Source: Marinibacterium anthonyi (GTDB lineage Bacteria > Pseudomonadota > Alphaproteobacteria > Rhodobacterales > Rhodobacteraceae). From it: DNA of 64,000 nucleotides. Both the position numbers and the translations under genes were made by a program. This document shows, piece by piece, positions 1-64,000 of the stretch. The notes below the pieces were generated by a model. The model was not told the origin of the DNA. It saw only the letters and a list, made by a program, of their open reading frames with translations, and did no database searches. The stretch spans positions 62,001 to 126,000 of the forward strand of contig CP031588.1 of NCBI GenBank assembly GCA_003217735.2, given 5' to 3'. How positions within the stretch are numbered: position 1 is the stretch's first letter; each line of letters begins with the position of its first letter.

Positions 1-403
1 GACGGACGAGTTTCAGCGCGTCCCAGACGCGGGTCGCGATCTCGCCCCTGGACTTCTTGCGGATCTTCAACCCGTAGCCGACGTTTTCCGCCACGGTCAT
101 GTGCGGGAACAGTGCATAGGACTGGAACACCATCGCTGCATTGCGCTTTTCGGGCGGCAAGTGGGTGATGTCGCGATCGTGCAGGGTGATCGTCCCGCTG
201 TCAGGTTCGGAAAATCCCGCGATCATGCGCAGGATCGTGGTCTTGCCGCAGCCCGAAGGGCCCAGCAGCGCGAGGATCCCGCCGTCAGAGAGATCCAGCG
301 AAACCCCGCGCACGGCCATCGTGTCACCGAAGGATTTCACCAGATCCGAAATGCGCAAGGCGGTTGCCCGCTCTTGCGCGTTGGTGGTCGGAACAGAAGT
401 CAT
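1..403 (-). CDS. ABC transporter ATPase, PotA-like (partial, N-terminal part)
   Basis: The first 134 residues of an importer ATPase of the spermidine/putrescine/iron (PotA-like) subfamily; the rest lies beyond the left edge. Walker A GPSGCGKT is at about residues 48-55 and the Q-loop region FQSYALFPHMTV begins near residue 93. The protein would sit on the cytoplasmic face of the inner membrane and power uptake of the ligand bound by the neighbouring periplasmic protein. Its ATG (403-401) follows the stop of the binding-protein gene by 28 bases on the same strand, so the two probably form one leftward operon with permease genes expected outside the window. The substrate cannot be deduced from this part. 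The family call is firm; the subfamily call is less so. Confidence 0.9.
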   Translation of the reverse strand, partial: MTSVPTTNAQERATALRISDLVKSFGDTMAVRGVSLDLSDGGILALLGPSGCGKTTILRMIAGFSEPDSGTITLHDRDITHLPPEKRNAAMVFQSYALFPHMTVAENVGYGLKIRKKSRGEIATRVWDALKLVR

Positions 404-431
404 GTCCAAAAGGATGGGTCCTTGATCGGGC

Positions 432-1448
432 TTATTGGGACACGGTCATCAGGAACTTTTCGTTCCAGCTGTCGTAGTTGGCATTCACCTTGTCCTCGTC
501 GTAGGTGATCGTGTCCTCGGGTTTCGGATACTGACCCGCCAGTTCCGCCGGAACCGCCGCGGTCGCGTTCACCGGCATGTTCTGGTTCTTTTCGGCAATG
601 ATCTGCTGCGACGACTGGCTGGTCATGAAGTCGATGAATTGCGCCGCCATGTCTTCCTTGCCGTTTTTCACGATGGTCATGACATCATACATCATGGCCG
701 CCGGCTTCGGCGAAATCATGGTCACGTCCACGCCTTCGTTGCGCACGGTCTTGGCGCCCGACGGAGGGGAAACCAGTACCTTCACTTCGCCGTTGGCCAG
801 CGCCTGGCGGGCCTGCGCGTCGGAGGTGTACCAGAAGGCCACGTTCGGTTCGAGTTCCTTGAGCTTCTCGATGCCGGGGTCGACATCGTCAATCGATCCG
901 CCGGCAAGTTCGGAAGCGATCAGCACGATGCGGCCTTGATAGGTCGAAGGCGCGGGAATGGCGAGCGCGTTGCTGAACTCGGGTTTCCAGAGATCCTCCC
1001 AGGAGGTGATTTCACCCTCTACCAGGTCGGGGCGATAGACGATCCCCAGCGGGTAGGCATAGGCCGCGACCCATCCTTCATTGTAGGACCCGTCAACCAA
1101 TTCGGATGCGTGGCTGAGTTTGTCGACCGGGATCTTCGCAAAGAGGCCATCGTCCTTCACGGCGCGGTTGGCGACGGAAGAGGTGGTGAACCACACATCG
1201 ACACCAGGGTTGGCGCGCTGTGCCTGCAGCTTTGCCAAGGATTCACCGGAATTGGACTGTGCAATCATCTGCACGTCAATGCCGGTTTCCTCGGTGAACT
1301 GCTCGGCGATCTGTTCCACGGCCAGTTGCCAGGTGGTGCCCCAGATCATGACGGTGATGCTTTTGTCCTGGGCAAGGGCGGGCGCGGCGGCCAGTCCCAG
1401 GGCGGCGGATGCGGCCAAAAGCGCGCGGCGGGAGAGGGAGAAGGTCAA
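432..1448 (-). CDS. ABC transporter periplasmic substrate-binding protein, PotD-like (family 1)
   Basis: 338 residues, the usual size for a PotD/FbpA-type binding protein. The N-terminus carries SRRALLAASAALGL followed by PALAQ, a signal peptide with a twin-arginine-like start and an Ala-x-Ala cleavage site near residue 26. The mature part begins DKSITVMIWGTTW and contains the typical GIVYRPDLV and SWEDLWKPEF stretches in which the lobes close around the ligand. It is the first gene of a leftward unit followed 28 bases later by a PotA-like ATPase. The ligand (polyamine, amino-acid derivative or metal chelate) cannot be fixed. A dyad about 107 bases upstream (1555-1573) may be an operator. Confidence 0.88.
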   Translation of the reverse strand: MTFSLSRRALLAASAALGLAAAPALAQDKSITVMIWGTTWQLAVEQIAEQFTEETGIDVQMIAQSNSGESLAKLQAQRANPGVDVWFTTSSVANRAVKDDGLFAKIPVDKLSHASELVDGSYNEGWVAAYAYPLGIVYRPDLVEGEITSWEDLWKPEFSNALAIPAPSTYQGRIVLIASELAGGSIDDVDPGIEKLKELEPNVAFWYTSDAQARQALANGEVKVLVSPPSGAKTVRNEGVDVTMISPKPAAMMYDVMTIVKNGKEDMAAQFIDFMTSQSSQQIIAEKNQNMPVNATAAVPAELAGQYPKPEDTITYDEDKVNANYDSWNEKFLMTVSQ

Positions 1449-1554
1449 GTGAGGCTCCGTGTTTCAGAATACTGCATGCAGAACGCAGAGCGAGTCATTG
1501 CCTGTCAACCAGATGCTGCGATCTGGATCTGCGCGGCCCGCCGAATTTGGAGTT

Positions 1555-1573
1555 ATTGGTGAAACTGACCAAT
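1555..1573. promoter_or_regulatory. Inverted repeat ATTGGT-N7-ACCAAT upstream of the binding-protein gene
   Basis: Six-base arms ATTGGT (1555-1560) and ACCAAT (1568-1573) are separated by seven bases. The site lies about 107 bases upstream of the binding-protein start at 1448. A shorter palindrome, CTGCATGCAG, is at 1472-1481, much closer to the start. Either could be an operator; no cognate regulator is visible in the window. The rest of 1574-1712 holds no gene I recognise. Confidence 0.3.
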
Positions 1574-1653
1574 TCTTAGGCTTGGGACTTTGGCAATGCG
1601 GTGATCCGTCAGTCGCGGCCCAGGACTGTCGCTTCGCCGACGGTAGCCGCTTC

Positions 1654-1877
1654 GGGCTCTGTTGGGGCAACCTGGCTCGCGGTGAGGCTGGGGACGCGGA
1701 TAGCGTCCCCGGATGACGAAACGCGACCCGTTCAAATACTTCAAGACCAGCCTGGAGATCATCCGATTGGCGGTCATGATGCACATCCGCTTCTCGTTGT
1801 TGCTGCCAAATGTCGAACATCTGCTGCATGAATGCGGCTTCGACATCAGCCACGAGACAGTAAGTCTCTGTTCTTAG
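1654..1877 (+). mobile_element. IS6-family insertion sequence remnant (5' part of transposase)
   Basis: An ATG at 1713 opens a 54-codon frame ending at TAG 1875-1877. Its protein begins MTKRDPFKYFKTSLEIIRL and continues with NVEHLLHECGFDISHETV, the conserved N-terminus of IS6/IS26-type transposases (normally about 230 residues). Similarity stops right after SHETV, so everything including the DDE catalytic domain is gone. GGGCTCTGTTGGGGCAAC at 1654-1671 resembles the GGCTCTGTTGCAAA-type ends of the family and may be the surviving left inverted repeat. A perfect 8-bp hairpin (1690-1710) lies between the putative end and the start codon. The element cannot move by itself. Confidence 0.75.
1690..1710. 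repeat. Perfect hairpin GGGGACGC-N5-GCGTCCCC before the transposase stub
   Basis: Arms at 1690-1697 and 1703-1710 pair perfectly around GGATA. No T-run follows, so it is not a standard terminator. It sits two bases before the IS6 transposase start and could sequester its ribosome-binding region in read-through transcripts, as insertion elements often do. Confidence 0.5.
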
Positions 1878-1907
1878 AGGGTCTTACCCGGTGGCCGGGC
1901 GGCGTGA

Positions 1908-2280
1908 CCTGAAGAAGAAGAGCCTGTGGCCGCCGGAGCGGTGGTTCACCTGCATTCGATCCATTCGGTCGCCCTGTCGATGCTGCCCGAAACCGATGCC
2001 GACAATGTCCTGCCACCTCTGACGCCCTATTCCGTGATGGGGCTGGGCAAGGTCAAGCTGCAGCCCTACGTCGCACCCGGCGATCCGGAAATGGGGGAGG
2101 CGGTCCGCGGTCCTGCTGGCCAATCACGGGTCGGTGGTGGCGGGCAAGGATCTTGAAGCCGCAGTCTACGTGATCGAAGAGCTGGAAGAGACCGCCCGCC
2201 TGGCGTTGCTGACGCGCAACTGCAACCCGAACATGCTGAATGCTGAGCAGATCTGGAACCTCGTGGTTCGCTTCAGTCTG
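1908..2280 (+). pseudogene. Class II aldolase pseudogene (OtnC-like 3-oxo-tetronate 4-phosphate decarboxylase)
   Basis: Two pieces in different frames match one family. The first (1908 to about 2100) reads GAVVHLHSIHSVALSMLPET and then LPPLTPYSVMGLGKVKLQPY and ends PGDPEMGEAVR; it holds the metal-binding HLHS region of class II aldolases. The second, in the next frame from about 2110, reads VLLANHGSVVAGKD then IEELEETARLALLTR, including the conserved ANHG. The N-terminal third is missing, some ten residues are lost at the frame change, and the tail runs on to a stop at 2385 without similarity. The gene is dead. It abuts the IS6 stub, which suggests that IS-associated rearrangement truncated it. 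Positions 2281-2489 hold nothing I recognise. Confidence 0.75.
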
Positions 2281-2489
2281 GACTGGGAACGGATAGGGCC
2301 GACCCGACCGGAGCGCCGCCAAAATGCGGGGCCGCTCGCTGGTAGAGATCTCGGTCGCCATCAGTCCGGTCTTGTCACTGAGTGATGGCGGCGGAACCAG
2401 TGGCCGTGTGTCCCGCAGCCATGTTTGTGTGGATCACCGCAGCGGCGCAGGTTGGCGCGCGCCAATTCCTGCGCCGCTCGGTGGCAATC

Positions 2490-3500
2490 TCAGATCTGGC
2501 GTCCTTCCACCGGATGGTGCGGATCGACCGGTCCGAGGCTGGACCCCTTGCCGGGCGATACCAGGGTGTCGAGGAATGCCTCATCCTCGGCGGAATAGGC
2601 GCAATCGAGCGCGGCCAGACCGTCTTGCCACTGGGCCATCGTGCGCGGCCCGACCAGAGTGCTGGTCACGTAGCGATTGCGCATGACCCACGCCTGGGCC
2701 AGATGCGCGGGGCTGCGGCCCGTTTCTTCGGCATAGCCGGCCAGTTTGGCCGCGATTTCAAGGCTTTCCGGCCGCCATTCCGCCTCAAGCATGCGCGGAT
2801 CGGCACGCCCGGCGCGGCTGGCCGGATCGACCTCTGCCCCGGGGCGATACTTGCCCGTCAGGATGCCACGGGCCAGGGGGCTGTAACATACTGTTCCAAC
2901 TCCGAAATGACGGGCCGCGGGCAGGATCTCTACCTCGACCTCGCGGTTGACGAGGTTGTAGAGTGGCTGATTTGCCACCGGTGGGACGATCCCGGCATCG
3001 CGCGCCAGGCGCACGGTTTCGGCCAAGCGCCAGGCCTTGAAATTGGACACCGCAAAATAGCCGATCTTGCCCTCGCGGATCAGGTCGGCGAAGGCCAGCA
3101 CCATTTCCTCGAGCGGCGCATCGAAATCCGCCTTGTGCATGTAGACGATGTCGATGAAATCCGTCCCCAGCCGCCGGAGCGAACCGTGCACCGCTTCGCG
3201 GATCCACTTGCGCGACATGCCCGCCTGGTTGGGGCCGCTGCCCATGGGATTGCCGCATTTGGTCGCCAGCACCCAGTGATCACGGTCCCCGGCGATGGCG
3301 CGACCGACCACGGCTTCGCTTTCGCCGTCATTGTACATGTCGGCGGTGTCGATGAAGTTCACGCCCGCGTCCCGCGCGGCATGGATGATGCGGGCGGAGG
3401 TTGGCTCGTCGGTGGCTCCGCCGAACATCATCGTGCCCAGGCAGAGCGGCGACACCTTCAGGCCGCTGGACCCCAGATACCTGTATTCCATGGATGTCAC
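2490..3500 (-). CDS. Aldo/keto reductase
   Basis: 336 residues, a complete (beta/alpha)8 NAD(P)H-dependent carbonyl reductase. The catalytic tetrad is present: Asp51 and Tyr56 in DTADMYNDG, Lys81 in ATKCG, His122 in YMHKAD. The C-terminal cofactor region reads VTSTLVGPRTMAQ. It is the last gene of a leftward run, three bases after the RidA gene, so it is probably co-transcribed with the BMP-type importer and the Rut-like genes and would reduce an aldehyde or ketone from that pathway. In the E. coli rut pathway the aldehyde product is reduced by an unrelated reductase (RutE/YdfG), so a comparable role here is possible but inferred. An alternative start at the fourth codon (MEYRYLG) is also plausible. 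Confidence 0.9.
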   Translation of the reverse strand: MTSMEYRYLGSSGLKVSPLCLGTMMFGGATDEPTSARIIHAARDAGVNFIDTADMYNDGESEAVVGRAIAGDRDHWVLATKCGNPMGSGPNQAGMSRKWIREAVHGSLRRLGTDFIDIVYMHKADFDAPLEEMVLAFADLIREGKIGYFAVSNFKAWRLAETVRLARDAGIVPPVANQPLYNLVNREVEVEILPAARHFGVGTVCYSPLARGILTGKYRPGAEVDPASRAGRADPRMLEAEWRPESLEIAAKLAGYAEETGRSPAHLAQAWVMRNRYVTSTLVGPRTMAQWQDGLAALDCAYSAEDEAFLDTLVSPGKGSSLGPVDPHHPVEGRQI

Positions 3501-3502
3501 TT

Positions 3503-3904
3503 TCAGGCCGGGATGACCGCGGTGGCGGCAATCTCGACAAGGAATTCCTCGCGCACCATGTCGGCCTTGAGGCAGAAGCGGGCGGGCAGGAGATCGGGGA
3601 AGTAGGTGACGTAGATCTCGTTGAAGGCGTGGTAGTCGTCCATGGTCTTGAGGAAGATCTGATTGAAGGTCACGTCCTGCATGCCGCTGCCTGCGGCCTC
3701 CAGCACGACCTTGATGCTGTCAAGCACGCGACGGGTCTGGACCTCGATGTCGCCGACGCCGACGAGGCTGCCGTCAGCGGGATCGGTGGACAGCATGCCC
3801 GCGACGTAGACGTGCTGGCCGGACTTGATGCCCCAGTTCAGGTGGTTGAGGCCGGTGGCCGTCTTGCCGATCACCCAGCCTTCGGGGTTGATTGCCTGGT
3901 TCAT
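3503..3904 (-). CDS. RidA/YjgF/Rut C-type family protein (second copy)
   Basis: 133 residues, the usual RidA length. Typical features are HVYVAGMLSTDP near residue 30, the TRRVLDSIKVVLEAAG helix, and the C-terminal pocket strand ARFCLKADMVREEFLVEIAATA that carries the acidic residue binding substrate or water. Members deaminate reactive enamines/imines or aminoacrylates; RutC belongs here. It lies between the BMP-importer permease and the aldo/keto reductase in one leftward operon that already has another RidA (8506-8904). In place of the canonical Arg of the IPGRAA... type core it has PARFC, so the deaminase activity of true RidA cannot be assumed. Confidence 0.9.
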   Translation of the reverse strand: MNQAINPEGWVIGKTATGLNHLNWGIKSGQHVYVAGMLSTDPADGSLVGVGDIEVQTRRVLDSIKVVLEAAGSGMQDVTFNQIFLKTMDDYHAFNEIYVTYFPDLLPARFCLKADMVREEFLVEIAATAVIPA

Positions 3905-3932
3905 GTCGTTCTCCTTTGGTGTCTTGAGGAAA

Positions 3933-4874
3933 TCACTGCGCGGAGCCGCGCAGGAAAGGTTTGCCGAGATCTCCCGGCGCGGTGCCCGCGCGGCCCATCA
4001 CCACCCAGGCGATCAGTGCCACGACGAAGGGGGCCGCCATCAGCAGGGGCGTCGGTATGCCAAGCCCGAAGTACTGGCCCTGGAACTGCAGCGCTTCCAT
4101 CAGGCCCAGGACAAAGCCGACAAGCAGCACGCCCAGGGGACGCCAGCGCGCAAAGATCGCGATGGCGATGGCAAGGTAGCCCCGGCCCGCGGTCATGTTG
4201 TCCACGAACGTGCCACCCGAGGCGACGATGCAGAGATAGGCGCCGCCCAGTCCCGCCATCAATCCGGTGACGGCCGCCGCCCAGAAACGGACCTGCAATA
4301 CCGGCACGCCGGCGCTGTCGGCGGCGGCCGCGCTTTCGCCGGTGGCGCGCAGAACCAGTCCGATCCGCGTGAAGCGCAGGAGCCACCAGAACAGGACCGC
4401 GACAAGGACCGTCAGATAGAACACGGGACTTTGCAGGAAGAAGGCGCGCCCCAGAACGGGAATGTCCGCCAATCCCGGTATCTCCATCCGGGTGACCGGG
4501 CGCAGGGACGGCAGCGGGCCACCGTCGACAAGCGCAAGCTGCCGGATCAGGGAACTGACCCCGAGTGCCGCGAGGTTGAAGCCGATGCCCATGACGATTT
4601 GATTGGCGCGCGCCAGGACCGTTCCCAGGGCCAGGACCATGGCCGCCACCAGCCCGCCGGCGGCACCGATCGCCAGCGCGCCAACCGGAGACCCGGTCCG
4701 CGCCAGTCCTACGGCCGAGGCGACCGCGCCGAACAGCATGATCCCTTCCAGCCCGATGGTGAAGACGCCGGCGCGTTCGGACAGCGTTTCGCCCAGGGCG
4801 GCCAGGACCACCGGCACGGCAAGCCGCACGCCGGCTGCCAGAAACAGGGCGACCGTTATTGCGTCGAATTCCAT
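3933..4874 (-). CDS. ABC transporter permease, BMP/simple-sugar type (second permease)
   Basis: 313 residues from ATG at 4874 (MEFDAITVALFLAAG). This start is preferred because it overlaps the end of the upstream permease by 19 bases, and because the longer open frame beyond it has no similarity. It is a hydrophobic protein of the BPD_transp_2 type (as in YufQ/NupQ), with the conserved GETLSERAGVFTIGLEGIML near the N-terminus and several membrane spans to the C-terminus. It pairs with the permease at 4856-5914 to form the membrane channel of an importer whose binding protein is BMP-type. Such systems carry nucleosides, riboflavin or related heterocycles. Confidence 0.9.
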   Translation of the reverse strand: MEFDAITVALFLAAGVRLAVPVVLAALGETLSERAGVFTIGLEGIMLFGAVASAVGLARTGSPVGALAIGAAGGLVAAMVLALGTVLARANQIVMGIGFNLAALGVSSLIRQLALVDGGPLPSLRPVTRMEIPGLADIPVLGRAFFLQSPVFYLTVLVAVLFWWLLRFTRIGLVLRATGESAAAADSAGVPVLQVRFWAAAVTGLMAGLGGAYLCIVASGGTFVDNMTAGRGYLAIAIAIFARWRPLGVLLVGFVLGLMEALQFQGQYFGLGIPTPLLMAAPFVVALIAWVVMGRAGTAPGDLGKPFLRGSAQ

Positions 4875-5914
4875 ACCGGCCTCCCCTTCAGAAGATAGAT
4901 GCCACTGACCACGGCGAGGATCACGATCGGCAGGCCGCTCAGGATCTCGGCAAGGGCAGCAGGGATCGACAGGGTGCTTTGCAGCGCCAGCGCGGCGCTG
5001 TTGATCGCGCCGAAATAGAGGGACACGAGCACGGATCCCAGCGGATCGAGCCCGGCAAGAAAGGCGACCGCCAGGCCTTCGAAGCCGAGACCGGAGGAGA
5101 AGCCGTCGATCAGCCGGTACTGCACGCCCATCACTTCGAACGCGCCGGCCAGCCCGCCGATGGCGCCCGAGATTGCCATGGACGACAGGATCATCCGGCC
5201 CGCCGGCTGACCCTGAAGCCGCACGAAGCGGGGGCTTTGGCCGCTGGCCCGCAGCCGCAGCCCGAAAGCCGTATGCCGCAGCACGAACCAGGTTGCCACC
5301 GCGATCGCCAGCGCCAGAACAACGCCGAGATGCAGGCGTGTTCCCGGCAGAAGAACCGGCAGGATGCCCCCGTCCGGCAACTGTGCGGACATGTTGAAGT
5401 TCGAGCCTTCGGGCCGCATCGGACCCTGCACCAGGTACTTCAGGACGTAGATGGCGATGAAGTTCATAAGCAGGGTCGAGATGATCTCGTCCGCTCCGCG
5501 CCAAAGCTTGAGCAATGCCGGAACGAGCGCCCAGATCGCGCCGCACAGGGCGCCCGAAAGGATCGCCAGCGGCATGAGGGCCGGACCTATATCCCCGAAG
5601 GCGAGGAACGGCAGCATCGCCCCGATCGCGCCCATCTGAAGCTGACCTTCGCCGCCGAGGTTGAACATGCCGCCCCTGATGGCGACCAGCGCGCCAAGCG
5701 CAACCAGAAGCCGGGGCGTCATGAACACCAGCGTGTCGGCCAGTGCCCGCGCGTCGCCGAACGCGCCGTCGAGCGCGACGGGCAGCGCCCGGGACAGGCT
5801 TACGCCGAGGAGCGCGATGATCGCCAGTCCAAGCAGGAGCGATCCGGCGAAGGCGCCAAGCGTGATCTTGACCGCGGGGGGGATAGCAATCCGGGTCACG
5901 GGCGCCGCAGCCAT
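4856..5914 (-). CDS. ABC transporter permease, BMP/simple-sugar type (first permease)
   Basis: 352 residues from ATG 5914. There is a hydrophobic span at about residues 15-40, then the family hallmark VAIRGGMFNLGGEGQLQMGA near residue 80, then further spans. It resembles YufP/NupP permeases of nucleoside importers. It lies 30 bases after the ATPase gene and overlaps the next permease, so translation of the pair is likely coupled. Together with 3933-4874, 5945-7450 and 7456-8421 it makes a complete importer. The position inside a Rut-like gene set suggests a pyrimidine or other N-heterocycle as cargo; this is inference. Confidence 0.9.
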   Translation of the reverse strand: MAAAPVTRIAIPPAVKITLGAFAGSLLLGLAIIALLGVSLSRALPVALDGAFGDARALADTLVFMTPRLLVALGALVAIRGGMFNLGGEGQLQMGAIGAMLPFLAFGDIGPALMPLAILSGALCGAIWALVPALLKLWRGADEIISTLLMNFIAIYVLKYLVQGPMRPEGSNFNMSAQLPDGGILPVLLPGTRLHLGVVLALAIAVATWFVLRHTAFGLRLRASGQSPRFVRLQGQPAGRMILSSMAISGAIGGLAGAFEVMGVQYRLIDGFSSGLGFEGLAVAFLAGLDPLGSVLVSLYFGAINSAALALQSTLSIPAALAEILSGLPIVILAVVSGIYLLKGRPVWNSTQ

Positions 5915-5944
5915 TCGGTTGCGGACAATACCGGGTTCACGGGG

Positions 5945-7450
5945 TCAGACATGGGCGGCCTCCTTGTGGTTGCGTGTCATGAGCGGGCCGATCCGATCGA
6001 CTGTCATCTCCGGACCGCGCAGCTCTCCGGTCATTCGCCCGGCATTCAGCACCACGACGCGGTCCGAAATGCGGATCAACTCTTCGATGTTGGACGAGAT
6101 CACCACCACGGTCGTGCCCGCGTCGGCGGCCTCGGCGAGGCGATGCAGAACCGCCTCGGCGGCGGCGACATCAAGGCCGCGGGTCGGCTGATAGGCCACC
6201 AGAACCGCCGCATCTTCGGCCAGTGCGCGGGCCAGCACGATTTTCTGCTGATTGCCCCCCGACAAGGACCGCGCCGACGCGCCGGCGGACTGGGTCCGGA
6301 TGTCAGCGGCTGCGATCATGGTCTCGGCGGTCGCGGCGATGCGGCCGTGATCCAGCAGACCATGCCGGGTCAGCGTGCCATCCATGATCCGCCCGTAAAG
6401 CAGGTTGTGCGCGACCGGGAGATCCAGCGACAGCCCCTCGTGATGGCGGTCCTGTGGCACCAGCGCCACGGCGTCGTCCGGCAGCGAAAGCGTGCCCGCG
6501 TCCGGCCGGATTTGTCGTGAGAGCAGGTCGAAAATCTCGCTCTGGCCATTGCCCTCGACCCCCGCGATCCCCGTGACCTCCCCCGCGTTGAGGGTGAGCG
6601 TCAACTGGTCCAGTCCCGGCGCGCCATGCGAGGGTGCCACGCGCACCCCGTCGAACCTGACCCGTGCGGGCCCGGCCAAGCGCACGGCGCCGATGCGCGT
6701 GCCTGCCTCGATCCCACGCCCGACAATCCGTTCGACCAGAGCCGAGGACGTGGTTTCCGCGATCAGCCCGGTGCCATTGGTGCGCCCCCGCCGCAGGACC
6801 GTATAGCGATCCGCGTTGGCCATGACCTCGTCGACATTGTGGGTCACGACCGCGACGGCCGTGCCGCGATCGCGGATCCGGCGCAGCGTGTCATAAAGCG
6901 CGACAATCTCCGCCGGGGTCAGGATGGTGGACGGTTCGTCCAACAAAAGCACACGGCTGTCATTGACCAGCGCCTTCAGGATCTCGACCCTTTGCTGAAG
7001 CGCAAGCGGCAGCCGTCCGACCACCGCCTCGGGATCGAGGTCGATGCCGTAGCCCTGCATGAAGGCGCGCACGTCGCGGGCACGGCGGAACAGGGCGCGG
7101 CGCGACCGCCGCGCGACCAGCGCCAGGTTCTCGGCAACCGTGAAGGCGGTCACCAGCTTGAAATGCTGGTGCACCATGCCGATCCCGTTGGCGATCGCGT
7201 CCGCGGGGCGCAGGTGGCGCACCTCGCGGCCGTTCATCAGCACGCCGCCCTCGCTTGGTTCATGGACCCCGTAGAGAATGTTCATCAGGGTCGATTTGCC
7301 CGCGCCATTCTCGCCCAGAAGGGCGTGGATCTCGCCCGCCTGAAAGGCGAGCGAGACACGGTCGAGGGCCAGGAAGCCGTTCGGATAGCGCTTTGACACA
7401 TGGTCGAGCGTGATGGTCGCCGAACGGTCCGGAGAGAGGGCAGCGGCCAT
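5945..7450 (-). CDS. ABC transporter ATPase with two nucleotide-binding domains, sugar/nucleoside type
   Basis: 501 residues with tandem ATPase domains as in RbsA/NupO. The first domain has Walker A GENGAGKST near residue 45, MVHQHF Q-loop and LLLDEPSTILTP. The second has the degenerate Walker A GVEGNGQSE near residue 295 and the signature LSGGNQQK near residue 395. It is the motor of the BMP-type importer, six bases downstream of the binding-protein stop and on the same strand. In this family the second site is commonly impaired for hydrolysis, and the degenerate Walker A fits that. Confidence 0.93.
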   Translation of the reverse strand: MAAALSPDRSATITLDHVSKRYPNGFLALDRVSLAFQAGEIHALLGENGAGKSTLMNILYGVHEPSEGGVLMNGREVRHLRPADAIANGIGMVHQHFKLVTAFTVAENLALVARRSRRALFRRARDVRAFMQGYGIDLDPEAVVGRLPLALQQRVEILKALVNDSRVLLLDEPSTILTPAEIVALYDTLRRIRDRGTAVAVVTHNVDEVMANADRYTVLRRGRTNGTGLIAETTSSALVERIVGRGIEAGTRIGAVRLAGPARVRFDGVRVAPSHGAPGLDQLTLTLNAGEVTGIAGVEGNGQSEIFDLLSRQIRPDAGTLSLPDDAVALVPQDRHHEGLSLDLPVAHNLLYGRIMDGTLTRHGLLDHGRIAATAETMIAAADIRTQSAGASARSLSGGNQQKIVLARALAEDAAVLVAYQPTRGLDVAAAEAVLHRLAEAADAGTTVVVISSNIEELIRISDRVVVLNAGRMTGELRGPEMTVDRIGPLMTRNHKEAAHV

Positions 7451-7455
7451 GGCGC

Positions 7456-8421
7456 TTACTCTGCGTAGAGGTTGATCTTGCCGGCTTTCAGGTCTTCGAT
7501 GACCTGGAAAACGGTCTCTTCGACGGACGGATCGACATGGGCAAAGGGCCGGGCCAGCGTCCAGCCGTCGGAGGCGAGGTTTTCCGTCACGATGGTGTCC
7601 CCGAGTTCGCCGGCCGCATAGGCTTTGCCGATGTCGGCATAGGACTTGTCGAAATTCATGATCGTCGAGGTCATGACCGCGTTGGGATAGTCGGCCGACT
7701 GGTCGGCGTAGGAGCCAATGGTCAGCGCACCTTCCTCGTCCGCCGCCTGCTGGATGCCCGCGTCGGCGGTGTCTGCCGAGGGGATGACGAAGTCCGCGCC
7801 GCGGGCGATGATGCCGGTCGCGATTTCACGGGCGCGCGCGACATCGGTAAAGGATCCGACATAGGCGGTGTCGACCTGAACATCGGGGTTCACATAGACC
7901 GCACCTTTCTGGATGAACTCTATCGTGCGTTCGGCCGAGGGGATTTCTTCGCCGGCGATGACGGCGATGTGACCTGCCTTGCTGGCAGACGCCGCCAATG
8001 CGCCCAGGATGAAGCCATATTCATCCCAGTCCACGGACCATGCCGAGTAGTTGGCGATGCCGTCGGTCGACCCTTCGTAGGAGTAGAGAACGAATTGCGT
8101 GTCGGGAAAATCGGGCGCGACTTCCTTCATCGCGGCGGAATAGCCCGAAGAATGCGCGATGATCAGGTTCACCCCGTCGGACGCCAGCTGGCGCAGGGCG
8201 GCCGGGGCGGCTTCGTAAGAGGTGTGTTCCAGGTAGCTGGCCTGAAGCCCCTGTTCCTTTGCCATGGCGGCAAAACCGGCGTAGCCGGCCGGATCCCAGG
8301 CACCTTGGGTCACCGTCTGGGTGAAAAGCCCCGCGGTCCGCGCACCGTCCTGTGCAAGTGCCGCTCCGGAGGAGAGGGCAAGCGCCGCCGCGGCGGCAAT
8401 CGGTAGAAATCGAGAATTCAT
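7456..8421 (-). CDS. BMP-family periplasmic binding protein (PnrA/NupN-like)
   Basis: 321 residues. The signal peptide MNSRFLPIAAAAALALSSGA ends AALAQ near residue 24. The mature protein has the BMP hallmarks: LIIAHSSGYSAAMKEVAPDFPDTQFVLYS, an EYGFILGALAASASKAG segment, and the ADFVIPSADTADAGIQQAA region lining the ligand site. Known ligands of this family are purine and pyrimidine nucleosides and riboflavin. It heads the four importer genes and follows the RidA gene by 84 bases. With RutA/RutC/RutD-like genes just upstream in the same direction, a pyrimidine-like ligand is likely but unproven. Confidence 0.92.
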   Translation of the reverse strand: MNSRFLPIAAAAALALSSGAALAQDGARTAGLFTQTVTQGAWDPAGYAGFAAMAKEQGLQASYLEHTSYEAAPAALRQLASDGVNLIIAHSSGYSAAMKEVAPDFPDTQFVLYSYEGSTDGIANYSAWSVDWDEYGFILGALAASASKAGHIAVIAGEEIPSAERTIEFIQKGAVYVNPDVQVDTAYVGSFTDVARAREIATGIIARGADFVIPSADTADAGIQQAADEEGALTIGSYADQSADYPNAVMTSTIMNFDKSYADIGKAYAAGELGDTIVTENLASDGWTLARPFAHVDPSVEETVFQVIEDLKAGKINLYAE

Positions 8422-8505
8422 CGGGCAAGTCTCCCTGTTGCGACGCGCATCGCGCGGCCGCTTGTTTCGGTTTGTCGTCTTGCAGTCGAAGGCAAGCCCG
8501 GCGCC

Positions 8506-8904
8506 TCAGGCCTCCGGAATTACAAGGATGGCGTCGATTTCCGCGAGCAGGTCGGCTTCGGCCAGGCCGGCCACCATCACGAAGGTGCTGGCCGGAAGAT
8601 CGTAACCTTCGAAAAAGGCTGCCCGGGCGCGATGCAGCGCGGGGATTGCATCGCGGGACAGGGCGTAGGTCGTGATCTTCACGACGGCCTCGGGGCCCAC
8701 GCCCAGCCCTTTCAACGCCAGGCCGATATTGTGCCAGATCTGGCGGGCCTGTGCGTCGATGTCACCGACGCCGACAATGGCGCCGGTTTCGTCCCATGCC
8801 GTCTGACCGGTCAGGAACACGGGTGTGCCCGAACGGATCACGGCATGGTTGTAATAGTCCTGCTGCTTGATGCCCGCCGGATTGTAGGGGCCGGACATCG
8901 ACAT
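8506..8904 (-). CDS. RidA/RutC-like family protein (first copy)
   Basis: 132 residues with GTPVFLTGQTAWDETGAIVGVGD near residue 25 and the C-terminal STFVMVAGLAEADLLAEIDAILVIPEA. It directly follows the RutA-like monooxygenase gene (stop and start share base 8904). In E. coli rut, RutC sits beside RutA and RutD and handles the aminoacrylate released by ring cleavage, so this is the positional RutC counterpart. The strongly conserved Arg of catalytic RidA (usually ...PGR...) appears as PASTFV here, so it may be a non-deaminating subgroup that uses another mechanism. Confidence 0.88.
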   Translation of the reverse strand: MSMSGPYNPAGIKQQDYYNHAVIRSGTPVFLTGQTAWDETGAIVGVGDIDAQARQIWHNIGLALKGLGVGPEAVVKITTYALSRDAIPALHRARAAFFEGYDLPASTFVMVAGLAEADLLAEIDAILVIPEA

Positions 8905-10022
8905 CAGGCGTTTTCCTTCTGATGCGCGCGCGCGTTGGTGGCGACGCCGCAGGCCTCGAGCACTTCGACCACCTCGGTCCCCACCGTGCGCAGGTCGTCA
9001 ATGAATTCGGGAACGATCACCGTCACACCGTCGAGCTTGGCGCCCTTGACGATATGCGCCAGCTTGCGCCCGATCGTCTCGGGGCTGCCCACCAGTGCGG
9101 CACGGGTCATCGAGTTGCGGCTTTCCCCCTGGCTGACGAAACGCTGCGCCATCGTGTTCTGGTTGAAGCTGCGGTCGCCGGAGTATTCGCGGGTCTGGTT
9201 GTCCAGCGCGATGGTGTCCACGCCGCTGTCGTAAAGGGCCACGCGCTCCTGCGCCTCGGCATCCGTGGCGCCGGGCACGATGGTGAACAGGCCGTAGGTC
9301 TTGAAATCCGGCTTGCCTTCGCGCGCGGCCAGTTCCTTTGCCCGCAACCCGGTCTTGATGAAATCGTCATGGTCCGACCCCAACATGAAGGAGCCGGTGC
9401 AGTTCTTCATGGTGAACAGGAAGCCGCGGTCCGAGGCGCCGGCGCAAATGATCGGCGGCTGTGTCTTCGGCTTGGGGTTCGACATGCAGTCGATCAGCTC
9501 GTAATGCTTGCCCTTGTGGTCCACGCGCTCCTCGGTCCAGAGCCGCTTGAGCACGGTGAGCCATTCCTCGGCCAGATCGTAGCGTTCGCCGTGGTCGAGG
9601 TCCTGCCAGAGCCCCATCTGCCCCTGGTCGCTGGGGTTCGATCCGGAAACGATGTTGAGGCCGAAGCGCCCGCCCGAGATCTGATCCAGCACCGCGGACA
9701 TCTTGGCCACGACCGCCGGGTGGAAGACCATGGTGTGGACCGTTCCCCACACGCCGATGCGGCTGGTCGCCTCGGCGAGGCCGGCCATGGTGGTCATGCT
9801 TTCAAGCGTGAAGTCCCAGTGTCGCGAAGGGCCGCCATAGCCGCGCCACTTCGCCATTGAGAGCGCGAAGTCGAAGCCGAGGTCTTCGGCAAGAAGGGTC
9901 ACTTGCTTGTTGTAGTCGTAGGTCGCAGCCAGTTGGGGACTGGTCGTCGACGTGATCCAGCCACCGTTGCCGACGGGCAGGAAGACACCGAGTTCGACAG
10001 GTTTCGCGTTTCGGTCAAGCAT
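8904..10022 (-). CDS. Flavin-dependent monooxygenase, luciferase-like, RutA-like
   Basis: 372 residues, close to the ~380 of RutA. The N-terminus GVFLPVGNGGWITSTTSPQL, then FDFALSMAKWRGYGG, WDFTLESMTTMAGLAEATS, ISGGRFGLNIVSGSN and PPIICAGASDRG follow the RutA pattern along its length. RutA uses FMN peroxide to open the uracil ring at the N3-C4 amide. Here the equivalent substrate is unknown. The gene lies 21 bases after a RutD-like hydrolase and before a RidA protein, reproducing the RutA-C-D module in a different order. Because the set shares operator-like sites with a thiamin-pyrimidine salvage cluster, I suspect a substituted pyrimidine rather than uracil. A reduced flavin must come from elsewhere, as no RutF-like reductase is present. 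Confidence 0.87.
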   Translation of the reverse strand: MLDRNAKPVELGVFLPVGNGGWITSTTSPQLAATYDYNKQVTLLAEDLGFDFALSMAKWRGYGGPSRHWDFTLESMTTMAGLAEATSRIGVWGTVHTMVFHPAVVAKMSAVLDQISGGRFGLNIVSGSNPSDQGQMGLWQDLDHGERYDLAEEWLTVLKRLWTEERVDHKGKHYELIDCMSNPKPKTQPPIICAGASDRGFLFTMKNCTGSFMLGSDHDDFIKTGLRAKELAAREGKPDFKTYGLFTIVPGATDAEAQERVALYDSGVDTIALDNQTREYSGDRSFNQNTMAQRFVSQGESRNSMTRAALVGSPETIGRKLAHIVKGAKLDGVTVIVPEFIDDLRTVGTEVVEVLEACGVATNARAHQKENA

Positions 10023-10043
10023 GAGGTTCTCCTATGCGGGCAA

Positions 10044-10871
10044 TCAGGTGAAAGCGCCCGTCGCGTCAGCGGGCTTGCTTGCAAGCCCTTTGACAAAGCG
10101 TGTCACGATATCATTGAAGAAGTCGGGGCGTGTTTCGGACAGGCCATGCCCGCCGGAATCCACCAGACAAAGCTCGGCTCCGGGGATCGTTTTGGCCATG
10201 GCGCGGGAATGGTAGGGCGGCGTCAGGACGTCGTCCTGCGCACAAAGCACCAGCGTCGGAACCGCGATGTCGGGCAACAAGGCCACAGCGTCATGCTGGA
10301 CGATCGCATCGATCCGACGCTGGACTATGTTGGCGGGCGGGTAACCTTGCGACGCGCTGAGAATGCCGGTTTCCAGACGGTCCGCGTTGTCGCGAACGTA
10401 TTCCGGCGGATAGAGGAACACCGCGCTGCCAAGCAGGTAGTTTTCCATGCTCGATCTTTCGAGAATGTCGCTGCGCATCCGGAAACACCAGTTGAAATGG
10501 GCATCGGATTTCGGCCAGCTGGCATAGAGCAGCAGCCCCCCGAGAAGGTCGGGCGCATCGGTCGCGAGAACCTGGCCGATGGCGCCTCCGGTGGAATGGC
10601 CCACCAGCACCGGCCGGTCGAGCCCGAGGCCCAGGATGAGCGCCTTCAGGTCGTGCGCCAGCAAGTCGATGGAATACGGTTCGTCGGGGCTGTCCGTCTG
10701 TCCGGCGCCCCGCTGGTCATAGGTCACCACGGTGAAGTGCCGCGACAGTTCGGCAACCTGCGGTGCCCAGTAGCTGCCAATTCCGTTCAGGCCGGAGGCA
10801 AAAAGCACCACCGGCCCGCTGCCGCGGATCTCGTAGTGAGTGGTGATACCGTTGGTATGCAGTGTCGGCAT
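10044..10871 (-). CDS. Alpha/beta hydrolase, RutD-like
   Basis: 275 residues from ATG 10871 (MPTLHTNGITTHYE); a further 20 codons are open upstream but unlike the family. Features are GLNGIGSYWAPQVAEL, VVTYDQRGAGQTDSP, the nucleophile elbow GHSTGG with Ser, FLYPPEYV, an acid in CAQDDVLTP and a histidine in SGGHGLSE. The spacing and the SYW-PQ, YDQRG and FLYP signatures match RutD. RutD speeds conversion of aminoacrylate/carbamate intermediates to malonic semialdehyde. This gene is the first of a leftward nine-gene run, with a perfect LysR-type dyad about 109 bases upstream of its start. Confidence 0.87.
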   Translation of the reverse strand: MPTLHTNGITTHYEIRGSGPVVLFASGLNGIGSYWAPQVAELSRHFTVVTYDQRGAGQTDSPDEPYSIDLLAHDLKALILGLGLDRPVLVGHSTGGAIGQVLATDAPDLLGGLLLYASWPKSDAHFNWCFRMRSDILERSSMENYLLGSAVFLYPPEYVRDNADRLETGILSASQGYPPANIVQRRIDAIVQHDAVALLPDIAVPTLVLCAQDDVLTPPYHSRAMAKTIPGAELCLVDSGGHGLSETRPDFFNDIVTRFVKGLASKPADATGAFT

Positions 10872-10979
10872 TGAACTGGCTCGTCTTGAAGTGCGGTGCA
10901 CCGGGCAAATCACCTTGCCCGGCACACGCATCTAAGCCCGGTCACCGCCGCCTGCATAAACGAGGCTCGGGACCGGCGC

Positions 10980-10996
10980 GTTGCCAAATTGGCAAC
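10980..10996. promoter_or_regulatory. LysR-type operator GTTGCC-N5-GGCAAC in front of the Rut-like operon
   Basis: The sequence GTTGCCAAATTGGCAAC is a perfect dyad around one central base and contains the T-N11-A LysR box (TGCC-N5-GGCA). It lies between the end of the LysR gene (11009) and the start of the RutD-like gene (10871). The same GTTGCC-N5-GGCAAC motif recurs at 16289-16305, and weaker forms are at 12004-12020 and 16186-16202, each 84-109 bases from a start codon. The obvious candidate binder is the LysR protein encoded at 11009-11920. Confidence 0.72.
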
Positions 10997-11008
10997 AGCA
11001 CTCTTTGG

Positions 11009-11920
11009 TCAATGCCAGTCTTCGCCTTCGGAATGGGCAAAGTTGTTCCGCAGGAACTTCAGGAACTCGTTCGCGGCAAAGCTCAGGGTGCGATCCTTGT
11101 GCACGCAGACCGAGGACCGGACCATCAGGAAGGTCGGCACGGAGATCGGGACCGCGACGAGGTCGCCGTATTCGATATCGCGTTGCGCGGCGAGCACAGG
11201 GCCGATGGTCACGCAGGACCCGGTCACCGCCATTGCGCGCGGAAGTTCCAGGTTGTTGGTTTCGACGACATTGATCGGCCGCAACTTGCGGGCGGTGACC
11301 GCGCTGTCGAACAGCTGCCGCAGACCGAAATGCTGGTGAGGCAGCGCAAGACGGCGCTCGCAGATCGCCTCAAGGGTCACAGCCGCCTCGGAGGCCAGTG
11401 GGTCGCTGGCCGCCACAAGGCACATCACCGGGTCGGCCCGGTCGACGATCACTTCGATCTCGGGGCGCACCATGGCGTTGTAGATGATGCCGATGTCGGT
11501 TTCGTTGCTGATCAGGGCTTCGGCGATCATATCGCTTGAACGGCTTGAAACGACGAAAGAAATACCCGGATGACGCTCGCCGAAGGCGCTGATCGTGCGC
11601 GGCAGGACATTGGAAAGGACCCCTTCCATCGTGTGCAGCTTCACGGTCCCCTGATCGAGCGTCTTGAAGCTGGCGATGCTCTCCTTGACCTCGTCCAGTT
11701 CGCGAAACATGCGCCGCGTGTAGCGTTCCAGAAGTTCCCCAGCCGGCGTCAGGTTGACCCCGGCATTGGTCCGCTCCAACAGCGGGGCGCCGAAGGAATG
11801 CTCCAGCAACGCCAGCTGTCGGCTGACGGCGGAAGGCGCGACGTGCAGCCTGTCGGCGGCGCGGCGAATGGCCCGCGCACGGGCAACTTCGTTGAAATAT
11901 CGGAAAGCGGCAAAGTTCAT
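11009..11920 (-). CDS. LysR-family transcriptional regulator (of the flanking pyrimidine-type clusters)
   Basis: 303 residues. A winged helix-turn-helix occupies residues 1-60 (FRYFNEVARARAIRRAADRL, APSAVSRQLALLE) and the co-inducer-binding domain about 90-290. It is transcribed leftward between the Rut-like operon and the divergent RibB-like gene. Three perfect or half-perfect dyads of one design lie in the intergenic regions on both sides of it and again at 16186-16305, so it probably controls both the Rut-like/BMP operon and the TenA/ThiXYZ-like genes. It may also control itself through the weak site at 12004-12020. The ligand is unknown; an aminopyrimidine is the simplest guess. Confidence 0.93.
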   Translation of the reverse strand: MNFAAFRYFNEVARARAIRRAADRLHVAPSAVSRQLALLEHSFGAPLLERTNAGVNLTPAGELLERYTRRMFRELDEVKESIASFKTLDQGTVKLHTMEGVLSNVLPRTISAFGERHPGISFVVSSRSSDMIAEALISNETDIGIIYNAMVRPEIEVIVDRADPVMCLVAASDPLASEAAVTLEAICERRLALPHQHFGLRQLFDSAVTARKLRPINVVETNNLELPRAMAVTGSCVTIGPVLAAQRDIEYGDLVAVPISVPTFLMVRSSVCVHKDRTLSFAANEFLKFLRNNFAHSEGEDWH

Positions 11921-12003
11921 GCCCGATCGTCCTGTCGTTGTCTTGCTGAAGGGGCGCCGGAGGGATGAATCCTGCCGCCGCCTGGCGGGACCCTAGATGC
12001 AGC

Positions 12004-12020
12004 GTTCTGATGGCGGCAAC
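12004..12020. promoter_or_regulatory. Degenerate copy of the LysR dyad upstream of the lysR gene
   Basis: GTTCTGATGGCGGCAAC has the same 17-base frame as GTTGCC-N5-GGCAAC: the right half-site GGCAAC is perfect, and the left keeps only GTT. It lies 84 bases upstream of the LysR start (11920) and about 150 upstream of the RibB-like gene, a usual place for autoregulation. The weak left arm makes this a tentative site. Confidence 0.4.
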
Positions 12021-12168
12021 GCGCAGGCGTGTCTTTTCGACTGTGAGACGCCGTTTCGCGCGGCTTAGTCTGGAATATGGGCAGAACGCCCACCGGCGGA
12101 GACGCCGACACAAGGGTCCCGCCAAAGCATCCGTGGATGCGGGACACCGGAGATCGAGGAACTGCATT

Positions 12169-12804
12169 GTGCTGAGGCTCCGCCAGACTCGCTTCAGGGC
12201 CCCGTCGGCCACCGGCCTACCCGGCGCCATCCGCCGTCTGCGCCAGGCGGAGCCGGTCCTGATCGAAGACCAGCATCGCCAGTTCTGGATGGTATTGCCC
12301 GCGGCCTTTGCCACGGAACACATGCTGGCGCATATTCGACGCGATGCGGGTGGGCTGATGTGCCTTGCGCTTGACCGTTCCTCGTATGCCGCACTTGGAC
12401 TGCCCGACAGGCAGGACGCACACGCCGCCGGACCGGATATCGAAATGGGCTGTGCGGTCGGTCGTGATATGGCGCCGCAGGAGCAGGTGCGCGAAGTCCT
12501 TGACGCCCTTCACAACCGGGCTCCACTCTCGCCGCCAGAGGATAGCGCCAAGGGATTGCCGACCATGATCGCCGACGACGGGCTGATGCTTGGGCGTGCC
12601 GGGATCGCGGAGCGCTGCATCGCGCTGCTTTCCGCCGCGGGTCTTCCGCCGCAGGCATTGATGTGCGCGGTGCTCGATTCCGCCGGGCGAATGCACCTTG
12701 GCGCTGAAAGCATCAAGGGCACACCGCTCGCGCGGTATGCCCTTCTGACACTTGCGGATCAGCACGGCCTCAAGGGCGGGGCTGGTGGAGCCAATCGTCG
12801 ATGA
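12169..12804 (+). CDS. RibB-like protein (DHBP synthase fold) lacking the catalytic motif
   Basis: 211 residues from GTG 12169, chosen because GAGGA at 12156-12160 sits eight bases before it; the longer upstream frame is Arg-rich and unlike any family. Length and pattern follow 3,4-dihydroxy-2-butanone-4-phosphate synthase: ATEHMLAHIRRDAGGLMCLAL and LGLP align with RibB, as do GLMLGRAGIAERCIALLSAAG and ALMCAVLDSAGRM. The acidic loop DDEDRENEGD of RibB reads IEDQHRQFWM here, the GGHTEA histidine-threonine is replaced by AGIAER, and the acidic residue after LC is lost. It is therefore probably not a DHBP synthase but a repurposed or regulatory relative. It is divergent from lysR and overlaps the end of the M20 gene by 35 bases on the opposite strand. 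Confidence 0.68.
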   Translation: MLRLRQTRFRAPSATGLPGAIRRLRQAEPVLIEDQHRQFWMVLPAAFATEHMLAHIRRDAGGLMCLALDRSSYAALGLPDRQDAHAAGPDIEMGCAVGRDMAPQEQVREVLDALHNRAPLSPPEDSAKGLPTMIADDGLMLGRAGIAERCIALLSAAGLPPQALMCAVLDSAGRMHLGAESIKGTPLARYALLTLADQHGLKGGAGGANRR

Positions 12805-14062
12805 AGCGCACCATGACCTTGGTGAAGTCGACAAGCTGCGCGATCTCGACGCTTTCGTTGACGGAATGCGCTTGCGCAAGCGTTCCGGGGCCGTAGACCA
12901 CCGCCGGGATGCCGGCATGGCCGAACCAGCCGCCGTCGCAGACTGAAGGAGACATCCCGAAAATGGCGGGCGCGCTCAGGGTCCGCTCGTGGCTTTCGGC
13001 CAACAGGCGAATCCCCGGGTGGTCCCGGTCCAGATCCAGCGCCGGGAAGATTTCGCCCCGGTCCACGATCATCGAGGTTCCGCCCCACTCGAAGCGCAGC
13101 GGGTTCTCCCGCAGCCAGGGATCGGCGGCGGCAACCGCGTTCAGATGGCTCTCGATTTCGGCGATGATGGCCTCGTGGGTCTCGTTGGGCAGGAAATGCA
13201 CCGTGACCCAAAGCCGGCATTCGTCGGCGATGAACGCCGCATGGCGCCCGCCCTCGATCACTGCCGGGTTGATGGTGTTCACGCCCGGGCGCATGCCAGC
13301 GCAGGACTTTGTCACCGCCCAGTGCCGTTCCAGGTCCTGAAGACCCGCGATCACCTTCATCATCTTCTCGATCGCGCTGGCCCCATGCACGCCGCCGCCG
13401 GCGTGGATCATGCGGGACCTTTCGCCGTCGTGGTGTGTCTTTTCGGACTTCACCGTGATCCAGCCCGTGATCACACCGCCTTGGCCCTGCAAATGCATGT
13501 CGGAGGTATCGACCACCACCGCGAGGTCGCCGCTGTAGCCGCGCTCGCAGCATTGCAGGGTGCCGGCCTCGCCGACTTCTTCGCCGATCACCGATTGCAC
13601 GATCAGATCGCCGGGCAGATCGCGGCCGGCCTCGCGCAGCAACTTGATGGCGAAGAGCACGCAGGCGATGCCGCCCTTCATGTCCGCCGTGCCGCGCCCG
13701 AACAGCCGTCCGTCGCGTACGAAAGGCTCGAACGGCCCGGTGATCCATGGCTCGTCGGCATGCACCTCGGCCACGTCCATATGGCCGTTCAGGATAAGAC
13801 TGCGGTGGGTGTCGGAGGCCGATCCGCGCAGCACGCCCACGACGTTCGGATCCCCCGGGTAGACATCCCAGCGGTCGGTTTCGAAACCGAGACCGTCGAG
13901 CAGCGCCTGAACGTAGTCCTGCGCGGCGCCCGTGTTGCGCGCGGGCGGGGCCGGAGTCTCGAAGCGGACGAGGTCGGAAAGCAGCGCCACCAGTTCATCG
14001 CCGCGGTCGTCGACCGCGGCGATGAGGTCGGTGATCGGATCGGTCGAAAGATCGGTCATCAC
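12770..14062 (-). CDS. M20-family amidohydrolase/deacylase, YlmB-like
   Basis: 430 residues, an ArgE/DapE-type dinuclear zinc peptidase-fold enzyme. Metal and catalytic residues are in place: His94 and Asp96 in NGHMDV, Asp127 in GRGTADMKGG, and the Glu pair 161-162 in IGEEVGEAG; a late HS in AQAHSVNESV completes the set. YlmB, which removes the formyl group from N-formyl-4-amino-5-aminomethyl-2-methylpyrimidine, is of this family and size and is typically linked to tenA and thiXYZ, exactly the neighbours here. The start shares four bases with the end of the TenA gene. The YlmB assignment rests on context; other N-acyl substrates are possible. Confidence 0.85.
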   Translation of the reverse strand: MMTDLSTDPITDLIAAVDDRGDELVALLSDLVRFETPAPPARNTGAAQDYVQALLDGLGFETDRWDVYPGDPNVVGVLRGSASDTHRSLILNGHMDVAEVHADEPWITGPFEPFVRDGRLFGRGTADMKGGIACVLFAIKLLREAGRDLPGDLIVQSVIGEEVGEAGTLQCCERGYSGDLAVVVDTSDMHLQGQGGVITGWITVKSEKTHHDGERSRMIHAGGGVHGASAIEKMMKVIAGLQDLERHWAVTKSCAGMRPGVNTINPAVIEGGRHAAFIADECRLWVTVHFLPNETHEAIIAEIESHLNAVAAADPWLRENPLRFEWGGTSMIVDRGEIFPALDLDRDHPGIRLLAESHERTLSAPAIFGMSPSVCDGGWFGHAGIPAVVYGPGTLAQAHSVNESVEIAQLVDFTKVMVRFIDDWLHQPRP

Positions 14063-14763
14063 GCGGCCGCCGCCTGACCGGCCTGGTTCAGACCCATCTG
14101 CCAGAAGTCGCTTTCAAGTCGGGTGGCGGTGTCGAAGATCTTCTGTAGCTGCGGCAGGCGAGTCTCGGCGCCATAGCGCTGGCCGACACTGTCGAACTTC
14201 TCCAGCGCCAGTTGGACCGACGCCTTGTATTCGGGGCTGTCGTAATTGGCGATCCAGGTCGCATAGGGGTTGGCCGTGCTGCTTGCCTCCGGCATGGCCA
14301 GCAGCCGCGCGCCCACCTCGGCATAACCCGCGACGCAGGGCATCAGCGCCGTCAGCAGGTCCAGCAGGTCACCCTGCATGCCGGTATCCATCACGAACCG
14401 CGTATAGGTCATGGTTTCCGCGGCCTCCTCTTCGGCCTCCATCATCTCTTCGCTGATGCCCCAGCCGGCGCAATAGCCGACGTGCAAGGGCAATTCGTCG
14501 AGAATGCCCTGCAGCCCGGCGGCGCAGGCGCGGATGTCGGCAACCGTGGTCGATTTGGCAACCGACAGCCCGTAGGCGCGCGAGAAGTGCTTCAGGAACA
14601 GGTAGTCCTGGGTAAGGAACCGGCGGAAGGCCGGCTTGGGCAGGCTGCCATTTCCGACGCCCCGTACAAAGGCATGATCGACGTAGCTTTCCCAGATCGG
14701 TCCCGAGGTATCGCGAAGCTTGCCAAACAGCCCCTGGGTGAAATCGACAGACCCGGTCATCAT
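14059..14763 (-). CDS. tenA: TenA-family aminopyrimidine aminohydrolase (thiaminase II)
   Basis: 234 residues, the all-helical TenA fold. Key residues visible are Asp53 in TQDYLFL, Tyr120 in MTYTRF, and the catalytic Cys143 in MPCVAGYAEVG. TenA converts 4-amino-5-aminomethyl-2-methylpyrimidine to the hydroxymethyl form (HMP) for thiamin salvage, the step after YlmB. The gene overlaps both neighbours by ATGA-type junctions, so the amidohydrolase, TenA and M20 genes are one leftward, translationally coupled unit. The start could be either of two adjacent ATGs at 14763 or 14760. No TPP riboswitch precedes the unit, and the LysR-type dyads suggest substrate induction rather than thiamin repression. 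Confidence 0.9.
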   Translation of the reverse strand: MMTGSVDFTQGLFGKLRDTSGPIWESYVDHAFVRGVGNGSLPKPAFRRFLTQDYLFLKHFSRAYGLSVAKSTTVADIRACAAGLQGILDELPLHVGYCAGWGISEEMMEAEEEAAETMTYTRFVMDTGMQGDLLDLLTALMPCVAGYAEVGARLLAMPEASSTANPYATWIANYDSPEYKASVQLALEKFDSVGQRYGAETRLPQLQKIFDTATRLESDFWQMGLNQAGQAAAA

Positions 14764-16088
14764 GCCATCTCCCGACGAACGACGACCATCTTTTCCTGCA
14801 TCCTCCGGAAGGCGGCATTGGCTTTTTCGACGATTTCCTGCTCGTTGGCGCGGGTCAGCACCCGGCCCTGCATGACCACGTCTCCGTTGATGATCGTCGT
14901 GTCGACGACACTGGAATTCGACGCAAAGACGAGGTGGCTCATCATGTGCACGGGCGTTTCGCGCAGCAGCGGCGTGAAGATCGGGTTCTGCGTCTCGATC
15001 AGGATGACGTCGGCCTTCATGCCTGCCTTCAGCATGCCTGTTTCGTGGCCAAGCGCCTTGGCACCATTGTTGGTGGCGCGGCGCAGCACGTCCTCTGCCG
15101 GGGCGATCGAGGCGTCGCCGCGATGCGCGCGGTGCACCAGCGAGGACCATTTCATCACCTCGAACATGTCGGCCGAGTTGTTGCATTCCACCGCATCGTG
15201 CCCAAGGCCCACGTTGATCCCGGCGGCAAGGAACTCGGGCAGGCGGGCCACGCCGTTGCCAAGCTTGGCGTTGGAGTTGGGGTTGTGCGAGATGTGCGTT
15301 CCGGTTTCCGCGATCATGCGGATCTCGTCATCGGACAGGTGGACGCAGTGCGCGGCCACGCAATCCGGCCCGAGGATGCCGGTTTCATAGGCCAGTTCGG
15401 TCGGACGGCGCCCGAATTGCTTGAGCGAGAATTCAACCTCGGTCTTCGACTCGTTGAGGTGGATGTGCATGCCGGTCCCAAGGTCGTTGGCCAGCGCGCG
15501 CGCATCCCGCAGCAGTTCGGGCGAGGACAGGGGCACCCATTCGATACCGACCCGGACCTCGACCAGACCGTTGCCGCGTCCGTGGTTCTTGTGGAAGGCG
15601 TCCTTGTTGTCCTCCAGCGTGTCGAGCGCGTGCTCTTCCAGCGCCACGTCATTGCACAACACGGCGCGCATGCCGATGTCGCAGGCCGCATCTGCAAGGC
15701 TGTCGAGCTGACGGTACATGTCGTTGACCGTGGTGCAGCCCGTCTTGATCGACTCGGCGTAAGACGCCATGGCGGCCCAATACGCGGCTTCGGGATCCAG
15801 CGCACGCACCAGCGGATACCAGCATTCGTCCAGGTATTCCCACAGCGGCAGGTGGTCGAGATACCCCTTGCCGATCGCGGTGTGGTAATGCAGGTCGATC
15901 AGCCCGGGCATGATGATCTTGTCCGTCGCGTCGATGACCTTGTCACCGGGGCGGCTTTCGATCGGCGTGCCTCCGGCGACAATCTGGGTGATGCGGTCGT
16001 TCTCGATGATGACGCTGCCCACCTCGTGGTAGGTGTTGGCATCGTCCAGCGTGAGGACCATCCCGTTCTTCAGGATCAGGCGCGACAT
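14760..16088 (-). CDS. Amidohydrolase-superfamily deaminase/chlorohydrolase type (AtzA/SsnA/TrzN-like)
   Basis: 442 residues from ATG 16088, preceded by AGAGGA at a good distance; the open frame extends upstream without similarity. It is a TIM-barrel metal hydrolase: HYH at residues 67-69 (LIDLHYHTA), a His in IHLNES, a His in AAHCVHL and an Asp in GLGHDAVECNN. Members of this branch remove amino or chloro groups from triazines, guanine, cytosine and adenosine derivatives. As the lead gene of the unit with TenA and the M20 enzyme it could deaminate the 4-amino group of the pyrimidine to give an oxo-pyrimidine, a substrate type that a RutA-like enzyme could open. That order of reactions is inference. 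Confidence 0.86.
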   Translation of the reverse strand: MSRLILKNGMVLTLDDANTYHEVGSVIIENDRITQIVAGGTPIESRPGDKVIDATDKIIMPGLIDLHYHTAIGKGYLDHLPLWEYLDECWYPLVRALDPEAAYWAAMASYAESIKTGCTTVNDMYRQLDSLADAACDIGMRAVLCNDVALEEHALDTLEDNKDAFHKNHGRGNGLVEVRVGIEWVPLSSPELLRDARALANDLGTGMHIHLNESKTEVEFSLKQFGRRPTELAYETGILGPDCVAAHCVHLSDDEIRMIAETGTHISHNPNSNAKLGNGVARLPEFLAAGINVGLGHDAVECNNSADMFEVMKWSSLVHRAHRGDASIAPAEDVLRRATNNGAKALGHETGMLKAGMKADVILIETQNPIFTPLLRETPVHMMSHLVFASNSSVVDTTIINGDVVMQGRVLTRANEQEIVEKANAAFRRMQEKMVVVRREMA

Positions 16089-16185
16089 TTGGCTTCCTCT
16101 CATTGCGGCCCCCGGCCGTGTTCCAATTTTGAGAAAGCCTAACCAACAGCCATTGCTCCGACTGCACGAACTTCCGACGGCACGC

Positions 16186-16202
16186 GTTGCCGCATTGAGA
16201 AC
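16186..16202. promoter_or_regulatory. LysR-type half-dyad upstream of the amidohydrolase operon
   Basis: GTTGCCGCATTGAGAAC has a perfect left half-site GTTGCC and a degenerate right half in the same 17-base frame as the perfect dyads at 10980 and 16289. It is 98 bases upstream of the amidohydrolase start (16088), mirroring the 100 bases between the 16289-16305 site and the divergent ATPase gene. One site for each direction of this divergent promoter region is the simplest reading. Confidence 0.5.
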
Positions 16203-16288
16203 AACCCGCAAAATACGCGGACGCCTCGGCCTTGACGAGAGCAAATGCCGCGAAACGATGCAGATCAATCCGCCCCCTGGATGCTGAC

Positions 16289-16305
16289 GTTGCCATTGCG
16301 GCAAC
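16289..16305. promoter_or_regulatory. LysR-type operator GTTGCC-N5-GGCAAC in front of the ThiZXY-like operon
   Basis: GTTGCCATTGCGGCAAC has perfect six-base arms and the same five-base spacing as the site at 10980-10996. It ends 100 bases before the ATPase start (16405). The remainder of 16089-16404 carries no gene and no TPP-riboswitch signature. Confidence 0.72.
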
Positions 16306-16404
16306 GCACCCCTCACCATTCTGCGCGGCACTCCGGAATTTTCCTTGGCTACGATCCGGGCAATTGGGCGCCCCGGCGGCGTCCGTACGCATATTGGAGA
16401 TCAC

Positions 16405-17190
16405 ATGACCGCCCTGCACAGGATGGAGCCCCCGCCCGAAAACGCCGCGCAACCTGACCGGGCCGGGACCCTTGGCATCTCGGTCCGCGATCTGGCGCTG
16501 CGCTACGGTCAGAACACCATCTTCGAAGGGCTCTCGTTCGATATCGAGCCGGGGCACTTCGTCGCGCTGCTGGGATCGAGCGGCGTGGGCAAGACCTCCC
16601 TGCTGAAGATCATCGCGGGGCTGGAGACCGCGGCCGCCGGGTCCGTGGTGGCCAGCGATGGCGGCCAGGTTGCCAGCCGGATCGCCTACATGGGACAGCA
16701 GGACCTGCTCTATCCCTGGCTCACGGTCCGCCAGAATGTCACCCTGGGGGCCCGGTTGCGCGGCGAAAAGCCCGATCTCGACCGGGCAGATCACCTGTTG
16801 GAGCGGGTCGGTCTTGGCAAACACGCCAGAGCCCTGCCGATGATGCTTTCGGGAGGGATGCGCCAGCGCGCAGCCATCGCCCGCACCCTTTACGAGCAGC
16901 GCCCCTTCGTCCTGATGGATGAACCCTTTTCCGCGCTGGATGCCATCACCCGCGCCACGATGCAGGAACTGGCCGCCGAACTTCTGGTGGGCCGCACCGT
17001 CCTGCTGATCACCCACGATCCGCTGGAGGCCTGCCGGCTCGGCGACCGCTTGCTGGTACTCTCAGGCTCTCCGGCGAAACTCGACCCGCCGATGGTGATC
17101 CCCGGCGCAATCCCCCGCGCCTCCGACAACCCGGACGTGATGCACGCGCAGGCCATGTTGCTGCGCCGTTTCCAGGAGCTGCAGGAATGA
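16405..17190 (+). CDS. ABC transporter ATPase, ThiZ-like
   Basis: 261 residues from ATG 16405, with GGAGA five bases before it; the 20 codons open upstream are not family-like. Walker A GSSGVGKT is at residues 57-64, the signature is LSGGMRQR and Walker B FVLMDEPFSALD, followed by ITHDPLEA. It is the SsuB/TauB/ThiZ type that pairs with a single permease and an NMT1-type binding protein. The stop overlaps the permease start (ATGA at 17187). With the downstream genes and the opposite TenA unit it fits the importer for N-formyl-aminopyrimidine, a thiamin breakdown product. Confidence 0.9.
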   Translation: MTALHRMEPPPENAAQPDRAGTLGISVRDLALRYGQNTIFEGLSFDIEPGHFVALLGSSGVGKTSLLKIIAGLETAAAGSVVASDGGQVASRIAYMGQQDLLYPWLTVRQNVTLGARLRGEKPDLDRADHLLERVGLGKHARALPMMLSGGMRQRAAIARTLYEQRPFVLMDEPFSALDAITRATMQELAAELLVGRTVLLITHDPLEACRLGDRLLVLSGSPAKLDPPMVIPGAIPRASDNPDVMHAQAMLLRRFQELQE

Positions 17191-17954
17191 CCAATCCCTT
17201 CAACGACCCCCGCCTGCGCGGCCTCACCATCTTTTGCGGTCTCATCGCCATCTGGTGGCTCGTCACGCTCACCGGCATTCCGAAGTTCATGCTCCCCAGT
17301 CCCTTTTCGGTCGCCGCGGCCATCTGGGAACAGCGCGCGTCGCTGGCGTATCACACCGGGGTCACGCTGATGGAGATCCTGCTCGGGCTGGGCTTTGGGC
17401 TGCTGTTCGGCGGCGGCCTCGCGCTTGCGATGATCCTGTCGCGCGGGCTGCAATCCTGGGTGATGCCGGTCATCGTGATTTCGCAATCCATCCCGGTCTT
17501 CGCCATGGCTCCGCTGCTGGTGCTGTGGTTCGGATTCGGCATGGCGTCCAAGGTCATAATGGCCGTGCTGATCATCTTCTTCCCGGTGGTGGCGGCCTTT
17601 TTCGACGGGTTGCGCCGGACCGAACGCGGCTGGCTGGACCTTGCCCAGACCATGGGCGCCTCGTCGTGGTCGGAAATGCGCCACGTCCGGCTCGTCGCCG
17701 CTTTGCCCGCTTTCGGTTCGGGCCTGCGTGTCGCGGCGGCCGTCGCGCCGATTGGCGCCGTGATCGGCGAATGGGTCGGTGCCTCGGCCGGGCTGGGCTA
17801 CATCATGCTGAATGCCAACGCGCGGATGCAGACGGACACGGCCTTTGCCGCGCTTTTCATTCTGGCCCTGCTCGCCGTGCTGCTGTGGCAGGTCGTGGAC
17901 CGGCTGCTGAAGCGGGTCCTTTATTGGGTGCCCGACAGCGGCGCGTCCTTCTGA
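17187..17954 (+). CDS. ABC transporter permease, ThiX-like
   Basis: 255 residues with about six membrane spans and the cytoplasmic EAA-type loop (WLDLAQTMGASSWSEMRHV) that docks the ATPase. The N-terminus has the family signature PKFMLPSPFSVAAAIWEQR. It is a BPD_transp_1 permease of the nitrate/taurine/pyrimidine group. It overlaps the ATPase gene by four bases and precedes the binding-protein gene by 43. The cargo is inferred from the ThiY-like partner. Confidence 0.9.
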   Translation: MTNPFNDPRLRGLTIFCGLIAIWWLVTLTGIPKFMLPSPFSVAAAIWEQRASLAYHTGVTLMEILLGLGFGLLFGGGLALAMILSRGLQSWVMPVIVISQSIPVFAMAPLLVLWFGFGMASKVIMAVLIIFFPVVAAFFDGLRRTERGWLDLAQTMGASSWSEMRHVRLVAALPAFGSGLRVAAAVAPIGAVIGEWVGASAGLGYIMLNANARMQTDTAFAALFILALLAVLLWQVVDRLLKRVLYWVPDSGASF

Positions 17955-17997
17955 TTTCCCCACTGACCAATCAAAATCCCCCCAACAGGAGACTTCC

Positions 17998-18948
17998 ATG
18001 AAACTCAACACGACGTTGCGCGCGGCGCTTGCCTCTGCGCTGCTGGTCACTGGTGCGCCGTCTTTCGCCCAGGAGAAGGTGACGGTCCTTCTGGACTGGT
18101 TCATCAATCCCGACCACGCTCCGCTCCTTGTCGCCGAACAGATCGGTGCGTTCGAAAAGCGCGGCCTCGACATCGAGATCGTGCAGCCCTCCGATCCGTC
18201 CATGCCGCCGCGCCTGCTGGGCGCGGGTCAGGGCGACATCGCGATCAGCTACCAGCCGCAGCTTTACATGCTCGCCGAGCAGGAACTGCCTGTCACCCGC
18301 GTCGCCACCCTGGTCGACAGCCCGCTGAACGTACTGGCTTCGATCGAGGGCAAGGGCATCGAAACCATTGCCGACCTCAAGGGAAAGAAGATCGGCTATT
18401 CGGTCTCCGGCGTCGAGGAAGCGACGCTCGCTGCGATGCTGCAATCCGGAGGATTGTCGCTTGATGACGTCGAGATGGTGAACGTGAACTTCCAGCTCGT
18501 GGCCAGCCTGCTTGCCGACCGCGTCGACGCGGTCATCGGGGGCTACCGCAATTTCGAAGCCACGGAAATCCGTCAGCAGGGCTATGAGCCGAAGATGTTC
18601 CTGATCGAAGAACACGGCGTTCCGATGTACGACGAACTGATCGTTCTGGCGCGCAAGGGCGAAGAGAATTCCGAAATGGTGAAGTCCTTCGTCGCCGCGC
18701 TGAAGGAAGGAACCGCGTATCTTCTCGAGCATCCCGATGAAACCTGGGAACAGTTCCGCGTCGACTATCCCGATCTCGACAACGAGCTGAACAAGGTCGC
18801 CTGGAAGGACACCCTGCCGATGTTCGCCACCGATCCCGGCAAGCTCGATACCGACCGCTATCAGGCCTATGGTGACTTTCTCAAGGAACACGACCTGATT
18901 TCCCCGGACGTCGAAATCTTTGACTATGCCGTGGACACATCCGACTGA
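17998..18948 (+). CDS. Periplasmic binding protein, NMT1/THI5-like (ThiY-like)
   Basis: 316 residues. A signal peptide ends near residue 25 (GAPSFAQ). The mature protein starts with VTVLLDWFINPDHAPLLVAE, the signature of THI5/ThiY proteins that bind formyl-aminopyrimidine or HMP, followed by RGLDIEIVQPSDPS and GDIAISYQPQ. An RBS (AGGAG) precedes the ATG. It is the last gene of a rightward unit and is followed by a strong terminator. ThiY fits the TenA and YlmB-like genes encoded divergently; an alternative is a related hydroxypyrimidine ligand. Confidence 0.88.
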   Translation: MKLNTTLRAALASALLVTGAPSFAQEKVTVLLDWFINPDHAPLLVAEQIGAFEKRGLDIEIVQPSDPSMPPRLLGAGQGDIAISYQPQLYMLAEQELPVTRVATLVDSPLNVLASIEGKGIETIADLKGKKIGYSVSGVEEATLAAMLQSGGLSLDDVEMVNVNFQLVASLLADRVDAVIGGYRNFEATEIRQQGYEPKMFLIEEHGVPMYDELIVLARKGEENSEMVKSFVAALKEGTAYLLEHPDETWEQFRVDYPDLDNELNKVAWKDTLPMFATDPGKLDTDRYQAYGDFLKEHDLISPDVEIFDYAVDTSD

Positions 18949-18971
18949 GATCGCCGGATATCCCGCTGCAC

Positions 18972-19000
18972 AGGCCTGTCCGCGAGGACAGGCCTTTTTT
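18972..19000 (+). terminator. Rho-independent terminator after the ThiY-like gene
   Basis: A perfect 10-bp stem AGGCCTGTCC / GGACAGGCCT (18972-18981 with 18986-18995), a GCGA loop and a run of T to 19000. It starts 24 bases after the stop codon at 18948 and ends the rightward importer operon. Confidence 0.93.
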
Positions 19001-19143
19001 GTTCTGGGAGCACAGGTCTGTCTTACCGGGATGGTTCGGTTCGAAGGCAAGTGCATAATGGGCTACTTGTCGATGGGGACACTGGTTTGGGAGGGCGGTC
19101 TGACCCCGCGACGGACGCGACAGGCGCTACCTGGTCAGGGGGC

Positions 19144-19263
19144 AGGATGAAGAACCTCGTTCCTTTGCTGTGCTGGGCAAGCTGTGCAATTTCTCGGCTG
19201 CCGCCGCACGGCTGGAGATCGCGCAGCCCACGCTGACCAAGCAGATGTCCCGGCTTGAAGACC
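19144..19263 (+). pseudogene. Fragment of a LysR-family regulator (helix-turn-helix only)
   Basis: One frame reads FAVLGKLCNFSAAAARLEI followed by AQPTLTKQMSRLED, the recognition helix region of a LysR protein. There is no in-frame start with a ribosome site, and similarity ends at 19263 where an inverted IS21 fragment begins. Only about 40 of 300 residues survive. The stretch 19001-19143 before it holds nothing I recognise. Confidence 0.65.
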
Positions 19264-19457
19264 TTCCGGGCAGCTTCAAGCGCCGAGCGACGTCGATAGC
19301 TCTCCACGTTCATTTCGAAGACAGTCGTGTGGTGGACGAACCGGTCGACAGCCGAAAGCGTCACCCGCAAGATCGGGAAAGACCCTGTTCCCTTCCCCGA
19401 AGGGCTGATTGGCGGGGATCATGATCGAGCGCCGCTCGTATCGGCGCAACCCCGTCT
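19264..19457 (-). mobile_element. IS21-family remnant (C-terminal piece of IstB)
   Basis: Read leftward, the frame gives RYERRSIMIPANQPFGEGNR then VFPDL, and after a one-base frame change RVTLSAVDRFVHHTTVFEMN then VESYRRR. These are the last motifs of the IS21 helper ATPase IstB. The ATPase core, IstA and the terminal repeats are absent. The remnant is fused to a LysR fragment at 19263 and ends at the stop of the next gene, marking an old insertion/deletion junction. Confidence 0.72.
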
Positions 19458-20258
19458 CTAGATCCGGGCCAGCGTGGTCAGCGTGGCGCGGCAGATGCGC
19501 TGCAGCCGGTTCCCGTGGGTCTCGGCACCGCGCAGAGGGCCTGGAACTTCGAGGCCCAGCGGGATGTCCTGGGGCAGGCACCGCAGCAGATCGATCAGAT
19601 CGATCTCGCCCTCGCCCGGCGGCAGGCGTTTGCGCCGGGCGGTGTCGAGTAGCTCCTCGGTGGTATAGCTCGAGCGCACCGGAGCATCGCACAGATGCGC
19701 AAAAGGCAACCGCTCCTGCGGAACCTCGGCCAGCTGGGAGAGAGTGGCGCCGGAACGGTCGAAATGCAGGCTGTCAACGAGGATGCCGGGCAGCGGACCG
19801 GCGGCCTCCACCACCTGCCGGCAGGTCGCGAGGTCCGGCACCGGGGTCCAGGGAAAGAACTCCAGCACCGCGCGCAAGCCGCGGTCATCGGCGGCCTCGG
19901 CGAGCGCCGCCAGACTGCCTGCCAGCCGCGACAGGTCGCTGTCGTAGGGGGCGGCGATGACATGGCGTGCCGCCAGCTCGGCGCCGGTGTCGAGGGTCCG
20001 GAGCGCCTCTGCCAGCCGGAATTCCGGCGTCAGGCGCAGGAACTCGATGTCCGAAACCTCGATGCCGGTGTCGCGCAGCGCGCTCTGGGTCTCTTGCAGC
20101 TGGGCGCGGTCCGAGAGTGGGTAGCCGGGGCTGTCGGGCGTGACTTGCAGAAGCCGCAGGCCGACTCCGTCAAACCCGGCTTCCGCCGCCGCCCGGATCA
20201 GCGCGGCGGGCGCAAGGTCGATGGCTGTCAGATGCGCGACGCTCAGCTTGCGGCTCAT
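19458..20258 (-). CDS. Sugar phosphate isomerase/epimerase family (AP-endonuclease-2-type TIM barrel)
   Basis: 266 residues of the xylose-isomerase-like TIM-barrel superfamily: AAAEAGFDGVGLRLLQ near residue 25, VIAAPYDSD near 100, AVLEFFPWTPVPDL with a probable metal Glu near 130, GILVDSLHFDRSG with Asp/His near 160, and a late Glu in GLEVPGP. This constellation (Glu, Asp/His, Glu) is the metal site of the family, which includes 3-dehydroshikimate dehydratases such as AsbF. Its start overlaps the stop of the FAD dehydrogenase gene (20255-20258). In this cassette it could replace the broken QuiC dehydratase at 27150; that is inference. Confidence 0.82.
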   Translation of the reverse strand: MSRKLSVAHLTAIDLAPAALIRAAAEAGFDGVGLRLLQVTPDSPGYPLSDRAQLQETQSALRDTGIEVSDIEFLRLTPEFRLAEALRTLDTGAELAARHVIAAPYDSDLSRLAGSLAALAEAADDRGLRAVLEFFPWTPVPDLATCRQVVEAAGPLPGILVDSLHFDRSGATLSQLAEVPQERLPFAHLCDAPVRSSYTTEELLDTARRKRLPPGEGEIDLIDLLRCLPQDIPLGLEVPGPLRGAETHGNRLQRICRATLTTLARI

Positions 20259-21928
20259 GCGCCACGCTCCGCCGCTTCGCGCCCGGCGATGAAGCCGAAG
20301 GTCAGCGCCGGCCCGAGGTTGATGCCGCCCGCCGGGTAGTGCCCACCGAAGACGCTCGCCATGTCGGTGCCCGCGGCCCAGAGGCCGGGGATCGGCGTGC
20401 CCGCGGTGTCCAGCACCTGCGCCCGCCCGTTGGCCGCGAGGCCGGAGAAGGTGCCGAAGCTGCCCGGCACCACCTCGACCGCGAAGAAGGGCGCGTGGGC
20501 GATGGCGGCGACGCAGGGGTTGGGATGCTGCTCGGGGTCACCCTGCAGCCTCATGTAGGGCGTGGTGCCGCGGAAAAAGAGCGGATCCTCGCCCCGCGCC
20601 GCGCCGCGGTTCCACTCGGCCACCGTGGCCTCGAGCCCCGCCGGGTCGATACCGCAGACCCGCGCCAGCTCTGCCAGGTCGCGCCCGGTCTTGAGGTAGC
20701 CGCGGCGCACCCAGGGCCGCCAGGGCAGCGGCTGCGGGCGCACGACGCCGAGGCCGAAACGGCGCAGGAAGCGCAGGTCGCAGACGAGCCAAGAGCGCGC
20801 GGGCTGACCCTCGGGCACGGCGCCGAGCAGCGCGTCAACGTAGTCGTGATATCCCAAGCCCTCGTTGCAGAAGCGCTTTCCGTTCGCCAGGACGCCGATC
20901 ACGCCGGGCTTCCCGCGCTCGATGATATGCGGGAACTTCCCGACCGTGCCGTCGGGCCAGGGCACCACCGAGACCGGGCAAAGCGCCGCCGCCCGCGCCT
21001 GGTCGCGGCGCATCTGGGCGCCTATGGCCCGCGCCATGGCGATGCCGTCGCCGCATGCTTCGGGGATGGCGAGTGTCTGGTGCTCGCTGTCGCGCGGGAA
21101 GGTCTCGGCCCGCAGCGCGGTATCATGGGGATAGCCGCCGGTGGCAAGCACCACGCCGACCCGGCAGCGCAGCAGCGTGCCGTCGCCAAGCGTGACCCCG
21201 GTGATCCGTCCATCCTCGTGCTGCAGCGCGCGCATCGCGCATCCGGGGCGCAGCTCGACCCCGAGGTCGAGCGCCGAGCGCAGCAGCCTGGCCACCAGCG
21301 CATTGCCGTTGCGCAGGTCCATGCCGCGCCCATGCAGGGCCAGATCGCGGACATGGCGCAAGATGCGTCGGGTGGCATGAAGAAAGGCGCGCGGCGCGCG
21401 GGTCATGGTCATGAAGGCGCGCAGGTCGGGCCCGGCCTGGATCGTCATTCCCAGGAAGGTGGTCTCGCGCGTGGGCCGCCGCAGCAGCGCGATGTCCGCG
21501 CCTAGCCTGCGGCCGTCAAACGGTTTGGCGATGACCGAACGCCCGCCGGTGCCGGCGCCGGGCAGGTGGCCGTAGGTGTCGGGAATGGCGGTGCCGGGTT
21601 CGAATTCGAGTGCCGTCCGCGTCTCGAAGAACTCCACCATCTCGGGCGCGGCGGCAAGGAAGGCATCGACCCGCTCGGGCTCGAAACGGTTACCGAGCAC
21701 CTCCTGCAGATAGTGCCGGGGAGCCTCGGCGGGCTCGGTGATGCCGGCACGGCGGACGACGGGATTGCGCGGCGCCCAGATCCAGCCCCCGGACCAGGCG
21801 GTGGTGCCGCCCAGAACCTCGGCCTTTTCGAGGACGGTGACGGAAAGCCCCTGTGCGGCGGCGGTCACGGCAGCGGCAAGCCCACCTGCGCCGGAGCCGA
21901 CGACGACAAGATCCACGCTGCGGGTCAT
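20255..21928 (-). CDS. FAD-dependent dehydrogenase (fumarate reductase / 3-ketosteroid dehydrogenase family)
   Basis: 557 residues. The dinucleotide-binding motif VVVGSGAGGLAAA is at residues 8-20, then VLEKAEVLGGTTAWSGG, the FAD-contact region of this flavoprotein family. VVLATGGYPHD and a C-terminal GHYPAGGINLGPALTFGFIAG close the FAD site. No signal peptide, so cytoplasmic. The enzyme would oxidise or reduce a ring C-C bond next to a carbonyl or carboxylate. It is divergent from a LysR gene and the TctCBA/AroE unit; a role on a shikimate- or quinate-like ring is suggested by the neighbours only. Confidence 0.85.
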   Translation of the reverse strand: MTRSVDLVVVGSGAGGLAAAVTAAAQGLSVTVLEKAEVLGGTTAWSGGWIWAPRNPVVRRAGITEPAEAPRHYLQEVLGNRFEPERVDAFLAAAPEMVEFFETRTALEFEPGTAIPDTYGHLPGAGTGGRSVIAKPFDGRRLGADIALLRRPTRETTFLGMTIQAGPDLRAFMTMTRAPRAFLHATRRILRHVRDLALHGRGMDLRNGNALVARLLRSALDLGVELRPGCAMRALQHEDGRITGVTLGDGTLLRCRVGVVLATGGYPHDTALRAETFPRDSEHQTLAIPEACGDGIAMARAIGAQMRRDQARAAALCPVSVVPWPDGTVGKFPHIIERGKPGVIGVLANGKRFCNEGLGYHDYVDALLGAVPEGQPARSWLVCDLRFLRRFGLGVVRPQPLPWRPWVRRGYLKTGRDLAELARVCGIDPAGLEATVAEWNRGAARGEDPLFFRGTTPYMRLQGDPEQHPNPCVAAIAHAPFFAVEVVPGSFGTFSGLAANGRAQVLDTAGTPIPGLWAAGTDMASVFGGHYPAGGINLGPALTFGFIAGREAAERGA

Positions 21929-22015
21929 TGCTTCCTCCTCGGACTGCCTCCAGTGCCTTCTGTCTGCATACCGCGCGACGTGGTATTAACGTCAATGACA
22001 TTATCTGCGCCCATG

Positions 22016-22030
22016 ATAACATCATGTTAC
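22016..22030. promoter_or_regulatory. LysR-type box ATAAC-N5-GTTAC in the divergent promoter
   Basis: ATAACATCATGTTAC keeps the T-N11-A geometry. A better copy, ATAAC-N5-GTTAT, is at 22966-22980, on the other side of the LysR gene. It lies just upstream of the LysR ribosome site (TAAGGAGG at 22031-22038) and about 90 bases from the divergent FAD dehydrogenase start, so it could serve autorepression and divergent control. Confidence 0.5.
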
Positions 22031-22043
22031 TAAGGAGGTGCCC

Positions 22044-22964
22044 ATGCGCGAAATCACTCTGCGACAGGTCGAAGTTATCCGGGCAGTCATGCTGCGCGGC
22101 ACGATCGCGGGGGCGGCAGAGTTTCTGGGGGTGTCGGCGCCGGGGATCTCGCGGCTTGTCAAACACACCGAGGAAGCGCTGGGGCTGCGCCTGTTCGAGC
22201 GCCGGGCCGGCCTCTTCGTGCCCTCGGTCGAGGCGGGGCGGATCTTTGATCAGGTGCGCGAGGTCTACAAGGGCGTAGAGAACCTGCAGAGCGCGATCGA
22301 CTCGCTACAGAAGGGCGAGGAGGTGCATCTGGCCTTTGCCTCGGCGCCCTCGGTGGCGCAGTTCATCGCGGCGCGGGCGACATCCTCGATCCGGGCGCGC
22401 TATCCCGACCTCTACATCGATCTCAATATCCTGAAGATCGAGGAGACCACCGACTACCTTCTGCTCGAGCGGGGCGAGTTCGTGATCATGAGCTCGCCGG
22501 TCTACAACCCCGGGATTCAAAGCGAAAAAATCGCGCATGGGCGGGTTGTCGCGATCCTGCCCGAGGGCCATCCGCTGGCCGAGCAGACCGTGGTGTCGGT
22601 GCAGGATCTGGCGCGTGAGCCGCTGGTCGGGATCGACCCGGCGGACCCCTATGGCCGCATCGTCTCGCGACCGTTCCGCGAGGCCGGGATCGAGCTGCGC
22701 CACTCCATGCGGGGGCGCTTTGCCCAGACCATCGTCAGCCTCGTGCGGCACGGGCTCGGAGTGGCGGTGATCGACGAGTTTTCGGTGTCGGAGGTCTACT
22801 TGCCGGGGGTCGTGCGCCGCCCGCTCCGCGAGGAAACCTCGATCGACATCTATGCCGTGACCAAGAAGGACCGCGTGCTTTCGAATTTCGCCGAATTCAG
22901 CATCCAGCAGTTCCGCCGGGAGCTGAACGACGCCGGCAAGACATGGGCAGGTCAGGACAGATGA
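22044..22964 (+). CDS. LysR-family transcriptional regulator (of the TctCBA/shikimate-type cassette)
   Basis: 306 residues from ATG 22044, preferred over GTG 22038 because TAAGGAGG (22031-22038) is at ideal distance. The helix-turn-helix is at residues 4-62 (AGAAEFLGVSAPGISRLVKH), and the effector domain follows. It resembles the regulators of opine and aromatic catabolism. It is divergent from the FAD dehydrogenase and upstream of tctC on the same strand. Two matching dyads (22016-22030, 22965-22981) flank the gene and are the likely operators. Confidence 0.93.
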   Translation: MREITLRQVEVIRAVMLRGTIAGAAEFLGVSAPGISRLVKHTEEALGLRLFERRAGLFVPSVEAGRIFDQVREVYKGVENLQSAIDSLQKGEEVHLAFASAPSVAQFIAARATSSIRARYPDLYIDLNILKIEETTDYLLLERGEFVIMSSPVYNPGIQSEKIAHGRVVAILPEGHPLAEQTVVSVQDLAREPLVGIDPADPYGRIVSRPFREAGIELRHSMRGRFAQTIVSLVRHGLGVAVIDEFSVSEVYLPGVVRRPLREETSIDIYAVTKKDRVLSNFAEFSIQQFRRELNDAGKTWAGQDR

Positions 22965-22981
22965 AATAACTTAATGTTATT
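22965..22981. promoter_or_regulatory. LysR-type box AATAAC-N5-GTTATT in front of tctC
   Basis: A perfect dyad with six-base arms AATAAC and GTTATT around TTAAT; the inner part shows the T-N11-A spacing. It starts right after the LysR stop and lies 106 bases upstream of the tctC start (23087). It shares its design with the box at 22016-22030. Confidence 0.6.
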
Positions 22982-23086
22982 CATACGTCGAAAATGGTAT
23001 TTGACGTTATGCGGGACCCTGTCGCATCAATTTGGGCAACGGATGCGGGGAGGACCGTGTTCGATAGCTTTTACGGGAGGAAAACC

Positions 23087-24091
23087 ATGAAGCGTTTTGT
23101 ACTTGGTGCCGCCTCGGCACTCGTTCTCGCCGCAGCCGCTGCTTCGGCTCAGGACTACCCCACCAAGGAAATCCAGGGTATCATCCAATGGGGGGCAGGC
23201 GGCTCCACCGATACCGTGATGCGCTCTGTCACCCCGCATGCGGAGGAGGCCCTGGGCGGAACGGTCGTCATGCAGAACGTCACCGGTGGTGTCGGCGCCA
23301 TCGCGCTGAACCAGGTCGCCGGGCAGGCGGCTGACGGCTACACGCTGCTGATGGGCGCGGAAAACCCGCTGCTCTACAAGGTGATGGGCCTCGGCGACAA
23401 GGATTACTCGGACTTCACCCCGATCAACATCCTGGCGCGCGGCACACCGATTCTGGTGGCCAACCCGGATGCGCCCTTCGACGATTACGCGGGCATGATG
23501 GCCTACATCAAAGAAAACCCGGGCGAGCTGCGGCTCGGCGCGACGGGGCCGGGCGGTCTGCCGTCGGTGGTGACCGCGATGATTAACACTGTCGAGGGCG
23601 AGATGGATGTGATCTCGGTGCCCTACGACGGTGACGGCCCGGCGCTGACCGCGCTGCAGGGCGGGGCGATCGACGTGATGCCCGCCGTTCTGGGCGCCGC
23701 GATCGAAGGCATCCGCGCCGGCAACATCAAGCCGCTCGCGGTCTTCGACGTCGCCCCGAACGACAAGCTGCCCGAGGTTCCCGCGGTCACATCGTTCAAC
23801 GACGGCTACAACGCCTACCTGCCCTGGGGTCCGTTCTTTGGCGTCTTCGTCAAGCAGGGCACGCCCGATGACGTGGTGGCCAAGCTGACCGACGCCTATG
23901 CCGCGGGCGCCGAAACCGCAGACTTCCAGGAGCTGATGGAAAACCGCGGCTTCACCATGATGTCGATCTCTGGCGCCGAAGCCGAGGAGTTCCTGACCAA
24001 GTGGCAGCAGGGCACCACCTGGCTGCTGCAGGACGCCGGCCTGACCAAGAGCTCTCCGGAAGACTTCGGCATCGCCCGCCCGGGCAACTGA
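23087..24091 (+). CDS. Tripartite tricarboxylate transporter binding protein (TctC family)
   Basis: 334 residues from ATG 23087, with GGGAGG six bases upstream; the 31 codons open before it are not protein-like. The signal peptide MKRFVLGAASALVLAAAAAS is cut after SAQ. The mature part has IIQWGAGGSTDTVMRSVTPH, GAIALNQVAGQAADGYTLL, GATGPGGLPSVVTAMI and VPYDGDGPALTALQGGAIDV, the standard TctC ligand-binding and beta-alpha motifs. It captures a carboxylate ligand in the periplasm for the TctAB pair encoded next. A hairpin with a T-run follows the gene (24103-24167). Confidence 0.93.
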   Translation: MKRFVLGAASALVLAAAAASAQDYPTKEIQGIIQWGAGGSTDTVMRSVTPHAEEALGGTVVMQNVTGGVGAIALNQVAGQAADGYTLLMGAENPLLYKVMGLGDKDYSDFTPINILARGTPILVANPDAPFDDYAGMMAYIKENPGELRLGATGPGGLPSVVTAMINTVEGEMDVISVPYDGDGPALTALQGGAIDVMPAVLGAAIEGIRAGNIKPLAVFDVAPNDKLPEVPAVTSFNDGYNAYLPWGPFFGVFVKQGTPDDVVAKLTDAYAAGAETADFQELMENRGFTMMSISGAEAEEFLTKWQQGTTWLLQDAGLTKSSPEDFGIARPGN

Positions 24092-24102
24092 TCGCAAGAT
24101 CC

Positions 24103-24167
24103 GGCGCCCGCGCCCAAGGATCGAGCTGGCGTCGCGCTTCCGTATTCGAAGGGCGGCGCCATTTTTT
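24103..24167 (+). terminator. Bulged hairpin with T-run between tctC and tctB (attenuator)
   Basis: GGCGCC (24103-24108) and GCCC (24112-24115) pair with GGCGCC (24155-24160) and GGGC (24151-24154) around a three-base bulge, followed by six Ts at 24162-24167. Partial termination here would leave more binding protein than membrane subunits, a common arrangement in such operons. Confidence 0.5.
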
Positions 24168-24221
24168 CTACCGCGCTCCGCGACCGCCGCGGCCCGCACC
24201 GAACTCAGGGAGGGGAGTTCC

Positions 24222-24785
24222 ATGTCCCGAATTGAAACGGACCATCACGACGGCACGTCCGACGCGACGCCCGGCGGCTACGAGGCGCAGCGCCGCCCCG
24301 GCGAGCTGGTCTTCGGCGCGCTGATGGTGATCGGCAGTCTTGTCCTGCTGTGGAACGCCTATGGCATCTCCGGGTTCGAGGCACTTTCGGCGCCCGGCTC
24401 GGTGCCGATGGCGACTACCGCCGTCATGGTGATCACCTCGGTCATCATCTTTCTGCACGACCTGCGCCTGCCGCGCGTGGCGGGCGAAACCGTGGCGCGC
24501 GACATCCTGCCCGGCGTGGTGGTGATCATCGCGCTACTGCTCGTTGCCTACGGGTTCTTGCTGCGGCCGCTCGGCTTTCTGCCGACCTCGGCGCTCTTTC
24601 TCATCGTGTCGCTGAAGCTGCTGGCGCGGCGCGGCTGGCTCTGGACCGTGTCCATCTCGGTCGGCAGCCTCGTGCTGATCTGGGTTATCTTCCGCATCAT
24701 CTTCACCGTGCTGATGCCCGCCGGCATCGTGCCCGAGGCCGAGCTGATCCAGACCTTCCGCAACCTCTTTTCCGGAGGCCAGTGA
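24222..24785 (+). CDS. Tripartite tricarboxylate transporter small membrane subunit (TctB family)
   Basis: 187 residues with a polar N-terminus of about 30 residues and four membrane spans (starting LVFGALMVIGSLVLLW, AVMVITSVIIFL, ILPGVVVIIALLLVAYGF and LVLIWVIFRIIFTVLM). TctB proteins are poorly conserved, but size, topology and place between tctC and tctA make the call secure. The stop overlaps the tctA start (TGATG at 24783-24787). Confidence 0.9.
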   Translation: MSRIETDHHDGTSDATPGGYEAQRRPGELVFGALMVIGSLVLLWNAYGISGFEALSAPGSVPMATTAVMVITSVIIFLHDLRLPRVAGETVARDILPGVVVIIALLLVAYGFLLRPLGFLPTSALFLIVSLKLLARRGWLWTVSISVGSLVLIWVIFRIIFTVLMPAGIVPEAELIQTFRNLFSGGQ

Positions 24786-26305
24786 TGGAAACGCTTCTTG
24801 CCTTCCTGACCGTCTTCACCCAGCCAGAGCTACTGCTGCTCGTGGGCCTCGGCACCTTCGCGGGAGTCTACGTCGGCGCCATCCCGGGGCTTTCGGTGAC
24901 CATGGCGGTCTCGATCCTCATTTCCTTCACCTTCTCTTGGGACGTCTACCCGGCCATCTCGCTGATGATCGGCATCTTCATGGGCGGCGTCTACGGTGGC
25001 TCGCGCACGGCGATCCTGCTCAACATCCCCGGTGCGCCCTCGGCGATCGCCACGGCGCTCGACGGGTATCCCATGGCGCAGCGCGGCGAGGCGGGCACGG
25101 CGATCGGCGTCACCACCGTCATGTCATTCTTCGGCGGCTTTCTCGGAATCGCGGTGCTGGCTCTGGCGGCGCCTGTCGTCTCGGACTTTGCGCTGAAGTT
25201 CCAGCCTCGCGACTACATGCTCCTTGCGGTCCTCGGCATTCTTCTGGTCGGCTCGCTGTCGTCGGGCAGCCTGGTGAAGGGCATCTTCGCCGGCGCCCTG
25301 GGCATCGCCATCGGCGCGGTGGGTCGCGACCCGCTGACCTTCACCGAACGGTTCACCTTCGATCTGTCGATAATGCAGAGCGGCATCAGCTTCATCGCGG
25401 TGATGATCGGTATGTTCGGCGTCTCCGAGGCGCTGATGCAGCTGCACCATGTAGACAAGACGGCGGTGCGGCAGAAAATCACACGCATCGTTCCCTCCTT
25501 CGGGACCATCCGCAAGCATTTGCCCCTGTCGCTGCAGACCTCCACCATCGGCGTGATCATCGGCGCGCTTCCCGGCACCGGCGGGGACATCGCGGCGCTG
25601 ATGGCCTATGATCATGCCAAGCGCGTGACGAAAAAGCCCGAGCGGCCCTTCGGGCAGGGGGCCATGGAGGGGCTTGTCGCGCCGGAAACCGCCAACAATG
25701 CGGCCGTCGGCGGCGCCTTCATCCCGATGATGACGCTGGGCATCCCCGGCGACGCGGTGACCGCGATCATGATCGGCGCGCTGTTCATCCACGGGCTGAA
25801 CCCCGGGCCAATGCTGATGATCGATCAGCCGGACATGTTCTGGTTCATCGTTGGCGCGCTGGTCTCCGCCAACTTCTTCATGCTGCTCTTCGGCCTGACG
25901 GGCATCAAGCTCTTCACCAAGATCGTCGAAATGCCGCGGGCCGTGTTGATCCCGCTGATCATGCTGCTGTCGATCGTCGGCGCCTATGCGGTGAACAACT
26001 CGATCACCGACGTCTACTGGATGCTGGGCTTCGGCTTCTTCGGCTACTTCATGCGCCACTATGGCTATCCGCTGGGGCCGGTGATCCTCGGGGTGATCCT
26101 GTCGCGACTGCTCGACGACAACTGGCGGCGGGCGATCATCTCGGAGCGCGAGGATCTCGGACGGTTCTTCCATGGCATCGTCACCAGCCCGCTGTCGCTT
26201 GTGCTCTTCATCGCAGTTATCCTGATCTTCGTGTCGCAGACGCCGCTCTGGGCCCGCGCCAAGAAAAAACTGCTGGGCGATCCGGCGGAAGAGGGGACAC
26301 TATGA
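24785..26305 (+). CDS. Tripartite tricarboxylate transporter large membrane subunit (TctA family)
   Basis: 506 residues from ATG 24785, coupled to the tctB stop. The family signature GAIPGLSVTMAVSILISFTF is near residue 32 and its inverted-repeat partner IGALPGTGGDIAALMAYDHA near residue 260; TLGIPGDAVTAIMIGAL is also typical. About 12 membrane spans. It is the channel-forming subunit for sodium- or proton-driven uptake of a carboxylate. Given AroE-like and QuiC-like genes downstream, shikimate, quinate or a related ring acid is a reasonable candidate cargo. Confidence 0.93.
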   Translation: METLLAFLTVFTQPELLLLVGLGTFAGVYVGAIPGLSVTMAVSILISFTFSWDVYPAISLMIGIFMGGVYGGSRTAILLNIPGAPSAIATALDGYPMAQRGEAGTAIGVTTVMSFFGGFLGIAVLALAAPVVSDFALKFQPRDYMLLAVLGILLVGSLSSGSLVKGIFAGALGIAIGAVGRDPLTFTERFTFDLSIMQSGISFIAVMIGMFGVSEALMQLHHVDKTAVRQKITRIVPSFGTIRKHLPLSLQTSTIGVIIGALPGTGGDIAALMAYDHAKRVTKKPERPFGQGAMEGLVAPETANNAAVGGAFIPMMTLGIPGDAVTAIMIGALFIHGLNPGPMLMIDQPDMFWFIVGALVSANFFMLLFGLTGIKLFTKIVEMPRAVLIPLIMLLSIVGAYAVNNSITDVYWMLGFGFFGYFMRHYGYPLGPVILGVILSRLLDDNWRRAIISEREDLGRFFHGIVTSPLSLVLFIAVILIFVSQTPLWARAKKKLLGDPAEEGTL

Positions 26306-27153
26306 GCACGACCGGCACGCTCCGCCTCGGACTGATCGGCGACAATATCGCCCGCTCGCGGTCGCCGCTGCTGCACCGGCTGGCCGGTGGCCAGAACGGC
26401 GTCGAAGTGACCTATGAGCGGCTGGTGCCGAAGGACATGGCGCGCAGCTTCGACGAGATCTTCGAAGTCTGCGAGGGCGAGGGCTACCGCGGCATCAACG
26501 TGACCTATCCCTACAAGGAAATCGCCGCGAAAAAGGTCGAGGTGGACGATCCGCTGGTGCGCGCCGTGGGGGCGGTCAATACCGTGATCTTCGGCGGGGC
26601 GCGGCCCAAGGGGTTCAACACCGACTATTCCGGCTTTATGGCGGCCTATCGGCGGGTGATGGGCGACACGCCCACCGGCACCGTGCTGGTGATCGGCACC
26701 GGCGGCGTCGGGCGGGCGGTGGCCTTCGGGCTGTCAGGGCTGGGAACGCGCAGACTGCGCCTCGTCGACCGCGATCCCGCCAAGGCCGAGGCGCTGGCCG
26801 AGGCGCTGAAATCCGTCGCGCCTGACATGGAGATCAGCATCTGGCTCAGCGCCGAGAAGGCAGCCGAAGGCTGCAGCGGGCTGATCAACTGCACCCCCGT
26901 GGGCATGGTCGGCTACGAGGGCACGCCGCTCGCGCCAGAGGCCATGACCGGCGCCGTCTGGGTCTTCGACGCAGTCTACACACCGGTGGACACGCAGTTC
27001 CTGCAGGATGCCGCCGCCGCGGGGCTGAAGGTGATTTCGGGCTGGGAGCTCTACTTCTATCAGGGCGTCCACGCCTGGAAGCTGTTTTCCGGCCTGGGAC
27101 TGGACGACGCGGCCCTGCGCAAGTCGCTTGTCGACATGGGAGATGCCGAATGA
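26302..27153 (+). CDS. Shikimate/quinate dehydrogenase family (AroE-like)
   Basis: 283 residues. The catalytic lysine lies in NVTYPYKE near residue 68, the substrate Asp in FNTDYSGF near 104, the NAD(P) loop in GTGGVGRAVAFGL near 130, and NCTPVGM and YQGVHAWKLF complete the fold. It begins inside the tctA stop (four-base overlap), so it is part of the transporter operon and catabolic rather than the housekeeping biosynthetic aroE. It would interconvert shikimate or quinate with the 3-dehydro acid. The usual next enzyme, QuiC, is present only as a pseudogene four bases downstream. Confidence 0.9.
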   Translation: MSTTGTLRLGLIGDNIARSRSPLLHRLAGGQNGVEVTYERLVPKDMARSFDEIFEVCEGEGYRGINVTYPYKEIAAKKVEVDDPLVRAVGAVNTVIFGGARPKGFNTDYSGFMAAYRRVMGDTPTGTVLVIGTGGVGRAVAFGLSGLGTRRLRLVDRDPAKAEALAEALKSVAPDMEISIWLSAEKAAEGCSGLINCTPVGMVGYEGTPLAPEAMTGAVWVFDAVYTPVDTQFLQDAAAAGLKVISGWELYFYQGVHAWKLFSGLGLDDAALRKSLVDMGDAE

Positions 27154-27945
27154 AAACCTGCATCGCAACGGTCTTGATCTAGGGCAGGCTCTCCGAGAAG
27201 CTCGAGGCGATCTTGGCGGCGGGCTTCGACGGTATCGTGATCTTCGAGCAGGATTTCATCACCGACAGCGGCAGCGCCCGCGACGTCGGTAACCGCATCC
27301 GCGACCACGGGTTGTCGATCGACCTCTTCCAGCCCTTCCGCGATTTCGAGGGGCTGCCCGTCATCCGCCGCACCAGCCGATCGAAGGCACCGCCTTCGTC
27401 AATTCGCGACGCGCGGCGCCGAGGCGGACAAGCTGCGTGCACAGCTCGCGGCGCTCGGCTTTGCCGAGACCGGTCGCCACGTCGCCAAGGCCATCACCCT
27501 CTGGCAGCAGGGCGACATCCGCCTCGTGGTGAACGAGGAAGAGGGCGATGTCGCCGGCTCCGCCTGCAACATGCATGGCACTTCGGTCTGCGATGTCGGC
27601 ATCACCGTCGGCTCGTCGTCCGAGACGCTGGAGCGCGCCACCTCTTTCGCGCAGGCCCCCGCCGTCGGCCAGCTCGACATTCCCGCAATCCGCGGTCTGG
27701 GCGGCAGCGTGCTGCATTTCCTCGACGCCTCCCACGCCGGAGTCTGGATCGAGGAATTCGGCGCCGGTCGCGACGGCCCGCAGGGTGCCGGGCTGCGCCG
27801 CGTCGATCACATCGCGCAGACCATGACCTACGATGAGATGCTGAGCTGGTCGCTGTTCTCCAGCTCGCTGCTAGACACGGCGAAGGCGCCGATGGTCGAC
27901 GTGATCGATCCTGACGGGCTGGTACGCTCGCAGGCTATAGGAGTC
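27150..27945 (+). pseudogene. Broken 3-dehydroshikimate dehydratase (QuiC-like)
   Basis: The ATG at 27150 overlaps the AroE-like stop. The first frame reads MKTCIATVLI, then an in-frame TAG at 27180-27182, then RLSEKLEAILAAGFDGIVIF and LFQPFRDFEGLP, the N-terminal TIM-barrel of QuiC. A different frame then resumes with ALGFAETGRHVAKAITLWQQ, GDIRLVVNEEEGD, ITVGSSSETLERA and RRVDHIAQTMTYDEMLSWSL, the C-terminal dioxygenase-like domain, and ends at LVRSQAI near 27945. Roughly two thirds of a ~600-residue protein is missing. Internal stop, deletion and frame change show it is inactive. Positions 27946-28065 hold nothing I recognise. Confidence 0.8.
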
Positions 27946-28065
27946 GCAGTTCAGATATCGCTCACAACCCGATCAGCGGTCGCAATGTCCGGCCACCGGA
28001 TGGCGGACAGGAGGCATCAGTGAAGGGCACGAGCACCGAGAGCGAGGCGCTGGGGGTCTAGGTCG

Positions 28066-28575
28066 ATGACCGGCGCGCCCTATCTGGTGATCAACCTGCG
28101 GGCCACCTTCCACGGCATGCTGGCTGGCCGCGCCGAGGCGCAGGAAACGGCGCCGGTGACCACCATGGGCTGGGGCGGCGAATGGGACGACCGCATCGCC
28201 GCCGCCTGTTACATGCCGTTCACCGAAAAGTCCGGCACACCGGTGCAGGTTATCCCCTATTCGACGCCGAAAGTGCTGGCGATGCACGAAGCAGGCACCA
28301 TGGAGGTCGATGTCCTGCTGGGTGCGGGTCTTGATACGCCGATGCTGATCGACAAGGGCGTCGCCGCGCCCATCGACTGGTCCGTCGTCGACAAGGACGC
28401 GCTGACGCCGAACCAGCTGGCCTATGGCGATTACGCCATCGGGGGCAGCACGCTGTCCTACGTGATGGCCTACAACACCCGCCGCTGGCCGGGCGATGAC
28501 CATCCCAAAAGCTGGGCCGATTTCTGGGATGTCGAGAAATTCCCCGGACCGCGGTCGCTGGGCCGATATCCTGCT
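28066..28575 (+). pseudogene. Truncated family-1 (PotD-like) solute-binding protein
   Basis: From about 28135 the frame reads ETAPVTTMGWGGEWDDRIAA, then FTEKSGTPVQVIPYSTPKVL, MEVDVLLGAGLDTPMLIDKG and KSWADFWDVEKFPGPRSL, the N-terminal lobe of a spermidine/putrescine-type binding protein. The signal peptide is replaced by unrelated sequence, and similarity ends near 28565, after which the frame runs on to a stop at 28686. Less than half the protein remains, so it is not functional. No permease or ATPase genes accompany it. Confidence 0.7.
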
Positions 28576-28885
28576 GTCTTCGCCCAAGAACCTGCCGCCG
28601 CAATTCCCCATCGACTGGGGCTGGTCGGCCGAAACCTTCGACACCGGGCAGCGCCGGTTCGAAGAATGGCTGCAGGCCCGACATGATCCAGACCCGTGCC
28701 GGCAGACCGGGGCGGGTCACACTGGCGCGGGTCACACCGGTCGCGGCCTGTCCTTTGCGCCGCCGGGACCCGGATGCACCGGTGCCGCAGGTAATCTTGA
28801 TGGTTTTCGTTGGTGTTCCGGCCTCCGATCTGGTCAAGTTCGCCCGAGTCCCGGCTCGTCAAAACAAGGCTTGAAGGAGCACCCG
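28576..28885. other. Stretch without a recognised gene
   Basis: A short frame here reads ADILLSSPKNLPPQFPIDWG and EEWLQARHD but I cannot assign it to a family. The rest, including the repeated GCGGGTCACAC (28703-28730 region), shows no coding signal I trust. It is probably a further deletion scar between the binding-protein fragment and hupE. GAAGGAG at 28873-28879 is the ribosome site of the next gene. Confidence 0.4.
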
Positions 28886-29482
28886 ATGCGTTCCCGCACT
28901 ATTCCCCTGTTTCTGAGTGTCCTTCTGGCGACCTCGTTGGCCGCCACGGCGTCGCTGGCCCATACAGGGCCGGGATATGGCGGCGGGTTCGGGGCCGGGT
29001 TCGCCCATCCGATCCTGGGTTGGGATCATGTGGCGGCCATGGTGGCCGTGGGCCTTTGGGGCGCCTTCCTGGGCGCACCGGCGATCTGGCTGCTGCCGGT
29101 CGTCTTCCCGCTGGTCATGGCGTTCGGCGCCGTTTTCGGCATCCTGGGCGTTCCGATCCCGGGGGTCGAGACGGGCATCGCGTTGTCCGCCGTCGTTCTG
29201 GGGCTGATGATCGTCTTCGCCGTGCGCCCGCCGCTGTGGGTTGCGGCGACGCTGGTCGGCCTCTTCGCCATCTTCCACGGCTACGCCCATGGCGCCGAAC
29301 TGCCCGAGACGGCCAATGCCTTTGCCTTTGCCCTGGGCTTCGTTCTGGCCACCGGGCTGTTGCACTTGACCGGCATTGCCCTGGGCATGGCGGTCAAGTG
29401 GCCCGCCGGACGTGCGGCGGTGCGCGGGGTGGGGGGCCTGATCTCGCTTGCCGGTGTGGCGTTCCTGACCGGCGTCGCATGA
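28886..29482 (+). CDS. HupE/UreJ-family membrane protein
   Basis: 198 residues. A signal-like N-terminus (MRSRTIPLFLSVLLATSLAA) is followed by the family metal-binding motif FAHPILGWDH near residue 45 and a second histidine cluster FHGYAHGAE near residue 133; about six membrane spans. HupE/UreJ proteins import nickel or related metal ions for hydrogenase, urease or B12 systems. RBS GAAGGAG lies seven bases upstream of the ATG. It overlaps the next hupE-like gene by four bases. No nickel enzyme is encoded nearby, so the metal and purpose are open. Confidence 0.88.
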   Translation: MRSRTIPLFLSVLLATSLAATASLAHTGPGYGGGFGAGFAHPILGWDHVAAMVAVGLWGAFLGAPAIWLLPVVFPLVMAFGAVFGILGVPIPGVETGIALSAVVLGLMIVFAVRPPLWVAATLVGLFAIFHGYAHGAELPETANAFAFALGFVLATGLLHLTGIALGMAVKWPAGRAAVRGVGGLISLAGVAFLTGVA

Positions 29483-30084
29483 GGCCGTCCCTTTGGCGAA
29501 CCGCCGGCCTTCTGGCGGCGGTTCTGCCGGCCCCGGCCTGGGCCCACGGCACCGTGCCGGGATTCGAAGGGTTCTACACCGGGGTCCTGCATCCGTTTTC
29601 GACACCTGCGCAGGTCATGGCCCTGCCGGTGCTGGGCATCCTGATCGGCGCCTTCGACCTGATCCGGGTCCGCCGGGCGCTTGCCGCCTTTGCCGTCTTC
29701 ACCCTGTTGGGCGTTCTCAGCGGCGGCCTTCTGGGCCCCGTCGACAGCGCGCTTTTCGCCGTCGCGGCGGTGGGCGGGGCGCTGGCGGCCTTGGCGCCGG
29801 GGCAGATGATCCCCGTGGCGCTGGTGGCGGCGGCCTGCGGTGGGGCGTTCATCGGCGCGGAATCGATCCCCGATCCGGGCCGCATGCGCGACCGGGTGAT
29901 CATGATCGCCGGCGCGTTGCTAAGCGCCAATATCGTGCTGTTCTACCTGGCCACCGGCGTGAATGCCGCGCTTGAAAGGTTTCCCCGGCCCTGGGTCCGC
30001 ATCGGCTTTCGCATCGGCGCGGCCTGGCTGACGGCGATTTCCATGGTCATGCTGGCGCTGCGCTATGCCCCGCAGCCGGGATAG
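29479..30084 (+). CDS. Second HupE/UreJ-like membrane protein
   Basis: 201 residues, start ATG 29479 overlapping the upstream stop (ATGA). The N-terminal signal-like segment ends PAWAHG, then GVLHPFSTPAQVMALPVLG, a variant of the HupE HPxxGxDH motif in which the last two metal-type residues are absent. About six membrane spans. Tandem HupE and HupE-2 pairs are common in Rhodobacterales; they may form a heteromeric channel. It is convergent with the GntR gene, six bases apart. Confidence 0.82.
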   Translation: MRPSLWRTAGLLAAVLPAPAWAHGTVPGFEGFYTGVLHPFSTPAQVMALPVLGILIGAFDLIRVRRALAAFAVFTLLGVLSGGLLGPVDSALFAVAAVGGALAALAPGQMIPVALVAAACGGAFIGAESIPDPGRMRDRVIMIAGALLSANIVLFYLATGVNAALERFPRPWVRIGFRIGAAWLTAISMVMLALRYAPQPG

Positions 30085-30090
30085 CGCATC

Positions 30091-30819
30091 CTACTGCCGC
30101 CCGCTGCGCCGCAGCGACATGGAATATTCGAACCGGCTGCCGGGGTGCAGGTTCACGCTGATGTAGACCACGCGCGACGCCGACATGTAGCGCCGGACGA
30201 TCTGTAACGCCGGCTCTCCGGCGCGGGCCGACAGCACCCTGGCGGCGTCATCGGGCAGCAGCGTCGGGCGGATGGTCTGGTGCACCTCGTCGACCTCGGC
30301 GCCGTAGTTCTTCGCGATCAGGTCGGCGATCAGCCCGGGATAGGCGGCGATGTCGGGCACGATGGCCGCATAGGTCGGGTCGACGTAATTGTCGGTCCAG
30401 CAGATCGGCGGATCGCCCGATCCGGGCGCGGTTCGGATCACGCTGACATCGATCCAGCGGGTGCCGGGCTTGCAGCCCAAAAGCCCGGCCAGCGACTCGT
30501 CGGCGACGATCTCCCTGACGCCCTGGATCTCGCGGTGGGTGGCTTCGCCGAAATGCGCGAGCCCCTCGATCGACGTGGTCGAGGCGTCGTATTCCGCCGG
30601 TCCGGCCGACACCACGCGGGTGCCCACCCCCTTCTGGCGGGTGATCAGCCCAAGCGACACCAGCCGGTTCAATGCCGCGCGCACGGTCGACCGGCTGAGC
30701 TTGCGCGCCGCCGCCATCTCCAGCTCGGTCGGCAGCAGGGCGCCCACGGGATAGGTGCCTTCGCGAATCTCGCGGATCAGCTCGTCGGACAGTTCGGCGT
30801 AGATCGGTCGGCTGCTCAT
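30091..30819 (-). CDS. GntR-family regulator, HutC/UTRA type
   Basis: 242 residues from ATG 30819, with AGGGAG six bases upstream. The winged helix is at residues 5-70 (SDELIREIREGTYPVGALLP, SRSTVRAALNRLVSLGLI) and the UTRA ligand domain at 90-235. It is divergent from the TRAP operon; twin TGTTCGAACA palindromes in the shared intergenic region (30884-30911) are the probable operators. It likely senses a substrate or intermediate of the tartrate-type pathway and represses uptake and catabolic genes. Confidence 0.93.
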   Translation of the reverse strand: MSSRPIYAELSDELIREIREGTYPVGALLPTELEMAAARKLSRSTVRAALNRLVSLGLITRQKGVGTRVVSAGPAEYDASTTSIEGLAHFGEATHREIQGVREIVADESLAGLLGCKPGTRWIDVSVIRTAPGSGDPPICWTDNYVDPTYAAIVPDIAAYPGLIADLIAKNYGAEVDEVHQTIRPTLLPDDAARVLSARAGEPALQIVRRYMSASRVVYISVNLHPGSRFEYSMSLRRSGRQ

Positions 30820-30857
30820 GTTGATCTCCCTGAGGAATTTGCATCCTGACAGACGGC

Positions 30858-30887
30858 TTGACTCGGGACAATGTGTCCAACTATGTT
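30858..30887 (+). promoter_or_regulatory. Candidate promoter of the TRAP operon
   Basis: TTGACT at 30858-30863 and TATGTT at 30882-30887 with an 18-base spacer. The minus-10 element overlaps the first TGTTCGAACA palindrome, as expected for a repressed promoter. A third small dyad, GGACA-ATG-TGTCC, lies at 30866-30878 inside the spacer. Confidence 0.5.
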
Positions 30888-30913
30888 CGAACATATAACT
30901 TTGTTCGAACATA
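30882..30913. promoter_or_regulatory. Twin GntR operators TGTTCGAACA
   Basis: TATGTTCGAACATA (30882-30895) is a perfect 14-bp palindrome and TTTGTTCGAACATA (30900-30913) is its near copy. The ten-base cores are 18 bases apart and start 36 and 18 bases before the TRAP gene (30930). The divergent GntR gene starts 63 bases to the left. Confidence 0.75.
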
Positions 30914-30929
30914 TCGGGGAGGGGTGCAT

Positions 30930-33038
30930 ATGTCGACGAGTGAGACAACCGCAGTCGTGGATTCAGCCGTCGAGGATGCCGAGAAGTTCGACTTCGGCGC
31001 GACGGTCCGGCACCTGGGGGGCTGGCAGAAGGCGGCGGTTGGCGGGCTTTGCGTGCTGTACGCGCTGTTCCACCTTGCGGTGCTGAACGTCGTGCAGCTG
31101 GATGCCTGGGTGTTCCGGGCCATCCACGTGAACCTGGCCGCCGTGATCGCGTTTGCGCTTTACGCCCCCTTCGGCAAGCACGGGAACAGGATGCCGGTGT
31201 TCGACATGGTCCTGTCGGTCATCGTGCTGGGCTGTGCGGGCTACATCTGGTGGAACCTGGACGGGCTGATCCTGCGCACCGGCGTGCTGATGACGCCGAC
31301 GGACGTGGTCGTGGCCACGCTGGGCATCATCGGCGTGATCGAATTCACCCGGCGCACCGCGGGGCTGGCGCTGCCGATCCTGGCCGGGGTCTTCATCCTT
31401 TACGGCTTCCTCGGCCCCTGGCTGCCCGGTGTCCTGTACCACCGGGGCTACCAGTTCGGCGAATTCACCACCTTCGTCTATTCGATGGAGGGCATCTTTG
31501 GCATCACCACCGCCGCTGCCGCGCTGTACATCGTGCTGTTCGTCCTTTTCGCGTCGTTCCTGCAGGTGTCCAAGGTCGGCGACTTCTTCATGAACCTGGC
31601 CTTCGGCGCCTTCGGCCAGCTGCGCGGCGGACCGGCCAAGGTGTCGCTGTTCGGGTCCGTGCTGTTCGGCATGATCTCGGGGTCGGGCGTCGCGAACGTG
31701 GTGGCGTCGGGCACCTTCACCATCCCGGTGATGAAACGCGTGGGCTACAAGCCCGCCAGCGCCGGCGCGATCGAGGCCGCGGCGTCGACCGGAGGCCAGC
31801 TGACCCCGCCGATCATGGGGGCAGGGGCCTTCATCATGGCCGAGGTCACCGGCATTCCCTACACAACGATCATCGCCGCCGCGCTGATCCCGTGCCTGCT
31901 GTATTACCTGGCCGTCTACATCCACATCGACCTGGAAGCCCGCAAGCAGGGGATCGAGGGTCTGCCCCGGTCCGAACTGCCCAAGTTGCGGCCCATGGCC
32001 CGCGATGCCTTCGTTCTGGCGCCGCTGGCGCTGCTGATCACCTTCCTCTTTGCCGGCTATTCGATCATCTCGGCCGGATCATGGGGGATCGCGACCGCCG
32101 TTCTGGTCATGTTGCAGCAGCGGCTTGACCTGGACAGCCGGGTGCACGCGGTGCCGGTGGTCGTCGTCATCGCATCGGTCGTGTTCCTCCCGAACCTGGC
32201 CGCCAATACCCACGGGATGATCGCCATCGGCGCGGGGCTTGTGACGATCCTGGTGACCGCGCTGATCACCCGGCCAAAGGCGCCGCTGGCCGCCCTGCAC
32301 GGCACGCTGGCCGACATCATCGAAAGCCTGTCGATCGGAAGCCGCCAATGCCTTCAGCTGGCCTCGGTCTGTGCCTGCGCCGGCATCGTTGTCGGTGTCA
32401 TCGGGCTGACCGGGCTGGGCGGGCGGTTCTCGTCGCTGCTGCTGGGCGTGGCGGGGCAAAGCGAGTTCATGGCGCTCATCTTCGCCATGCTGATCTCGCT
32501 GGTGCTGGGTATGGGGATGCCGACGACGGCGGCCTATGCCATCGCCGCATCGGTCGTCGCCCCCGCGTTGCAGCGGATGGGCCTGCCGGTGCTGCCCGTG
32601 CACCTGTTCATCTTCTACTTCGCCGTGATCTCGACCATCACGCCGCCCATCGCGCTGTCGGCCTTTGCCGGGGCGGCATTGGCGGGGGGCGATCCGTGGC
32701 AGACCTCGTTCAAGGCCGTCCGCTATGGGCTGGCCGCCTTCATCGTGCCGTTCCTCTTCATCCACAACCAGGGGGTTCTGCTGGAAGGCACCGTGTTCGA
32801 GATCATCCGCACGACGATCACCGCCGTGTTGGGGGTCTGGGGGCTGGCCACGGCCAGCGAAGGCTGGTTGCGCGGCCGGATGCCCGTGGTCCTGCGCATC
32901 GGGCTGGCGGGGGCGGCGCTGCTGCTGATCGCGGGCGACATCTATACCGACCTTGCCGGCCTGGCGCTCGGAGGAGCGATCGTGGCGCTGCGTGTCATCA
33001 CGTCACGCCACCAGTCCCGTCGGCCGCAAGCCATCTGA
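30930..33038 (+). CDS. TRAP transporter fused permease (DctQ-DctM, TAXI-associated)
   Basis: 702 residues from ATG 30930, with GGGGAGGGG as ribosome site. The first quarter holds four spans of the small DctQ-like domain; the rest is the large DctM domain with GMISGSGVANVVASGTFTIP, TGGQLTPPIMGAGAFIMAEV and LGMGMPTTAAYAIAASVVAP, all diagnostic. Fused permeases of this kind work with TAXI-type binding proteins, one of which is encoded 26 bases downstream. Uptake is sodium or proton driven; the downstream enzymes point to a hydroxy-dicarboxylate such as tartrate. Confidence 0.95.
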   Translation: MSTSETTAVVDSAVEDAEKFDFGATVRHLGGWQKAAVGGLCVLYALFHLAVLNVVQLDAWVFRAIHVNLAAVIAFALYAPFGKHGNRMPVFDMVLSVIVLGCAGYIWWNLDGLILRTGVLMTPTDVVVATLGIIGVIEFTRRTAGLALPILAGVFILYGFLGPWLPGVLYHRGYQFGEFTTFVYSMEGIFGITTAAAALYIVLFVLFASFLQVSKVGDFFMNLAFGAFGQLRGGPAKVSLFGSVLFGMISGSGVANVVASGTFTIPVMKRVGYKPASAGAIEAAASTGGQLTPPIMGAGAFIMAEVTGIPYTTIIAAALIPCLLYYLAVYIHIDLEARKQGIEGLPRSELPKLRPMARDAFVLAPLALLITFLFAGYSIISAGSWGIATAVLVMLQQRLDLDSRVHAVPVVVVIASVVFLPNLAANTHGMIAIGAGLVTILVTALITRPKAPLAALHGTLADIIESLSIGSRQCLQLASVCACAGIVVGVIGLTGLGGRFSSLLLGVAGQSEFMALIFAMLISLVLGMGMPTTAAYAIAASVVAPALQRMGLPVLPVHLFIFYFAVISTITPPIALSAFAGAALAGGDPWQTSFKAVRYGLAAFIVPFLFIHNQGVLLEGTVFEIIRTTITAVLGVWGLATASEGWLRGRMPVVLRIGLAGAALLLIAGDIYTDLAGLALGGAIVALRVITSRHQSRRPQAI

Positions 33039-33064
33039 AAAGACTGATCAAACAGGAGGATATC

Positions 33065-34057
33065 ATGATCAGACGTACCTTTCTCGGGCTTTCGCTAAGC
33101 GCGCTTGCCGCCTCGACCGCCATGGCGCAGGAGGTCGACACATCCGACTGGCCGAACACGCTTGTGGTGGGCACCGCGTCGCCGGGCGGCACCCATGCGA
33201 TCTATGGCCAGGGCATCGCCTCGCTGATTTCGGCCCACGTGGGCGTCAAGGCGTCGACCCAGCAGACCCAGGGCCCCACCCAGAACCTGGTGCTGGTCCA
33301 TGCCGGCCGGGTCGATATCGGCCTGACCACCATGGGCCCCGCATGGGAAGCGATGCAGGGCGAGCTCGACCTGGATCCCGGCACGAAATACGACGACATC
33401 CGAGCGCTGTTCCCGATGTACATCACGCCCTTCCAGGCGGCGGCGCTGGAACGCTCGGGCATCACATCGGTCAGCGACCTGGCCGGCAAGACTGTGGGCG
33501 CCGGCCCGCGCGGCGGCACCGGCGGCACCTACTGGCCGCGCTGGTTCCAAGCCCTTGGCGTCGACGTCAACGTCCAGAACGGCCCGCTGGGCGACCAGAC
33601 ATCACAACTGGCCGATGGCCGCCTGGACGCGGTGACCACCGCCGCCGGCCTGCCGATCTCGGCCTTCAGCGAACTGGAAACCCTGGCGCCCACCGTCTTC
33701 TTCGGCCTCAGCCAGGACGAAATCGACACGCTCAAGGACCAGGTCCCCTATGCCAGCCCCTACGTGATCCCGGCGGGCAGCTACGAGGCGCAAAAGCAAG
33801 ACATCGAGACCCTGGCGATGTGGAACGTCGCCTTCACCAATTCCGGGATGTCCGACACGCTGGCCTACGAGATCGTCAAGGCCGTCTTCGAGAACCACGA
33901 CGAGATGGTCGCGACCCATGCCTCGGCCAGGGAAACGCTGCTTGAGAACGTGTCTAAGAACACCTTCATGCCGTACCACCCGGGCGCCGTGAAATATTAC
34001 CGCGAACAGGGCATCGACCTGCCAGACGCGACCATCCCTTCCGAAATGACGAATTGA
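33065..34057 (+). CDS. TAXI-family TRAP binding protein
   Basis: 330 residues. The start MIRRTFLGLSLSALAAS is a signal peptide cut after AMAQ. Family features are VGTASPGGTHAIYGQGIASL, TQGPTQNLVLVHAGRVDIGL, the GPRGGTGGTYWPRWFQ loop, and MWNVAFTNSGMSD. An AGGAGG ribosome site precedes the ATG. It hands its ligand to the fused permease encoded immediately upstream. TAXI proteins bind glutamate, alpha-ketoglutarate and other acids, so the ligand is taken from pathway context. Confidence 0.93.
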   Translation: MIRRTFLGLSLSALAASTAMAQEVDTSDWPNTLVVGTASPGGTHAIYGQGIASLISAHVGVKASTQQTQGPTQNLVLVHAGRVDIGLTTMGPAWEAMQGELDLDPGTKYDDIRALFPMYITPFQAAALERSGITSVSDLAGKTVGAGPRGGTGGTYWPRWFQALGVDVNVQNGPLGDQTSQLADGRLDAVTTAAGLPISAFSELETLAPTVFFGLSQDEIDTLKDQVPYASPYVIPAGSYEAQKQDIETLAMWNVAFTNSGMSDTLAYEIVKAVFENHDEMVATHASARETLLENVSKNTFMPYHPGAVKYYREQGIDLPDATIPSEMTN

Positions 34058-34064
34058 GGCCCCC

Positions 34065-35416
34065 ATGTCCGGATCCCCTGTCAGGGTCAGCGCGATCGAT
34101 TCTCCCATCTGGGGCGGCAGTTTTGCCGATGCCGAGATGCGGGCGGTCTTCGCCGGCGACACTTACATCGCGAAATGCGTGGAAACCGAAGTCGCGCTGG
34201 CCCGGGCACAGGCCGGGCTGGGCATGATACCGACGGAGGCGGCCGAAGGACTTTCGGCCGCCGCCAGGACCTGCCGCTTCGACATGGAGAAGCTGCGCGA
34301 GGAAACCGAGATCGTGGGTTATCCGATCCTGCCCATGGTCGAACAGCTGGCCGCCCATGCGGGCGAGGCCGGGCGCTACCTGCATTGGGGCGCCACCACG
34401 CAGGATATCATGGACACGGCGACGGTGCTGCAGCTTGAGGCCGCGCTGGCTCTGATCTCGCGCCGGCTGGATGCCGTGCGGGCGGCGCTGGTGACCCTGG
34501 CGCGCGATCACCGCGACACGGCCATGGCGGGCCGGACCCACCTGCAGCACGCCTTGCCGGTGACCTTCGGTTACAAGGCGGCGGTGTGGCTGTCGGCGCT
34601 GGATCGTCACGCCACGCGGCTGGAAGAAATCGGGCCGCGCGTGCTGGTGGTGGAATTCTCGGGCGCCGCCGGGACCCTGGCGTCATTGGGCGACCGGGGG
34701 CTTGAGGTGCAATCGGCGCTGGCCGCCGAGCTGGGCCTGGGCGTGCCGTCGATCACCTGGCATTCGGCGCGCGATTCCATCGCCGAGGCGGTGTCGCTGA
34801 TGGCGATGATCTCGGGGAGCCTGGCCAAGATCGCCTTCGACATCTCGATCATGATGACCACCGAACTGGGCGAGGTGTCTGAACCTTACGTGCGTCACCG
34901 GGGCGCTTCCAGCACCATGCCGCAGAAACAGAACCCGGTGTCGTGCGAATTGATCCTGGCCGGGGCGAAGATGGTGCGCAACCACATGGTGTCGATGCTG
35001 GACGCCATGGTGCACGATTTCGAACGCGCCACGGGGCCCTGGCACCTGGAATGGTCGGCGGTTCCCGAAGCCTTTGCGCTGACCTCCAGCGCGCTGGCGC
35101 AGGCGGATTTCATGCTGTCGGGGCTGGTCGTGCATCCCGACCGGATGGCGCGCAACCTGGACCATTCGCGCGGGCTGATCGTGGCCGAGGCGGTGATGAT
35201 GGCGCTGGCACCCGCGACCGGGCGGAAACAGGCGCATGACATCGTCTATGCCGGCTGTCGTCGCGCGGTGGACGAGGACCGGAGCCTGCGCGAGGTGCTG
35301 ACCGACACGCCTGCGGTGAGGGACACGCTTGGGGCCGATGCACTTGCGCGGCTGACCGATCCGGCGAACTACCTGGGCACCGCGCCCGCCATGGTCGATC
35401 GGGTGATCGCCGGACG

Positions 35417-35420
<4 letters not shown>
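34065..35420 (+). CDS. Fumarase/ASL-superfamily lyase, 3-carboxymuconate cycloisomerase/adenylosuccinate lyase-like
   Basis: 451 residues. Superfamily motifs in order are HWGATTQDIMDTA near residue 107, GRTHLQHALPVTFGYKAAVW near 155, and the mobile signature loop GASSTMPQKQNPVSCE near 285 with the catalytic Ser. It most resembles the PcaB/PurB branch but lies in a dicarboxylate operon, so it is unlikely to be the housekeeping PurB. It begins seven bases after the binding-protein stop and overlaps the next gene by four. The reaction is presumably beta-elimination or addition on a C4-dicarboxylate derivative. Confidence 0.87.
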
Positions 35421-36839
<1,419 letters not shown>

Positions 36840-36862
<23 letters not shown>

Positions 36863-38012
36863 AAAACCCCTGCCGATCACCTCGCCCGGCGCCAACGCCG
36901 TGGTGGATTTCGCCGGCCTGACCACCACCGCCGTCGCCGTCGTGTCGGACCGGCTGCACGGCGGCAAGCCGCTGGTGGGCTATGGCTTCGGGTCCATCGG
37001 CCGCTGGGCCGTGGGCGGCATCCTGACCGACCGCATGATCCCCCGCCTGATGCGCGCCGATCCCGACAGCCTGGTGGACGACAGCGGCCACCTGGACCCG
37101 TTCCGCTGCTGGACCGAAGCCATGCGCAACGAGAAACCCGGCGGCCATGGCGACCGGGCCTCGGCCATGGGGGCGCTGGACATGGCGCTGTGGGACCTGC
37201 GGGCAAAGGCCGAGGACAAGCCGCTGTATCGCCTTCTGGCTGACCGCTTTCGCGGGGGAACGGCCGATGCGGATATCGCCGTCTACGCGGCGGGGGGCTA
37301 TTACCGGCCCGACAAGGGCGTGCAGGCGCTGGAGGACGAGCTGAAGGGCTACCTGGACCTTGGCTACCGCGAAACCAAGATCAAGATCGGCGCGGCGCCG
37401 CTGGCCGAGGACATGAAGCGCATCGAGGCGGCGATCAAGGTGATGGGCGGCGGCGACCGGGTGGCGGTGGATGCCAACGGGCGCTTTGACCTGAAGACCG
37501 CGCTGGCCTATGCCGAGGCGCTCGCCCCGCTGAACCTGCGCTGGTACGAGGAAGCGGGCGATCCGCTGGATTACCGGCTGCAGGCGGTTCTGGCCGAACA
37601 TTACCCGAACCCCCTGGCCACCGGCGAAAACCTGTTTTCCCACCAGGACGCGCGCAACCTGCTGCGCTATGGCGGCATGCGGTCGGACCGGGACATCCTG
37701 CAATTCGACTGTGGCCTGGCCTATGGCCTGCCCGATTACCTCAGGACGCTGGAGGAACTGCGCCGGCACGGCTGGTCGCCGCGCAGCATCCATCCCCATG
37801 GCGGTCACCAGATGTCGCTGCACCTGGCGGCGGGTCTGGGGCTGGGCGGCAACGAAAGCTATCCGGGCGTCTTCCAGCCGCTGGGGGGCTTCGCCGATGT
37901 CTCGCAGGTGGTCGATGGCCGCGTGACGCTGCCCGACGCGCCGGGCGTCGGGCTGGAGCTGAAGGCGGGCCTGCGCGACTGGCTGGCCGAGGCCTTCGCC
38001 GATCATATCTGA
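36840..38012 (+). CDS. tarD: D(-)-tartrate dehydratase (enolase superfamily)
   Basis: 390 residues from ATG 36840. It follows the Bradyrhizobium D-tartrate dehydratase along its whole length: NEKPGGHGDRAS near residue 97, VYAAGGYYRPDKG near 148, the base motif KIKIG at 180-184, metal ligands Asp211 (VDANGRF), Glu237/238 (WYEEAGDP) and Glu263 (ATGENLFSHQDARNLLRYGG), and the His base in HPHGGHQMSLH at 320-323. It dehydrates D-tartrate to enol-oxaloacetate. This is the best functional anchor of the operon and makes tartrate or a close analogue the likely TRAP cargo. A hairpin without T-run follows (38011-38042). Confidence 0.9.
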
Positions 38013-38042
38013 TCCCGGCCCTTGCCCATGGGGCCCGGATCG
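38011..38042 (+). terminator. Possible terminator hairpin after tarD
   Basis: GATCC and GGCCC pair with GGGCC and GGATC around one mismatch and a short loop, directly after the stop. There is no T-run, so it may only stabilise the message or mark a Rho-assisted end. Confidence 0.3.
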
Positions 38043-38083
38043 CTCACACCGGGGAAAAGACCGGCAGAGCGAAGGGAGACCCC

Positions 38084-39040
38084 ATGGGTGTGAAGACGGC
38101 TGTCATCGGATTGGGGATCATGGGGCAGAGGATGCTTGAACACATGGTCCGGCACGACGGCTACGATCCGGTGGCGATCTGGGATCCCGATCCGGCGGCC
38201 TGCATGGCCGCGCAGGCGCTGGCCCCCGACGCCGCGATCACCGAAGACGCCGCTGCGGCCATCGCGGCGGCGGATCTGGTCTACCTTGCCTGCCCGCCGG
38301 TGCCCCGCAGGGCCTATGCGCTGGCCGCCGCCGATGCGGGCAAGGCCGTGTTCCTGGAAAAACCGCTGGGCGTCGACGTCGCCGAAAGCGAGGACCTGGT
38401 CACCCGGCTGGACGCGTCTGGCGTGCCGGCGGCGGTGAACTTTACCCAGGCCGCCGGGGTGGCGCTGACCGACGTGGCGGCCGCGGCGCGCATGGGCGAG
38501 ATGGGCACGCTGACGGGCGTCGACATCGTGCTGACCTATGCCGCCTGGCCGCGCGCCTGGCAGGTGGCGGCGGACTGGCTGCGTTTCCGGGCCGAAGGCG
38601 GCATGACGCGCGAGGTGCTGTCGCACTTCCTGTTCTTTTCGGAACGCATCCTGGGGCCGCTGTCGGTGGTCTGGGCCAAACCGTCCTATCCCGACGATCC
38701 CGCGCTGTGCGAAACCCACCTGCTGGCCCGCCTGGAAAACGGCGATGGTCTGCCGGTGTCGATTCTGGCCAGCGTCGGCGGCGCCCAGCCCGACCGGCAG
38801 GAGCTGACGATCAAGGGCACGCTGACCAGCCGGCGGGTGACCGATTTCTACGTCGACGCGGTGTCGGACGGACGGGCCTTCGCCGAGCTGACGGAACGCC
38901 CCGAAGATCCCCGCGCGGTCAGCCTGAAGGCGCAGCTGGACGATCTGCTGCTGTGCATCGACGGCCAGCCGAACCGGCTGGCCACCCCGGCCGAGGCGCT
39001 GCGTGTGCAAAAACTGGTCGAGGCGATGCTGAGCGCCTGA
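38084..39040 (+). CDS. Gfo/Idh/MocA-family oxidoreductase
   Basis: 318 residues. The NAD(P) fold starts KTAVIGLGIMGQRMLEHMV, and the family signature VFLEKPLGVDVAES is near residue 90. The C-terminal substrate domain contains GGMTREVLSHFLFFSERILG, where the His is in the place of the family catalytic histidine. RBS GAAGGGAG is six bases upstream. It is 71 bases after tarD on the same strand and may be the last gene of the operon, oxidising a hydroxy-acid or sugar-acid intermediate. The substrate cannot be deduced. Confidence 0.88.
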   Translation: MGVKTAVIGLGIMGQRMLEHMVRHDGYDPVAIWDPDPAACMAAQALAPDAAITEDAAAAIAAADLVYLACPPVPRRAYALAAADAGKAVFLEKPLGVDVAESEDLVTRLDASGVPAAVNFTQAAGVALTDVAAAARMGEMGTLTGVDIVLTYAAWPRAWQVAADWLRFRAEGGMTREVLSHFLFFSERILGPLSVVWAKPSYPDDPALCETHLLARLENGDGLPVSILASVGGAQPDRQELTIKGTLTSRRVTDFYVDAVSDGRAFAELTERPEDPRAVSLKAQLDDLLLCIDGQPNRLATPAEALRVQKLVEAMLSA

Positions 39041-39053
39041 ACCGGGCCTAAAT

Positions 39054-39077
39054 CGGTCGTGAACCGGTTCACGACCG
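39054..39077. promoter_or_regulatory. Perfect 24-bp palindrome between the oxidoreductase gene and psd
   Basis: The half CGGTCGTGAACC is followed directly by its exact reverse complement. The inner TGAACCGGTTCA looks like a LacI/GalR operator with a central CpG. It starts 14 bases after the oxidoreductase stop, and no T-run follows, so it could be either an operator for psd or a Rho-independent hairpin lacking its U-tract. Confidence 0.5.
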
Positions 39078-39192
39078 GCCGATCCTTGCACAGAACGGCC
39101 GGCCGGGTGCGAAGGGGCATTTGCCATGGCGCCCGGTCTCTGTACTGGTGAAACTTCAAAGCAAACGTCTTCGCAGAAGGGAACGACGCGAC

Positions 39193-39885
39193 ATGAGCAT
39201 TCGGATGACCTCCACCTTCATCAAGCCGATGCATCCGGAAGGCATCCGTTTCGTGGCCATCTTCGCCGTGATCACATTCGGCTTATGGTGGCTTTCGGAT
39301 TTCCTGGCGCTGATCGGTCTGGGCCTGACCGTCTGGTGCTATTACTTCTTTCGCGACCCCGAACGGGTGACACCGCCGCGCCCCGGCCTGATCGTCAGCC
39401 CCGCCGACGGCATCGTGTCGATCATCGAACCGGCCGTGCCTCCGGCGGAACTGGGCATGCCGCCCACGCCGCTGACGCGGGTCAGCGTCTTCATGTCGGT
39501 GTTCAACTGCCACGTGAACCGTGTGCCCGTCGCCGGCGAGGTCACCGGGATCGCCTATCATCCGGGCAAGTTCTTCAACGCCTCGCTGGACAAGGCCAGC
39601 GCCGAGAACGAACGCAACAGTCTGCGCATCCAGATGGAAGACGGGCGCGATCTGGCCGTGGTGCAGATTGCCGGGCTGGTGGCCCGGCGGATCGTGTGTT
39701 TCATCAAGCCCGGCGCGCGCATGGCCACCGGCGAGCGGTTCGGCCTGATCCGGTTCGGATCGCGCCTGGACGTCTATCTGCCGGAAGGCATCGAGCCGCT
39801 GGTCAGCGTCGGGCAGACCATGGTCGCGGGTGAAACCGTGTTGGCCGATTTCACGCCCATTGAACACCAGGTGCCCGCCGCATGA
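39193..39885 (+). CDS. psd: Phosphatidylserine decarboxylase proenzyme
   Basis: 230 residues, the short alphaproteobacterial form. An N-terminal membrane segment ([21 protein letters not shown]) is followed by [58 protein letters not shown], and the self-cleavage site [11 protein letters not shown], with Gly189-Ser190 as the bond that yields the pyruvoyl group. It turns phosphatidylserine into phosphatidylethanolamine at the inner membrane. The ATG 39193 is preferred over an upstream frame start. It overlaps pssA by four bases and is a housekeeping gene among catabolic cassettes. Confidence 0.96.
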
Positions 39886-40631
39886 CCGGATCCAACGGAA
39901 CACCTTCGTCCGAACTGTCGATCAACCAGCTTCTGCCCAACATGCTGACCATCTCGGCGGTCTGCGCCGGGGTGTCGGCGATCCGCTTCGGGGTGGACGG
40001 CAATTACGTGCTGGCCGTGCAGCTGATCCTGGCGGCGGCCATCCTCGACGGGCTCGACGGACGGCTGGCCCGGGCGCTCGACAGCCAGAGCAAGGTGGGC
40101 GCCGAGCTGGATTCGCTGGCCGATTTCGTGAATTTCGGGGTCGCCCCGCCGCTGGTGCTGTATTTCTGGGGGCTGCAGACGATGCCCAACATCGGCTGGC
40201 TGGCGGTCCTGTTCTTCGCCATCTGCTGCGTCGTCCGACTGGCCCGGTTCAACGTCTCGAACGCCTCCGAGACATCGGGCGACAACCGGTTCTTCACCGG
40301 CGTGCCGGCCCCGGCGGGCGCCCTGCTGGTGATGCTGCCGCTTTACGTGTCCTTCGCGGTGACCGACCACCGGATCCTGCCCAGCTTCGTCATCTGCGCC
40401 CACATGGTGGTCGTGGGCGCGTTGATGATCAGCAAGATCCGGACCTGGTCGTTCAAATCCGTGAAGATTCCGCGCGAACGGGTGCGGTTCTTCTTCGTGG
40501 GCTCGGCGCTCGTCGGCGCTGCCTTGCTCATTTTCACGTGGGAGTCACTGGCAGCCCTTTGCGTGGCCTACGTGGCAATCGTTATCATTGCGTTAGTTTA
40601 CGAAAAGCGCAGAAAGAATCAGGAGAACTGA
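39882..40631 (+). CDS. pssA: CDP-diacylglycerol-serine O-phosphatidyltransferase
   Basis: 249 residues with the complete CDP-alcohol phosphotransferase motif: Asp59-Gly60, Ala63-Arg64, Gly73, Asp77 and Asp81 in the stretch from [11 protein letters not shown] to LDSLAD. About eight membrane spans (for example [17 protein letters not shown]). It makes phosphatidylserine, the substrate of Psd encoded just upstream. The start lies within the psd stop (ATGA). The C-terminus is basic (EKRRKNQEN). Confidence 0.95.
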
Positions 40632-40635
40632 ACCC

Positions 40636-41250
40636 GTGGAGATCGAAGCGGTCAGCACCGCCTACGCCCGATGGGCCCCGGTTTACGATCATACGTTCGG
40701 CGCCGTGACGCAGACCGGGCGCCGCGCCGCCGTCGGATTGATGAACAAGCACCCCGGCACCGTTCTGGAAGTGGGCGTCGGCACCGGCCTGGCGCTGGAT
40801 TTCTATGCGCCCCAGATGCAGGTCACCGGCATCGACTTCAGCGAAGAGATGCTGGACAAGGCCCGCGCCCGGAAGGAAGAAAAGGGGCTGTCCCACGTGT
40901 TGAGCCTGCGCCAGATGGATGCGCGCAAGCTGGATTTCCCGGACAATCACTTCGACAACGTCGCCGCGATGCACGTTTTGTCGGTGGTCCCCGAACCCGA
41001 ACGCGTCATGTCCGAGATCGCGCGGGTCTGCAAACCCGGCGGCCGGGTTGTGATCACAAACCACTTCAGGCGGGAAACCGGTGCGCTGGCGGCGATCGAA
41101 CGGCTGGCGGCGCCGCTGTCGAACCTGCTGGGCTGGCATTCCGATTTCGCCATGGACCGGGTGCTGCAGGATGACCGGCTGTCGGTGGAACAGACCCGCC
41201 GCCTGCCGCCCCTGGGCATGATGACCCTGCTGGTCCTGACCAAGGCCTGA
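40636..41250 (+). CDS. pmtA: Phosphatidylethanolamine N-methyltransferase, Rhodobacter type
   Basis: 204 residues from a GTG at 40636, four bases after the pssA stop, with AGGAG nearby. The N-terminus STAYARWAPVYDHTFG and the SAM-binding motif LEVGVGTG near residue 45, then GIDFSEEMLDKARAR, VVPEPERVMSEIARVCKPGG and VVITNHF, follow Rhodobacter PmtA. It methylates phosphatidylethanolamine stepwise to phosphatidylcholine. With psd and pssA this gives a three-gene route from CDP-diacylglycerol to phosphatidylcholine. Confidence 0.92.
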   Translation: MEIEAVSTAYARWAPVYDHTFGAVTQTGRRAAVGLMNKHPGTVLEVGVGTGLALDFYAPQMQVTGIDFSEEMLDKARARKEEKGLSHVLSLRQMDARKLDFPDNHFDNVAAMHVLSVVPEPERVMSEIARVCKPGGRVVITNHFRRETGALAAIERLAAPLSNLLGWHSDFAMDRVLQDDRLSVEQTRRLPPLGMMTLLVLTKA

Positions 41251-41265
41251 GGATATATGACGCAG

Positions 41266-41285
41266 CCGGCCCCCAAGGGGGCCGG
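41266..41285. terminator. Hairpin between convergent pmtA and TpsB-like genes
   Basis: CCGGCCCCC (41266-41274) and GGGGGCCGG (41277-41285) pair perfectly around AA; the effective loop is CAAG. It lies 15 bases after the pmtA stop and six before the stop of the leftward TpsB-like gene, so it can end transcription from both sides. Only GTTTC follows on the plus strand, a weak U-tract. Confidence 0.6.
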
Positions 41286-41291
41286 GCCGTT

Positions 41292-42968
41292 TCAGAACGG
41301 CATCGCGATGCGGAACAGCACGCTGCCGCCCGGGTCGTCCAGGCTGTCGGGCGTCGTCCAGGGCAGCGCGCCGACCAGCTGCACCATCAGCCTGTCCGCC
41401 ACCATGGCGCCCAGTCCCACGCCGTAGGATCCCAGGCTGTCCGCGCCGATCCCGGCGCTTTGCGACCAGACGGTGCCGTAATCGGCAAAGACCGACAGGG
41501 TGAATTCGGGCATGACATCCAGCCGCGTCTCGATGTCGCGGCCGATTTCGACCGCCGTGGCGGCGCCACTGTCACCCGACAGGCTGCCGTTGTCGAAGGC
41601 CCAGCCATAGGGATCGCCGCCAAGCGCGAACTGCACCGCGCCGGGCAGCGGTTCGGGCGAAAACTGGCCCGCGGCGCGGACCCTGAGGTTCGCGACCGGC
41701 CCCAGCGCGCGAAGATAGTCGACCGAGGCGCTGATGAACCGGAAATCGCCCGGAACGTCGCCCATGTCGATGTCATCCGCCACGCCCAGGTTCACGCCGC
41801 CCTCGGCACTTAGCGACCCGGTCTCCAGCAACCGGTCGTATTCCAGCGAAAAGGTCGCCCACCGGGTCTGGCTGCGCGACAGGGCGGATCCCGCCACGTC
41901 GACATCGTCGTCCCGGATCGTCAGCTCGGCCTTGCCGAACAGGCTCTGATCCAGCGTGCGCAGGATCGGGTAGGCCAGGTAGCCGGTCCCGATGGTCGAT
42001 GTGACGTCGATGTCCTGGTCCTTCAGCGACCCGCCCGGATGCTGGCTGAGATAGGTCAGGCTGAACCCGGCGGTCAGCCCGTCATGTCCCACGGGATAAT
42101 CCTGCGAGAACTGGAACAGCCCCAGCTCCTTTGGATCGTCGGGCACCACCACGCCGACCAGGTTGGTCGTTTCGAACCGGCGCAGCATGTCGTTCAGCGT
42201 CACGCTGGAAGACAATTCCAGCGGGCCCACGGCTTCGGAGCCGAGATTGTCCAGCCCGATCATCCCCGACCGCTTGTCCTGGCCGATATCCAGCTTCAGA
42301 AGCCCGCCGCCCGTCGCGTCCTCGGGGCGCACGAAGGTGCCCTCGATCTCAAGCCCGCCCAGGTCGCTCATCAGAAGCAGGACGCGCTCGGCCTCCTTCA
42401 CGCGGATCGGGTGCATGGCGAGGATGCGGTCGATATAGGGTTTCAGCCGGTCTTCGATGCCGGGGATGTCGCTGGTGATCTCGACCCGCTGGACATAGCC
42501 TTCGTAGACCTGCAGGCGGACCCGCCCGGTGGCGAAATCCTGGACCGGAACGACGGTCTTGGAAAAATAGCCGGCCGCCAGGTAGGCGGCATCTACCGCC
42601 TCGGCCATGCGGTACAGGTCGGCCAGCGTGATCGTCGTGCCGATGCGGTTCTGCCAGATCGGGACGAGGTCCTGCACCGGAACGGTGCGCGCGCCGTCGA
42701 CGGTGACCGATTTCAGCGCAATGGTGATCCGTTCGGCCGCGGCCATGTCGACGCGCTTGCGCTGGTCCTCGACCGAAAGGCCAACCGTGCCGACCTGCGG
42801 GGGCGGGGTGAAGCGCTGGAGGATGACGGTCTGGCCGGCCAGCGCCCGGTCGACGACCGGCGCGGACTGGGCAAAGGCGCCGCAGGGCACAACCAGAAGG
42901 ACGGCCAGCGCGGGCGCGGACAGCAAGGACGGGGTCCGGCACGCCGGAAGGGACAGGTGTGTCATCAA
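41292..42968 (-). CDS. TpsB/FhaC/ShlB-family outer-membrane transporter (two-partner secretion)
   Basis: 558 residues. The signal peptide ends CGAFAQ. Two POTRA domains follow: LKSVTVDGARTVPVQDLVP near residue 85 and VRLQVYEGYVQRVEI near 150. A 16-strand barrel occupies the rest and ends in FRIAMPF with a terminal Phe, as outer-membrane barrels do. The loop-6 region reads GGDPYGWAFDNGSLSGDSG: the usual Arg of VRGF / YGR(A/G)F is Trp456. TpsB exports a large TpsA partner, but none is encoded here. It is the second gene of a leftward pair with a serine hydrolase, nine bases apart. Confidence 0.87.
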   Translation of the reverse strand: MMTHLSLPACRTPSLLSAPALAVLLVVPCGAFAQSAPVVDRALAGQTVILQRFTPPPQVGTVGLSVEDQRKRVDMAAAERITIALKSVTVDGARTVPVQDLVPIWQNRIGTTITLADLYRMAEAVDAAYLAAGYFSKTVVPVQDFATGRVRLQVYEGYVQRVEITSDIPGIEDRLKPYIDRILAMHPIRVKEAERVLLLMSDLGGLEIEGTFVRPEDATGGGLLKLDIGQDKRSGMIGLDNLGSEAVGPLELSSSVTLNDMLRRFETTNLVGVVVPDDPKELGLFQFSQDYPVGHDGLTAGFSLTYLSQHPGGSLKDQDIDVTSTIGTGYLAYPILRTLDQSLFGKAELTIRDDDVDVAGSALSRSQTRWATFSLEYDRLLETGSLSAEGGVNLGVADDIDMGDVPGDFRFISASVDYLRALGPVANLRVRAAGQFSPEPLPGAVQFALGGDPYGWAFDNGSLSGDSGAATAVEIGRDIETRLDVMPEFTLSVFADYGTVWSQSAGIGADSLGSYGVGLGAMVADRLMVQLVGALPWTTPDSLDDPGGSVLFRIAMPF

Positions 42969-42977
42969 CGGGTCCGG

Positions 42978-44246
42978 TTACTGGGCTGGAGGCATGGAGA
43001 ACGGGTGACCGAGCGCGCCCGAGATCGCCTGGAATATGCGCGAGGCGGGGCCGCTGCAGGCGATGCCGGTCGGGTTGCCGTCAAGAACGGCGCCATCGCC
43101 GCAATCGCCGGATGGGATGTCGCTGTTGGCCTGTACCACGACGGTGGTGTCGCTGGTGGTGTCGTAAAAGACGGTGGTGTTGTAGCCCGGCAGTTCGCCG
43201 GTATGGCCGACCCAGCCGCCGACGCAGCCCATGGCGATGCCATAGCCCGCCGGTTCGGGGAACGAGCTTAGCCGTTCGACCTGTGCCGCCGCGCCCAGCA
43301 CGCCCTGCCCGGTGCCAAGCGCCCGCCCATAGGTCAGCAGGTCATCGAGGTTCGACACCAGCGCGCCGGCGGTCCAGCCCCAGGACGGGTTCCAGTGCGT
43401 CGCATTGGTGGGGGCGTCGGGCGTGGCCGTGTTGCCCTGCATGGTGAAGCCCTGCGGATAGGGTTCGGGCAGCGCGGTGTCGTTGCCGGGCCAGACCGTG
43501 CCGGTCATGCCAAGCGGATCGAAGATCTGCGCTTGGAACACCTCGCCGACGGGGTGTCCGGTGACCTTTTCGATCACCAGGCCCAGAAGGACGGTGTTTG
43601 TGTTGGAATAATCGTACTGCGCGCCCGGTTCGAAGACCGGCGAATCCGGCAGGGCGTAAGCCAGCAGTCTGTCGGGGGTGAAGATGGTGTCCGGGTGGCC
43701 GAACAGATCATCCTGGAAGGCATCCGTCAGCGTATAGCTCAGCAAGCCGCTGGTCATGTTCGCCAGCTGGCGCAGCGTGATCCGGTCGCCGTTGGGCACG
43801 TCGGGGACATACATTCCGATCGTGTCGTCCAGCGACAGCTTGCCGGCCTCGGCCAGCTGCATCAGCGCGGTGCCGGTGAAGGTCTTGGTGACGGACCCGA
43901 TGCGGGTGTGCATGCCGACCTGCATGGGCGCCCCGGTCGCCGGATCGGCGACACCCCAGGCGCCCGTCCAGAACCCGTCGGGCGTGCGCACGCCGGCGAT
44001 GATGCCCGGCGCCGCGGCCTGGCCAAGCGCATCCCGCACAGCCTCGTCCAGCCGGGCGGCCATGTCGTCGGACAAGGGCGTGCCGGTCATCGCGTCGGTG
44101 GGCTTGACGGCGACCACCGCGGCGGGATCGGTGACGCAGGTTTGCGCCCCGGCGGTGCCGGCGCTTGCGGCCAACAGGGCCAGCGCCGCGGCCGTGAACA
44201 GGGGGCCGCGGGGGGGCGGGGTTCGCATGATCCGGGGTGTCTTCAT
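42978..44246 (-). CDS. Serine hydrolase, beta-lactamase class C / DD-peptidase family, exported
   Basis: 422 residues from ATG 44246. The signal peptide ends TAGAQ near residue 35. The nucleophile motif SVTK is at residues 118-121, YSN near residue 202, and GHTG (replacing the KTG box) near 377. These are the active-site elements of the class C beta-lactamase/esterase/D-aminopeptidase family. The protein is periplasmic or exported. It precedes the TpsB-like gene on the same strand and is divergent from the regulator at 44407. Its substrate (peptidoglycan fragment, ester, D-amino peptide) is unknown; a clinical-type lactamase role is not implied. Confidence 0.9.
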   Translation of the reverse strand: MKTPRIMRTPPPRGPLFTAAALALLAASAGTAGAQTCVTDPAAVVAVKPTDAMTGTPLSDDMAARLDEAVRDALGQAAAPGIIAGVRTPDGFWTGAWGVADPATGAPMQVGMHTRIGSVTKTFTGTALMQLAEAGKLSLDDTIGMYVPDVPNGDRITLRQLANMTSGLLSYTLTDAFQDDLFGHPDTIFTPDRLLAYALPDSPVFEPGAQYDYSNTNTVLLGLVIEKVTGHPVGEVFQAQIFDPLGMTGTVWPGNDTALPEPYPQGFTMQGNTATPDAPTNATHWNPSWGWTAGALVSNLDDLLTYGRALGTGQGVLGAAAQVERLSSFPEPAGYGIAMGCVGGWVGHTGELPGYNTTVFYDTTSDTTVVVQANSDIPSGDCGDGAVLDGNPTGIACSGPASRIFQAISGALGHPFSMPPAQ

Positions 44247-44406
44247 TGTCTGTTGCCTTCTTTTGTCTGGTCTTCGCCTATCGCCGAGCCGTTCAGTTTC
44301 CCTTGGGGCGGTCTGGCGGACTCCACAGGCCAAACAAAGTGGTGCAACGGTTCAATTTCGGTATAAGTCATTCCCTGACGAATGAAACAGACGATGGATC
44401 AGGCCG

Positions 44407-47157
44407 ATGTCTCCGCCCGGTGTGGCCCGGCACATGACAATCGGAGCGTCCTTGGAAGACATCGAACTCGATATCGCCGGTGGTGCCTTGCTGCTGGGCG
44501 GTCAGGCGACCAGGTTGCGCCCCAAGACCCTGGCCGTGCTGGTTGCGTTGATCGAACGGCAGGGCGAGATCGTCAGCCAGGACGATCTGCACCGCCTGGT
44601 GTGGGGCAATCGTCACGGCGCCGATGCCGGACCCAAGCAATGCATCCGCGAATTGCGCCGCGTGCTGGGGGACGGCGCGCCCCTGATCCAGACGGTCGGG
44701 CGCCAGGGCTATCGGCTGTGCCGCCCCGTTGCCCTGCGCGGGGCGCGGCCAAAGACAGACGCGCTGCTGTGTGTCGGGCGCGCGGTCGAGCTGCGTACGC
44801 TTCGGGACCTGGCGGGCGCGGCGCGGCGCGGGCGTCGCGCCATCGGGCTGATCGCGGGCGAGGCCGGGGCGGGCAAGACCCGGCTGACCGACTGTTTTCT
44901 GGGCGCGCTGCCCCAAAGCGGCCTTCAGTGGATCGCGCGCGGTCAGGCGATCCCGCATCCCGGTGCGCGCGAACCCTATGGCCCGCTGCTGGAGGCGCTG
45001 TCGCAGTTGGCCGGCGGTTCCGCCGGGGCCACCGTCCGACGCCTGCTGCGCGACCACGCGCCGTCCTGGGCCGATCAGCTTCCCGGCCCGGACCACAACC
45101 GGGATCCCGGCGCCATCGACCCGGGTCCGTCGCGGCCCGACCCGATGCTGCGCGAGCTGAGCGACCTGTTGGAGCGCCTGACGCAAAGCCCGCCCGGCAT
45201 CCTGGTGCTGGAGGATCTGCACTGGGCCGATCCCAGCACGCTGGCCTGGCTGTCCGCCTGGGCCAGCCGGCGCGCGCCGGCGCGGTTGCTGGTGCTGGGA
45301 ACCTACCGGTTCGACGAACTCGACCGGGCGGGGGACCTGGACACCACGGTCGCCCACCTGTCCCGGATGGCGGACACCTCGGTCCTGACGCTGGCGGGGC
45401 TGGGCGAAGGGGCGGTGCGCGATTATCTCGACAGCCGCTTTCCGGGCCATCGGTTCCCGTCCGACTTCGCCGCGCTGCTGGCGCACAGGACGGAAGGGCA
45501 CGCCATCCTGATCGACGCCGCCGTCACGCGCTGGCTGGCGCAGGGGGCGATCGCCCGACCGGACGGCGCCTGGCACCTGGACGCCCCGCCCGAGGACATG
45601 GCCCGCGCCATCGCATCCGGCGTCCAGGGGTTCATCGACACCGAAGTCGCCCGGCTGGACCCGGACGAACGCCGGCTTCTGGACCTGGCCAGCGTCGCCG
45701 GCCCGACCTTTTCGCCGCTGGACCTGTCGGAAAGCCGCGCCGCGCTGGAAGAGACCGAGCGCCGCTTCGACAGCCTCGCCCGTGCCCGCCGGTTCATCGA
45801 ACCCGCCGGTGTCAGCCACCGTCCCGACGGCACCGTCGCCACCCGCTATGCCTTCCGCCACGCCCTGCACCACGAGGCGCTTTACGCCGCGATCCCCGCC
45901 GCCAACCGGCAGGGCCTGCATCGCCGTATCGGCGCGCGGCTGGAGACGGTCCACGGGGCGGATGCGGCCGAGATCGCCCCCGCGCTGGCGGATCATTTCG
46001 AACGCGGCGCCGACTGGCCGCGCGCGGCGCGTTACCGGGGGATGTCGGGCCTGCGCGCGCTTGGCCGGGGCGCGGCCCCCGAGGCCGCGGCCCAGTTGCG
46101 CCAGGCGCTCGACCTTCATGCCCGCTGCCACGATGCCGACCCATCGGCGGAACTGCGGACATTGCTGGGGCTGGGCGCGGCGCTGATCGTGTCGGACGGG
46201 TTCACCGGGGCAGAGCTTCGCTCGGTCTACCAGCGGGCCAATGCCCTGGCCGTGCAATCGGGCGATGCGGCGGCGGTGATCCCGGTTCTGGCCGGGCTCT
46301 GGAACGACCATGTCTCGCGCGCGGACCTGTCGCGCGCCGCCGAACTGGCGGCGGCCCTGCAGGAGCTGGCGGCCGAGGCGCCCGATCACATCGCCATGGC
46401 GGCCCATAACGCGGTGGGTCAGACCCGGTTCTTCACGGGCGATTTCCGGGCCTGCCTGCCCCGGATCGCGGCGGTGCTGGCCATGGGGCCGCAGGCCTCG
46501 GACGACAGCGCGGCGCTGTTCGGCGAGGATCCCACCGTGGTCTGCCACCAATACGCGGCCATCGTCTGCCAGGTCCTGGGGCGCGATGGCGAGGCGGACG
46601 CCCATGTCGCCGCCGGATCGGACCGGGCCGAGACGCTGGATCAGCCGTTCGCCCGGGCCCAGATGCTGTGGGCCAGTGCCGTGATCGCCCGCGAACGCGG
46701 CGACCTGGCCCTGACGCGGGACCGGGCGGAGGCGCTGATCGTGCTGTGCGAAGCCGCCGACGTGCCGTTCTGGCTGCCGGCGGGGCGGATTCTGTGCGGG
46801 TGGGCGCGCGCGATGGGCGGCGCGGGCGAAGGCGCGGAGCTGCTGGATCAGGGGATCGCCGGGAACGAGGCGATGCAGCTGGGGCTCACGATGCCCTACG
46901 GTCTTGCTTTGAAAGCGGAAATCGCCGCGCTGCGCGGTGAGACAGCTGTCGGCTTCACGGCCCTGCGCCGGGCGCTGAGGATGACCCGAACGACCGGCGA
47001 ACGCTGGTACGAGGCCGAATTGCACCGGCTTTGGGCCGCGCTGGCCACCCGATCCGGCAAGCCAGACAGCGCCCGCCGGGCGCTGGACCGCGCCGTGTCG
47101 CTGGCGACGGAACAGGGCGCCGCGGCCTTCGTGGCCCGGGCCGAACGGCAGATCTAG
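44407..47157 (+). CDS. Winged-helix / AAA-ATPase transcriptional regulator (CadC/SARP-STAND-like)
   Basis: 916 residues. Residues 15-108 form an OmpR/PhoB-type DNA-binding domain (LRPKTLAVLVALIERQGEIV, QTVGRQGYRL). An ATPase domain follows with Walker A GEAGAGKT at 151-158 and Walker B LVLEDLHWADPST near 270. The C-terminal half is helical and repeat-like, as in TPR-type sensor domains. Such proteins act as ATP-dependent switches. A start at the tenth codon (MTIGASL) is also possible. It is divergent from the serine hydrolase/TpsB pair and probably controls it. The long antisense frame over this gene (44368-47025) is a GC-driven shadow. Confidence 0.87.
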   Translation: MSPPGVARHMTIGASLEDIELDIAGGALLLGGQATRLRPKTLAVLVALIERQGEIVSQDDLHRLVWGNRHGADAGPKQCIRELRRVLGDGAPLIQTVGRQGYRLCRPVALRGARPKTDALLCVGRAVELRTLRDLAGAARRGRRAIGLIAGEAGAGKTRLTDCFLGALPQSGLQWIARGQAIPHPGAREPYGPLLEALSQLAGGSAGATVRRLLRDHAPSWADQLPGPDHNRDPGAIDPGPSRPDPMLRELSDLLERLTQSPPGILVLEDLHWADPSTLAWLSAWASRRAPARLLVLGTYRFDELDRAGDLDTTVAHLSRMADTSVLTLAGLGEGAVRDYLDSRFPGHRFPSDFAALLAHRTEGHAILIDAAVTRWLAQGAIARPDGAWHLDAPPEDMARAIASGVQGFIDTEVARLDPDERRLLDLASVAGPTFSPLDLSESRAALEETERRFDSLARARRFIEPAGVSHRPDGTVATRYAFRHALHHEALYAAIPAANRQGLHRRIGARLETVHGADAAEIAPALADHFERGADWPRAARYRGMSGLRALGRGAAPEAAAQLRQALDLHARCHDADPSAELRTLLGLGAALIVSDGFTGAELRSVYQRANALAVQSGDAAAVIPVLAGLWNDHVSRADLSRAAELAAALQELAAEAPDHIAMAAHNAVGQTRFFTGDFRACLPRIAAVLAMGPQASDDSAALFGEDPTVVCHQYAAIVCQVLGRDGEADAHVAAGSDRAETLDQPFARAQMLWASAVIARERGDLALTRDRAEALIVLCEAADVPFWLPAGRILCGWARAMGGAGEGAELLDQGIAGNEAMQLGLTMPYGLALKAEIAALRGETAVGFTALRRALRMTRTTGERWYEAELHRLWAALATRSGKPDSARRALDRAVSLATEQGAAAFVARAERQI

Positions 47158-47161
47158 GGCG

Positions 47162-47458
47162 TCAGGGATCCGGCATCGTCGACATGTCCGGCGCCCAGCC
47201 GTCGCCGTCCTCGCGAAACAGCGGACAGCGGATCGGGGTGTGACCCGGCCCCGGCCAGCCCGGGTTGATCGCGCCCGGCTTGTGCTGCCAGACGCTGGCT
47301 TCCCTGATCGCCGCCACCAGGCCGACCACGTTCGCGCCGATCTTCTCCATCCGCGCCAGTGCCGCCGAAATGGTGCCCCCGGTGGAAATCACGTCCTCGA
47401 CCCGCGGCACGTACCGGGGATGGCCCAGCTTCCTGGCGATCTCGGCGTCCGGGTAGCG
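47162..47458 (-). pseudogene. Truncated phosphoribosyltransferase (APRT-like C-terminal part)
   Basis: A leftward frame directly after the dppF-like stop reads ARKLGHPRYVPRVEDVISTG then GTISAALARMEKIGANVVGL then VAAIREASVW. VEDVISTGGT is the PRPP-binding loop of type I phosphoribosyltransferases. The N-terminal half and any start codon are absent, and the segment before the loop is shortened (KLGHP directly followed by VPRVED), so it is a remnant. The unusual C-terminal tail PIRCPLFREDGDGWAPDMST is intact to a stop at 47162. Confidence 0.65.
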
Positions 47459-47460
47459 GC

Positions 47461-48435
47461 TCAGCCCGGCTGACGCACCACGCAGCGGACCCGGTGACCC
47501 GGCCCGTGGGTCTCCAGCGGCGGCCGCGCGTCGTGGCAGCGGGACTCGGCCAGCGGGCAGCGGGTGACGAAGGGGCAGCCGGCGGGCGGGTTCATCGGGC
47601 TGGGCAGGTCGCCCTGCAGCAGGGTCCGCTGGCGATCCTTGCGGCCCTTGGGGTCGGGCAGGGGGATCGCCGACAGCAGCGCCTGGGTATAGGGGTGGAT
47701 GGGGGTGGCAAAGACATCCGCCGCCGGACCTTCCTCGACCACGATGCCAAGGTACATCACCGCCACGCGGTCGGCGATGTGGCGCACGACCGACAGATCG
47801 TGCGAGATGAACAGGTAGCTCAGCGCGGCCTCGCGCTGCAGGCGCATCAGCAGGTTCAGGATCTGGCTCTGGATCGACACGTCCAGCGCGCTGACCGGTT
47901 CGTCGCAGATCACCAGCCTTGGACTGAGCGCAAGCGCGCGGGCGATGACGACGCGTTGCCGCTGACCGCCCGACAGCGCCACGGGCCGGCGGTCCCGCTG
48001 GTCGGGGTTGAGGCCGACAAGGTCCATCAGTTCGTCCACCCGCGCGGCGATGCGCTTGCGGTCCCAGCCCTGGATGACCATCGGTTCGGCTATGGATTGC
48101 GCGATGGTCCGGCGCGGGTTCAGGGCCGACACCGGGTCCTGGAACACCACCTGCATGTCGCGCCAGACCGCCTTGCGGTCCCTGGCGGGCAGGTTGGCCA
48201 GGTCGCGATCCCCGAACAGGATGCGCCCTTCGGTCACCGGGGCCAGGCCCAGGATCGCGTTGCCGGTGGTCGATTTCCCGCAACCGGATTCGCCGACGAC
48301 GGCCAGGGTTTCGTGTTCGCCGATCTCCAGCGACACGCCGTCGACGGCCCGCACCAGCCCCTCGCCGCCGCCGAAGCGGCCGGTGCGCACGGGGAAATGG
48401 ACCTTGAGGTTCTCGATCGTCAAAAGCGCGGTCAT
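47461..48435 (-). CDS. Oligopeptide-type ABC transporter ATPase (DppF/OppF-like)
   Basis: 324 residues. Walker A GESGCGKST near residue 48, QVVFQDPVSALNPRRT near 95, signature LSGGQRQR near 150, Walker B LVICDEPVSALD near 170, and the C-terminal oligopeptide extension ending in RCPLAESRCHD..., whose cysteines are typical of an Fe-S site in these ATPases. It is the last gene of the nine-gene operon and overlaps dppD by four bases. Both ATPases would power uptake through the DppB/DppC-like pair. Confidence 0.93.
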   Translation of the reverse strand: MTALLTIENLKVHFPVRTGRFGGGEGLVRAVDGVSLEIGEHETLAVVGESGCGKSTTGNAILGLAPVTEGRILFGDRDLANLPARDRKAVWRDMQVVFQDPVSALNPRRTIAQSIAEPMVIQGWDRKRIAARVDELMDLVGLNPDQRDRRPVALSGGQRQRVVIARALALSPRLVICDEPVSALDVSIQSQILNLLMRLQREAALSYLFISHDLSVVRHIADRVAVMYLGIVVEEGPAADVFATPIHPYTQALLSAIPLPDPKGRKDRQRTLLQGDLPSPMNPPAGCPFVTRCPLAESRCHDARPPLETHGPGHRVRCVVRQPG

Positions 48436-49379
48436 GGGGCGTCCATCGGGTGGAAACAGGCGACGCGGTGGCTGTCGCCCTGCAGGACGGGCCGGGTGGC
48501 GCAGGCGTCGGTCGCACGGGGGCAGCGGGTGCGGAACCGGCAGCCTTCGGGCCAGTCGCGGGGGCTGGGAACGCTGCCCCTGATGGCGAAAAGCTCGCCC
48601 CCTGGCGGGTCGTCCAGGCGCGGGATCGTGCGCAGCAGCATGGATGTGTAGGGGTGGCGCGGCATGTCGAACAGGTCTTCGACCGGTCCCTGTTCGACGA
48701 CGCGGCCGCCGTACATCACGCAGACCCGGTCGGCCAGTTCGGCGACGACGCCCATGTCATGGGTGATCAGCAGGACCGATGTGCCGGCCTCGGCCGCGAG
48801 GTCGGACATAAGCGACAGGATCTGCGCCTGGATGGTCACATCCAGCGCGGTCGTGGGTTCGTCCGCGATCAACAGGCGCGGGCGCGAGATCAGCGCGGCG
48901 GCGATCATCACGCGCTGGCACATGCCACCGGACAGTTCGGCGGGCAGCTGGTGCGCCCGGCGGTCGGGTTCGGGGATGCCCACGCGGCGCAGCATCTCGA
49001 CGGCCTGCCTGCGGGCTTCGGACGCGGAGGCCTTGCCATGCACGACGAGGCTTTCGGCGACCTGTTCGCCGACGGGCAGCAGCGGGTTCAGGGACGACAC
49101 CGGTTCCTGGAAGATCATCGCGATGTCCTGCCCGCGCAGGCGACGCAGGGCGCCCGGCGTCAGGGTCAGGTCCAGCCCGTCGAACACGACCCGCCCGCCA
49201 GTGACGGACAGCCCTTCGCCCAGCAGCCCCATGACCGACAGCGCCGTCAGCGACTTGCCCGACCCGCTTTCGCCGACCAGGGCCACGACCTCGCCCGGGG
49301 CAATGTCCAGCGTGACACCGTCGACCAGCGACAGCGTTCCGGCGCGAATGGCCAGGTCCGAGATCTGCAGGAGGCTCAA
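48432..49379 (-). CDS. Oligopeptide-type ABC transporter ATPase (DppD/OppD-like)
   Basis: 315 residues from TTG 49379 (LSLLQISDLAIRAG). TTG is chosen because it forms a TTGA overlap with the gamma-glutamyltransferase stop, like every other junction in this operon; the longer upstream frame lies inside that gene. Walker A GESGSGKS near residue 37, IFQEPVSSLNPLLPVGEQ, LSGGMCQR, Walker B LLIADEPTTALD, and the Cys-containing C-terminal extension. It pairs with the DppF-like ATPase. Confidence 0.9.
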   Translation of the reverse strand: MSLLQISDLAIRAGTLSLVDGVTLDIAPGEVVALVGESGSGKSLTALSVMGLLGEGLSVTGGRVVFDGLDLTLTPGALRRLRGQDIAMIFQEPVSSLNPLLPVGEQVAESLVVHGKASASEARRQAVEMLRRVGIPEPDRRAHQLPAELSGGMCQRVMIAAALISRPRLLIADEPTTALDVTIQAQILSLMSDLAAEAGTSVLLITHDMGVVAELADRVCVMYGGRVVEQGPVEDLFDMPRHPYTSMLLRTIPRLDDPPGGELFAIRGSVPSPRDWPEGCRFRTRCPRATDACATRPVLQGDSHRVACFHPMDAP

Positions 49380-50935
49380 GGCGTTTCGGCCACGGCGGCG
49401 GCCCAGGGGCTGGTGGGATGCGCGGCGCCGATGTTGGGGCCCGCGCCCCGGCCCGACACGGCCAGCGAGGGGATGGCGAATTGCACCGGCCACACCGCGT
49501 CCTCGGTGATCTGCACGGGGTGGCGGGCGGAAATCGCCGTGGCGGTGTCGGCGGGGGCGGTGCGGTTCACGAAGATCGTCGGCGTGCTGGCGTCGATGCG
49601 CGGGGCATGCAGCGCGGCCTCGGGCGTCATGTCCAGGTCGACGATGTAGGACAGCAATTGCAGGACGGTGGGAAAGATCTGGCGGCCCCCGGCGGCCCCC
49701 AGGGCGATTTCGGCGGTGCCGTCGCGGGTGGCGATGATGGGGGCCATGTTGGCCAGCGGCCTAGCCTTGGGGGCGATGGAATTGGGCTGGCCGGGGCGCG
49801 GGTCGAACCACATCATGCCGTTGTTCATCAGGCAGCCGAGCGACGGCGCGACCACCTTCGACCCGAAGCGCGACAGCAGCGTGTTGGTCAGCGCGACCAT
49901 GTTGCCGTGGCGGTCGACCACCGACAGGTGACTGGTGCAGTCGCCGCCGGCAGAGGCATGGCCCATGGTCTTCAGCCGGAATTCATAGGTGTCGCGGACC
50001 GCATCGGCATAGGCGGCCGCGCGCTGCGCGGGATCCAGTGCCGCGATGTCCCCGGGCAGAAGCCCCAGGGCGCGCAGCAGGCTGGGGCCGCCCGACAGGC
50101 CATCCATCGTATGCACCACCCGGTCGCCGTAGGCCATCGTGGCGGGGCTGTCCCAGATGGGCGTGCAGGCGGCAAGATCACCGGCGGTGACCGGTGCGCC
50201 CATGGCGGCGAGGTCACCGGCCAGTGCGGCGCCGATTTCGCCTTCGTAGAAGTCCCGCGCGCCGGCCCTGGCGAGGCGGCGCAGCATCTGCGCCTTCACG
50301 GGCATCGGCAGGTACCTGGCGGTGGGATCGGCGGGGTCGCAGCGGCGCGCGTCGCGGTCGAGGAACAGCGCCGAGGCCAGCGCGTTGGTGCGCAGGTTCG
50401 GCGTGTCGATGGCAAAGGCCAGGTCCGCGAACCAGTCGACGCGCATGCCGCGTTCGGCGATCTCGATGGCCGGGGCCAGGGCGTCTTCCCAGGCAATCGT
50501 GCCGTGTTTGGCCAAGGCCTCGGCCAGCCCCGCCACGGCGCCCGGCACGCAGATCGACGACGGCCCGATCAGGTTGCGGTTGCCTTCCACGGCGGGCCAG
50601 CTGAACCAGTCGCCGTCATTGGCGCCCACCAGCGGGTAATCGGCCGGATCGACGGCCGATCCGGCGACAACGTTGAAATCCAGCGTCTCGACCTGGCCAT
50701 CGGCCGTGGAATGCAACAGGAACCCGCCACCGCCGACGCCGGACAACCACGGTTCGACCACCGACAGCACGCAGGCCGTCACCACCGCCGCGTCCATGGC
50801 GTTGCCGCCATTGGCCAGCACATCGGCCCCGGCGCGGGCGGCCTCGTGGTGCTGGGCGACGACGATGCCGCCATTGCTGCTGACCTGCGGCTTGGTGACC
50901 GCCCAGGTCTGTGTCGGTTTCGGGGGCTGCTTCAT
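49376..50935 (-). CDS. Gamma-glutamyltransferase family protein
   Basis: 519 residues from ATG 50935. N-terminal VSSNGGIVVAQHHEAARAGA and GNAMDAAVVTACVLSVVEPW, then the autocatalytic Thr334 in GGDCTSHLSVVDRHGN, are the hallmarks of this N-terminal-nucleophile family, which cleaves itself into two subunits. No signal peptide is evident, unlike periplasmic GGTs, which suggests cytoplasmic action on an imported compound. It sits inside a Dpp-type importer operon, overlapping the deacetylase-like and ATPase genes by four bases each. It may hydrolyse a gamma-glutamyl or similar amide; related family members act on cephalosporin-type side chains and other acyl amides. Confidence 0.92.
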   Translation of the reverse strand: MKQPPKPTQTWAVTKPQVSSNGGIVVAQHHEAARAGADVLANGGNAMDAAVVTACVLSVVEPWLSGVGGGGFLLHSTADGQVETLDFNVVAGSAVDPADYPLVGANDGDWFSWPAVEGNRNLIGPSSICVPGAVAGLAEALAKHGTIAWEDALAPAIEIAERGMRVDWFADLAFAIDTPNLRTNALASALFLDRDARRCDPADPTARYLPMPVKAQMLRRLARAGARDFYEGEIGAALAGDLAAMGAPVTAGDLAACTPIWDSPATMAYGDRVVHTMDGLSGGPSLLRALGLLPGDIAALDPAQRAAAYADAVRDTYEFRLKTMGHASAGGDCTSHLSVVDRHGNMVALTNTLLSRFGSKVVAPSLGCLMNNGMMWFDPRPGQPNSIAPKARPLANMAPIIATRDGTAEIALGAAGGRQIFPTVLQLLSYIVDLDMTPEAALHAPRIDASTPTIFVNRTAPADTATAISARHPVQITEDAVWPVQFAIPSLAVSGRGAGPNIGAAHPTSPWAAAVAETP

Positions 50936-51795
50936 TTGCGTCCTCTGTTCTTGACCGGCACGATCGGGCCGGTGGTCGTCTGGTATCCCGCCTGGGTGTC
51001 GTGGTGGCGGGCGATCTCTCCGCAGGTGGCGATCCACACGTCGGGGGTGTCGACCAGCGGGCGCCAAAGGTCTTCCAGCGTGTCCACCCGTGCCGCGCGG
51101 CCCGAGATCCAGTCGTGCACCGTCAGCATGAAAAAACTGCCGTCGCGGATCTGGGCCTGTGCCTCGTCGGCCCATGTGCGGCCGACCTCAAGATGCGAGC
51201 GCGGCACGCGGTCGCCGCCGCCCAGGAACTTGAAGAAGATCGCGTCGTCGATGTCCCAGCGCACCGGCAGTTCCGTCACCCCGTCGATCCGGTAGGGCAG
51301 GTCATGGCCCATCAGCGAACTGTCCCAGAGGCCAAGCCGTTTTAACTCCGCCAGCATGTGGGGCGTCATTTCCCAGGCGGGGGAGCGGAAGCCGGCGGGT
51401 GTCTGTCCGGTCTGGGCCTGGAAGAGCGCGATGGAGGTTTCCAGCGCCTCGGTGAATGCGTCGTCGGTGATATCGCCGGCCAGTTCGTGGAAATAGCCGT
51501 GCAGGGCGATCTCGTGGCCCCGGTCCAGAAGGCCGGGCAACAGGTCGGGGTTTTCCTCGGCCACGACGCCGGGAACGAAGAAACTGCCCCGGATCCCCAG
51601 CCGGTCCAGCATGGCCACCATGCGGCGCAGGCCCGTGCGTATGCCGTATTGGCGGTGTTCGGGGATCGCCAGCGTCTTCGGCACGCCCTCGCGCTGTTGC
51701 CAGAGGTAGGGCGACAGGGCGTCGACATCGACGCTGAAGCACGCCGCCGCCTTGTAGCCGTCGGGCCAGCGGTAATCGGGGGCGTCCCAGATCAT
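50932..51795 (-). CDS. Polysaccharide deacetylase / PuuE-like NodB-fold hydrolase
   Basis: 287 residues. The NodB metal site is present: Asp in CFSVDVDALSP near residue 23 and the HGYFHE pair near residue 100, then GFRSPAWEMTPHMLAEL and a late LTVHDW. No signal peptide, so a cytoplasmic C-N hydrolase rather than a cell-wall enzyme. PuuE allantoinases and cyclic imide hydrolases are of this type. In the Dpp operon it probably opens or deacylates the imported compound before the gamma-glutamyltransferase or SDR acts. The order is unknown. Confidence 0.87.
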   Translation of the reverse strand: MIWDAPDYRWPDGYKAAACFSVDVDALSPYLWQQREGVPKTLAIPEHRQYGIRTGLRRMVAMLDRLGIRGSFFVPGVVAEENPDLLPGLLDRGHEIALHGYFHELAGDITDDAFTEALETSIALFQAQTGQTPAGFRSPAWEMTPHMLAELKRLGLWDSSLMGHDLPYRIDGVTELPVRWDIDDAIFFKFLGGGDRVPRSHLEVGRTWADEAQAQIRDGSFFMLTVHDWISGRAARVDTLEDLWRPLVDTPDVWIATCGEIARHHDTQAGYQTTTGPIVPVKNRGRK

Positions 51796-52550
51796 AGCGG
51801 CGACTTCTTGTCCTGGAAGACGTCCATCGTGCCGGCGGAATTGCCGCCGTCGACGGCCAGCGAGGTGCCGGTGATGTTCTTCGCCGCCTGCGATGACAGG
51901 TACAGCGCGGCGTTGCCGATATCCTCGGGCTCGGTCGGGCGGCCCAGCGGGATGCCCCTGGTCACCCGGTCGATATGTTCCTGGCTGAGTGCCGAGACCG
52001 CGCTGCCGGCGGCGAAACCGGGTTCCAGGCAGTTCACGCGGATGCCGAATTCGGCCAGTTCGACGGCGAAGCCCTTGGTGAACCGGTCCAGCGCGGTTTT
52101 CGACGCCGAATAGGTCACCGCCGTGCGGCGCATCTTGCGCGCGGCGCCAGACGAGATGTTGACGAAGCAGCCCTTTACGCCCTTGTCGATCATCTGCAGC
52201 GAAAACCCCCGCATCAGGGCGACGGGCGCGCGCACGTTGAGGTCCATGATCCTGTCCCAGTCGTCCATCGTCATGTCCAAAAGGAAGGCCGAGGGGTAGA
52301 TGGCGGCGTTGTTCACCACGATGTCCGGCGCGCCCCAGCGTTCGGCGACGGCGTTCAGCAGGGTTTGCAGCCCCTCGTCGGTGGTCAGGTCGGCATGAAC
52401 GGCAAAGCCCTGCAGCCCCTCCAGCGTCATGTCGGCGGAACAGACTTCGGCCCCGGCCGCCTTGTAGGTGTCGACCAGGGCGCGGCCCATGATGCCGGCG
52501 GCGCCGGTCACGACCACGCGCTTGCCTTCGAATTCATCCCCGAAGTTCAT
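51792..52550 (-). CDS. Short-chain dehydrogenase/reductase
   Basis: 252 residues from ATG 52550. Cofactor loop VVVTGAAGIMGRALV, NNAAIYPSAF, catalytic Ser in NISSGAARK, YSASKTALDRFTKG with Tyr and Lys, and NCLEPGFAAGSA. Complete classical SDR, NAD(P)-dependent. It shares one base with the permease stop and overlaps the next gene by four, so it is translated with the operon. It would oxidise an alcohol on the imported substrate or its product. Confidence 0.92.
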   Translation of the reverse strand: MNFGDEFEGKRVVVTGAAGIMGRALVDTYKAAGAEVCSADMTLEGLQGFAVHADLTTDEGLQTLLNAVAERWGAPDIVVNNAAIYPSAFLLDMTMDDWDRIMDLNVRAPVALMRGFSLQMIDKGVKGCFVNISSGAARKMRRTAVTYSASKTALDRFTKGFAVELAEFGIRVNCLEPGFAAGSAVSALSQEHIDRVTRGIPLGRPTEPEDIGNAALYLSSQAAKNITGTSLAVDGGNSAGTMDVFQDKKSPL

Positions 52551-53395
52551 TATCGTCCCTTTCCGATCAGATCCCCCAGCCGGTCGCCGATCATGTTGGC
52601 CGACAGCACCAGAAGGAAGAGTGCGAGCCCCGGGAAGGTGGCGATCCACCAGGCCGTGGCGATGTAGTTGCGCCCCGTCGACAGCATCGCGCCCCAGCTT
52701 GCGGTGGGCGGCTGGACGCCGAGGCCGAGAAAGCTGAGCCCCGCTTCGAACAGGACCATCAGCCCGAATTCCAGCGTGGCGACGACCAGCAGGGGGCCGG
52801 TGATGTTGGGCAGGATGTGCAGCGCCAGCACGCGCGGGGTCGAAGCCCCCATGGCGCGGGCCAGCGTGACAAAGGGCCGGTCGGCGATGGACAGGGTCTG
52901 GCCATAGGCGACGCGGGCGTAGCGGGGCCAGCGGGTCAGGGCCAGCACCAGGATGATGTTGATGAAGCCGGGGCCCAGCACGGCGACGGTGATGATCGCC
53001 AGCAGGATCGCGGGGATCGACAGGAAGATGTCGACCAGCCGCATCAGGATGGTTTCCGTGGGGCCGCGCAGGTAGGCGGCGGCCATGCCGACGGCGGTGC
53101 CCACGACGCCCGACAGCAGCACCGACAGCACGGCAACCGAAATCGAGATCCGCGTGCCGTAGATCACGCGGGACAGCACGTCGCGGCCCAGTTCGTCGGA
53201 TCCCAGGATGTAGGTCATGCCCCGGGCTTCGAACCCGGGCGCCTTGAGGCGGGCCAGCAGGTTCTGGCGGTCGGGGTCCATCGGCGCCAGCCAGGGGGCA
53301 AGGATCGCCACCAGCACCAGCGCGCCCAGCAGGATGGCGGGCCACCAGGACAGCGCGTTGCGCAGGCGGGGGAGGGAGGCGACGGCGGCGGTCAT
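52550..53395 (-). CDS. Oligopeptide-type ABC transporter permease (DppC/OppC-like)
   Basis: 281 residues with six membrane spans after a cytoplasmic N-terminus (WWPAILLGALVLVAILAPWLAP). LGSDELGRDVLSRVIYGTRI is diagnostic of DppC permeases, and the EAA-type loop VTLARAMGASTPRVLALHIL docks an ATPase. It is coupled to DppB by a four-base overlap. Confidence 0.94.
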   Translation of the reverse strand: MTAAVASLPRLRNALSWWPAILLGALVLVAILAPWLAPMDPDRQNLLARLKAPGFEARGMTYILGSDELGRDVLSRVIYGTRISISVAVLSVLLSGVVGTAVGMAAAYLRGPTETILMRLVDIFLSIPAILLAIITVAVLGPGFINIILVLALTRWPRYARVAYGQTLSIADRPFVTLARAMGASTPRVLALHILPNITGPLLVVATLEFGLMVLFEAGLSFLGLGVQPPTASWGAMLSTGRNYIATAWWIATFPGLALFLLVLSANMIGDRLGDLIGKGR

Positions 53396-54318
53396 GACTT
53401 GCCCGTCAGCCGCACGCGCGGATCGACCACGGTATAAAGGATGTCGGCGGCCAGGTTGGCGGCGATGGTGACGAAGGCGCCCAGCAGGACGACGGCCTGC
53501 ACCACCATGAAATCGCGCGACTGGATGCTTTGCACCGTCAGCAGGCCAAGGCCCGGCCAGGCAAAGACGGTTTCCACGATGACGGCGCCGGCCAGCAGTT
53601 GCGACAGTTCAAGCGCGGTGATGGAGATCACCGGGATCAGCGAATTGCGCATCAGGTGCTTGCGCACCAGCCGCCCGGTGCCGACGCCCCGCGCGCGGGC
53701 CGAACGGACGTAATCCTTGCCCAGCTCGTCGATCACCGCGCTGCGGGTGATCCGCGCATAGGTGGCCAGCGACAGCAGGCCAAGGGCGATGGACGGCATC
53801 ACCAGATGCGCCAGCGACCCGGTCCCCGACGGCGGCAGCCAGCGCAGCCAGACACCGAAGACGAGGATCATCATGATGCCGCTCCAGAACGTGGGGAGCG
53901 ACTGAAACGCCAGCACCACGCCCATGATCCAGCGCGATATCGCGCGGCCCCGGGTCAGCGCCATGGCCAGACCCAAAGGCAGGCCGATCAGCAGCGCGAC
54001 ACACAGCGCGCCGGCAGCCAGTTGCAGGGTTTTCGGAATGCGGCTGATCAGGATGTCCCAGACCGGCGCGTTCTGGACATAGCTGCGGCCAAGATCCAGC
54101 CGCAGCATGTCCGACAGAAAGTCGATGTATTGCACGATCATCGACCGGTCGAGGCCAAGCGTATGACGCATGGCCTCGATATCCTCCTGCGTGGCGGTTT
54201 CGGGCACCAGCAGCAGCACGGGGTCGCCGGTCAGACGCTGGATGAAGAACACCAGCGTCACGACTCCGAACAGGGCTACCAGGGCCTGACCGCCCCTTTG
54301 CAGGAGGAAGCGCAGCAT
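53392..54318 (-). CDS. Oligopeptide-type ABC transporter permease (DppB/OppB-like)
   Basis: 308 residues. N-terminal LLQRGGQALVALFGVVTLVF, then the periplasmic ALGLDRSMIVQYIDFL region, LPSIALGLLSLATYARITRS and the EAA loop YVRSARARGVGTGRLVRKHL. It starts at the base after the dppA stop, so the junction is tight. It forms the channel with the DppC-like protein. Confidence 0.94.
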   Translation of the reverse strand: MLRFLLQRGGQALVALFGVVTLVFFIQRLTGDPVLLLVPETATQEDIEAMRHTLGLDRSMIVQYIDFLSDMLRLDLGRSYVQNAPVWDILISRIPKTLQLAAGALCVALLIGLPLGLAMALTRGRAISRWIMGVVLAFQSLPTFWSGIMMILVFGVWLRWLPPSGTGSLAHLVMPSIALGLLSLATYARITRSAVIDELGKDYVRSARARGVGTGRLVRKHLMRNSLIPVISITALELSQLLAGAVIVETVFAWPGLGLLTVQSIQSRDFMVVQAVVLLGAFVTIAANLAADILYTVVDPRVRLTGKS

Positions 54319-55812
54319 TTACTCGGACCAGCTCATGCGGTTGAGAAACAGGCTTTCGTTCGCCGTCGGCGTGAAGTCCAGCGCATCCACGGCACCGTAA
54401 AGGACTGCGGCCTGGTAAAGGGGACGGACCAGGTACTGGTCCCGCACGATCTGGTGGACCTTCTCGTAGGCGGCCATGCGCACGTCTTCGTCCAACGACG
54501 TCCGGGCCTCGTCCAGCAGCGTGTCGAGTTCGGGGTCGTTCACCCGGCTCCAGGAGCTGGTGGAATACAGCAGCGGATAGGCGATGCCGTCGGCGTCCTG
54601 GCAGGCGCAGGACCAGCGGCCGAAGTTCAGCCCGGGGCGTTCGGCCCGGTCGGGCGCACGGGCGGCGGCCAGGTAGGTCGGCATGTCGGTCATCGAGATC
54701 GAGACGTCGAAGCCCACGTCATTCAGCATCTGCTGCAGCGCCTGCACGACCCGCTGGTCATAGACCGGCGCGGTGGCGAAGGTGACCGGCGTCTTGGCGA
54801 CGTCGCCCTTGCTTTCCACGATCTTCGCGGCTTCCTCGGGGTCGAATTCAAAGGGCGCGATGTCGTCGGCATAGCCAAAGTGCGCCGGGCTCGACAGCTC
54901 GGCCACCGGGACTTCGCCGGCGCCCAGGAGGCCTTCGGCAATGGCTTGCGAGTCGATGGCCAGCGAGGCCGCGCGCCGCAGGTCCACGTCGTTGAACGGC
55001 GGGATGTCCAGGTTCATGCCCATGAAGGCCACCCGTTCGGTGGGAACCGACAGCGACTTGACCGCCGGATCGCCGGCCAGTTGCATGGCGCCGTCGCTGT
55101 CCAGGCCCACCACCAGGTCGGCGGCCCCGGCCTTGAGGTCCGCGATCCGGGTCGAGGCGTCGGGCACCGCGCGGAAGATCGCGTTGTCGAACACGCCCGC
55201 ATCGCCCCAGTAATCGGCGTTCTTCGTCAGCGTGACGGACACGCCGCGATCCCAGTTGCCAAAGACATAGGGGCCGGACCCCACCGGGGCCGTGTTGAAC
55301 GCATCGTTGCCGACCGCTTCGACCACGTGCTTGGGCACGATCGAAAGCTTGACCAGCTGGGCCATCAGGGCGGGATAGGGGCTTTTGGTGGTCAGCTTGA
55401 CCTTGTTGCCGTCGACCACCTCGGCCTTTTCGATCTGGTTGAACTGGCCCAGCTGGGGCGATCCGAATTCGGGGTCGATGATGCGTTCGACCGAGAAAAC
55501 GACATCTTCGGGTGTCAGCGGTTCGCCGTCGTGGAAGGTGACGTCGTCGCGGATCGTCATCACCAGTTCCGTGTCCGAGGTATAATCCCAGTCGGTCGCG
55601 ATCTGCGGCACGATCTGGCCGTCGTTGTCGCGGGTGACGAGGTTGTCGAAGATGTTGCGATAGACATAGTAGCTGTCCGGGTTCCACTGCATCTGCGGGT
55701 CAAGCGATGAGGGTTCGCCGGTCAGGTCGATGGTCAGGTCGCGGGCGAAGGCCGGCAGTGCAAGCACCGCCAGGGCCACGCCGGAGAGCAGGCCTTTGGC
55801 AAGGGTGTTCAT
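54319..55812 (-). CDS. Periplasmic binding protein, family 5 (DppA/OppA-like)
   Basis: 497 residues. The signal peptide MNTLAKGLLSGVALAVLALP is cut after AFA. Family-5 features are the N-terminal EPSSLDPQMQWNPDS, EPLTPEDVVFSVERIIDPEF and NRGVSVTLTKN-like core, and a large second lobe. Ligands include peptides, opines and small carboxylate/amide compounds. Its start overlaps the GntR stop by four bases, so regulator and importer are one unit. The presence of amide hydrolases in the operon points to a small N-acyl or gamma-glutamyl ligand. Confidence 0.93.
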   Translation of the reverse strand: MNTLAKGLLSGVALAVLALPAFARDLTIDLTGEPSSLDPQMQWNPDSYYVYRNIFDNLVTRDNDGQIVPQIATDWDYTSDTELVMTIRDDVTFHDGEPLTPEDVVFSVERIIDPEFGSPQLGQFNQIEKAEVVDGNKVKLTTKSPYPALMAQLVKLSIVPKHVVEAVGNDAFNTAPVGSGPYVFGNWDRGVSVTLTKNADYWGDAGVFDNAIFRAVPDASTRIADLKAGAADLVVGLDSDGAMQLAGDPAVKSLSVPTERVAFMGMNLDIPPFNDVDLRRAASLAIDSQAIAEGLLGAGEVPVAELSSPAHFGYADDIAPFEFDPEEAAKIVESKGDVAKTPVTFATAPVYDQRVVQALQQMLNDVGFDVSISMTDMPTYLAAARAPDRAERPGLNFGRWSCACQDADGIAYPLLYSTSSWSRVNDPELDTLLDEARTSLDEDVRMAAYEKVHQIVRDQYLVRPLYQAAVLYGAVDALDFTPTANESLFLNRMSWSE

Positions 55813-56582
55813 GATGGTCTCCTGTTGGTGGCAGCGTTTTGCGGGGTCGTGTGCCGGGGCGCCCCGCTGCCTGGGGCGATCGGCGTGTCGCTTTTCAGAA
55901 GCTGGCGCATGAAGAACCGTTCCTGCGCGTCGATCAGCGCGTGGCGGGCGGCGATGATGCCGTTACGGTCGCCTTCCGTCACGGCGCGGACCAGTTCGAA
56001 GATGTCGTCGCGGTGGAACACATGGCCCGAGGTCGCGTTTTCCAGATGCCGGGTGATCCGCGCGGAATGATGCCAGAGCTTGCGCAGGTGGCGCGCGGTG
56101 AACGTGTCGATGGCGCCCAGAAGGGTACCGTCGATCTCGTCCACGAAGTGGCGAAAGGTCACCACGGCGCCGGTTTCGGGCTGCTGGCACACGGCGCGCA
56201 GCATGGCGCCGATGCGCGTGACCTCGTCCAGCTGCGCCTGGGTCAGGCGGGCCTGGGCCAGCGCGGGTTCGACGATGCGCCGGGCCGCCAGGATGTCGCC
56301 GATCAGCGCGCCGGTGACGGGCGCCACCTGCCATCCCAACCGGGCCAGCGGCTGCGCCCAGCCGTCATAGCCCAGCCGCGTGAGCGCGGCGCGGGCGGCG
56401 GCGCGGGTCAGGCCAAAACGGTCCATGACGTCGGCCTCGGTGATCGTCTCGCCGGGCGTGACCTCGCACCAGACGACGGCGTCCAGCAGGCGATCCTCGG
56501 CGAAACGGGCCTTGGCGTCGGGCTGCGGAATGCCGCCCGGCGCGGCACCGCTGCGCAGCAAAGGAGAGCTGGGATCATACAT
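55809..56582 (-). CDS. GntR-family regulator, FCD type, first gene of the Dpp operon
   Basis: 257 residues from ATG 56582 (MYDPSSPLLRSG), with GAAAGG nine bases upstream; an ATG at 56630 adds 16 residues but has no good ribosome site. The winged helix (ETITEADVMDRFGLTRAAAR, AALTRLGYDGWAQ) is at about residues 45-100, and the helical FCD ligand domain follows (FRHFVDEIDGTLLGAI, HHSARITRHLENATSGHV with the metal-type histidines). It would repress its own operon until the imported compound binds. A perfect palindrome at 56701-56719 upstream is the best operator candidate. Confidence 0.9.
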   Translation of the reverse strand: MYDPSSPLLRSGAAPGGIPQPDAKARFAEDRLLDAVVWCEVTPGETITEADVMDRFGLTRAAARAALTRLGYDGWAQPLARLGWQVAPVTGALIGDILAARRIVEPALAQARLTQAQLDEVTRIGAMLRAVCQQPETGAVVTFRHFVDEIDGTLLGAIDTFTARHLRKLWHHSARITRHLENATSGHVFHRDDIFELVRAVTEGDRNGIIAARHALIDAQERFFMRQLLKSDTPIAPGSGAPRHTTPQNAATNRRPS

Positions 56583-56700
56583 CTGGGGCCGCCTTTCGTT
56601 GATGGAATGTGACGAAGAGAGGTTAGACATGTCAATTGGGTCGGATTGACATTTCAGAAGGTTATTCCTGAAATTCCACCGGGAATCCTGACAGCTATCT

Positions 56701-56719
56701 GAAATTATTGCATAATTTC
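56701..56719. promoter_or_regulatory. Palindrome GAAATTAT-TGC-ATAATTTC between the GntR gene and vapB
   Basis: Eight-base arms are perfect around TGC. It is the only strongly AT-rich palindrome in a GC-rich surrounding and lies 119 bases before the GntR start. It may be the operator of the FCD-type GntR protein. Confidence 0.5.
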
Positions 56720-56789
56720 CGGTGCCTAAATTTGTGCCACATGGCGGCACAGCCTCCGAAGGGGCGGTTTGCCCGTCAGGGGCCGTGGA

Positions 56790-56828
56790 TTGACATCCGC
56801 AGGCACGGCATATACATATGGCATATGT
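56790..56828 (+). promoter_or_regulatory. vapBC promoter with overlapping operator palindrome
   Basis: TTGACA (56790-56795) and TACATA (56813-56818) are 17 bases apart, a near-consensus sigma-70 promoter. The palindrome ACATATG-G-CATATGT (56814-56828) covers the minus-10 element, where VapBC complexes normally bind to repress themselves. vapB starts 18 bases after the palindrome. Confidence 0.72.
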
Positions 56829-56845
56829 CGCAAGGAGGCAGAGTC

Positions 56846-57091
56846 ATGGGTCAATCGGAAACGCGCGAGGTTCGGCTGTTCCGCAACAACCGCAATCAGG
56901 CGGTTCGCATTCCCGTGGAATTCGAACTGCCCGGCGACCGTGTCCTGATCCGCAAGGATGGCGACCGGCTGATCATCGAACCCGTCCGCAAGGCCGGCCT
57001 GCTGGGCCTGCTGTCGCAATGGGACCGGATCGACGAAACCCTGCCGCCGATCGATGACCCGAAAGCCCCGGCCGAAGACATCTTTGGCTGA
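56846..57091 (+). CDS. vapB: VapB-type antitoxin (AbrB/SpoVT fold)
   Basis: 81 residues from ATG 56846, with AAGGAGG eight bases upstream; an in-frame ATG at 56825 lies inside the operator and is rejected. The N-terminal swapped-hairpin domain reads REVRLFRNNRNQAVRIPVEF, the typical VapB DNA-binding part, then LIIEPVRK; the C-terminal tail (DRIDETLPPIDDPKAP) would wrap the toxin. The stop overlaps the vapC start by one base, as in other VapBC pairs. Confidence 0.93.
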   Translation: MGQSETREVRLFRNNRNQAVRIPVEFELPGDRVLIRKDGDRLIIEPVRKAGLLGLLSQWDRIDETLPPIDDPKAPAEDIFG

Positions 57092-57489
57092 TGTACCTGC
57101 TGGATACCAACATCATCAGCGACCTGATCCGCAACCCCGCCGGCCGCGCCGCGCTGGCGCTTGCCGACCGGGGCGATACCGACGTGGTCACCAGCGTCAT
57201 CGTCGCGGGCGAGCTGCGGTATGGCTGCCGCAAGAAGGGATCGGCGCGCCTGACCGAACGGGTCGAGGCGGTGCTGGCCGAGATCGAGGTGCTGGGGCTG
57301 GATGCGCGCGTGTCCGAGGATTACGGGTCGATCCGCTGTGATCTTGAGGCGCGGGGCCAGATCATCGGCGGCAACGACCTGTGGATCGCGGCGCAGGCGC
57401 GGTCGCTTGGGCTGGTTCTGGTGTCGGACAACGAAGGCGAATTTTCGCGGGTGGACGGCCTGCAGCTTGAGAACTGGTTGTCGGCCTGA
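57091..57489 (+). CDS. vapC: VapC-type toxin (PIN-domain ribonuclease)
   Basis: 132 residues. The acidic metal site is intact: Asp5 (LLDTN), Glu41 (AGELRYG), Asp96 (GGNDLWIAAQA) and Asp113 (SDNEGEF). PIN toxins cut tRNA or rRNA and stop growth when VapB is lost. The gene is coupled to vapB and convergent with the LacI-family gene 15 bases away, without an obvious terminator. Confidence 0.95.
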   Translation: MYLLDTNIISDLIRNPAGRAALALADRGDTDVVTSVIVAGELRYGCRKKGSARLTERVEAVLAEIEVLGLDARVSEDYGSIRCDLEARGQIIGGNDLWIAAQARSLGLVLVSDNEGEFSRVDGLQLENWLSA

Positions 57490-57504
57490 CGCAGGGCAGA
57501 GGGT

Positions 57505-58539
57505 TCAGCACGACGCGCGGCGGACGATCTCGAACCCCAGGTCGGTGACGGCGCGCGCCGGGTCTTCCCCGTTCAGCCGTTTCAGCAGCGCATCGGCGGC
57601 GACCTGGCCAAGGGCGGCGCGGTCGACCCGGACGGTGGTCAGGGGCGGGGTCAGGTCGGCGGCGAATTCCTGGTCGCCAAAGCCGATCACGGCGATATCG
57701 CCCGGCACCGACAACCCGCGCGACAGCGCTTCGATGATCACCCCGTGCGCCAGCAGGTCCGAGCTGCAGAACACCACGCCCCGGGTGAACCCCTGGTCGA
57801 TCAGCCGCGCCAGGGCCGCCTTGCCCGACCCGATGCGCGGCTGCCCTTCGACCGGGGAATCCGGCACCGGCTGACCGCCAAGCGCCTGAAACCGCGCGGC
57901 AAAGGCCTGTTGCCGGCGGTGGGCGCGTTCGTCCGGCGCGGTGACGGTGGCCGCGTGGTCATGGCCGGCGTCGCGGGCGAACTGGGCCACGGCATGGGCG
58001 GCCTCGGAATGGCGGAAGCCCACGCACAGGTCGATGGGCGTGTCCGAGATATCCCAGACCTCGACCACCGGGATGCCGGCGCCCAGCAAAAGCCGGCGGG
58101 ACTGGGCGGAATGGTGGATGCCGGTCAGCAGCATTGCATCGGGGCGGCGCGACAGGTGGGCGGCGATCATCGCTTCTTCGTCCGCCAGGCCAAAGCCGGT
58201 TTCCGACAGCAGCAGCTGGTAGCCCTTGGCGCGCAGGGCTTCCCCGAAGGTCTTGATATAGGCGGAATAGGTGATGTTGGTGATCGACGGGATCAGCGCC
58301 GTCACCAGGCGCGACCGGTTCGAGGCCAGCGCGCCGGCGATGGCGTTGGGCACGAAGCCCGTCGCCTCGATCGCCTCGCGGATCCGGCGCAGCGTCTCGG
58401 GCGACACCTTGGAGGGATCGGACAGCGCGCGGGACACGGTGACCTGGCTGACGCCGGCCAGGCGCCCCACCGCCGCCATGGTGACGCGCTTGCCCGATTG
58501 TCCCTTTATGCCGCTGCCCTGTGCCATCGTCGTCATCAT
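57505..58539 (-). CDS. LacI-family transcriptional regulator
   Basis: 344 residues. Helix-turn-helix VTMAAVGRLAGVSQVTVSRA near residues 19-38, and a hinge helix PNAIAGALASNRS whose Leu is the residue that wedges into a central CpG. The periplasmic-binding-type domain follows (GFGLADEEAM, GFGDQEFAADLTPPLTTVRV). It is the last gene of the leftward TctCBA unit, 30 bases after tctA. The twin ATGTATGCGCATACAT palindromes upstream of tctC have a central CpG and are its likely operators. Confidence 0.94.
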   Translation of the reverse strand: MMTTMAQGSGIKGQSGKRVTMAAVGRLAGVSQVTVSRALSDPSKVSPETLRRIREAIEATGFVPNAIAGALASNRSRLVTALIPSITNITYSAYIKTFGEALRAKGYQLLLSETGFGLADEEAMIAAHLSRRPDAMLLTGIHHSAQSRRLLLGAGIPVVEVWDISDTPIDLCVGFRHSEAAHAVAQFARDAGHDHAATVTAPDERAHRRQQAFAARFQALGGQPVPDSPVEGQPRIGSGKAALARLIDQGFTRGVVFCSSDLLAHGVIIEALSRGLSVPGDIAVIGFGDQEFAADLTPPLTTVRVDRAALGQVAADALLKRLNGEDPARAVTDLGFEIVRRASC

Positions 58540-58569
58540 CCGTGGCTTTCACGTGGCGGGCAAGGTGGT

Positions 58570-60069
58570 TCAGCCAGCGGCATCGGCTTTTTTCTGGCGT
58601 CGGGACAGGTAGATAGATCCGACCAGCGAGCCCAGGATCAACACCCAAAGAAGCGCCGCGATCCAGCTTTTGGTGAAGAAGATCGTCAGATCGCCGAAGC
58701 TTTCGAGGCTTTTGACGAAATAGACTTCGGCGGACGGCCCCAGGATGAAGCCGATGATGAAGGGCGCGATTTCCAGCCCCAGTTTCGTCGCGGCCCATCC
58801 GAACAGGCCGAAGATCAACAGGGTCCAGACGTCGAACATGATGCCGTAGTTGATCGTGTAGGCGCCGATGACGCACATCATCAGGATGATCGGGAACAGC
58901 ACGTGTTTCGGGATGGTGACGACCAGCGCAAAGTAGCGGATCGCGAAATACATCATCGCGAACATGGCGATATTGGCGATCAGCATGGCGAAGATCATCG
59001 CGTTCCAGGTTTCGGGGTTGTTGCCGATGAACAGCGGCCCGACCTGGATGCCCTGCAAGGTGAAGGCGCCGATCAGCAGCGCGGTGGTGCTGTCGCCCGG
59101 AATGCCCAGCGACAACAGCGGCACCAGCGCGCCGCCGGTCAGCCCGTTGTTGCCGGATTCCGACGCGATCAGCCCCGCGGGTTCGCCCTTGCCGAAGGTT
59201 TCGGGATGCTTGGAAAACGTCTTGGCGTTGGAATAGGCCAGGATCGACGCGGCGGACCCGCCGACGCCGGGCAGGATGCCCACGAAGGTGCCGATGCCCG
59301 ACGACCGGATCAGGTTAACGACCTGCCCCTTGAAGACCGACAGCGAAAAGGTCGATCCCTTGCCGATCTTCACGTCCGACCGGCTTTGCCCCTTGGGCAC
59401 GCCCAATTCGGCCTCGTCCAGGATGGCGGCCAGGCCGAAGAGGCCGATCAGCACCGGCAGCAGGGAAAACCCGCTTTCCAGCCAGTATTCGGTGCCCGGC
59501 GGTACCAGCCGCAACTCGCCATTGCCGCCCTTGGAAATGTCGTAGACCCCGATGAGCGACACGAAGATGCCCAGGAAGCCCGAGAAGATGCCCATCAGCA
59601 GGTCGCGCGACAGGGCCGCCATGACGGTGAGCGCGAAGAGGATGATCAGGAATTTCTCGACATAGGAAAACTCGATGGCGAAATCGGCCAGCGTCGGCGC
59701 GAAGAAGTACAGCGCCAGAAGGCTGATGATGCCGCCGACAAAGGACGACACGATGCCGATGCGCAGCGCCTTGTCGCCTTCGCCCCGTAGCGCCATCGGA
59801 TAGCCGTCAAACGTGGTGGTGATCGACGATGGCGTGCCGGGGATGCCCAGCAGGATGGCGGGCACCAGCCCGCCGGAAATGCCGCCGACATAAAGACCCA
59901 GCAGCAGCGCCAGGCCGTTTTCCAGCCCCAGCGAATAGGTAAGCGGCAGGCAGACGGCGACGGCCATGGTGGCGGTCATGCCGGGAATGGCGCCGAAGAT
60001 GATGCCGACAAAGGTTCCGCCGACGATCAGCGACAGGAAAAGCGGCGAGACGAAGTGCAGGAAGTCCAT
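58570..60069 (-). CDS. Tripartite tricarboxylate transporter large membrane subunit (TctA family)
   Basis: 499 residues. IFGAIPGMTATMAVAVCLPL near residue 24, LGIPGTPSSITTTFDGYPMA near 75, IGTFVGILPGVGGSAASILA near 255 and SLGIPGDSTTALLIGAF near 325 are the family signatures; about 12 spans. It forms the channel of the second TTT system, which differs from 24785-26305 in sequence and in its short TctB. The cargo is likely a sugar acid, given the divergent dehydratase and aldolase-family genes. Confidence 0.95.
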   Translation of the reverse strand: MDFLHFVSPLFLSLIVGGTFVGIIFGAIPGMTATMAVAVCLPLTYSLGLENGLALLLGLYVGGISGGLVPAILLGIPGTPSSITTTFDGYPMALRGEGDKALRIGIVSSFVGGIISLLALYFFAPTLADFAIEFSYVEKFLIILFALTVMAALSRDLLMGIFSGFLGIFVSLIGVYDISKGGNGELRLVPPGTEYWLESGFSLLPVLIGLFGLAAILDEAELGVPKGQSRSDVKIGKGSTFSLSVFKGQVVNLIRSSGIGTFVGILPGVGGSAASILAYSNAKTFSKHPETFGKGEPAGLIASESGNNGLTGGALVPLLSLGIPGDSTTALLIGAFTLQGIQVGPLFIGNNPETWNAMIFAMLIANIAMFAMMYFAIRYFALVVTIPKHVLFPIILMMCVIGAYTINYGIMFDVWTLLIFGLFGWAATKLGLEIAPFIIGFILGPSAEVYFVKSLESFGDLTIFFTKSWIAALLWVLILGSLVGSIYLSRRQKKADAAG

Positions 60070-60084
60070 TGGGCAGGTCCGCTG

Positions 60085-60504
60085 TCAGGGCAGGGTAAGA
60101 AAGAAGATCTCGGTGAAAAGCCACCAGACCAGCGTCGGGCCGATCACGGCGATCACCGCCATGATGCCCAGGTCGCGCCAGGGTCTTTGGTGCATGAACA
60201 GCACGCCCGTCGCGAAGACATAGGGGATCGAGCAGATCAGGAAGCCCAGCCCGGTGTTGGGCCAGAAGTCCCCGACGGGCACCATCAGCGAGAAGTAGAG
60301 GATCGTCAGGATCAGCGCGCCGAAGAAGCGCAGCTTGTCCATGTCGCCCAGGATCCCGCGCCAGTAGGCGCCGGCGGTGGCGATCCGGTGGCGGCGGGTG
60401 ACCAGGATGGCGATGCCAAGGCCGGCCAGGATGAACCCGATGAGCCTGGGGAACAGCAGGTGGGATGTGTCGAAATCGATGGTGACCTGGGTCAGGGCGC
60501 CCAT
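60085..60504 (-). CDS. Tripartite tricarboxylate transporter small membrane subunit (TctB family)
   Basis: 139 residues with four spans (LLFPRLIGFILAGLGIAILV, FFGALILTILYFSLMVPVGD, FLICSIPYVFATGVLFMH, IMAVIAVIGPTLVWWLFTEI). It is short but complete for the family. It is 15 bases before tctA on the coding strand. A GC-rich hairpin (60534-60554) separates it from tctC. Confidence 0.9.
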   Translation of the reverse strand: MGALTQVTIDFDTSHLLFPRLIGFILAGLGIAILVTRRHRIATAGAYWRGILGDMDKLRFFGALILTILYFSLMVPVGDFWPNTGLGFLICSIPYVFATGVLFMHQRPWRDLGIMAVIAVIGPTLVWWLFTEIFFLTLP

Positions 60505-60533
60505 GTTCTCCTCCTGGAACTGAACGGAAGGGA

Positions 60534-60554
60534 CCCGGGCGCGTCGCGCCCGGG
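60534..60554. terminator. GC-rich hairpin between tctC and tctB (expression-ratio element)
   Basis: CCCGGGCGC (60534-60542) and GCGCCCGGG (60546-60554) pair perfectly around GTC. No T-run follows in the leftward direction, so it probably stabilises the tctC message or causes partial termination, keeping the binding protein in excess. Confidence 0.55.
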
Positions 60555-60565
60555 CCGCAAGGGGA

Positions 60566-61615
60566 TCAGGAGTCGCCCGAGATCTCGGCGATCACCTTGG
60601 CATAGGTGTCGCGCTTTTTCGTCAGATGGTCTTGGGCCTCGGCCGAAGGCAGGAAGTTCGGGATGAAAAAGGCGGCCTTCTGCCGGCCCTGGATCTCGCC
60701 CTTGTCAAAGATCGCTGTCATGGCGTCGTCGATCTGCTTGACGATCGCCGGGTCCATGTCCTTGTTGTAAAGAAAGAAGAATTCCTTGTCGAAAGTGAAA
60801 TCTTCGGTCCCGTCCAGCGTCACGCTGGTCTGGGGCGAGGCATGTTTCAGCATCGCGTCGCGGTCGGTTCCGCCCATGCCTTCGGGGGGCGCCTGTTCCA
60901 GCGTTTCGGGCCGCGCGGTGATCCAGACGAAACGCATGGCCTTCTGGTCGTCGTCGGGCAGCTGGGTGAATTGTTCGTTGGCCTGGATCGACCCGTTGAT
61001 CACGTCGGCCAGGTCATCCCACATCGCCTGGTTCTTGTCCGATTGCGACCCGGTGTTGACCGCGACGATGTTGTCTTCGGATCCCGGGGACCGCACGGCG
61101 GCCGCGTTCTTCATGGCCGAAAAGCCGATTTCCGACACCCCGCCCGGCTGGATCGCCACGCGCACCCGTTCGCCGTTGGCGGCGGCGGTCAGGATGTCTT
61201 CCATCGACTGGTACTTGCTGGATTTCGCCACCAGATAGGCGTTGCCCGGGTTGATCGCGACGGTCGGGCCGACGGTGTAATCGGCGAACGGGTCGTCATA
61301 GCCGGTCACGCCGTACAGGTTCCCCAGGTAGGACTGGTCGTGGAAGATCATCAGCGTGGTGCCGCGCTTGTCGCGGCCAAGCGCCTTGAACGCCTCGGAC
61401 GCGCCGACGGCGTCGACCTTGATGTTGATCCCCAGCTGTTCCGCCAAAGCGTCGGCGATGATGGCCGAGTTCTGGTAGGTGTCGCCGCCGGTCGACTTGG
61501 ACCCGATCACAAGCCGCACGTTGCGCGGCAGCTCCTGCGCCATCGCGCCAAGCGGCTGGATCATCAGGGCGGCAGCGCTGGCGGCCGCAAGAAGGGTTCT
61601 GCGGGTAAAGGTCAT
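60566..61615 (-). CDS. Tripartite tricarboxylate transporter binding protein (TctC-like)
   Basis: 349 residues from ATG 61615, with GGGAGGAA six bases upstream. The signal MTFTRRTLLAAASAAALMIQ is cut after GAMAQ. The mature part starts LPRNVRLVIGSKSTGGDTYQ, with GGDTYQNS in place of the usual GGxxDxxAR loop, so it is a divergent TctC branch. VAIQPGGVSEIGFSAM and NTGSQSDKNQAMWDDLADVI follow. It is the first gene of the leftward unit and is divergent from the dehydratase gene. Confidence 0.88.
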   Translation of the reverse strand: MTFTRRTLLAAASAAALMIQPLGAMAQELPRNVRLVIGSKSTGGDTYQNSAIIADALAEQLGINIKVDAVGASEAFKALGRDKRGTTLMIFHDQSYLGNLYGVTGYDDPFADYTVGPTVAINPGNAYLVAKSSKYQSMEDILTAAANGERVRVAIQPGGVSEIGFSAMKNAAAVRSPGSEDNIVAVNTGSQSDKNQAMWDDLADVINGSIQANEQFTQLPDDDQKAMRFVWITARPETLEQAPPEGMGGTDRDAMLKHASPQTSVTLDGTEDFTFDKEFFFLYNKDMDPAIVKQIDDAMTAIFDKGEIQGRQKAAFFIPNFLPSAEAQDHLTKKRDTYAKVIAEISGDS

Positions 61616-61703
61616 GAATTCCTCCCATTCGGCCGCTTTGCGCGACCTTTGGTTCCGATTTCCGCACGCACTCCCAGGGCGTGCGCTGCGACTCGCCAAT
61701 GAC

Positions 61704-61721
61704 GATGTATGCGCATACATC
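61704..61721. promoter_or_regulatory. LacI-type operator, copy 1 (tctC side)
   Basis: GATGTATGCGCATACATC is an 18-bp perfect palindrome with a central CpG. It lies 89 bases upstream of tctC. Its 16-bp core is repeated exactly at 61814-61829, centre to centre 109 bases away, which would allow a looped repression complex across the divergent promoters. Confidence 0.75.
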
Positions 61722-61800
61722 ACTTTCAACACATCGCCTATCAGGCTGTCAACCATATTTGTCTGGGCATTTTGCAGGTGCAGCATTTGCCTTGGCCCGG

Positions 61801-61830
61801 TTGACAGGATTAAATGTATGCGCATACATA
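61801..61830 (+). promoter_or_regulatory. Dehydratase promoter with LacI-type operator copy 2
   Basis: TTGACA (61801-61806) and TACATA (61825-61830) are 18 bases apart. ATGTATGCGCATACAT (61814-61829) overlaps the minus-10 element. The dehydratase start (61857) follows 27 bases later, with GGGAGGA as ribosome site. Confidence 0.75.
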
Positions 61831-61856
61831 GCCTCAAGTCACTATGGGAGGACGCA

Positions 61857-63599
61857 ATGAAGGATTCGCCGACCAAGTCTCCGGACACGCTGCGCAGCGC
61901 GCGCTGGTTCGCGCCGGACGACCTGCGCAGTTTCGGTCACCGTTCGCGGATGATGCAGCTGGGCTATACCGAAGAGGAATTCATCGGCCGGCCCATCATC
62001 GGTATCCTCAACACCTGGTCCGATCTGAACTCGTGCCACGGCCACTTCCCCGAACGGGTCAAGGACGTGAAGCGCGGCGTGCAGATGGCGGGCGGTCTGC
62101 CGGTCGAATTGCCGTCGCTGTCGGTCGATGAAAGCTTCACCAAGCCGACCTCGATGCTGTACCGCAACATGCTGGCGATGGAGACCGAGGAGATGATCCG
62201 CAGCCACCCGCTGGATGGCGTGGTGCTGATGGGCGGCTGCGACAAGACCACGCCGGGGCTGGTGATGGGGGCGATCACCGCCGGTGTGCCGTTCATCTTC
62301 CTGCCCGCCGGTCCGATGCTGCGGGGCCATTACGCGGGCAAGATCCTTGGGTCCGGATCGGACGCCTGGAAATACTGGGACGAACGCCGCGCCGGCAACA
62401 TCACCGACGAGGAATGGCTGGGCATCCAGGGCGGCATCGCCCGGTCGGTCGGCACCTGCATGACCATGGGCACGGCGTCGACCATGACATCCATCACCGA
62501 GGCGATGGGCCTGTCGCTGTCGGGCGCGTCGTCGATCCCGGCGGCGGATTCGGGGCACCAGCGGATGGGTTCCGACTGTGGCCGGCGGATCGTGGACATG
62601 GTGTGGGAAGACCTGACGCCCGAAAAGATCATCACCGAAAGCGCCGTGAAGAACGCCGCCATCGTCGGCATGGCCACGGGCTGTTCGACCAACGCCGTCG
62701 TGCACCTGATCGCCATGGCGCGCCGCGCGGGGATCGACCTGACGCTGGATGACCTTGACGCATTGGGCCGCACCACGCCGATGATCTGCAATGTCCGCCC
62801 CTCGGGCAAGGATTACCTGATGGAGGATTTCTTCTATGCCGGTGGTCTGCGCGCATTGATGACTCAGCTGTCGGACGTGCTGGACCTGACCGCGCTGACC
62901 GTCACGGGCAAGACCCTGGGCGAGGATATCGAGGGCGCCGTGGTCTACAATGACGACGTGATCCGGCCGCTGTCGAACCCGGTCTACCACGAAGGGTCCC
63001 TGGCGGTGCTGAAGGGCAACCTGTGCCCCGACGGCGCGGTGATCAAGCCCGCCGCCTGCGATCCGAAGTACTACGTCCACGAAGGCCCCGCGCTGGTCTT
63101 CGACAGCTATCCCGACATGAAGAAGGCCATCGACGACGAGGATCTGGATGTCACGCCCGACCACGTTCTGGTGCTGCGCAATGCCGGGCCGCTGGGGGGG
63201 CCGGGGATGCCGGAATGGGGGATGCTGCCGATCCCCAAGGCGCTGATCAAGCAGGGACATCGCGACATGCTGAGGATCTCCGATGCGCGGATGTCGGGCA
63301 CGTCCTACGGCGCCTGCGTGCTGCATGCCGCGCCCGAAAGCTTTGTCGGCGGGCCGCTGGCCCTGCTGAAGACCGGCGACATCGTGCGTCTGGACCTGCC
63401 GAACCGGCGTCTGGACATGCTTGTCCCCGAAGACGAGATCGAGGCCCGGCGCAAGGCCTGGGTCGCGCCCGAACCCAAGTTCCAGCGCGGCTGGGGCTGG
63501 ATGTTCTCGCGCCATGTCGGGCAGGCCGACACGGGGTGCGACTTCGACTTCCTTGAAAAGGCCCATGGGCCCGCAGCAGGCGAACCGGATATCTACTGA
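61857..63599 (+). CDS. IlvD/Edd-family sugar-acid dehydratase (arabonate/xylonate/galactonate type)
   Basis: 580 residues from ATG 61857. The Fe-S cysteines are in SDLNSCHGHF near residue 58, GGCDKTTPG near 127 and ATGCSTNAVVHLIA near 280. MGTASTMTSITEAMGLSLSG, PAADSGHQRMGSDCGRRIVD and the C-terminal RISDARMSGTSYGACVLHAA are typical of the sugar-acid rather than the valine-pathway branch. It turns an aldonate into a 2-keto-3-deoxy acid. The next gene starts inside its stop (TGATG) and encodes a DapA-family enzyme that can take that product. Confidence 0.9.
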   Translation: MKDSPTKSPDTLRSARWFAPDDLRSFGHRSRMMQLGYTEEEFIGRPIIGILNTWSDLNSCHGHFPERVKDVKRGVQMAGGLPVELPSLSVDESFTKPTSMLYRNMLAMETEEMIRSHPLDGVVLMGGCDKTTPGLVMGAITAGVPFIFLPAGPMLRGHYAGKILGSGSDAWKYWDERRAGNITDEEWLGIQGGIARSVGTCMTMGTASTMTSITEAMGLSLSGASSIPAADSGHQRMGSDCGRRIVDMVWEDLTPEKIITESAVKNAAIVGMATGCSTNAVVHLIAMARRAGIDLTLDDLDALGRTTPMICNVRPSGKDYLMEDFFYAGGLRALMTQLSDVLDLTALTVTGKTLGEDIEGAVVYNDDVIRPLSNPVYHEGSLAVLKGNLCPDGAVIKPAACDPKYYVHEGPALVFDSYPDMKKAIDDEDLDVTPDHVLVLRNAGPLGGPGMPEWGMLPIPKALIKQGHRDMLRISDARMSGTSYGACVLHAAPESFVGGPLALLKTGDIVRLDLPNRRLDMLVPEDEIEARRKAWVAPEPKFQRGWGWMFSRHVGQADTGCDFDFLEKAHGPAAGEPDIY

Positions 63600-64000
63600 T
63601 GACACATGACCTAGACACAGCCCTTGCCGGCATCTCCGGCATCCTCGTCACGCCTTACGATGCAGACGGCGAGGTCGCGCCGACCAGGCTGGCCCCGATC
63701 ATCGACCGCGCGCTGGCGGCGGGCGTGCACATGCCCGTCGTGAACGGCAACACCGGCGAATTCTACGCGCTGACGACGGACGAGGCCTGCACCATGGTGG
63801 CCGAGGTCGCCGCCCTGGTCGACGGCCGCGCGCCTTTGCTGGCGGGCATCGGCCGGTCGGTGCGCGATGCCTGTCGGCTGGCCAAGGCTTCGGCCGAGGC
63901 CGGGGCCAGTGCGCTGATGATCCACCAGCCGCCCGATCCCTTCGTGTCGCCGCGCGGCACGGTCGATTACCTCAAGGCGGTGATCGACGCGGGCGGCGGC
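63599..64000 (+). CDS. DapA-family lyase/dehydratase (partial, N-terminal part)
   Basis: 134 residues are visible; the gene continues past the window. GILVTPYDADGEVAPTRLAP near residue 14 and the carboxylate-binding GNTGEFYALTTDEA near residue 50 (GTTGE in DapA) define the dihydrodipicolinate synthase/N-acetylneuraminate lyase family. The Schiff-base Lys lies beyond the edge. Directly coupled to a sugar-acid dehydratase, it is likely a 2-keto-3-deoxy-aldonate dehydratase or aldolase rather than lysine-pathway DapA. Confidence 0.9.
   Translation, partial: MTHDLDTALAGISGILVTPYDADGEVAPTRLAPIIDRALAAGVHMPVVNGNTGEFYALTTDEACTMVAEVAALVDGRAPLLAGIGRSVRDACRLAKASAEAGASALMIHQPPDPFVSPRGTVDYLKAVIDAGGG

Follow-up and report, generated by a model that had tools for sequence, protein, structure and literature searches.

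The gene cluster at positions 2490 to 18948 of the window (the whole 64,000-nucleotide stretch of Marinibacterium anthonyi contig CP031588.1 that was analyzed), identified by Pfam and NCBIfam profile searches of ORFs, probably encodes a LysR-controlled pathway, itself probably plasmid-borne, by which the pyrimidine half of vitamin B1, or its degradation products, would serve as a source of nitrogen and possibly carbon. Directly supported are the gene content, the family placement, a shared operator-like dyad, the retention of the gene set in different phyla, and its distinctness from the salvage and RutA genes that the genome has besides. The initial annotation had proposed catabolism of the thiamin pyrimidine. 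What stands of that proposal is that genes for taking up and processing the thiamin pyrimidine are functionally coupled to a deaminase and a RutA-like ring opener. This coupling is well supported, but the core of the pathway may not be specific to HMP.

All genes named in the initial annotation were found by these searches, along with a second Rid protein where only one had been named, an aldo-keto reductase, and a RibB-like gene.

Features of the proposed pyrimidine catabolic cluster (positions in the window)
Feature	Positions	Strand	Evidence or remark
Aldo-keto reductase	2490..3491	-	PF00248, 248 bits; GTG at 3500 is an alternative start
RidB, RutC-like Rid protein	3503..3904	-	TIGR03610, 106 bits (cut-off 169)
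BMP-type importer permease B	3933..4874	-	NF047928, 213.6 bits (cut-off 465)
BMP-type importer permease A	4856..5914	-	PF02653
BMP-type importer ATPase	5945..7450	-	Two PF00005 (ABC) stretches
BMP substrate-binding protein	7456..8421	-	PF02608, 140 bits
RidA, Rid-family protein	8506..8904	-	PF01042
RutA-like FMN monooxygenase (LLM), proposed ring opener	8904..10022	-	TIGR03612, 278.9 bits
RutD-like alpha/beta hydrolase	10044..10871	-	TIGR03611, 205.6 bits (cut-off 238.5)
Operator-like dyad GTTGCCAAATTGGCAAC	10980..10996	no strand	Precedes hydrolase-monooxygenase unit
LysR regulator	11009..11920	-	PF00126 and PF03466
RibB (DHBP synthase)-like gene	12118..12804 (start provisional)	+	Profile search
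M20 hydrolase, proposed FAMP deformylase	12770..14059	-	NF006370/PRK08596, 721.9 bits (cut-off 412)
TenA (aminopyrimidine aminohydrolase / thiaminase II type)	14059..14763	-	PF03070, 152.9 bits
SAH/ATZ-type amidohydrolase, proposed HMP 4-deaminase	14760..16088	-	Family searches and active-site motifs
Second operator-like dyad GTTGCCATTGCGGCAAC	16289..16305	no strand	Divergent gap
ThiZ-like ATPase	16405..17190	+	PF00005
ThiX-like permease	17187..17954	+	PF00528
ThiY-like binding protein (NMT1/THI5)	17998..18948	+	PF09084, 221 bits

Judged by their sequences, the ThiY, M20, and TenA proteins together point to thiamin breakdown products. The M20 enzyme scores well over the cut-off of the PRK08596 model, which we take to represent the YlmB family, and the best solved relative of ThiY is the FAMP-binding protein 3ix1 (E 2.8e-42). 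TenA retains the Cys of its PCV-GY motif, presumably an active-site residue, and scores 127.1 against the salvage_TenA model, just under the curated cut-off of 130. The amidohydrolase, aligned to 4f0r, carries the metal and catalytic motifs HxH, H, E, H, and D, which we take to be the active-site residues of SAH/ATZ-type enzymes and which are kept at all 16 loci that encode this protein. Among solved structures it comes closest to MTA/SAH, 8-oxoguanine, and triazine enzymes and to amidohydrolases without a name, and none of these is labelled for HMP. From genomic context, we propose that it is an HMP 4-deaminase that converts HMP to the 4-oxo compound.

On the ring-opening side, the RutA-, RutC-, and RutD-like proteins all fall under their equivalog cut-offs, that for RutA being 498.3 bits. 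The top fold match of the RutA-like protein is RutA itself (5wan), and in a tree it forms a clade of its own apart from RutA with support of 100/100. The roles of the RutA residues considered here are taken from an excerpt of PMC10005588. Thr105 and Asn134 of the O2 pocket are kept in the window protein and in every full-length relative aligned (the frame-broken pieces L025 and L026 are only partly scorable), and Trp139 on the si (substrate) side is Ser in the window protein and Ser or Gly in the full-length relatives; the alignment at Glu292 is uncertain. Because the more distant RutA relatives L032 and L033 also carry Ser, this change separates the protein from RutA and is not a pathway marker. 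RutA acts on thymine as well as uracil according to an excerpt of PMC7662398, which means that a 5-substituent can be tolerated.

The remaining genes supply candidate accessory functions. RidB has the deaminase Arg (PAR motif), kept in the window protein and in 12 of 12 orthologs examined; in RidA this Arg is replaced by Ser (PAS motif), as it is in 19 of 19 related proteins examined. The aldo-keto reductase, a candidate for RutE-like aldehyde reduction, has orthologs at 72–85% that lie, where found, inside the same cluster. The BMP importer is complete, with a binding protein, an ATPase, and two permeases. The RibB-like gene, whose product is apparently noncatalytic, lies between the LysR and M20 genes and also stands beside LysR in Sinirhodobacter. 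We found no flavin reductase (RutF) in the window cluster; there are ten PF01613 matches elsewhere in the genome, and 10 of the 13 distinct relative loci compared carry a flavin reductase, as does an eleventh by annotation and Pfam.

We infer all substrates and products as well as the sequence of steps. Fragments of vitamin B1 would first be imported. The M20 enzyme would remove formate, and TenA would then convert the 5-aminomethyl group to hydroxymethyl, yielding HMP and NH3. The amidohydrolase would exchange the 4-amino group for oxygen, freeing NH3 and forming the N3-H/C4=O amide required for RutA chemistry, after which the RutA-like FMN monooxygenase would cut N3-C4 with a flavin reductase acting in trans. 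The Arg-bearing RidB, the RutD-like hydrolase, and the aldo-keto reductase, the last in the role of RutE, would degrade and reduce the open-chain amidine/enamine. No RutB isochorismatase-family ureidoacrylate hydrolase is encoded among the cluster ORFs scanned, and the reason may be that the cleaved 2-methyl ring yields an amidine rather than a ureide; candidates for amidine hydrolysis are RidA, the M20 enzyme, and the RutD-like hydrolase. The BMP importer would probably take up oxopyrimidines directly.

The initial annotation had made co-occurrence of the two gene sets in other genomes a test of its proposal, and viewed from the amidohydrolase side they do co-occur. Among 16 amidohydrolase-centered loci from Alphaproteobacteria and Actinobacteria (59–100% identity, window included), a luciferase-family flavin monooxygenase is present in all 16 and is RutA-like in 11, an NMT1/ThiY-type protein is present in 14, and TenA in 10, in two separate lineages. 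The PRK08596-like M20 gene occurs in six, all alphaproteobacterial. TenA was not seen in the other six loci within the 9.8 to 20 kb read, where it may lie further out, because several of these stretches stop at a ThiY/ThiX gene or at a contig end. Gene order is scrambled. Two Rhizobium plasmids carry the same combination rearranged, and they are the only two above 60% among the five matches to the amidohydrolase in 72,556 plasmid records, both with a RutA-like gene. All parts fall inside about 17 kb in Sinirhodobacter populi; Acidisoma silvae has a RutD-like gene and ThiY-TenA-ThiZ-ThiX-amidohydrolase-M20 on one strand in one apparent operon, and the gene combination, though not necessarily this order, also occurs in another genome of the Acidisoma family (G1473).

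In Actinobacteria, the order is RidA-RidA-LLM2-amidohydrolase-TenA-LLM in Glaciihabitans, and a single directon of amidohydrolase-ThiY-TenA-ThiX-ThiZ-LLM2 occurs in G576, G831, and G810. Trees place the actinobacterial ThiY and TenA in clades separate from the alphaproteobacterial ones, while the amidohydrolases of these four genomes are at 70–72%, which suggests repeated recruitment of thi parts around a deaminase that stayed conserved. At five actinobacterial loci the amidohydrolase is accompanied by a remote luciferase-family enzyme (23–26% to that of the window, where matched), a CoA-transferase, and a B12-type mutase; the ring may accordingly be opened in another way there, or the substrate may be broader.

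The picture changes when the RutA-like gene is used as the center, because the amidohydrolase is then nearby in only 6 of 17 loci. Nine of 13 whole genomes searched have no amidohydrolase ortholog (six with no match at E 1e-40, three with matches of only 30–34%), and the core in such genomes would thus serve another substrate or entry route. Since a RutA-like/BMP/Rid/aldo-keto reductase core without thi genes occurs in Pseudomonas, Pantoea, Erwinia, and others, HMP specificity is not assignable to this core, to which the thi module seems to have been added as a route of entry. These thi-free cores, together with the six loci where TenA was not seen, would also suit an architecture devoted mainly to some other 4-aminopyrimidine, such as bacimethrin, 5-hydroxymethylcytosine, or a plant aminopyrimidine, with the thiamin pyrimidine as at most one entry. 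Cupriavidus points the same way, with a 61% RutA-like gene accompanied by an NMT1 importer, a VanA-type Rieske oxygenase, and a formaldehyde dehydrogenase that would suit O- or N-demethylation. We nevertheless consider a different main substrate unlikely, given that TenA, the PRK08596-type M20 enzyme, and the FAMP-binder-like ThiY indicate thiamin breakdown products and that TenA recurs in two lineages.

A putative operator further ties the two halves of the cluster together. As the initial annotation had noted, the same operator-like dyad precedes each unit, and both copies match GTTGCC-N5-GGCAAC exactly. With one mismatch allowed, 0.30 occurrences are expected, and two matches were reached in 2 of 100 shuffles. 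The exact dyad occurs at only two places in the whole 6.81-Mb genome, one before each gene set, and a reversed-pattern control at one place. LysR orthologs were found in the clusters of relatives, and the dyads in Acidisoma and at both Rhizobium loci are likewise situated in gaps next to LysR. However, 6 of the 13 genomes searched have single exact dyads outside the cluster loci fetched, and a genome search found none in Sinirhodobacter; a lone copy in a genome accordingly counts as background, and the pair in the window genome alone stands out.

The absences on which the initial annotation had relied were also confirmed: no Rfam family, TPP included, exceeds threshold in positions 1–30000, and neither thiD, thiE, nor thiM is present among the cluster ORFs scanned. 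The genome holds two TPP riboswitches, both on contigs other than that of the cluster; an operon under one of them, on contig C3, comprises thiD, a DAO-family oxidase gene, thiG, thiE, thiF, thiY, tenA, thiZ, and thiX. Three RutA-family genes over cut-off lie on contig C1, one with RutC/RutD-like neighbors, and the cluster RutA-like protein has 36–37% identity to two of the genome's RutA-family genes. The cluster thus duplicates functions that the genome already has.

It is the recurrence of the coupling in unrelated genomes with rearranged operons, the dyad pair found nowhere else in the genome, and the combination of duplicated functions with the lack of the riboswitch used elsewhere that make the coupling well supported. 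The same observations render it very unlikely that ordinary thiamin salvage lies here by chance beside an unrelated oxopyrimidine catabolic operon with its own LysR. ThiXYZ, YlmB, and TenA are indeed the known salvage set and the monooxygenase cassette does stand alone elsewhere, but in other genomes the two sets are interleaved within operons, and removal of the 4-amino group by a deaminase would frustrate salvage. Catabolism of s-triazines or purines, with the amidohydrolase and BMP protein acting on melamine-, ammeline-, or oxoguanine-like compounds, is still harder to credit: the best solved matches do include atrazine-pathway and 8-oxoguanine enzymes, but they are distant (82 bits to 6pi5, named as an atrazine periplasmic binding protein, for the BMP protein; 148–165 bits for the amidohydrolase), no cyanuric acid or ureide genes are among the cluster ORFs scanned, and TenA, M20, and ThiY would be left unexplained. 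Equally little probability attaches to a role in defense or competition, in which the vitamin B1 pyrimidine or antivitamin analogues are destroyed to detoxify or to starve neighbors; the rare, patchy occurrence on plasmid-like replicons would fit, but two importers and the presence of Rid proteins and enzymes that handle aldehydes indicate use of the products, as does an ammonium-transporter-family gene that shares the directon in G1434.

We therefore return to catabolism of the thiamin pyrimidine, and lean toward its fuller form: a complete, horizontally spread oxidative route in which a dedicated deaminase makes HMP a RutA-type substrate, put together two or more times, around distinct ThiY/TenA lineages in Alphaproteobacteria and in Actinobacteria. 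In another actinobacterial version, the branched acid left by ring opening would pass to a CoA-transferase and a B12-dependent mutase. The literature excerpts consulted treat thiamin breakdown products as starting material for salvage. If the pyrimidine half is instead destroyed, the vitamin B1 cycle of soils and plant surfaces would gain a sink that it has lacked, and flavin-dependent ring opening of the RutA type would reach a pyrimidine other than a nucleobase. Functions would also be supplied for two families whose roles are unassigned, one of deaminases and one of RutA paralogs. Such a route would also warn that ThiXYZ-TenA genes are not always readable as salvage.

Several known systems offer comparisons. 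Catabolism of vitamin B6 (pyridoxine) proceeds by import, side-group processing, and oxidative opening of the vitamin ring; the BMP parts of the cluster resemble, under cut-offs, a putative B6 importer in NCBIfam, although the ring and the ring-opening enzyme are different. Riboflavin lyase RcaE, found as fold match 5w48, likewise has FMN, a luciferase fold, and a vitamin as its substrate, but it ranks below RutA, at 18–20% identity, and that substrate is riboflavin rather than a pyrimidine amide. The thiamin side resembles the ThiXYZ-YlmB-TenA salvage of formylaminopyrimidine in Bacillus, reportedly described by Jenkins et al. in 2007, in its ThiY nearest to 3ix1, PRK08596-type M20, TenA, ThiX, and ThiZ; it differs in having LysR in place of a TPP riboswitch, in lacking thiD, thiE, and thiM, and in being joined to a deaminase and to enzymes of ring opening, by which HMP would be destroyed. 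Unlike the Rut pathway of uracil/thymine catabolism (rutABCDEFG, Escherichia coli), the cluster shows no RutB, RutE, RutF, or RutG, has a BMP importer instead, and couples its RutA-like gene to deaminase and thi genes. It shares with that pathway a RutA-like FMN monooxygenase, an Arg-bearing RutC-like Rid protein, a RutD-like hydrolase, a candidate aldehyde reductase, and, in most relatives compared, flavin reductases, and the best reading of its sequence is that it would constitute a new version of the Rut pathway.

The initial annotation had proposed that a cluster in this window imports the thiamin pyrimidine (HMP) or formyl-aminopyrimidine (FAMP), deaminates it and opens its ring, and the gene content and layout confirm the genes that it named there. 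The window (C4:62001-126000 of a 6.81-Mb genome) lies on a 178-kb contig with a RepC gene at its start, a feature shared by contigs C3, C5, C6, C7 and C12, and the cluster is therefore probably plasmid-borne. The RutA-like monooxygenase gene is patchily distributed, because a search at an E 1e-60 limit of 147 related genomes, the window genome included, returned matches above 38% identity in the window alone. Most of the length of the RibB-like gene aligns with DHBP synthase (36 bits) but, as judged by eye, the gene lacks the acidic RibB motif; it adjoins LysR in Sinirhodobacter too and is possibly a flavin-related sensor or a relic. The genes of the right flank look like a separate catabolic cluster.

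Features of the cluster and its right flank, in window coordinates
Feature	Position	Strand
LysR, then RutD-like hydrolase, RutA-like monooxygenase, Rid protein, four-gene BMP importer, second Rid protein, aldo-keto reductase	within 2490-18948	minus
RibB-like gene	12118-12804	plus
Amidohydrolase-TenA-M20, ends overlapping	within 2490-18948	minus
ThiZ-ThiX-ThiY	within 2490-18948	plus
Right flank: TIM-barrel, FAD_binding_2 (ketosteroid-dehydrogenase-like), another LysR and TctA/TctC transporter genes	19458-26305	

Coupling of the thi parts (ThiZ-ThiX-ThiY, TenA and the M20 enzyme) with the amidohydrolase, the proposed HMP 4-deaminase, and with the RutA-like enzyme is strongly supported. We compared 16 distinct amidohydrolase loci (59-100% identity). 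Among 13 genomes, orthologs occur in the window, Sinirhodobacter populi, Acidisoma silvae and Glaciihabitans, and 72,556 plasmid records yielded matches above 60% only on two Rhizobium plasmids. Further genome searches, which were samples at limits (E 1e-120 or 1e-140) strict enough to place weaker relatives outside their scope, covered 398 genomes of the Glaciihabitans family, with 4 hits that include Glaciihabitans itself, 394 from the class of that genus, with 7 hits of which two overlap with earlier ones, 299 from the Acidisoma family, with 3 hits of which one overlaps, and 385 from the window's class, where the window is the single hit. All 16 loci carry a luciferase-family monooxygenase inside the cluster, and at 11 of them it is a member of the RutA-like group (nine placed by tree, those of genomes G1473 and G1434 by identities of 76% and 66%). 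The remaining five, all actinobacterial, have a distant family member with 23-26% identity to the window's protein where matched; at the one analyzed with Pfam, only a GntR gene intervenes. An NMT1/ThiY-type protein is encoded at 14 of the 16 loci, the other two being on a 9.8-kb contig (G1187) and on an 18.5-kb contig read over 15.5 kb (G1434), and TenA was seen at 10. Because several TenA-less stretches end at ThiY or ThiX, TenA may in some cases lie beyond the sequence read.

Gene order varies between these loci. The RutD-like gene of Acidisoma heads a one-strand run of ThiY-TenA-ThiZ-ThiX-amidohydrolase-M20, the amidohydrolase of G1434 sits within the monooxygenase directon, flanked by a Rid gene on one side and an ammonium-transporter-family gene on the other, and six genes form one directon in each of three other genomes (G576, G831 and G810). 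Recurrence in such scrambled order, together with a pair of operator-like dyads unique in the genome, led us to reject a chance neighbourhood. A second actinobacterial cluster type, seen at five fetched loci (L068-L072, of which L069 is cut short), comprises two amidohydrolases, a distant luciferase-family monooxygenase, M20 enzymes, NMT1, a CoA-transferase III and a methylmalonyl-CoA-mutase-like enzyme, and may represent another aminopyrimidine route.

The claimed co-occurrence of the RutA-like and TenA/ThiY sets thus stands when viewed from the amidohydrolase, but from the monooxygenase it does so only in part, with the amidohydrolase in the cluster at 6 of 17 loci (61-100% identity). These 17 comprise 13 from one search, three further plasmids and the window, with L018 and L028 being the same record; L024 is too short to judge, and the Cupriavidus plasmid was covered by a 31-kb stretch plus a plasmid search. 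No amidohydrolase ortholog was found in 9 of the 13 whole genomes searched. A core cassette of LysR, hydrolase, monooxygenase, BMP importer, Rid proteins and reductase, often with a flavin reductase, stands without the thi module in Pseudomonas, Pantoea and Erwinia, and this is the main evidence against a pathway for HMP only. We therefore read the system as modular, with an oxopyrimidine core and a thiamin-pyrimidine entry module. The interpretation that had been put forward is partly supported: recurrence and the dyad strongly support the coupling of thi set, deaminase and RutA-like gene, but the chemistry and an exclusive substrate stay candidates. HMP catabolism by a RutA-like enzyme was not found in the titles, abstract openings and listed matches of a literature search whose scope excluded most subscription journals.

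Two sets of monooxygenase loci show further features. On the Cupriavidus necator plasmid (L031, 14375-26197) the gene for the 61% RutA-like protein is accompanied by ribA, ribBA and genes for an NMT1 importer, a VanA-type Rieske oxygenase and formaldehyde dehydrogenase. The RutA-like genes of Pantoea rodasii and Erwinia sp. S63 (L025 and L026, about 10000-11100) are each broken across reading frames, through either a sequencing error or gene decay; their first pieces are 99% alike.

The same operator-like dyad had been reported before each unit, and the genome bears this out. Exact GTTGCC-N5-GGCAAC has one copy ahead of the hydrolase-monooxygenase unit, a second in the amidohydrolase/ThiZ gap and no third in the whole 6.81 Mb; a reversed-pattern control occurs at one place, and by our own arithmetic the probability that two random places would both fall inside the 16.5-kb stretch is roughly 6 in a million. 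The TTGC-N7-GCAA core matches the T-N11-A form of LysR boxes. Acidisoma silvae has its single genomic copy in the LysR/hydrolase gap, and both Rhizobium loci have one each between LysR and monooxygenase. Note that single copies are treated as background, since the exact dyad is missing from Sinirhodobacter and, in 6 further genomes of the 13 searched, turns up once at a place away from the cluster loci that were fetched. Sinirhodobacter and a Xanthobacteraceae MAG do have looser forms, GTTGC-N7-GCAAC; the GTTGC-type dyad is absent from the LysR gaps examined in Gammaproteobacterial loci, and the perfect dyad in that gap of Pantoea SOD02 is a different one.

The RutA-like protein shares 34-38% identity with the RutA-family proteins compared and its group splits from RutA with full tree support, and its best five fold matches are all RutA entries. 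The O2-holding residues of RutA (PMC10005588), Thr105 and Asn134, are kept, and Ser replaces Trp139, which the same paper places at the border of the substrate side; two relatives that are more distant also have this Ser. No pocket conclusions are drawn from the monooxygenase model (mean pLDDT 77) because loops 17-32, 58-70 and 128-137 are weak, the last being the Trp139-equivalent loop, and the amidohydrolase model (mean pLDDT 41, three aligned rows) was set aside. The metal and catalytic motifs of the amidohydrolase are kept at all 16 loci. The best solved relative of ThiY is a FAMP-binding protein, M20 scores above the cut-off of the PRK08596 model, which presumably covers YlmB, and TenA keeps its active-site Cys while scoring 127.1, below the salvage_TenA cut-off of 130. 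The Arg that enamine deamination requires is present in RidB (PAR motif) and in all 12 related proteins examined. RidA (PAS motif) has Ser at that position in all 19 related proteins examined (17 loci) within the cluster; in the Pantoea and Erwinia loci the Ser-bearing RidA is set apart, downstream on the other strand.

In the most likely route, judged from known families, imported FAMP or HMP would be deformylated, hydrolyzed by TenA and 4-deaminated, after which flavin-dependent N3-C4 cleavage would give an open chain to be hydrolyzed and then reduced. The deaminase would be the logical joint between the thi and ring-opening parts, because without deamination the ring would offer no amide for RutA chemistry and the deaminated product would be of no use for thiamin synthesis. 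RutB would be absent because the 2-methyl ring would open to an amidine. At two actinobacterial loci the adjoining genes encode a GMC oxidoreductase and a further TenA, and at a third an Amidohydro_2 enzyme and again a further TenA, so the hydroxymethyl group may be oxidized in some versions.

The cluster had also been described as lacking a TPP riboswitch, and indeed none was found in window positions 1-30000, the genome's two lying on C3 and C1. That on C3 precedes thiD, a DAO-family oxidase gene, thiG, thiE, thiF, thiY, tenA, thiZ and thiX, and with this separate operon riboswitch-controlled salvage by the cluster is rejected. C1 encodes three RutA proteins over the curated cut-off and one slightly below, one of them with RutC- and RutD-like neighbours, and, with genes over the cut-off elsewhere, the reading that the cluster's RutA-like protein serves the cell for uracil is rejected. 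At a distance from the RutA gene beside RutC/RutD-like genes lie two tandem RutA-family genes (C1:291889-294068; 497 and 502 bits). The cluster thus unites paralogs of both the C3 thi operon and the C1 RutA systems, and seems dispensable for both salvage and uracil use.
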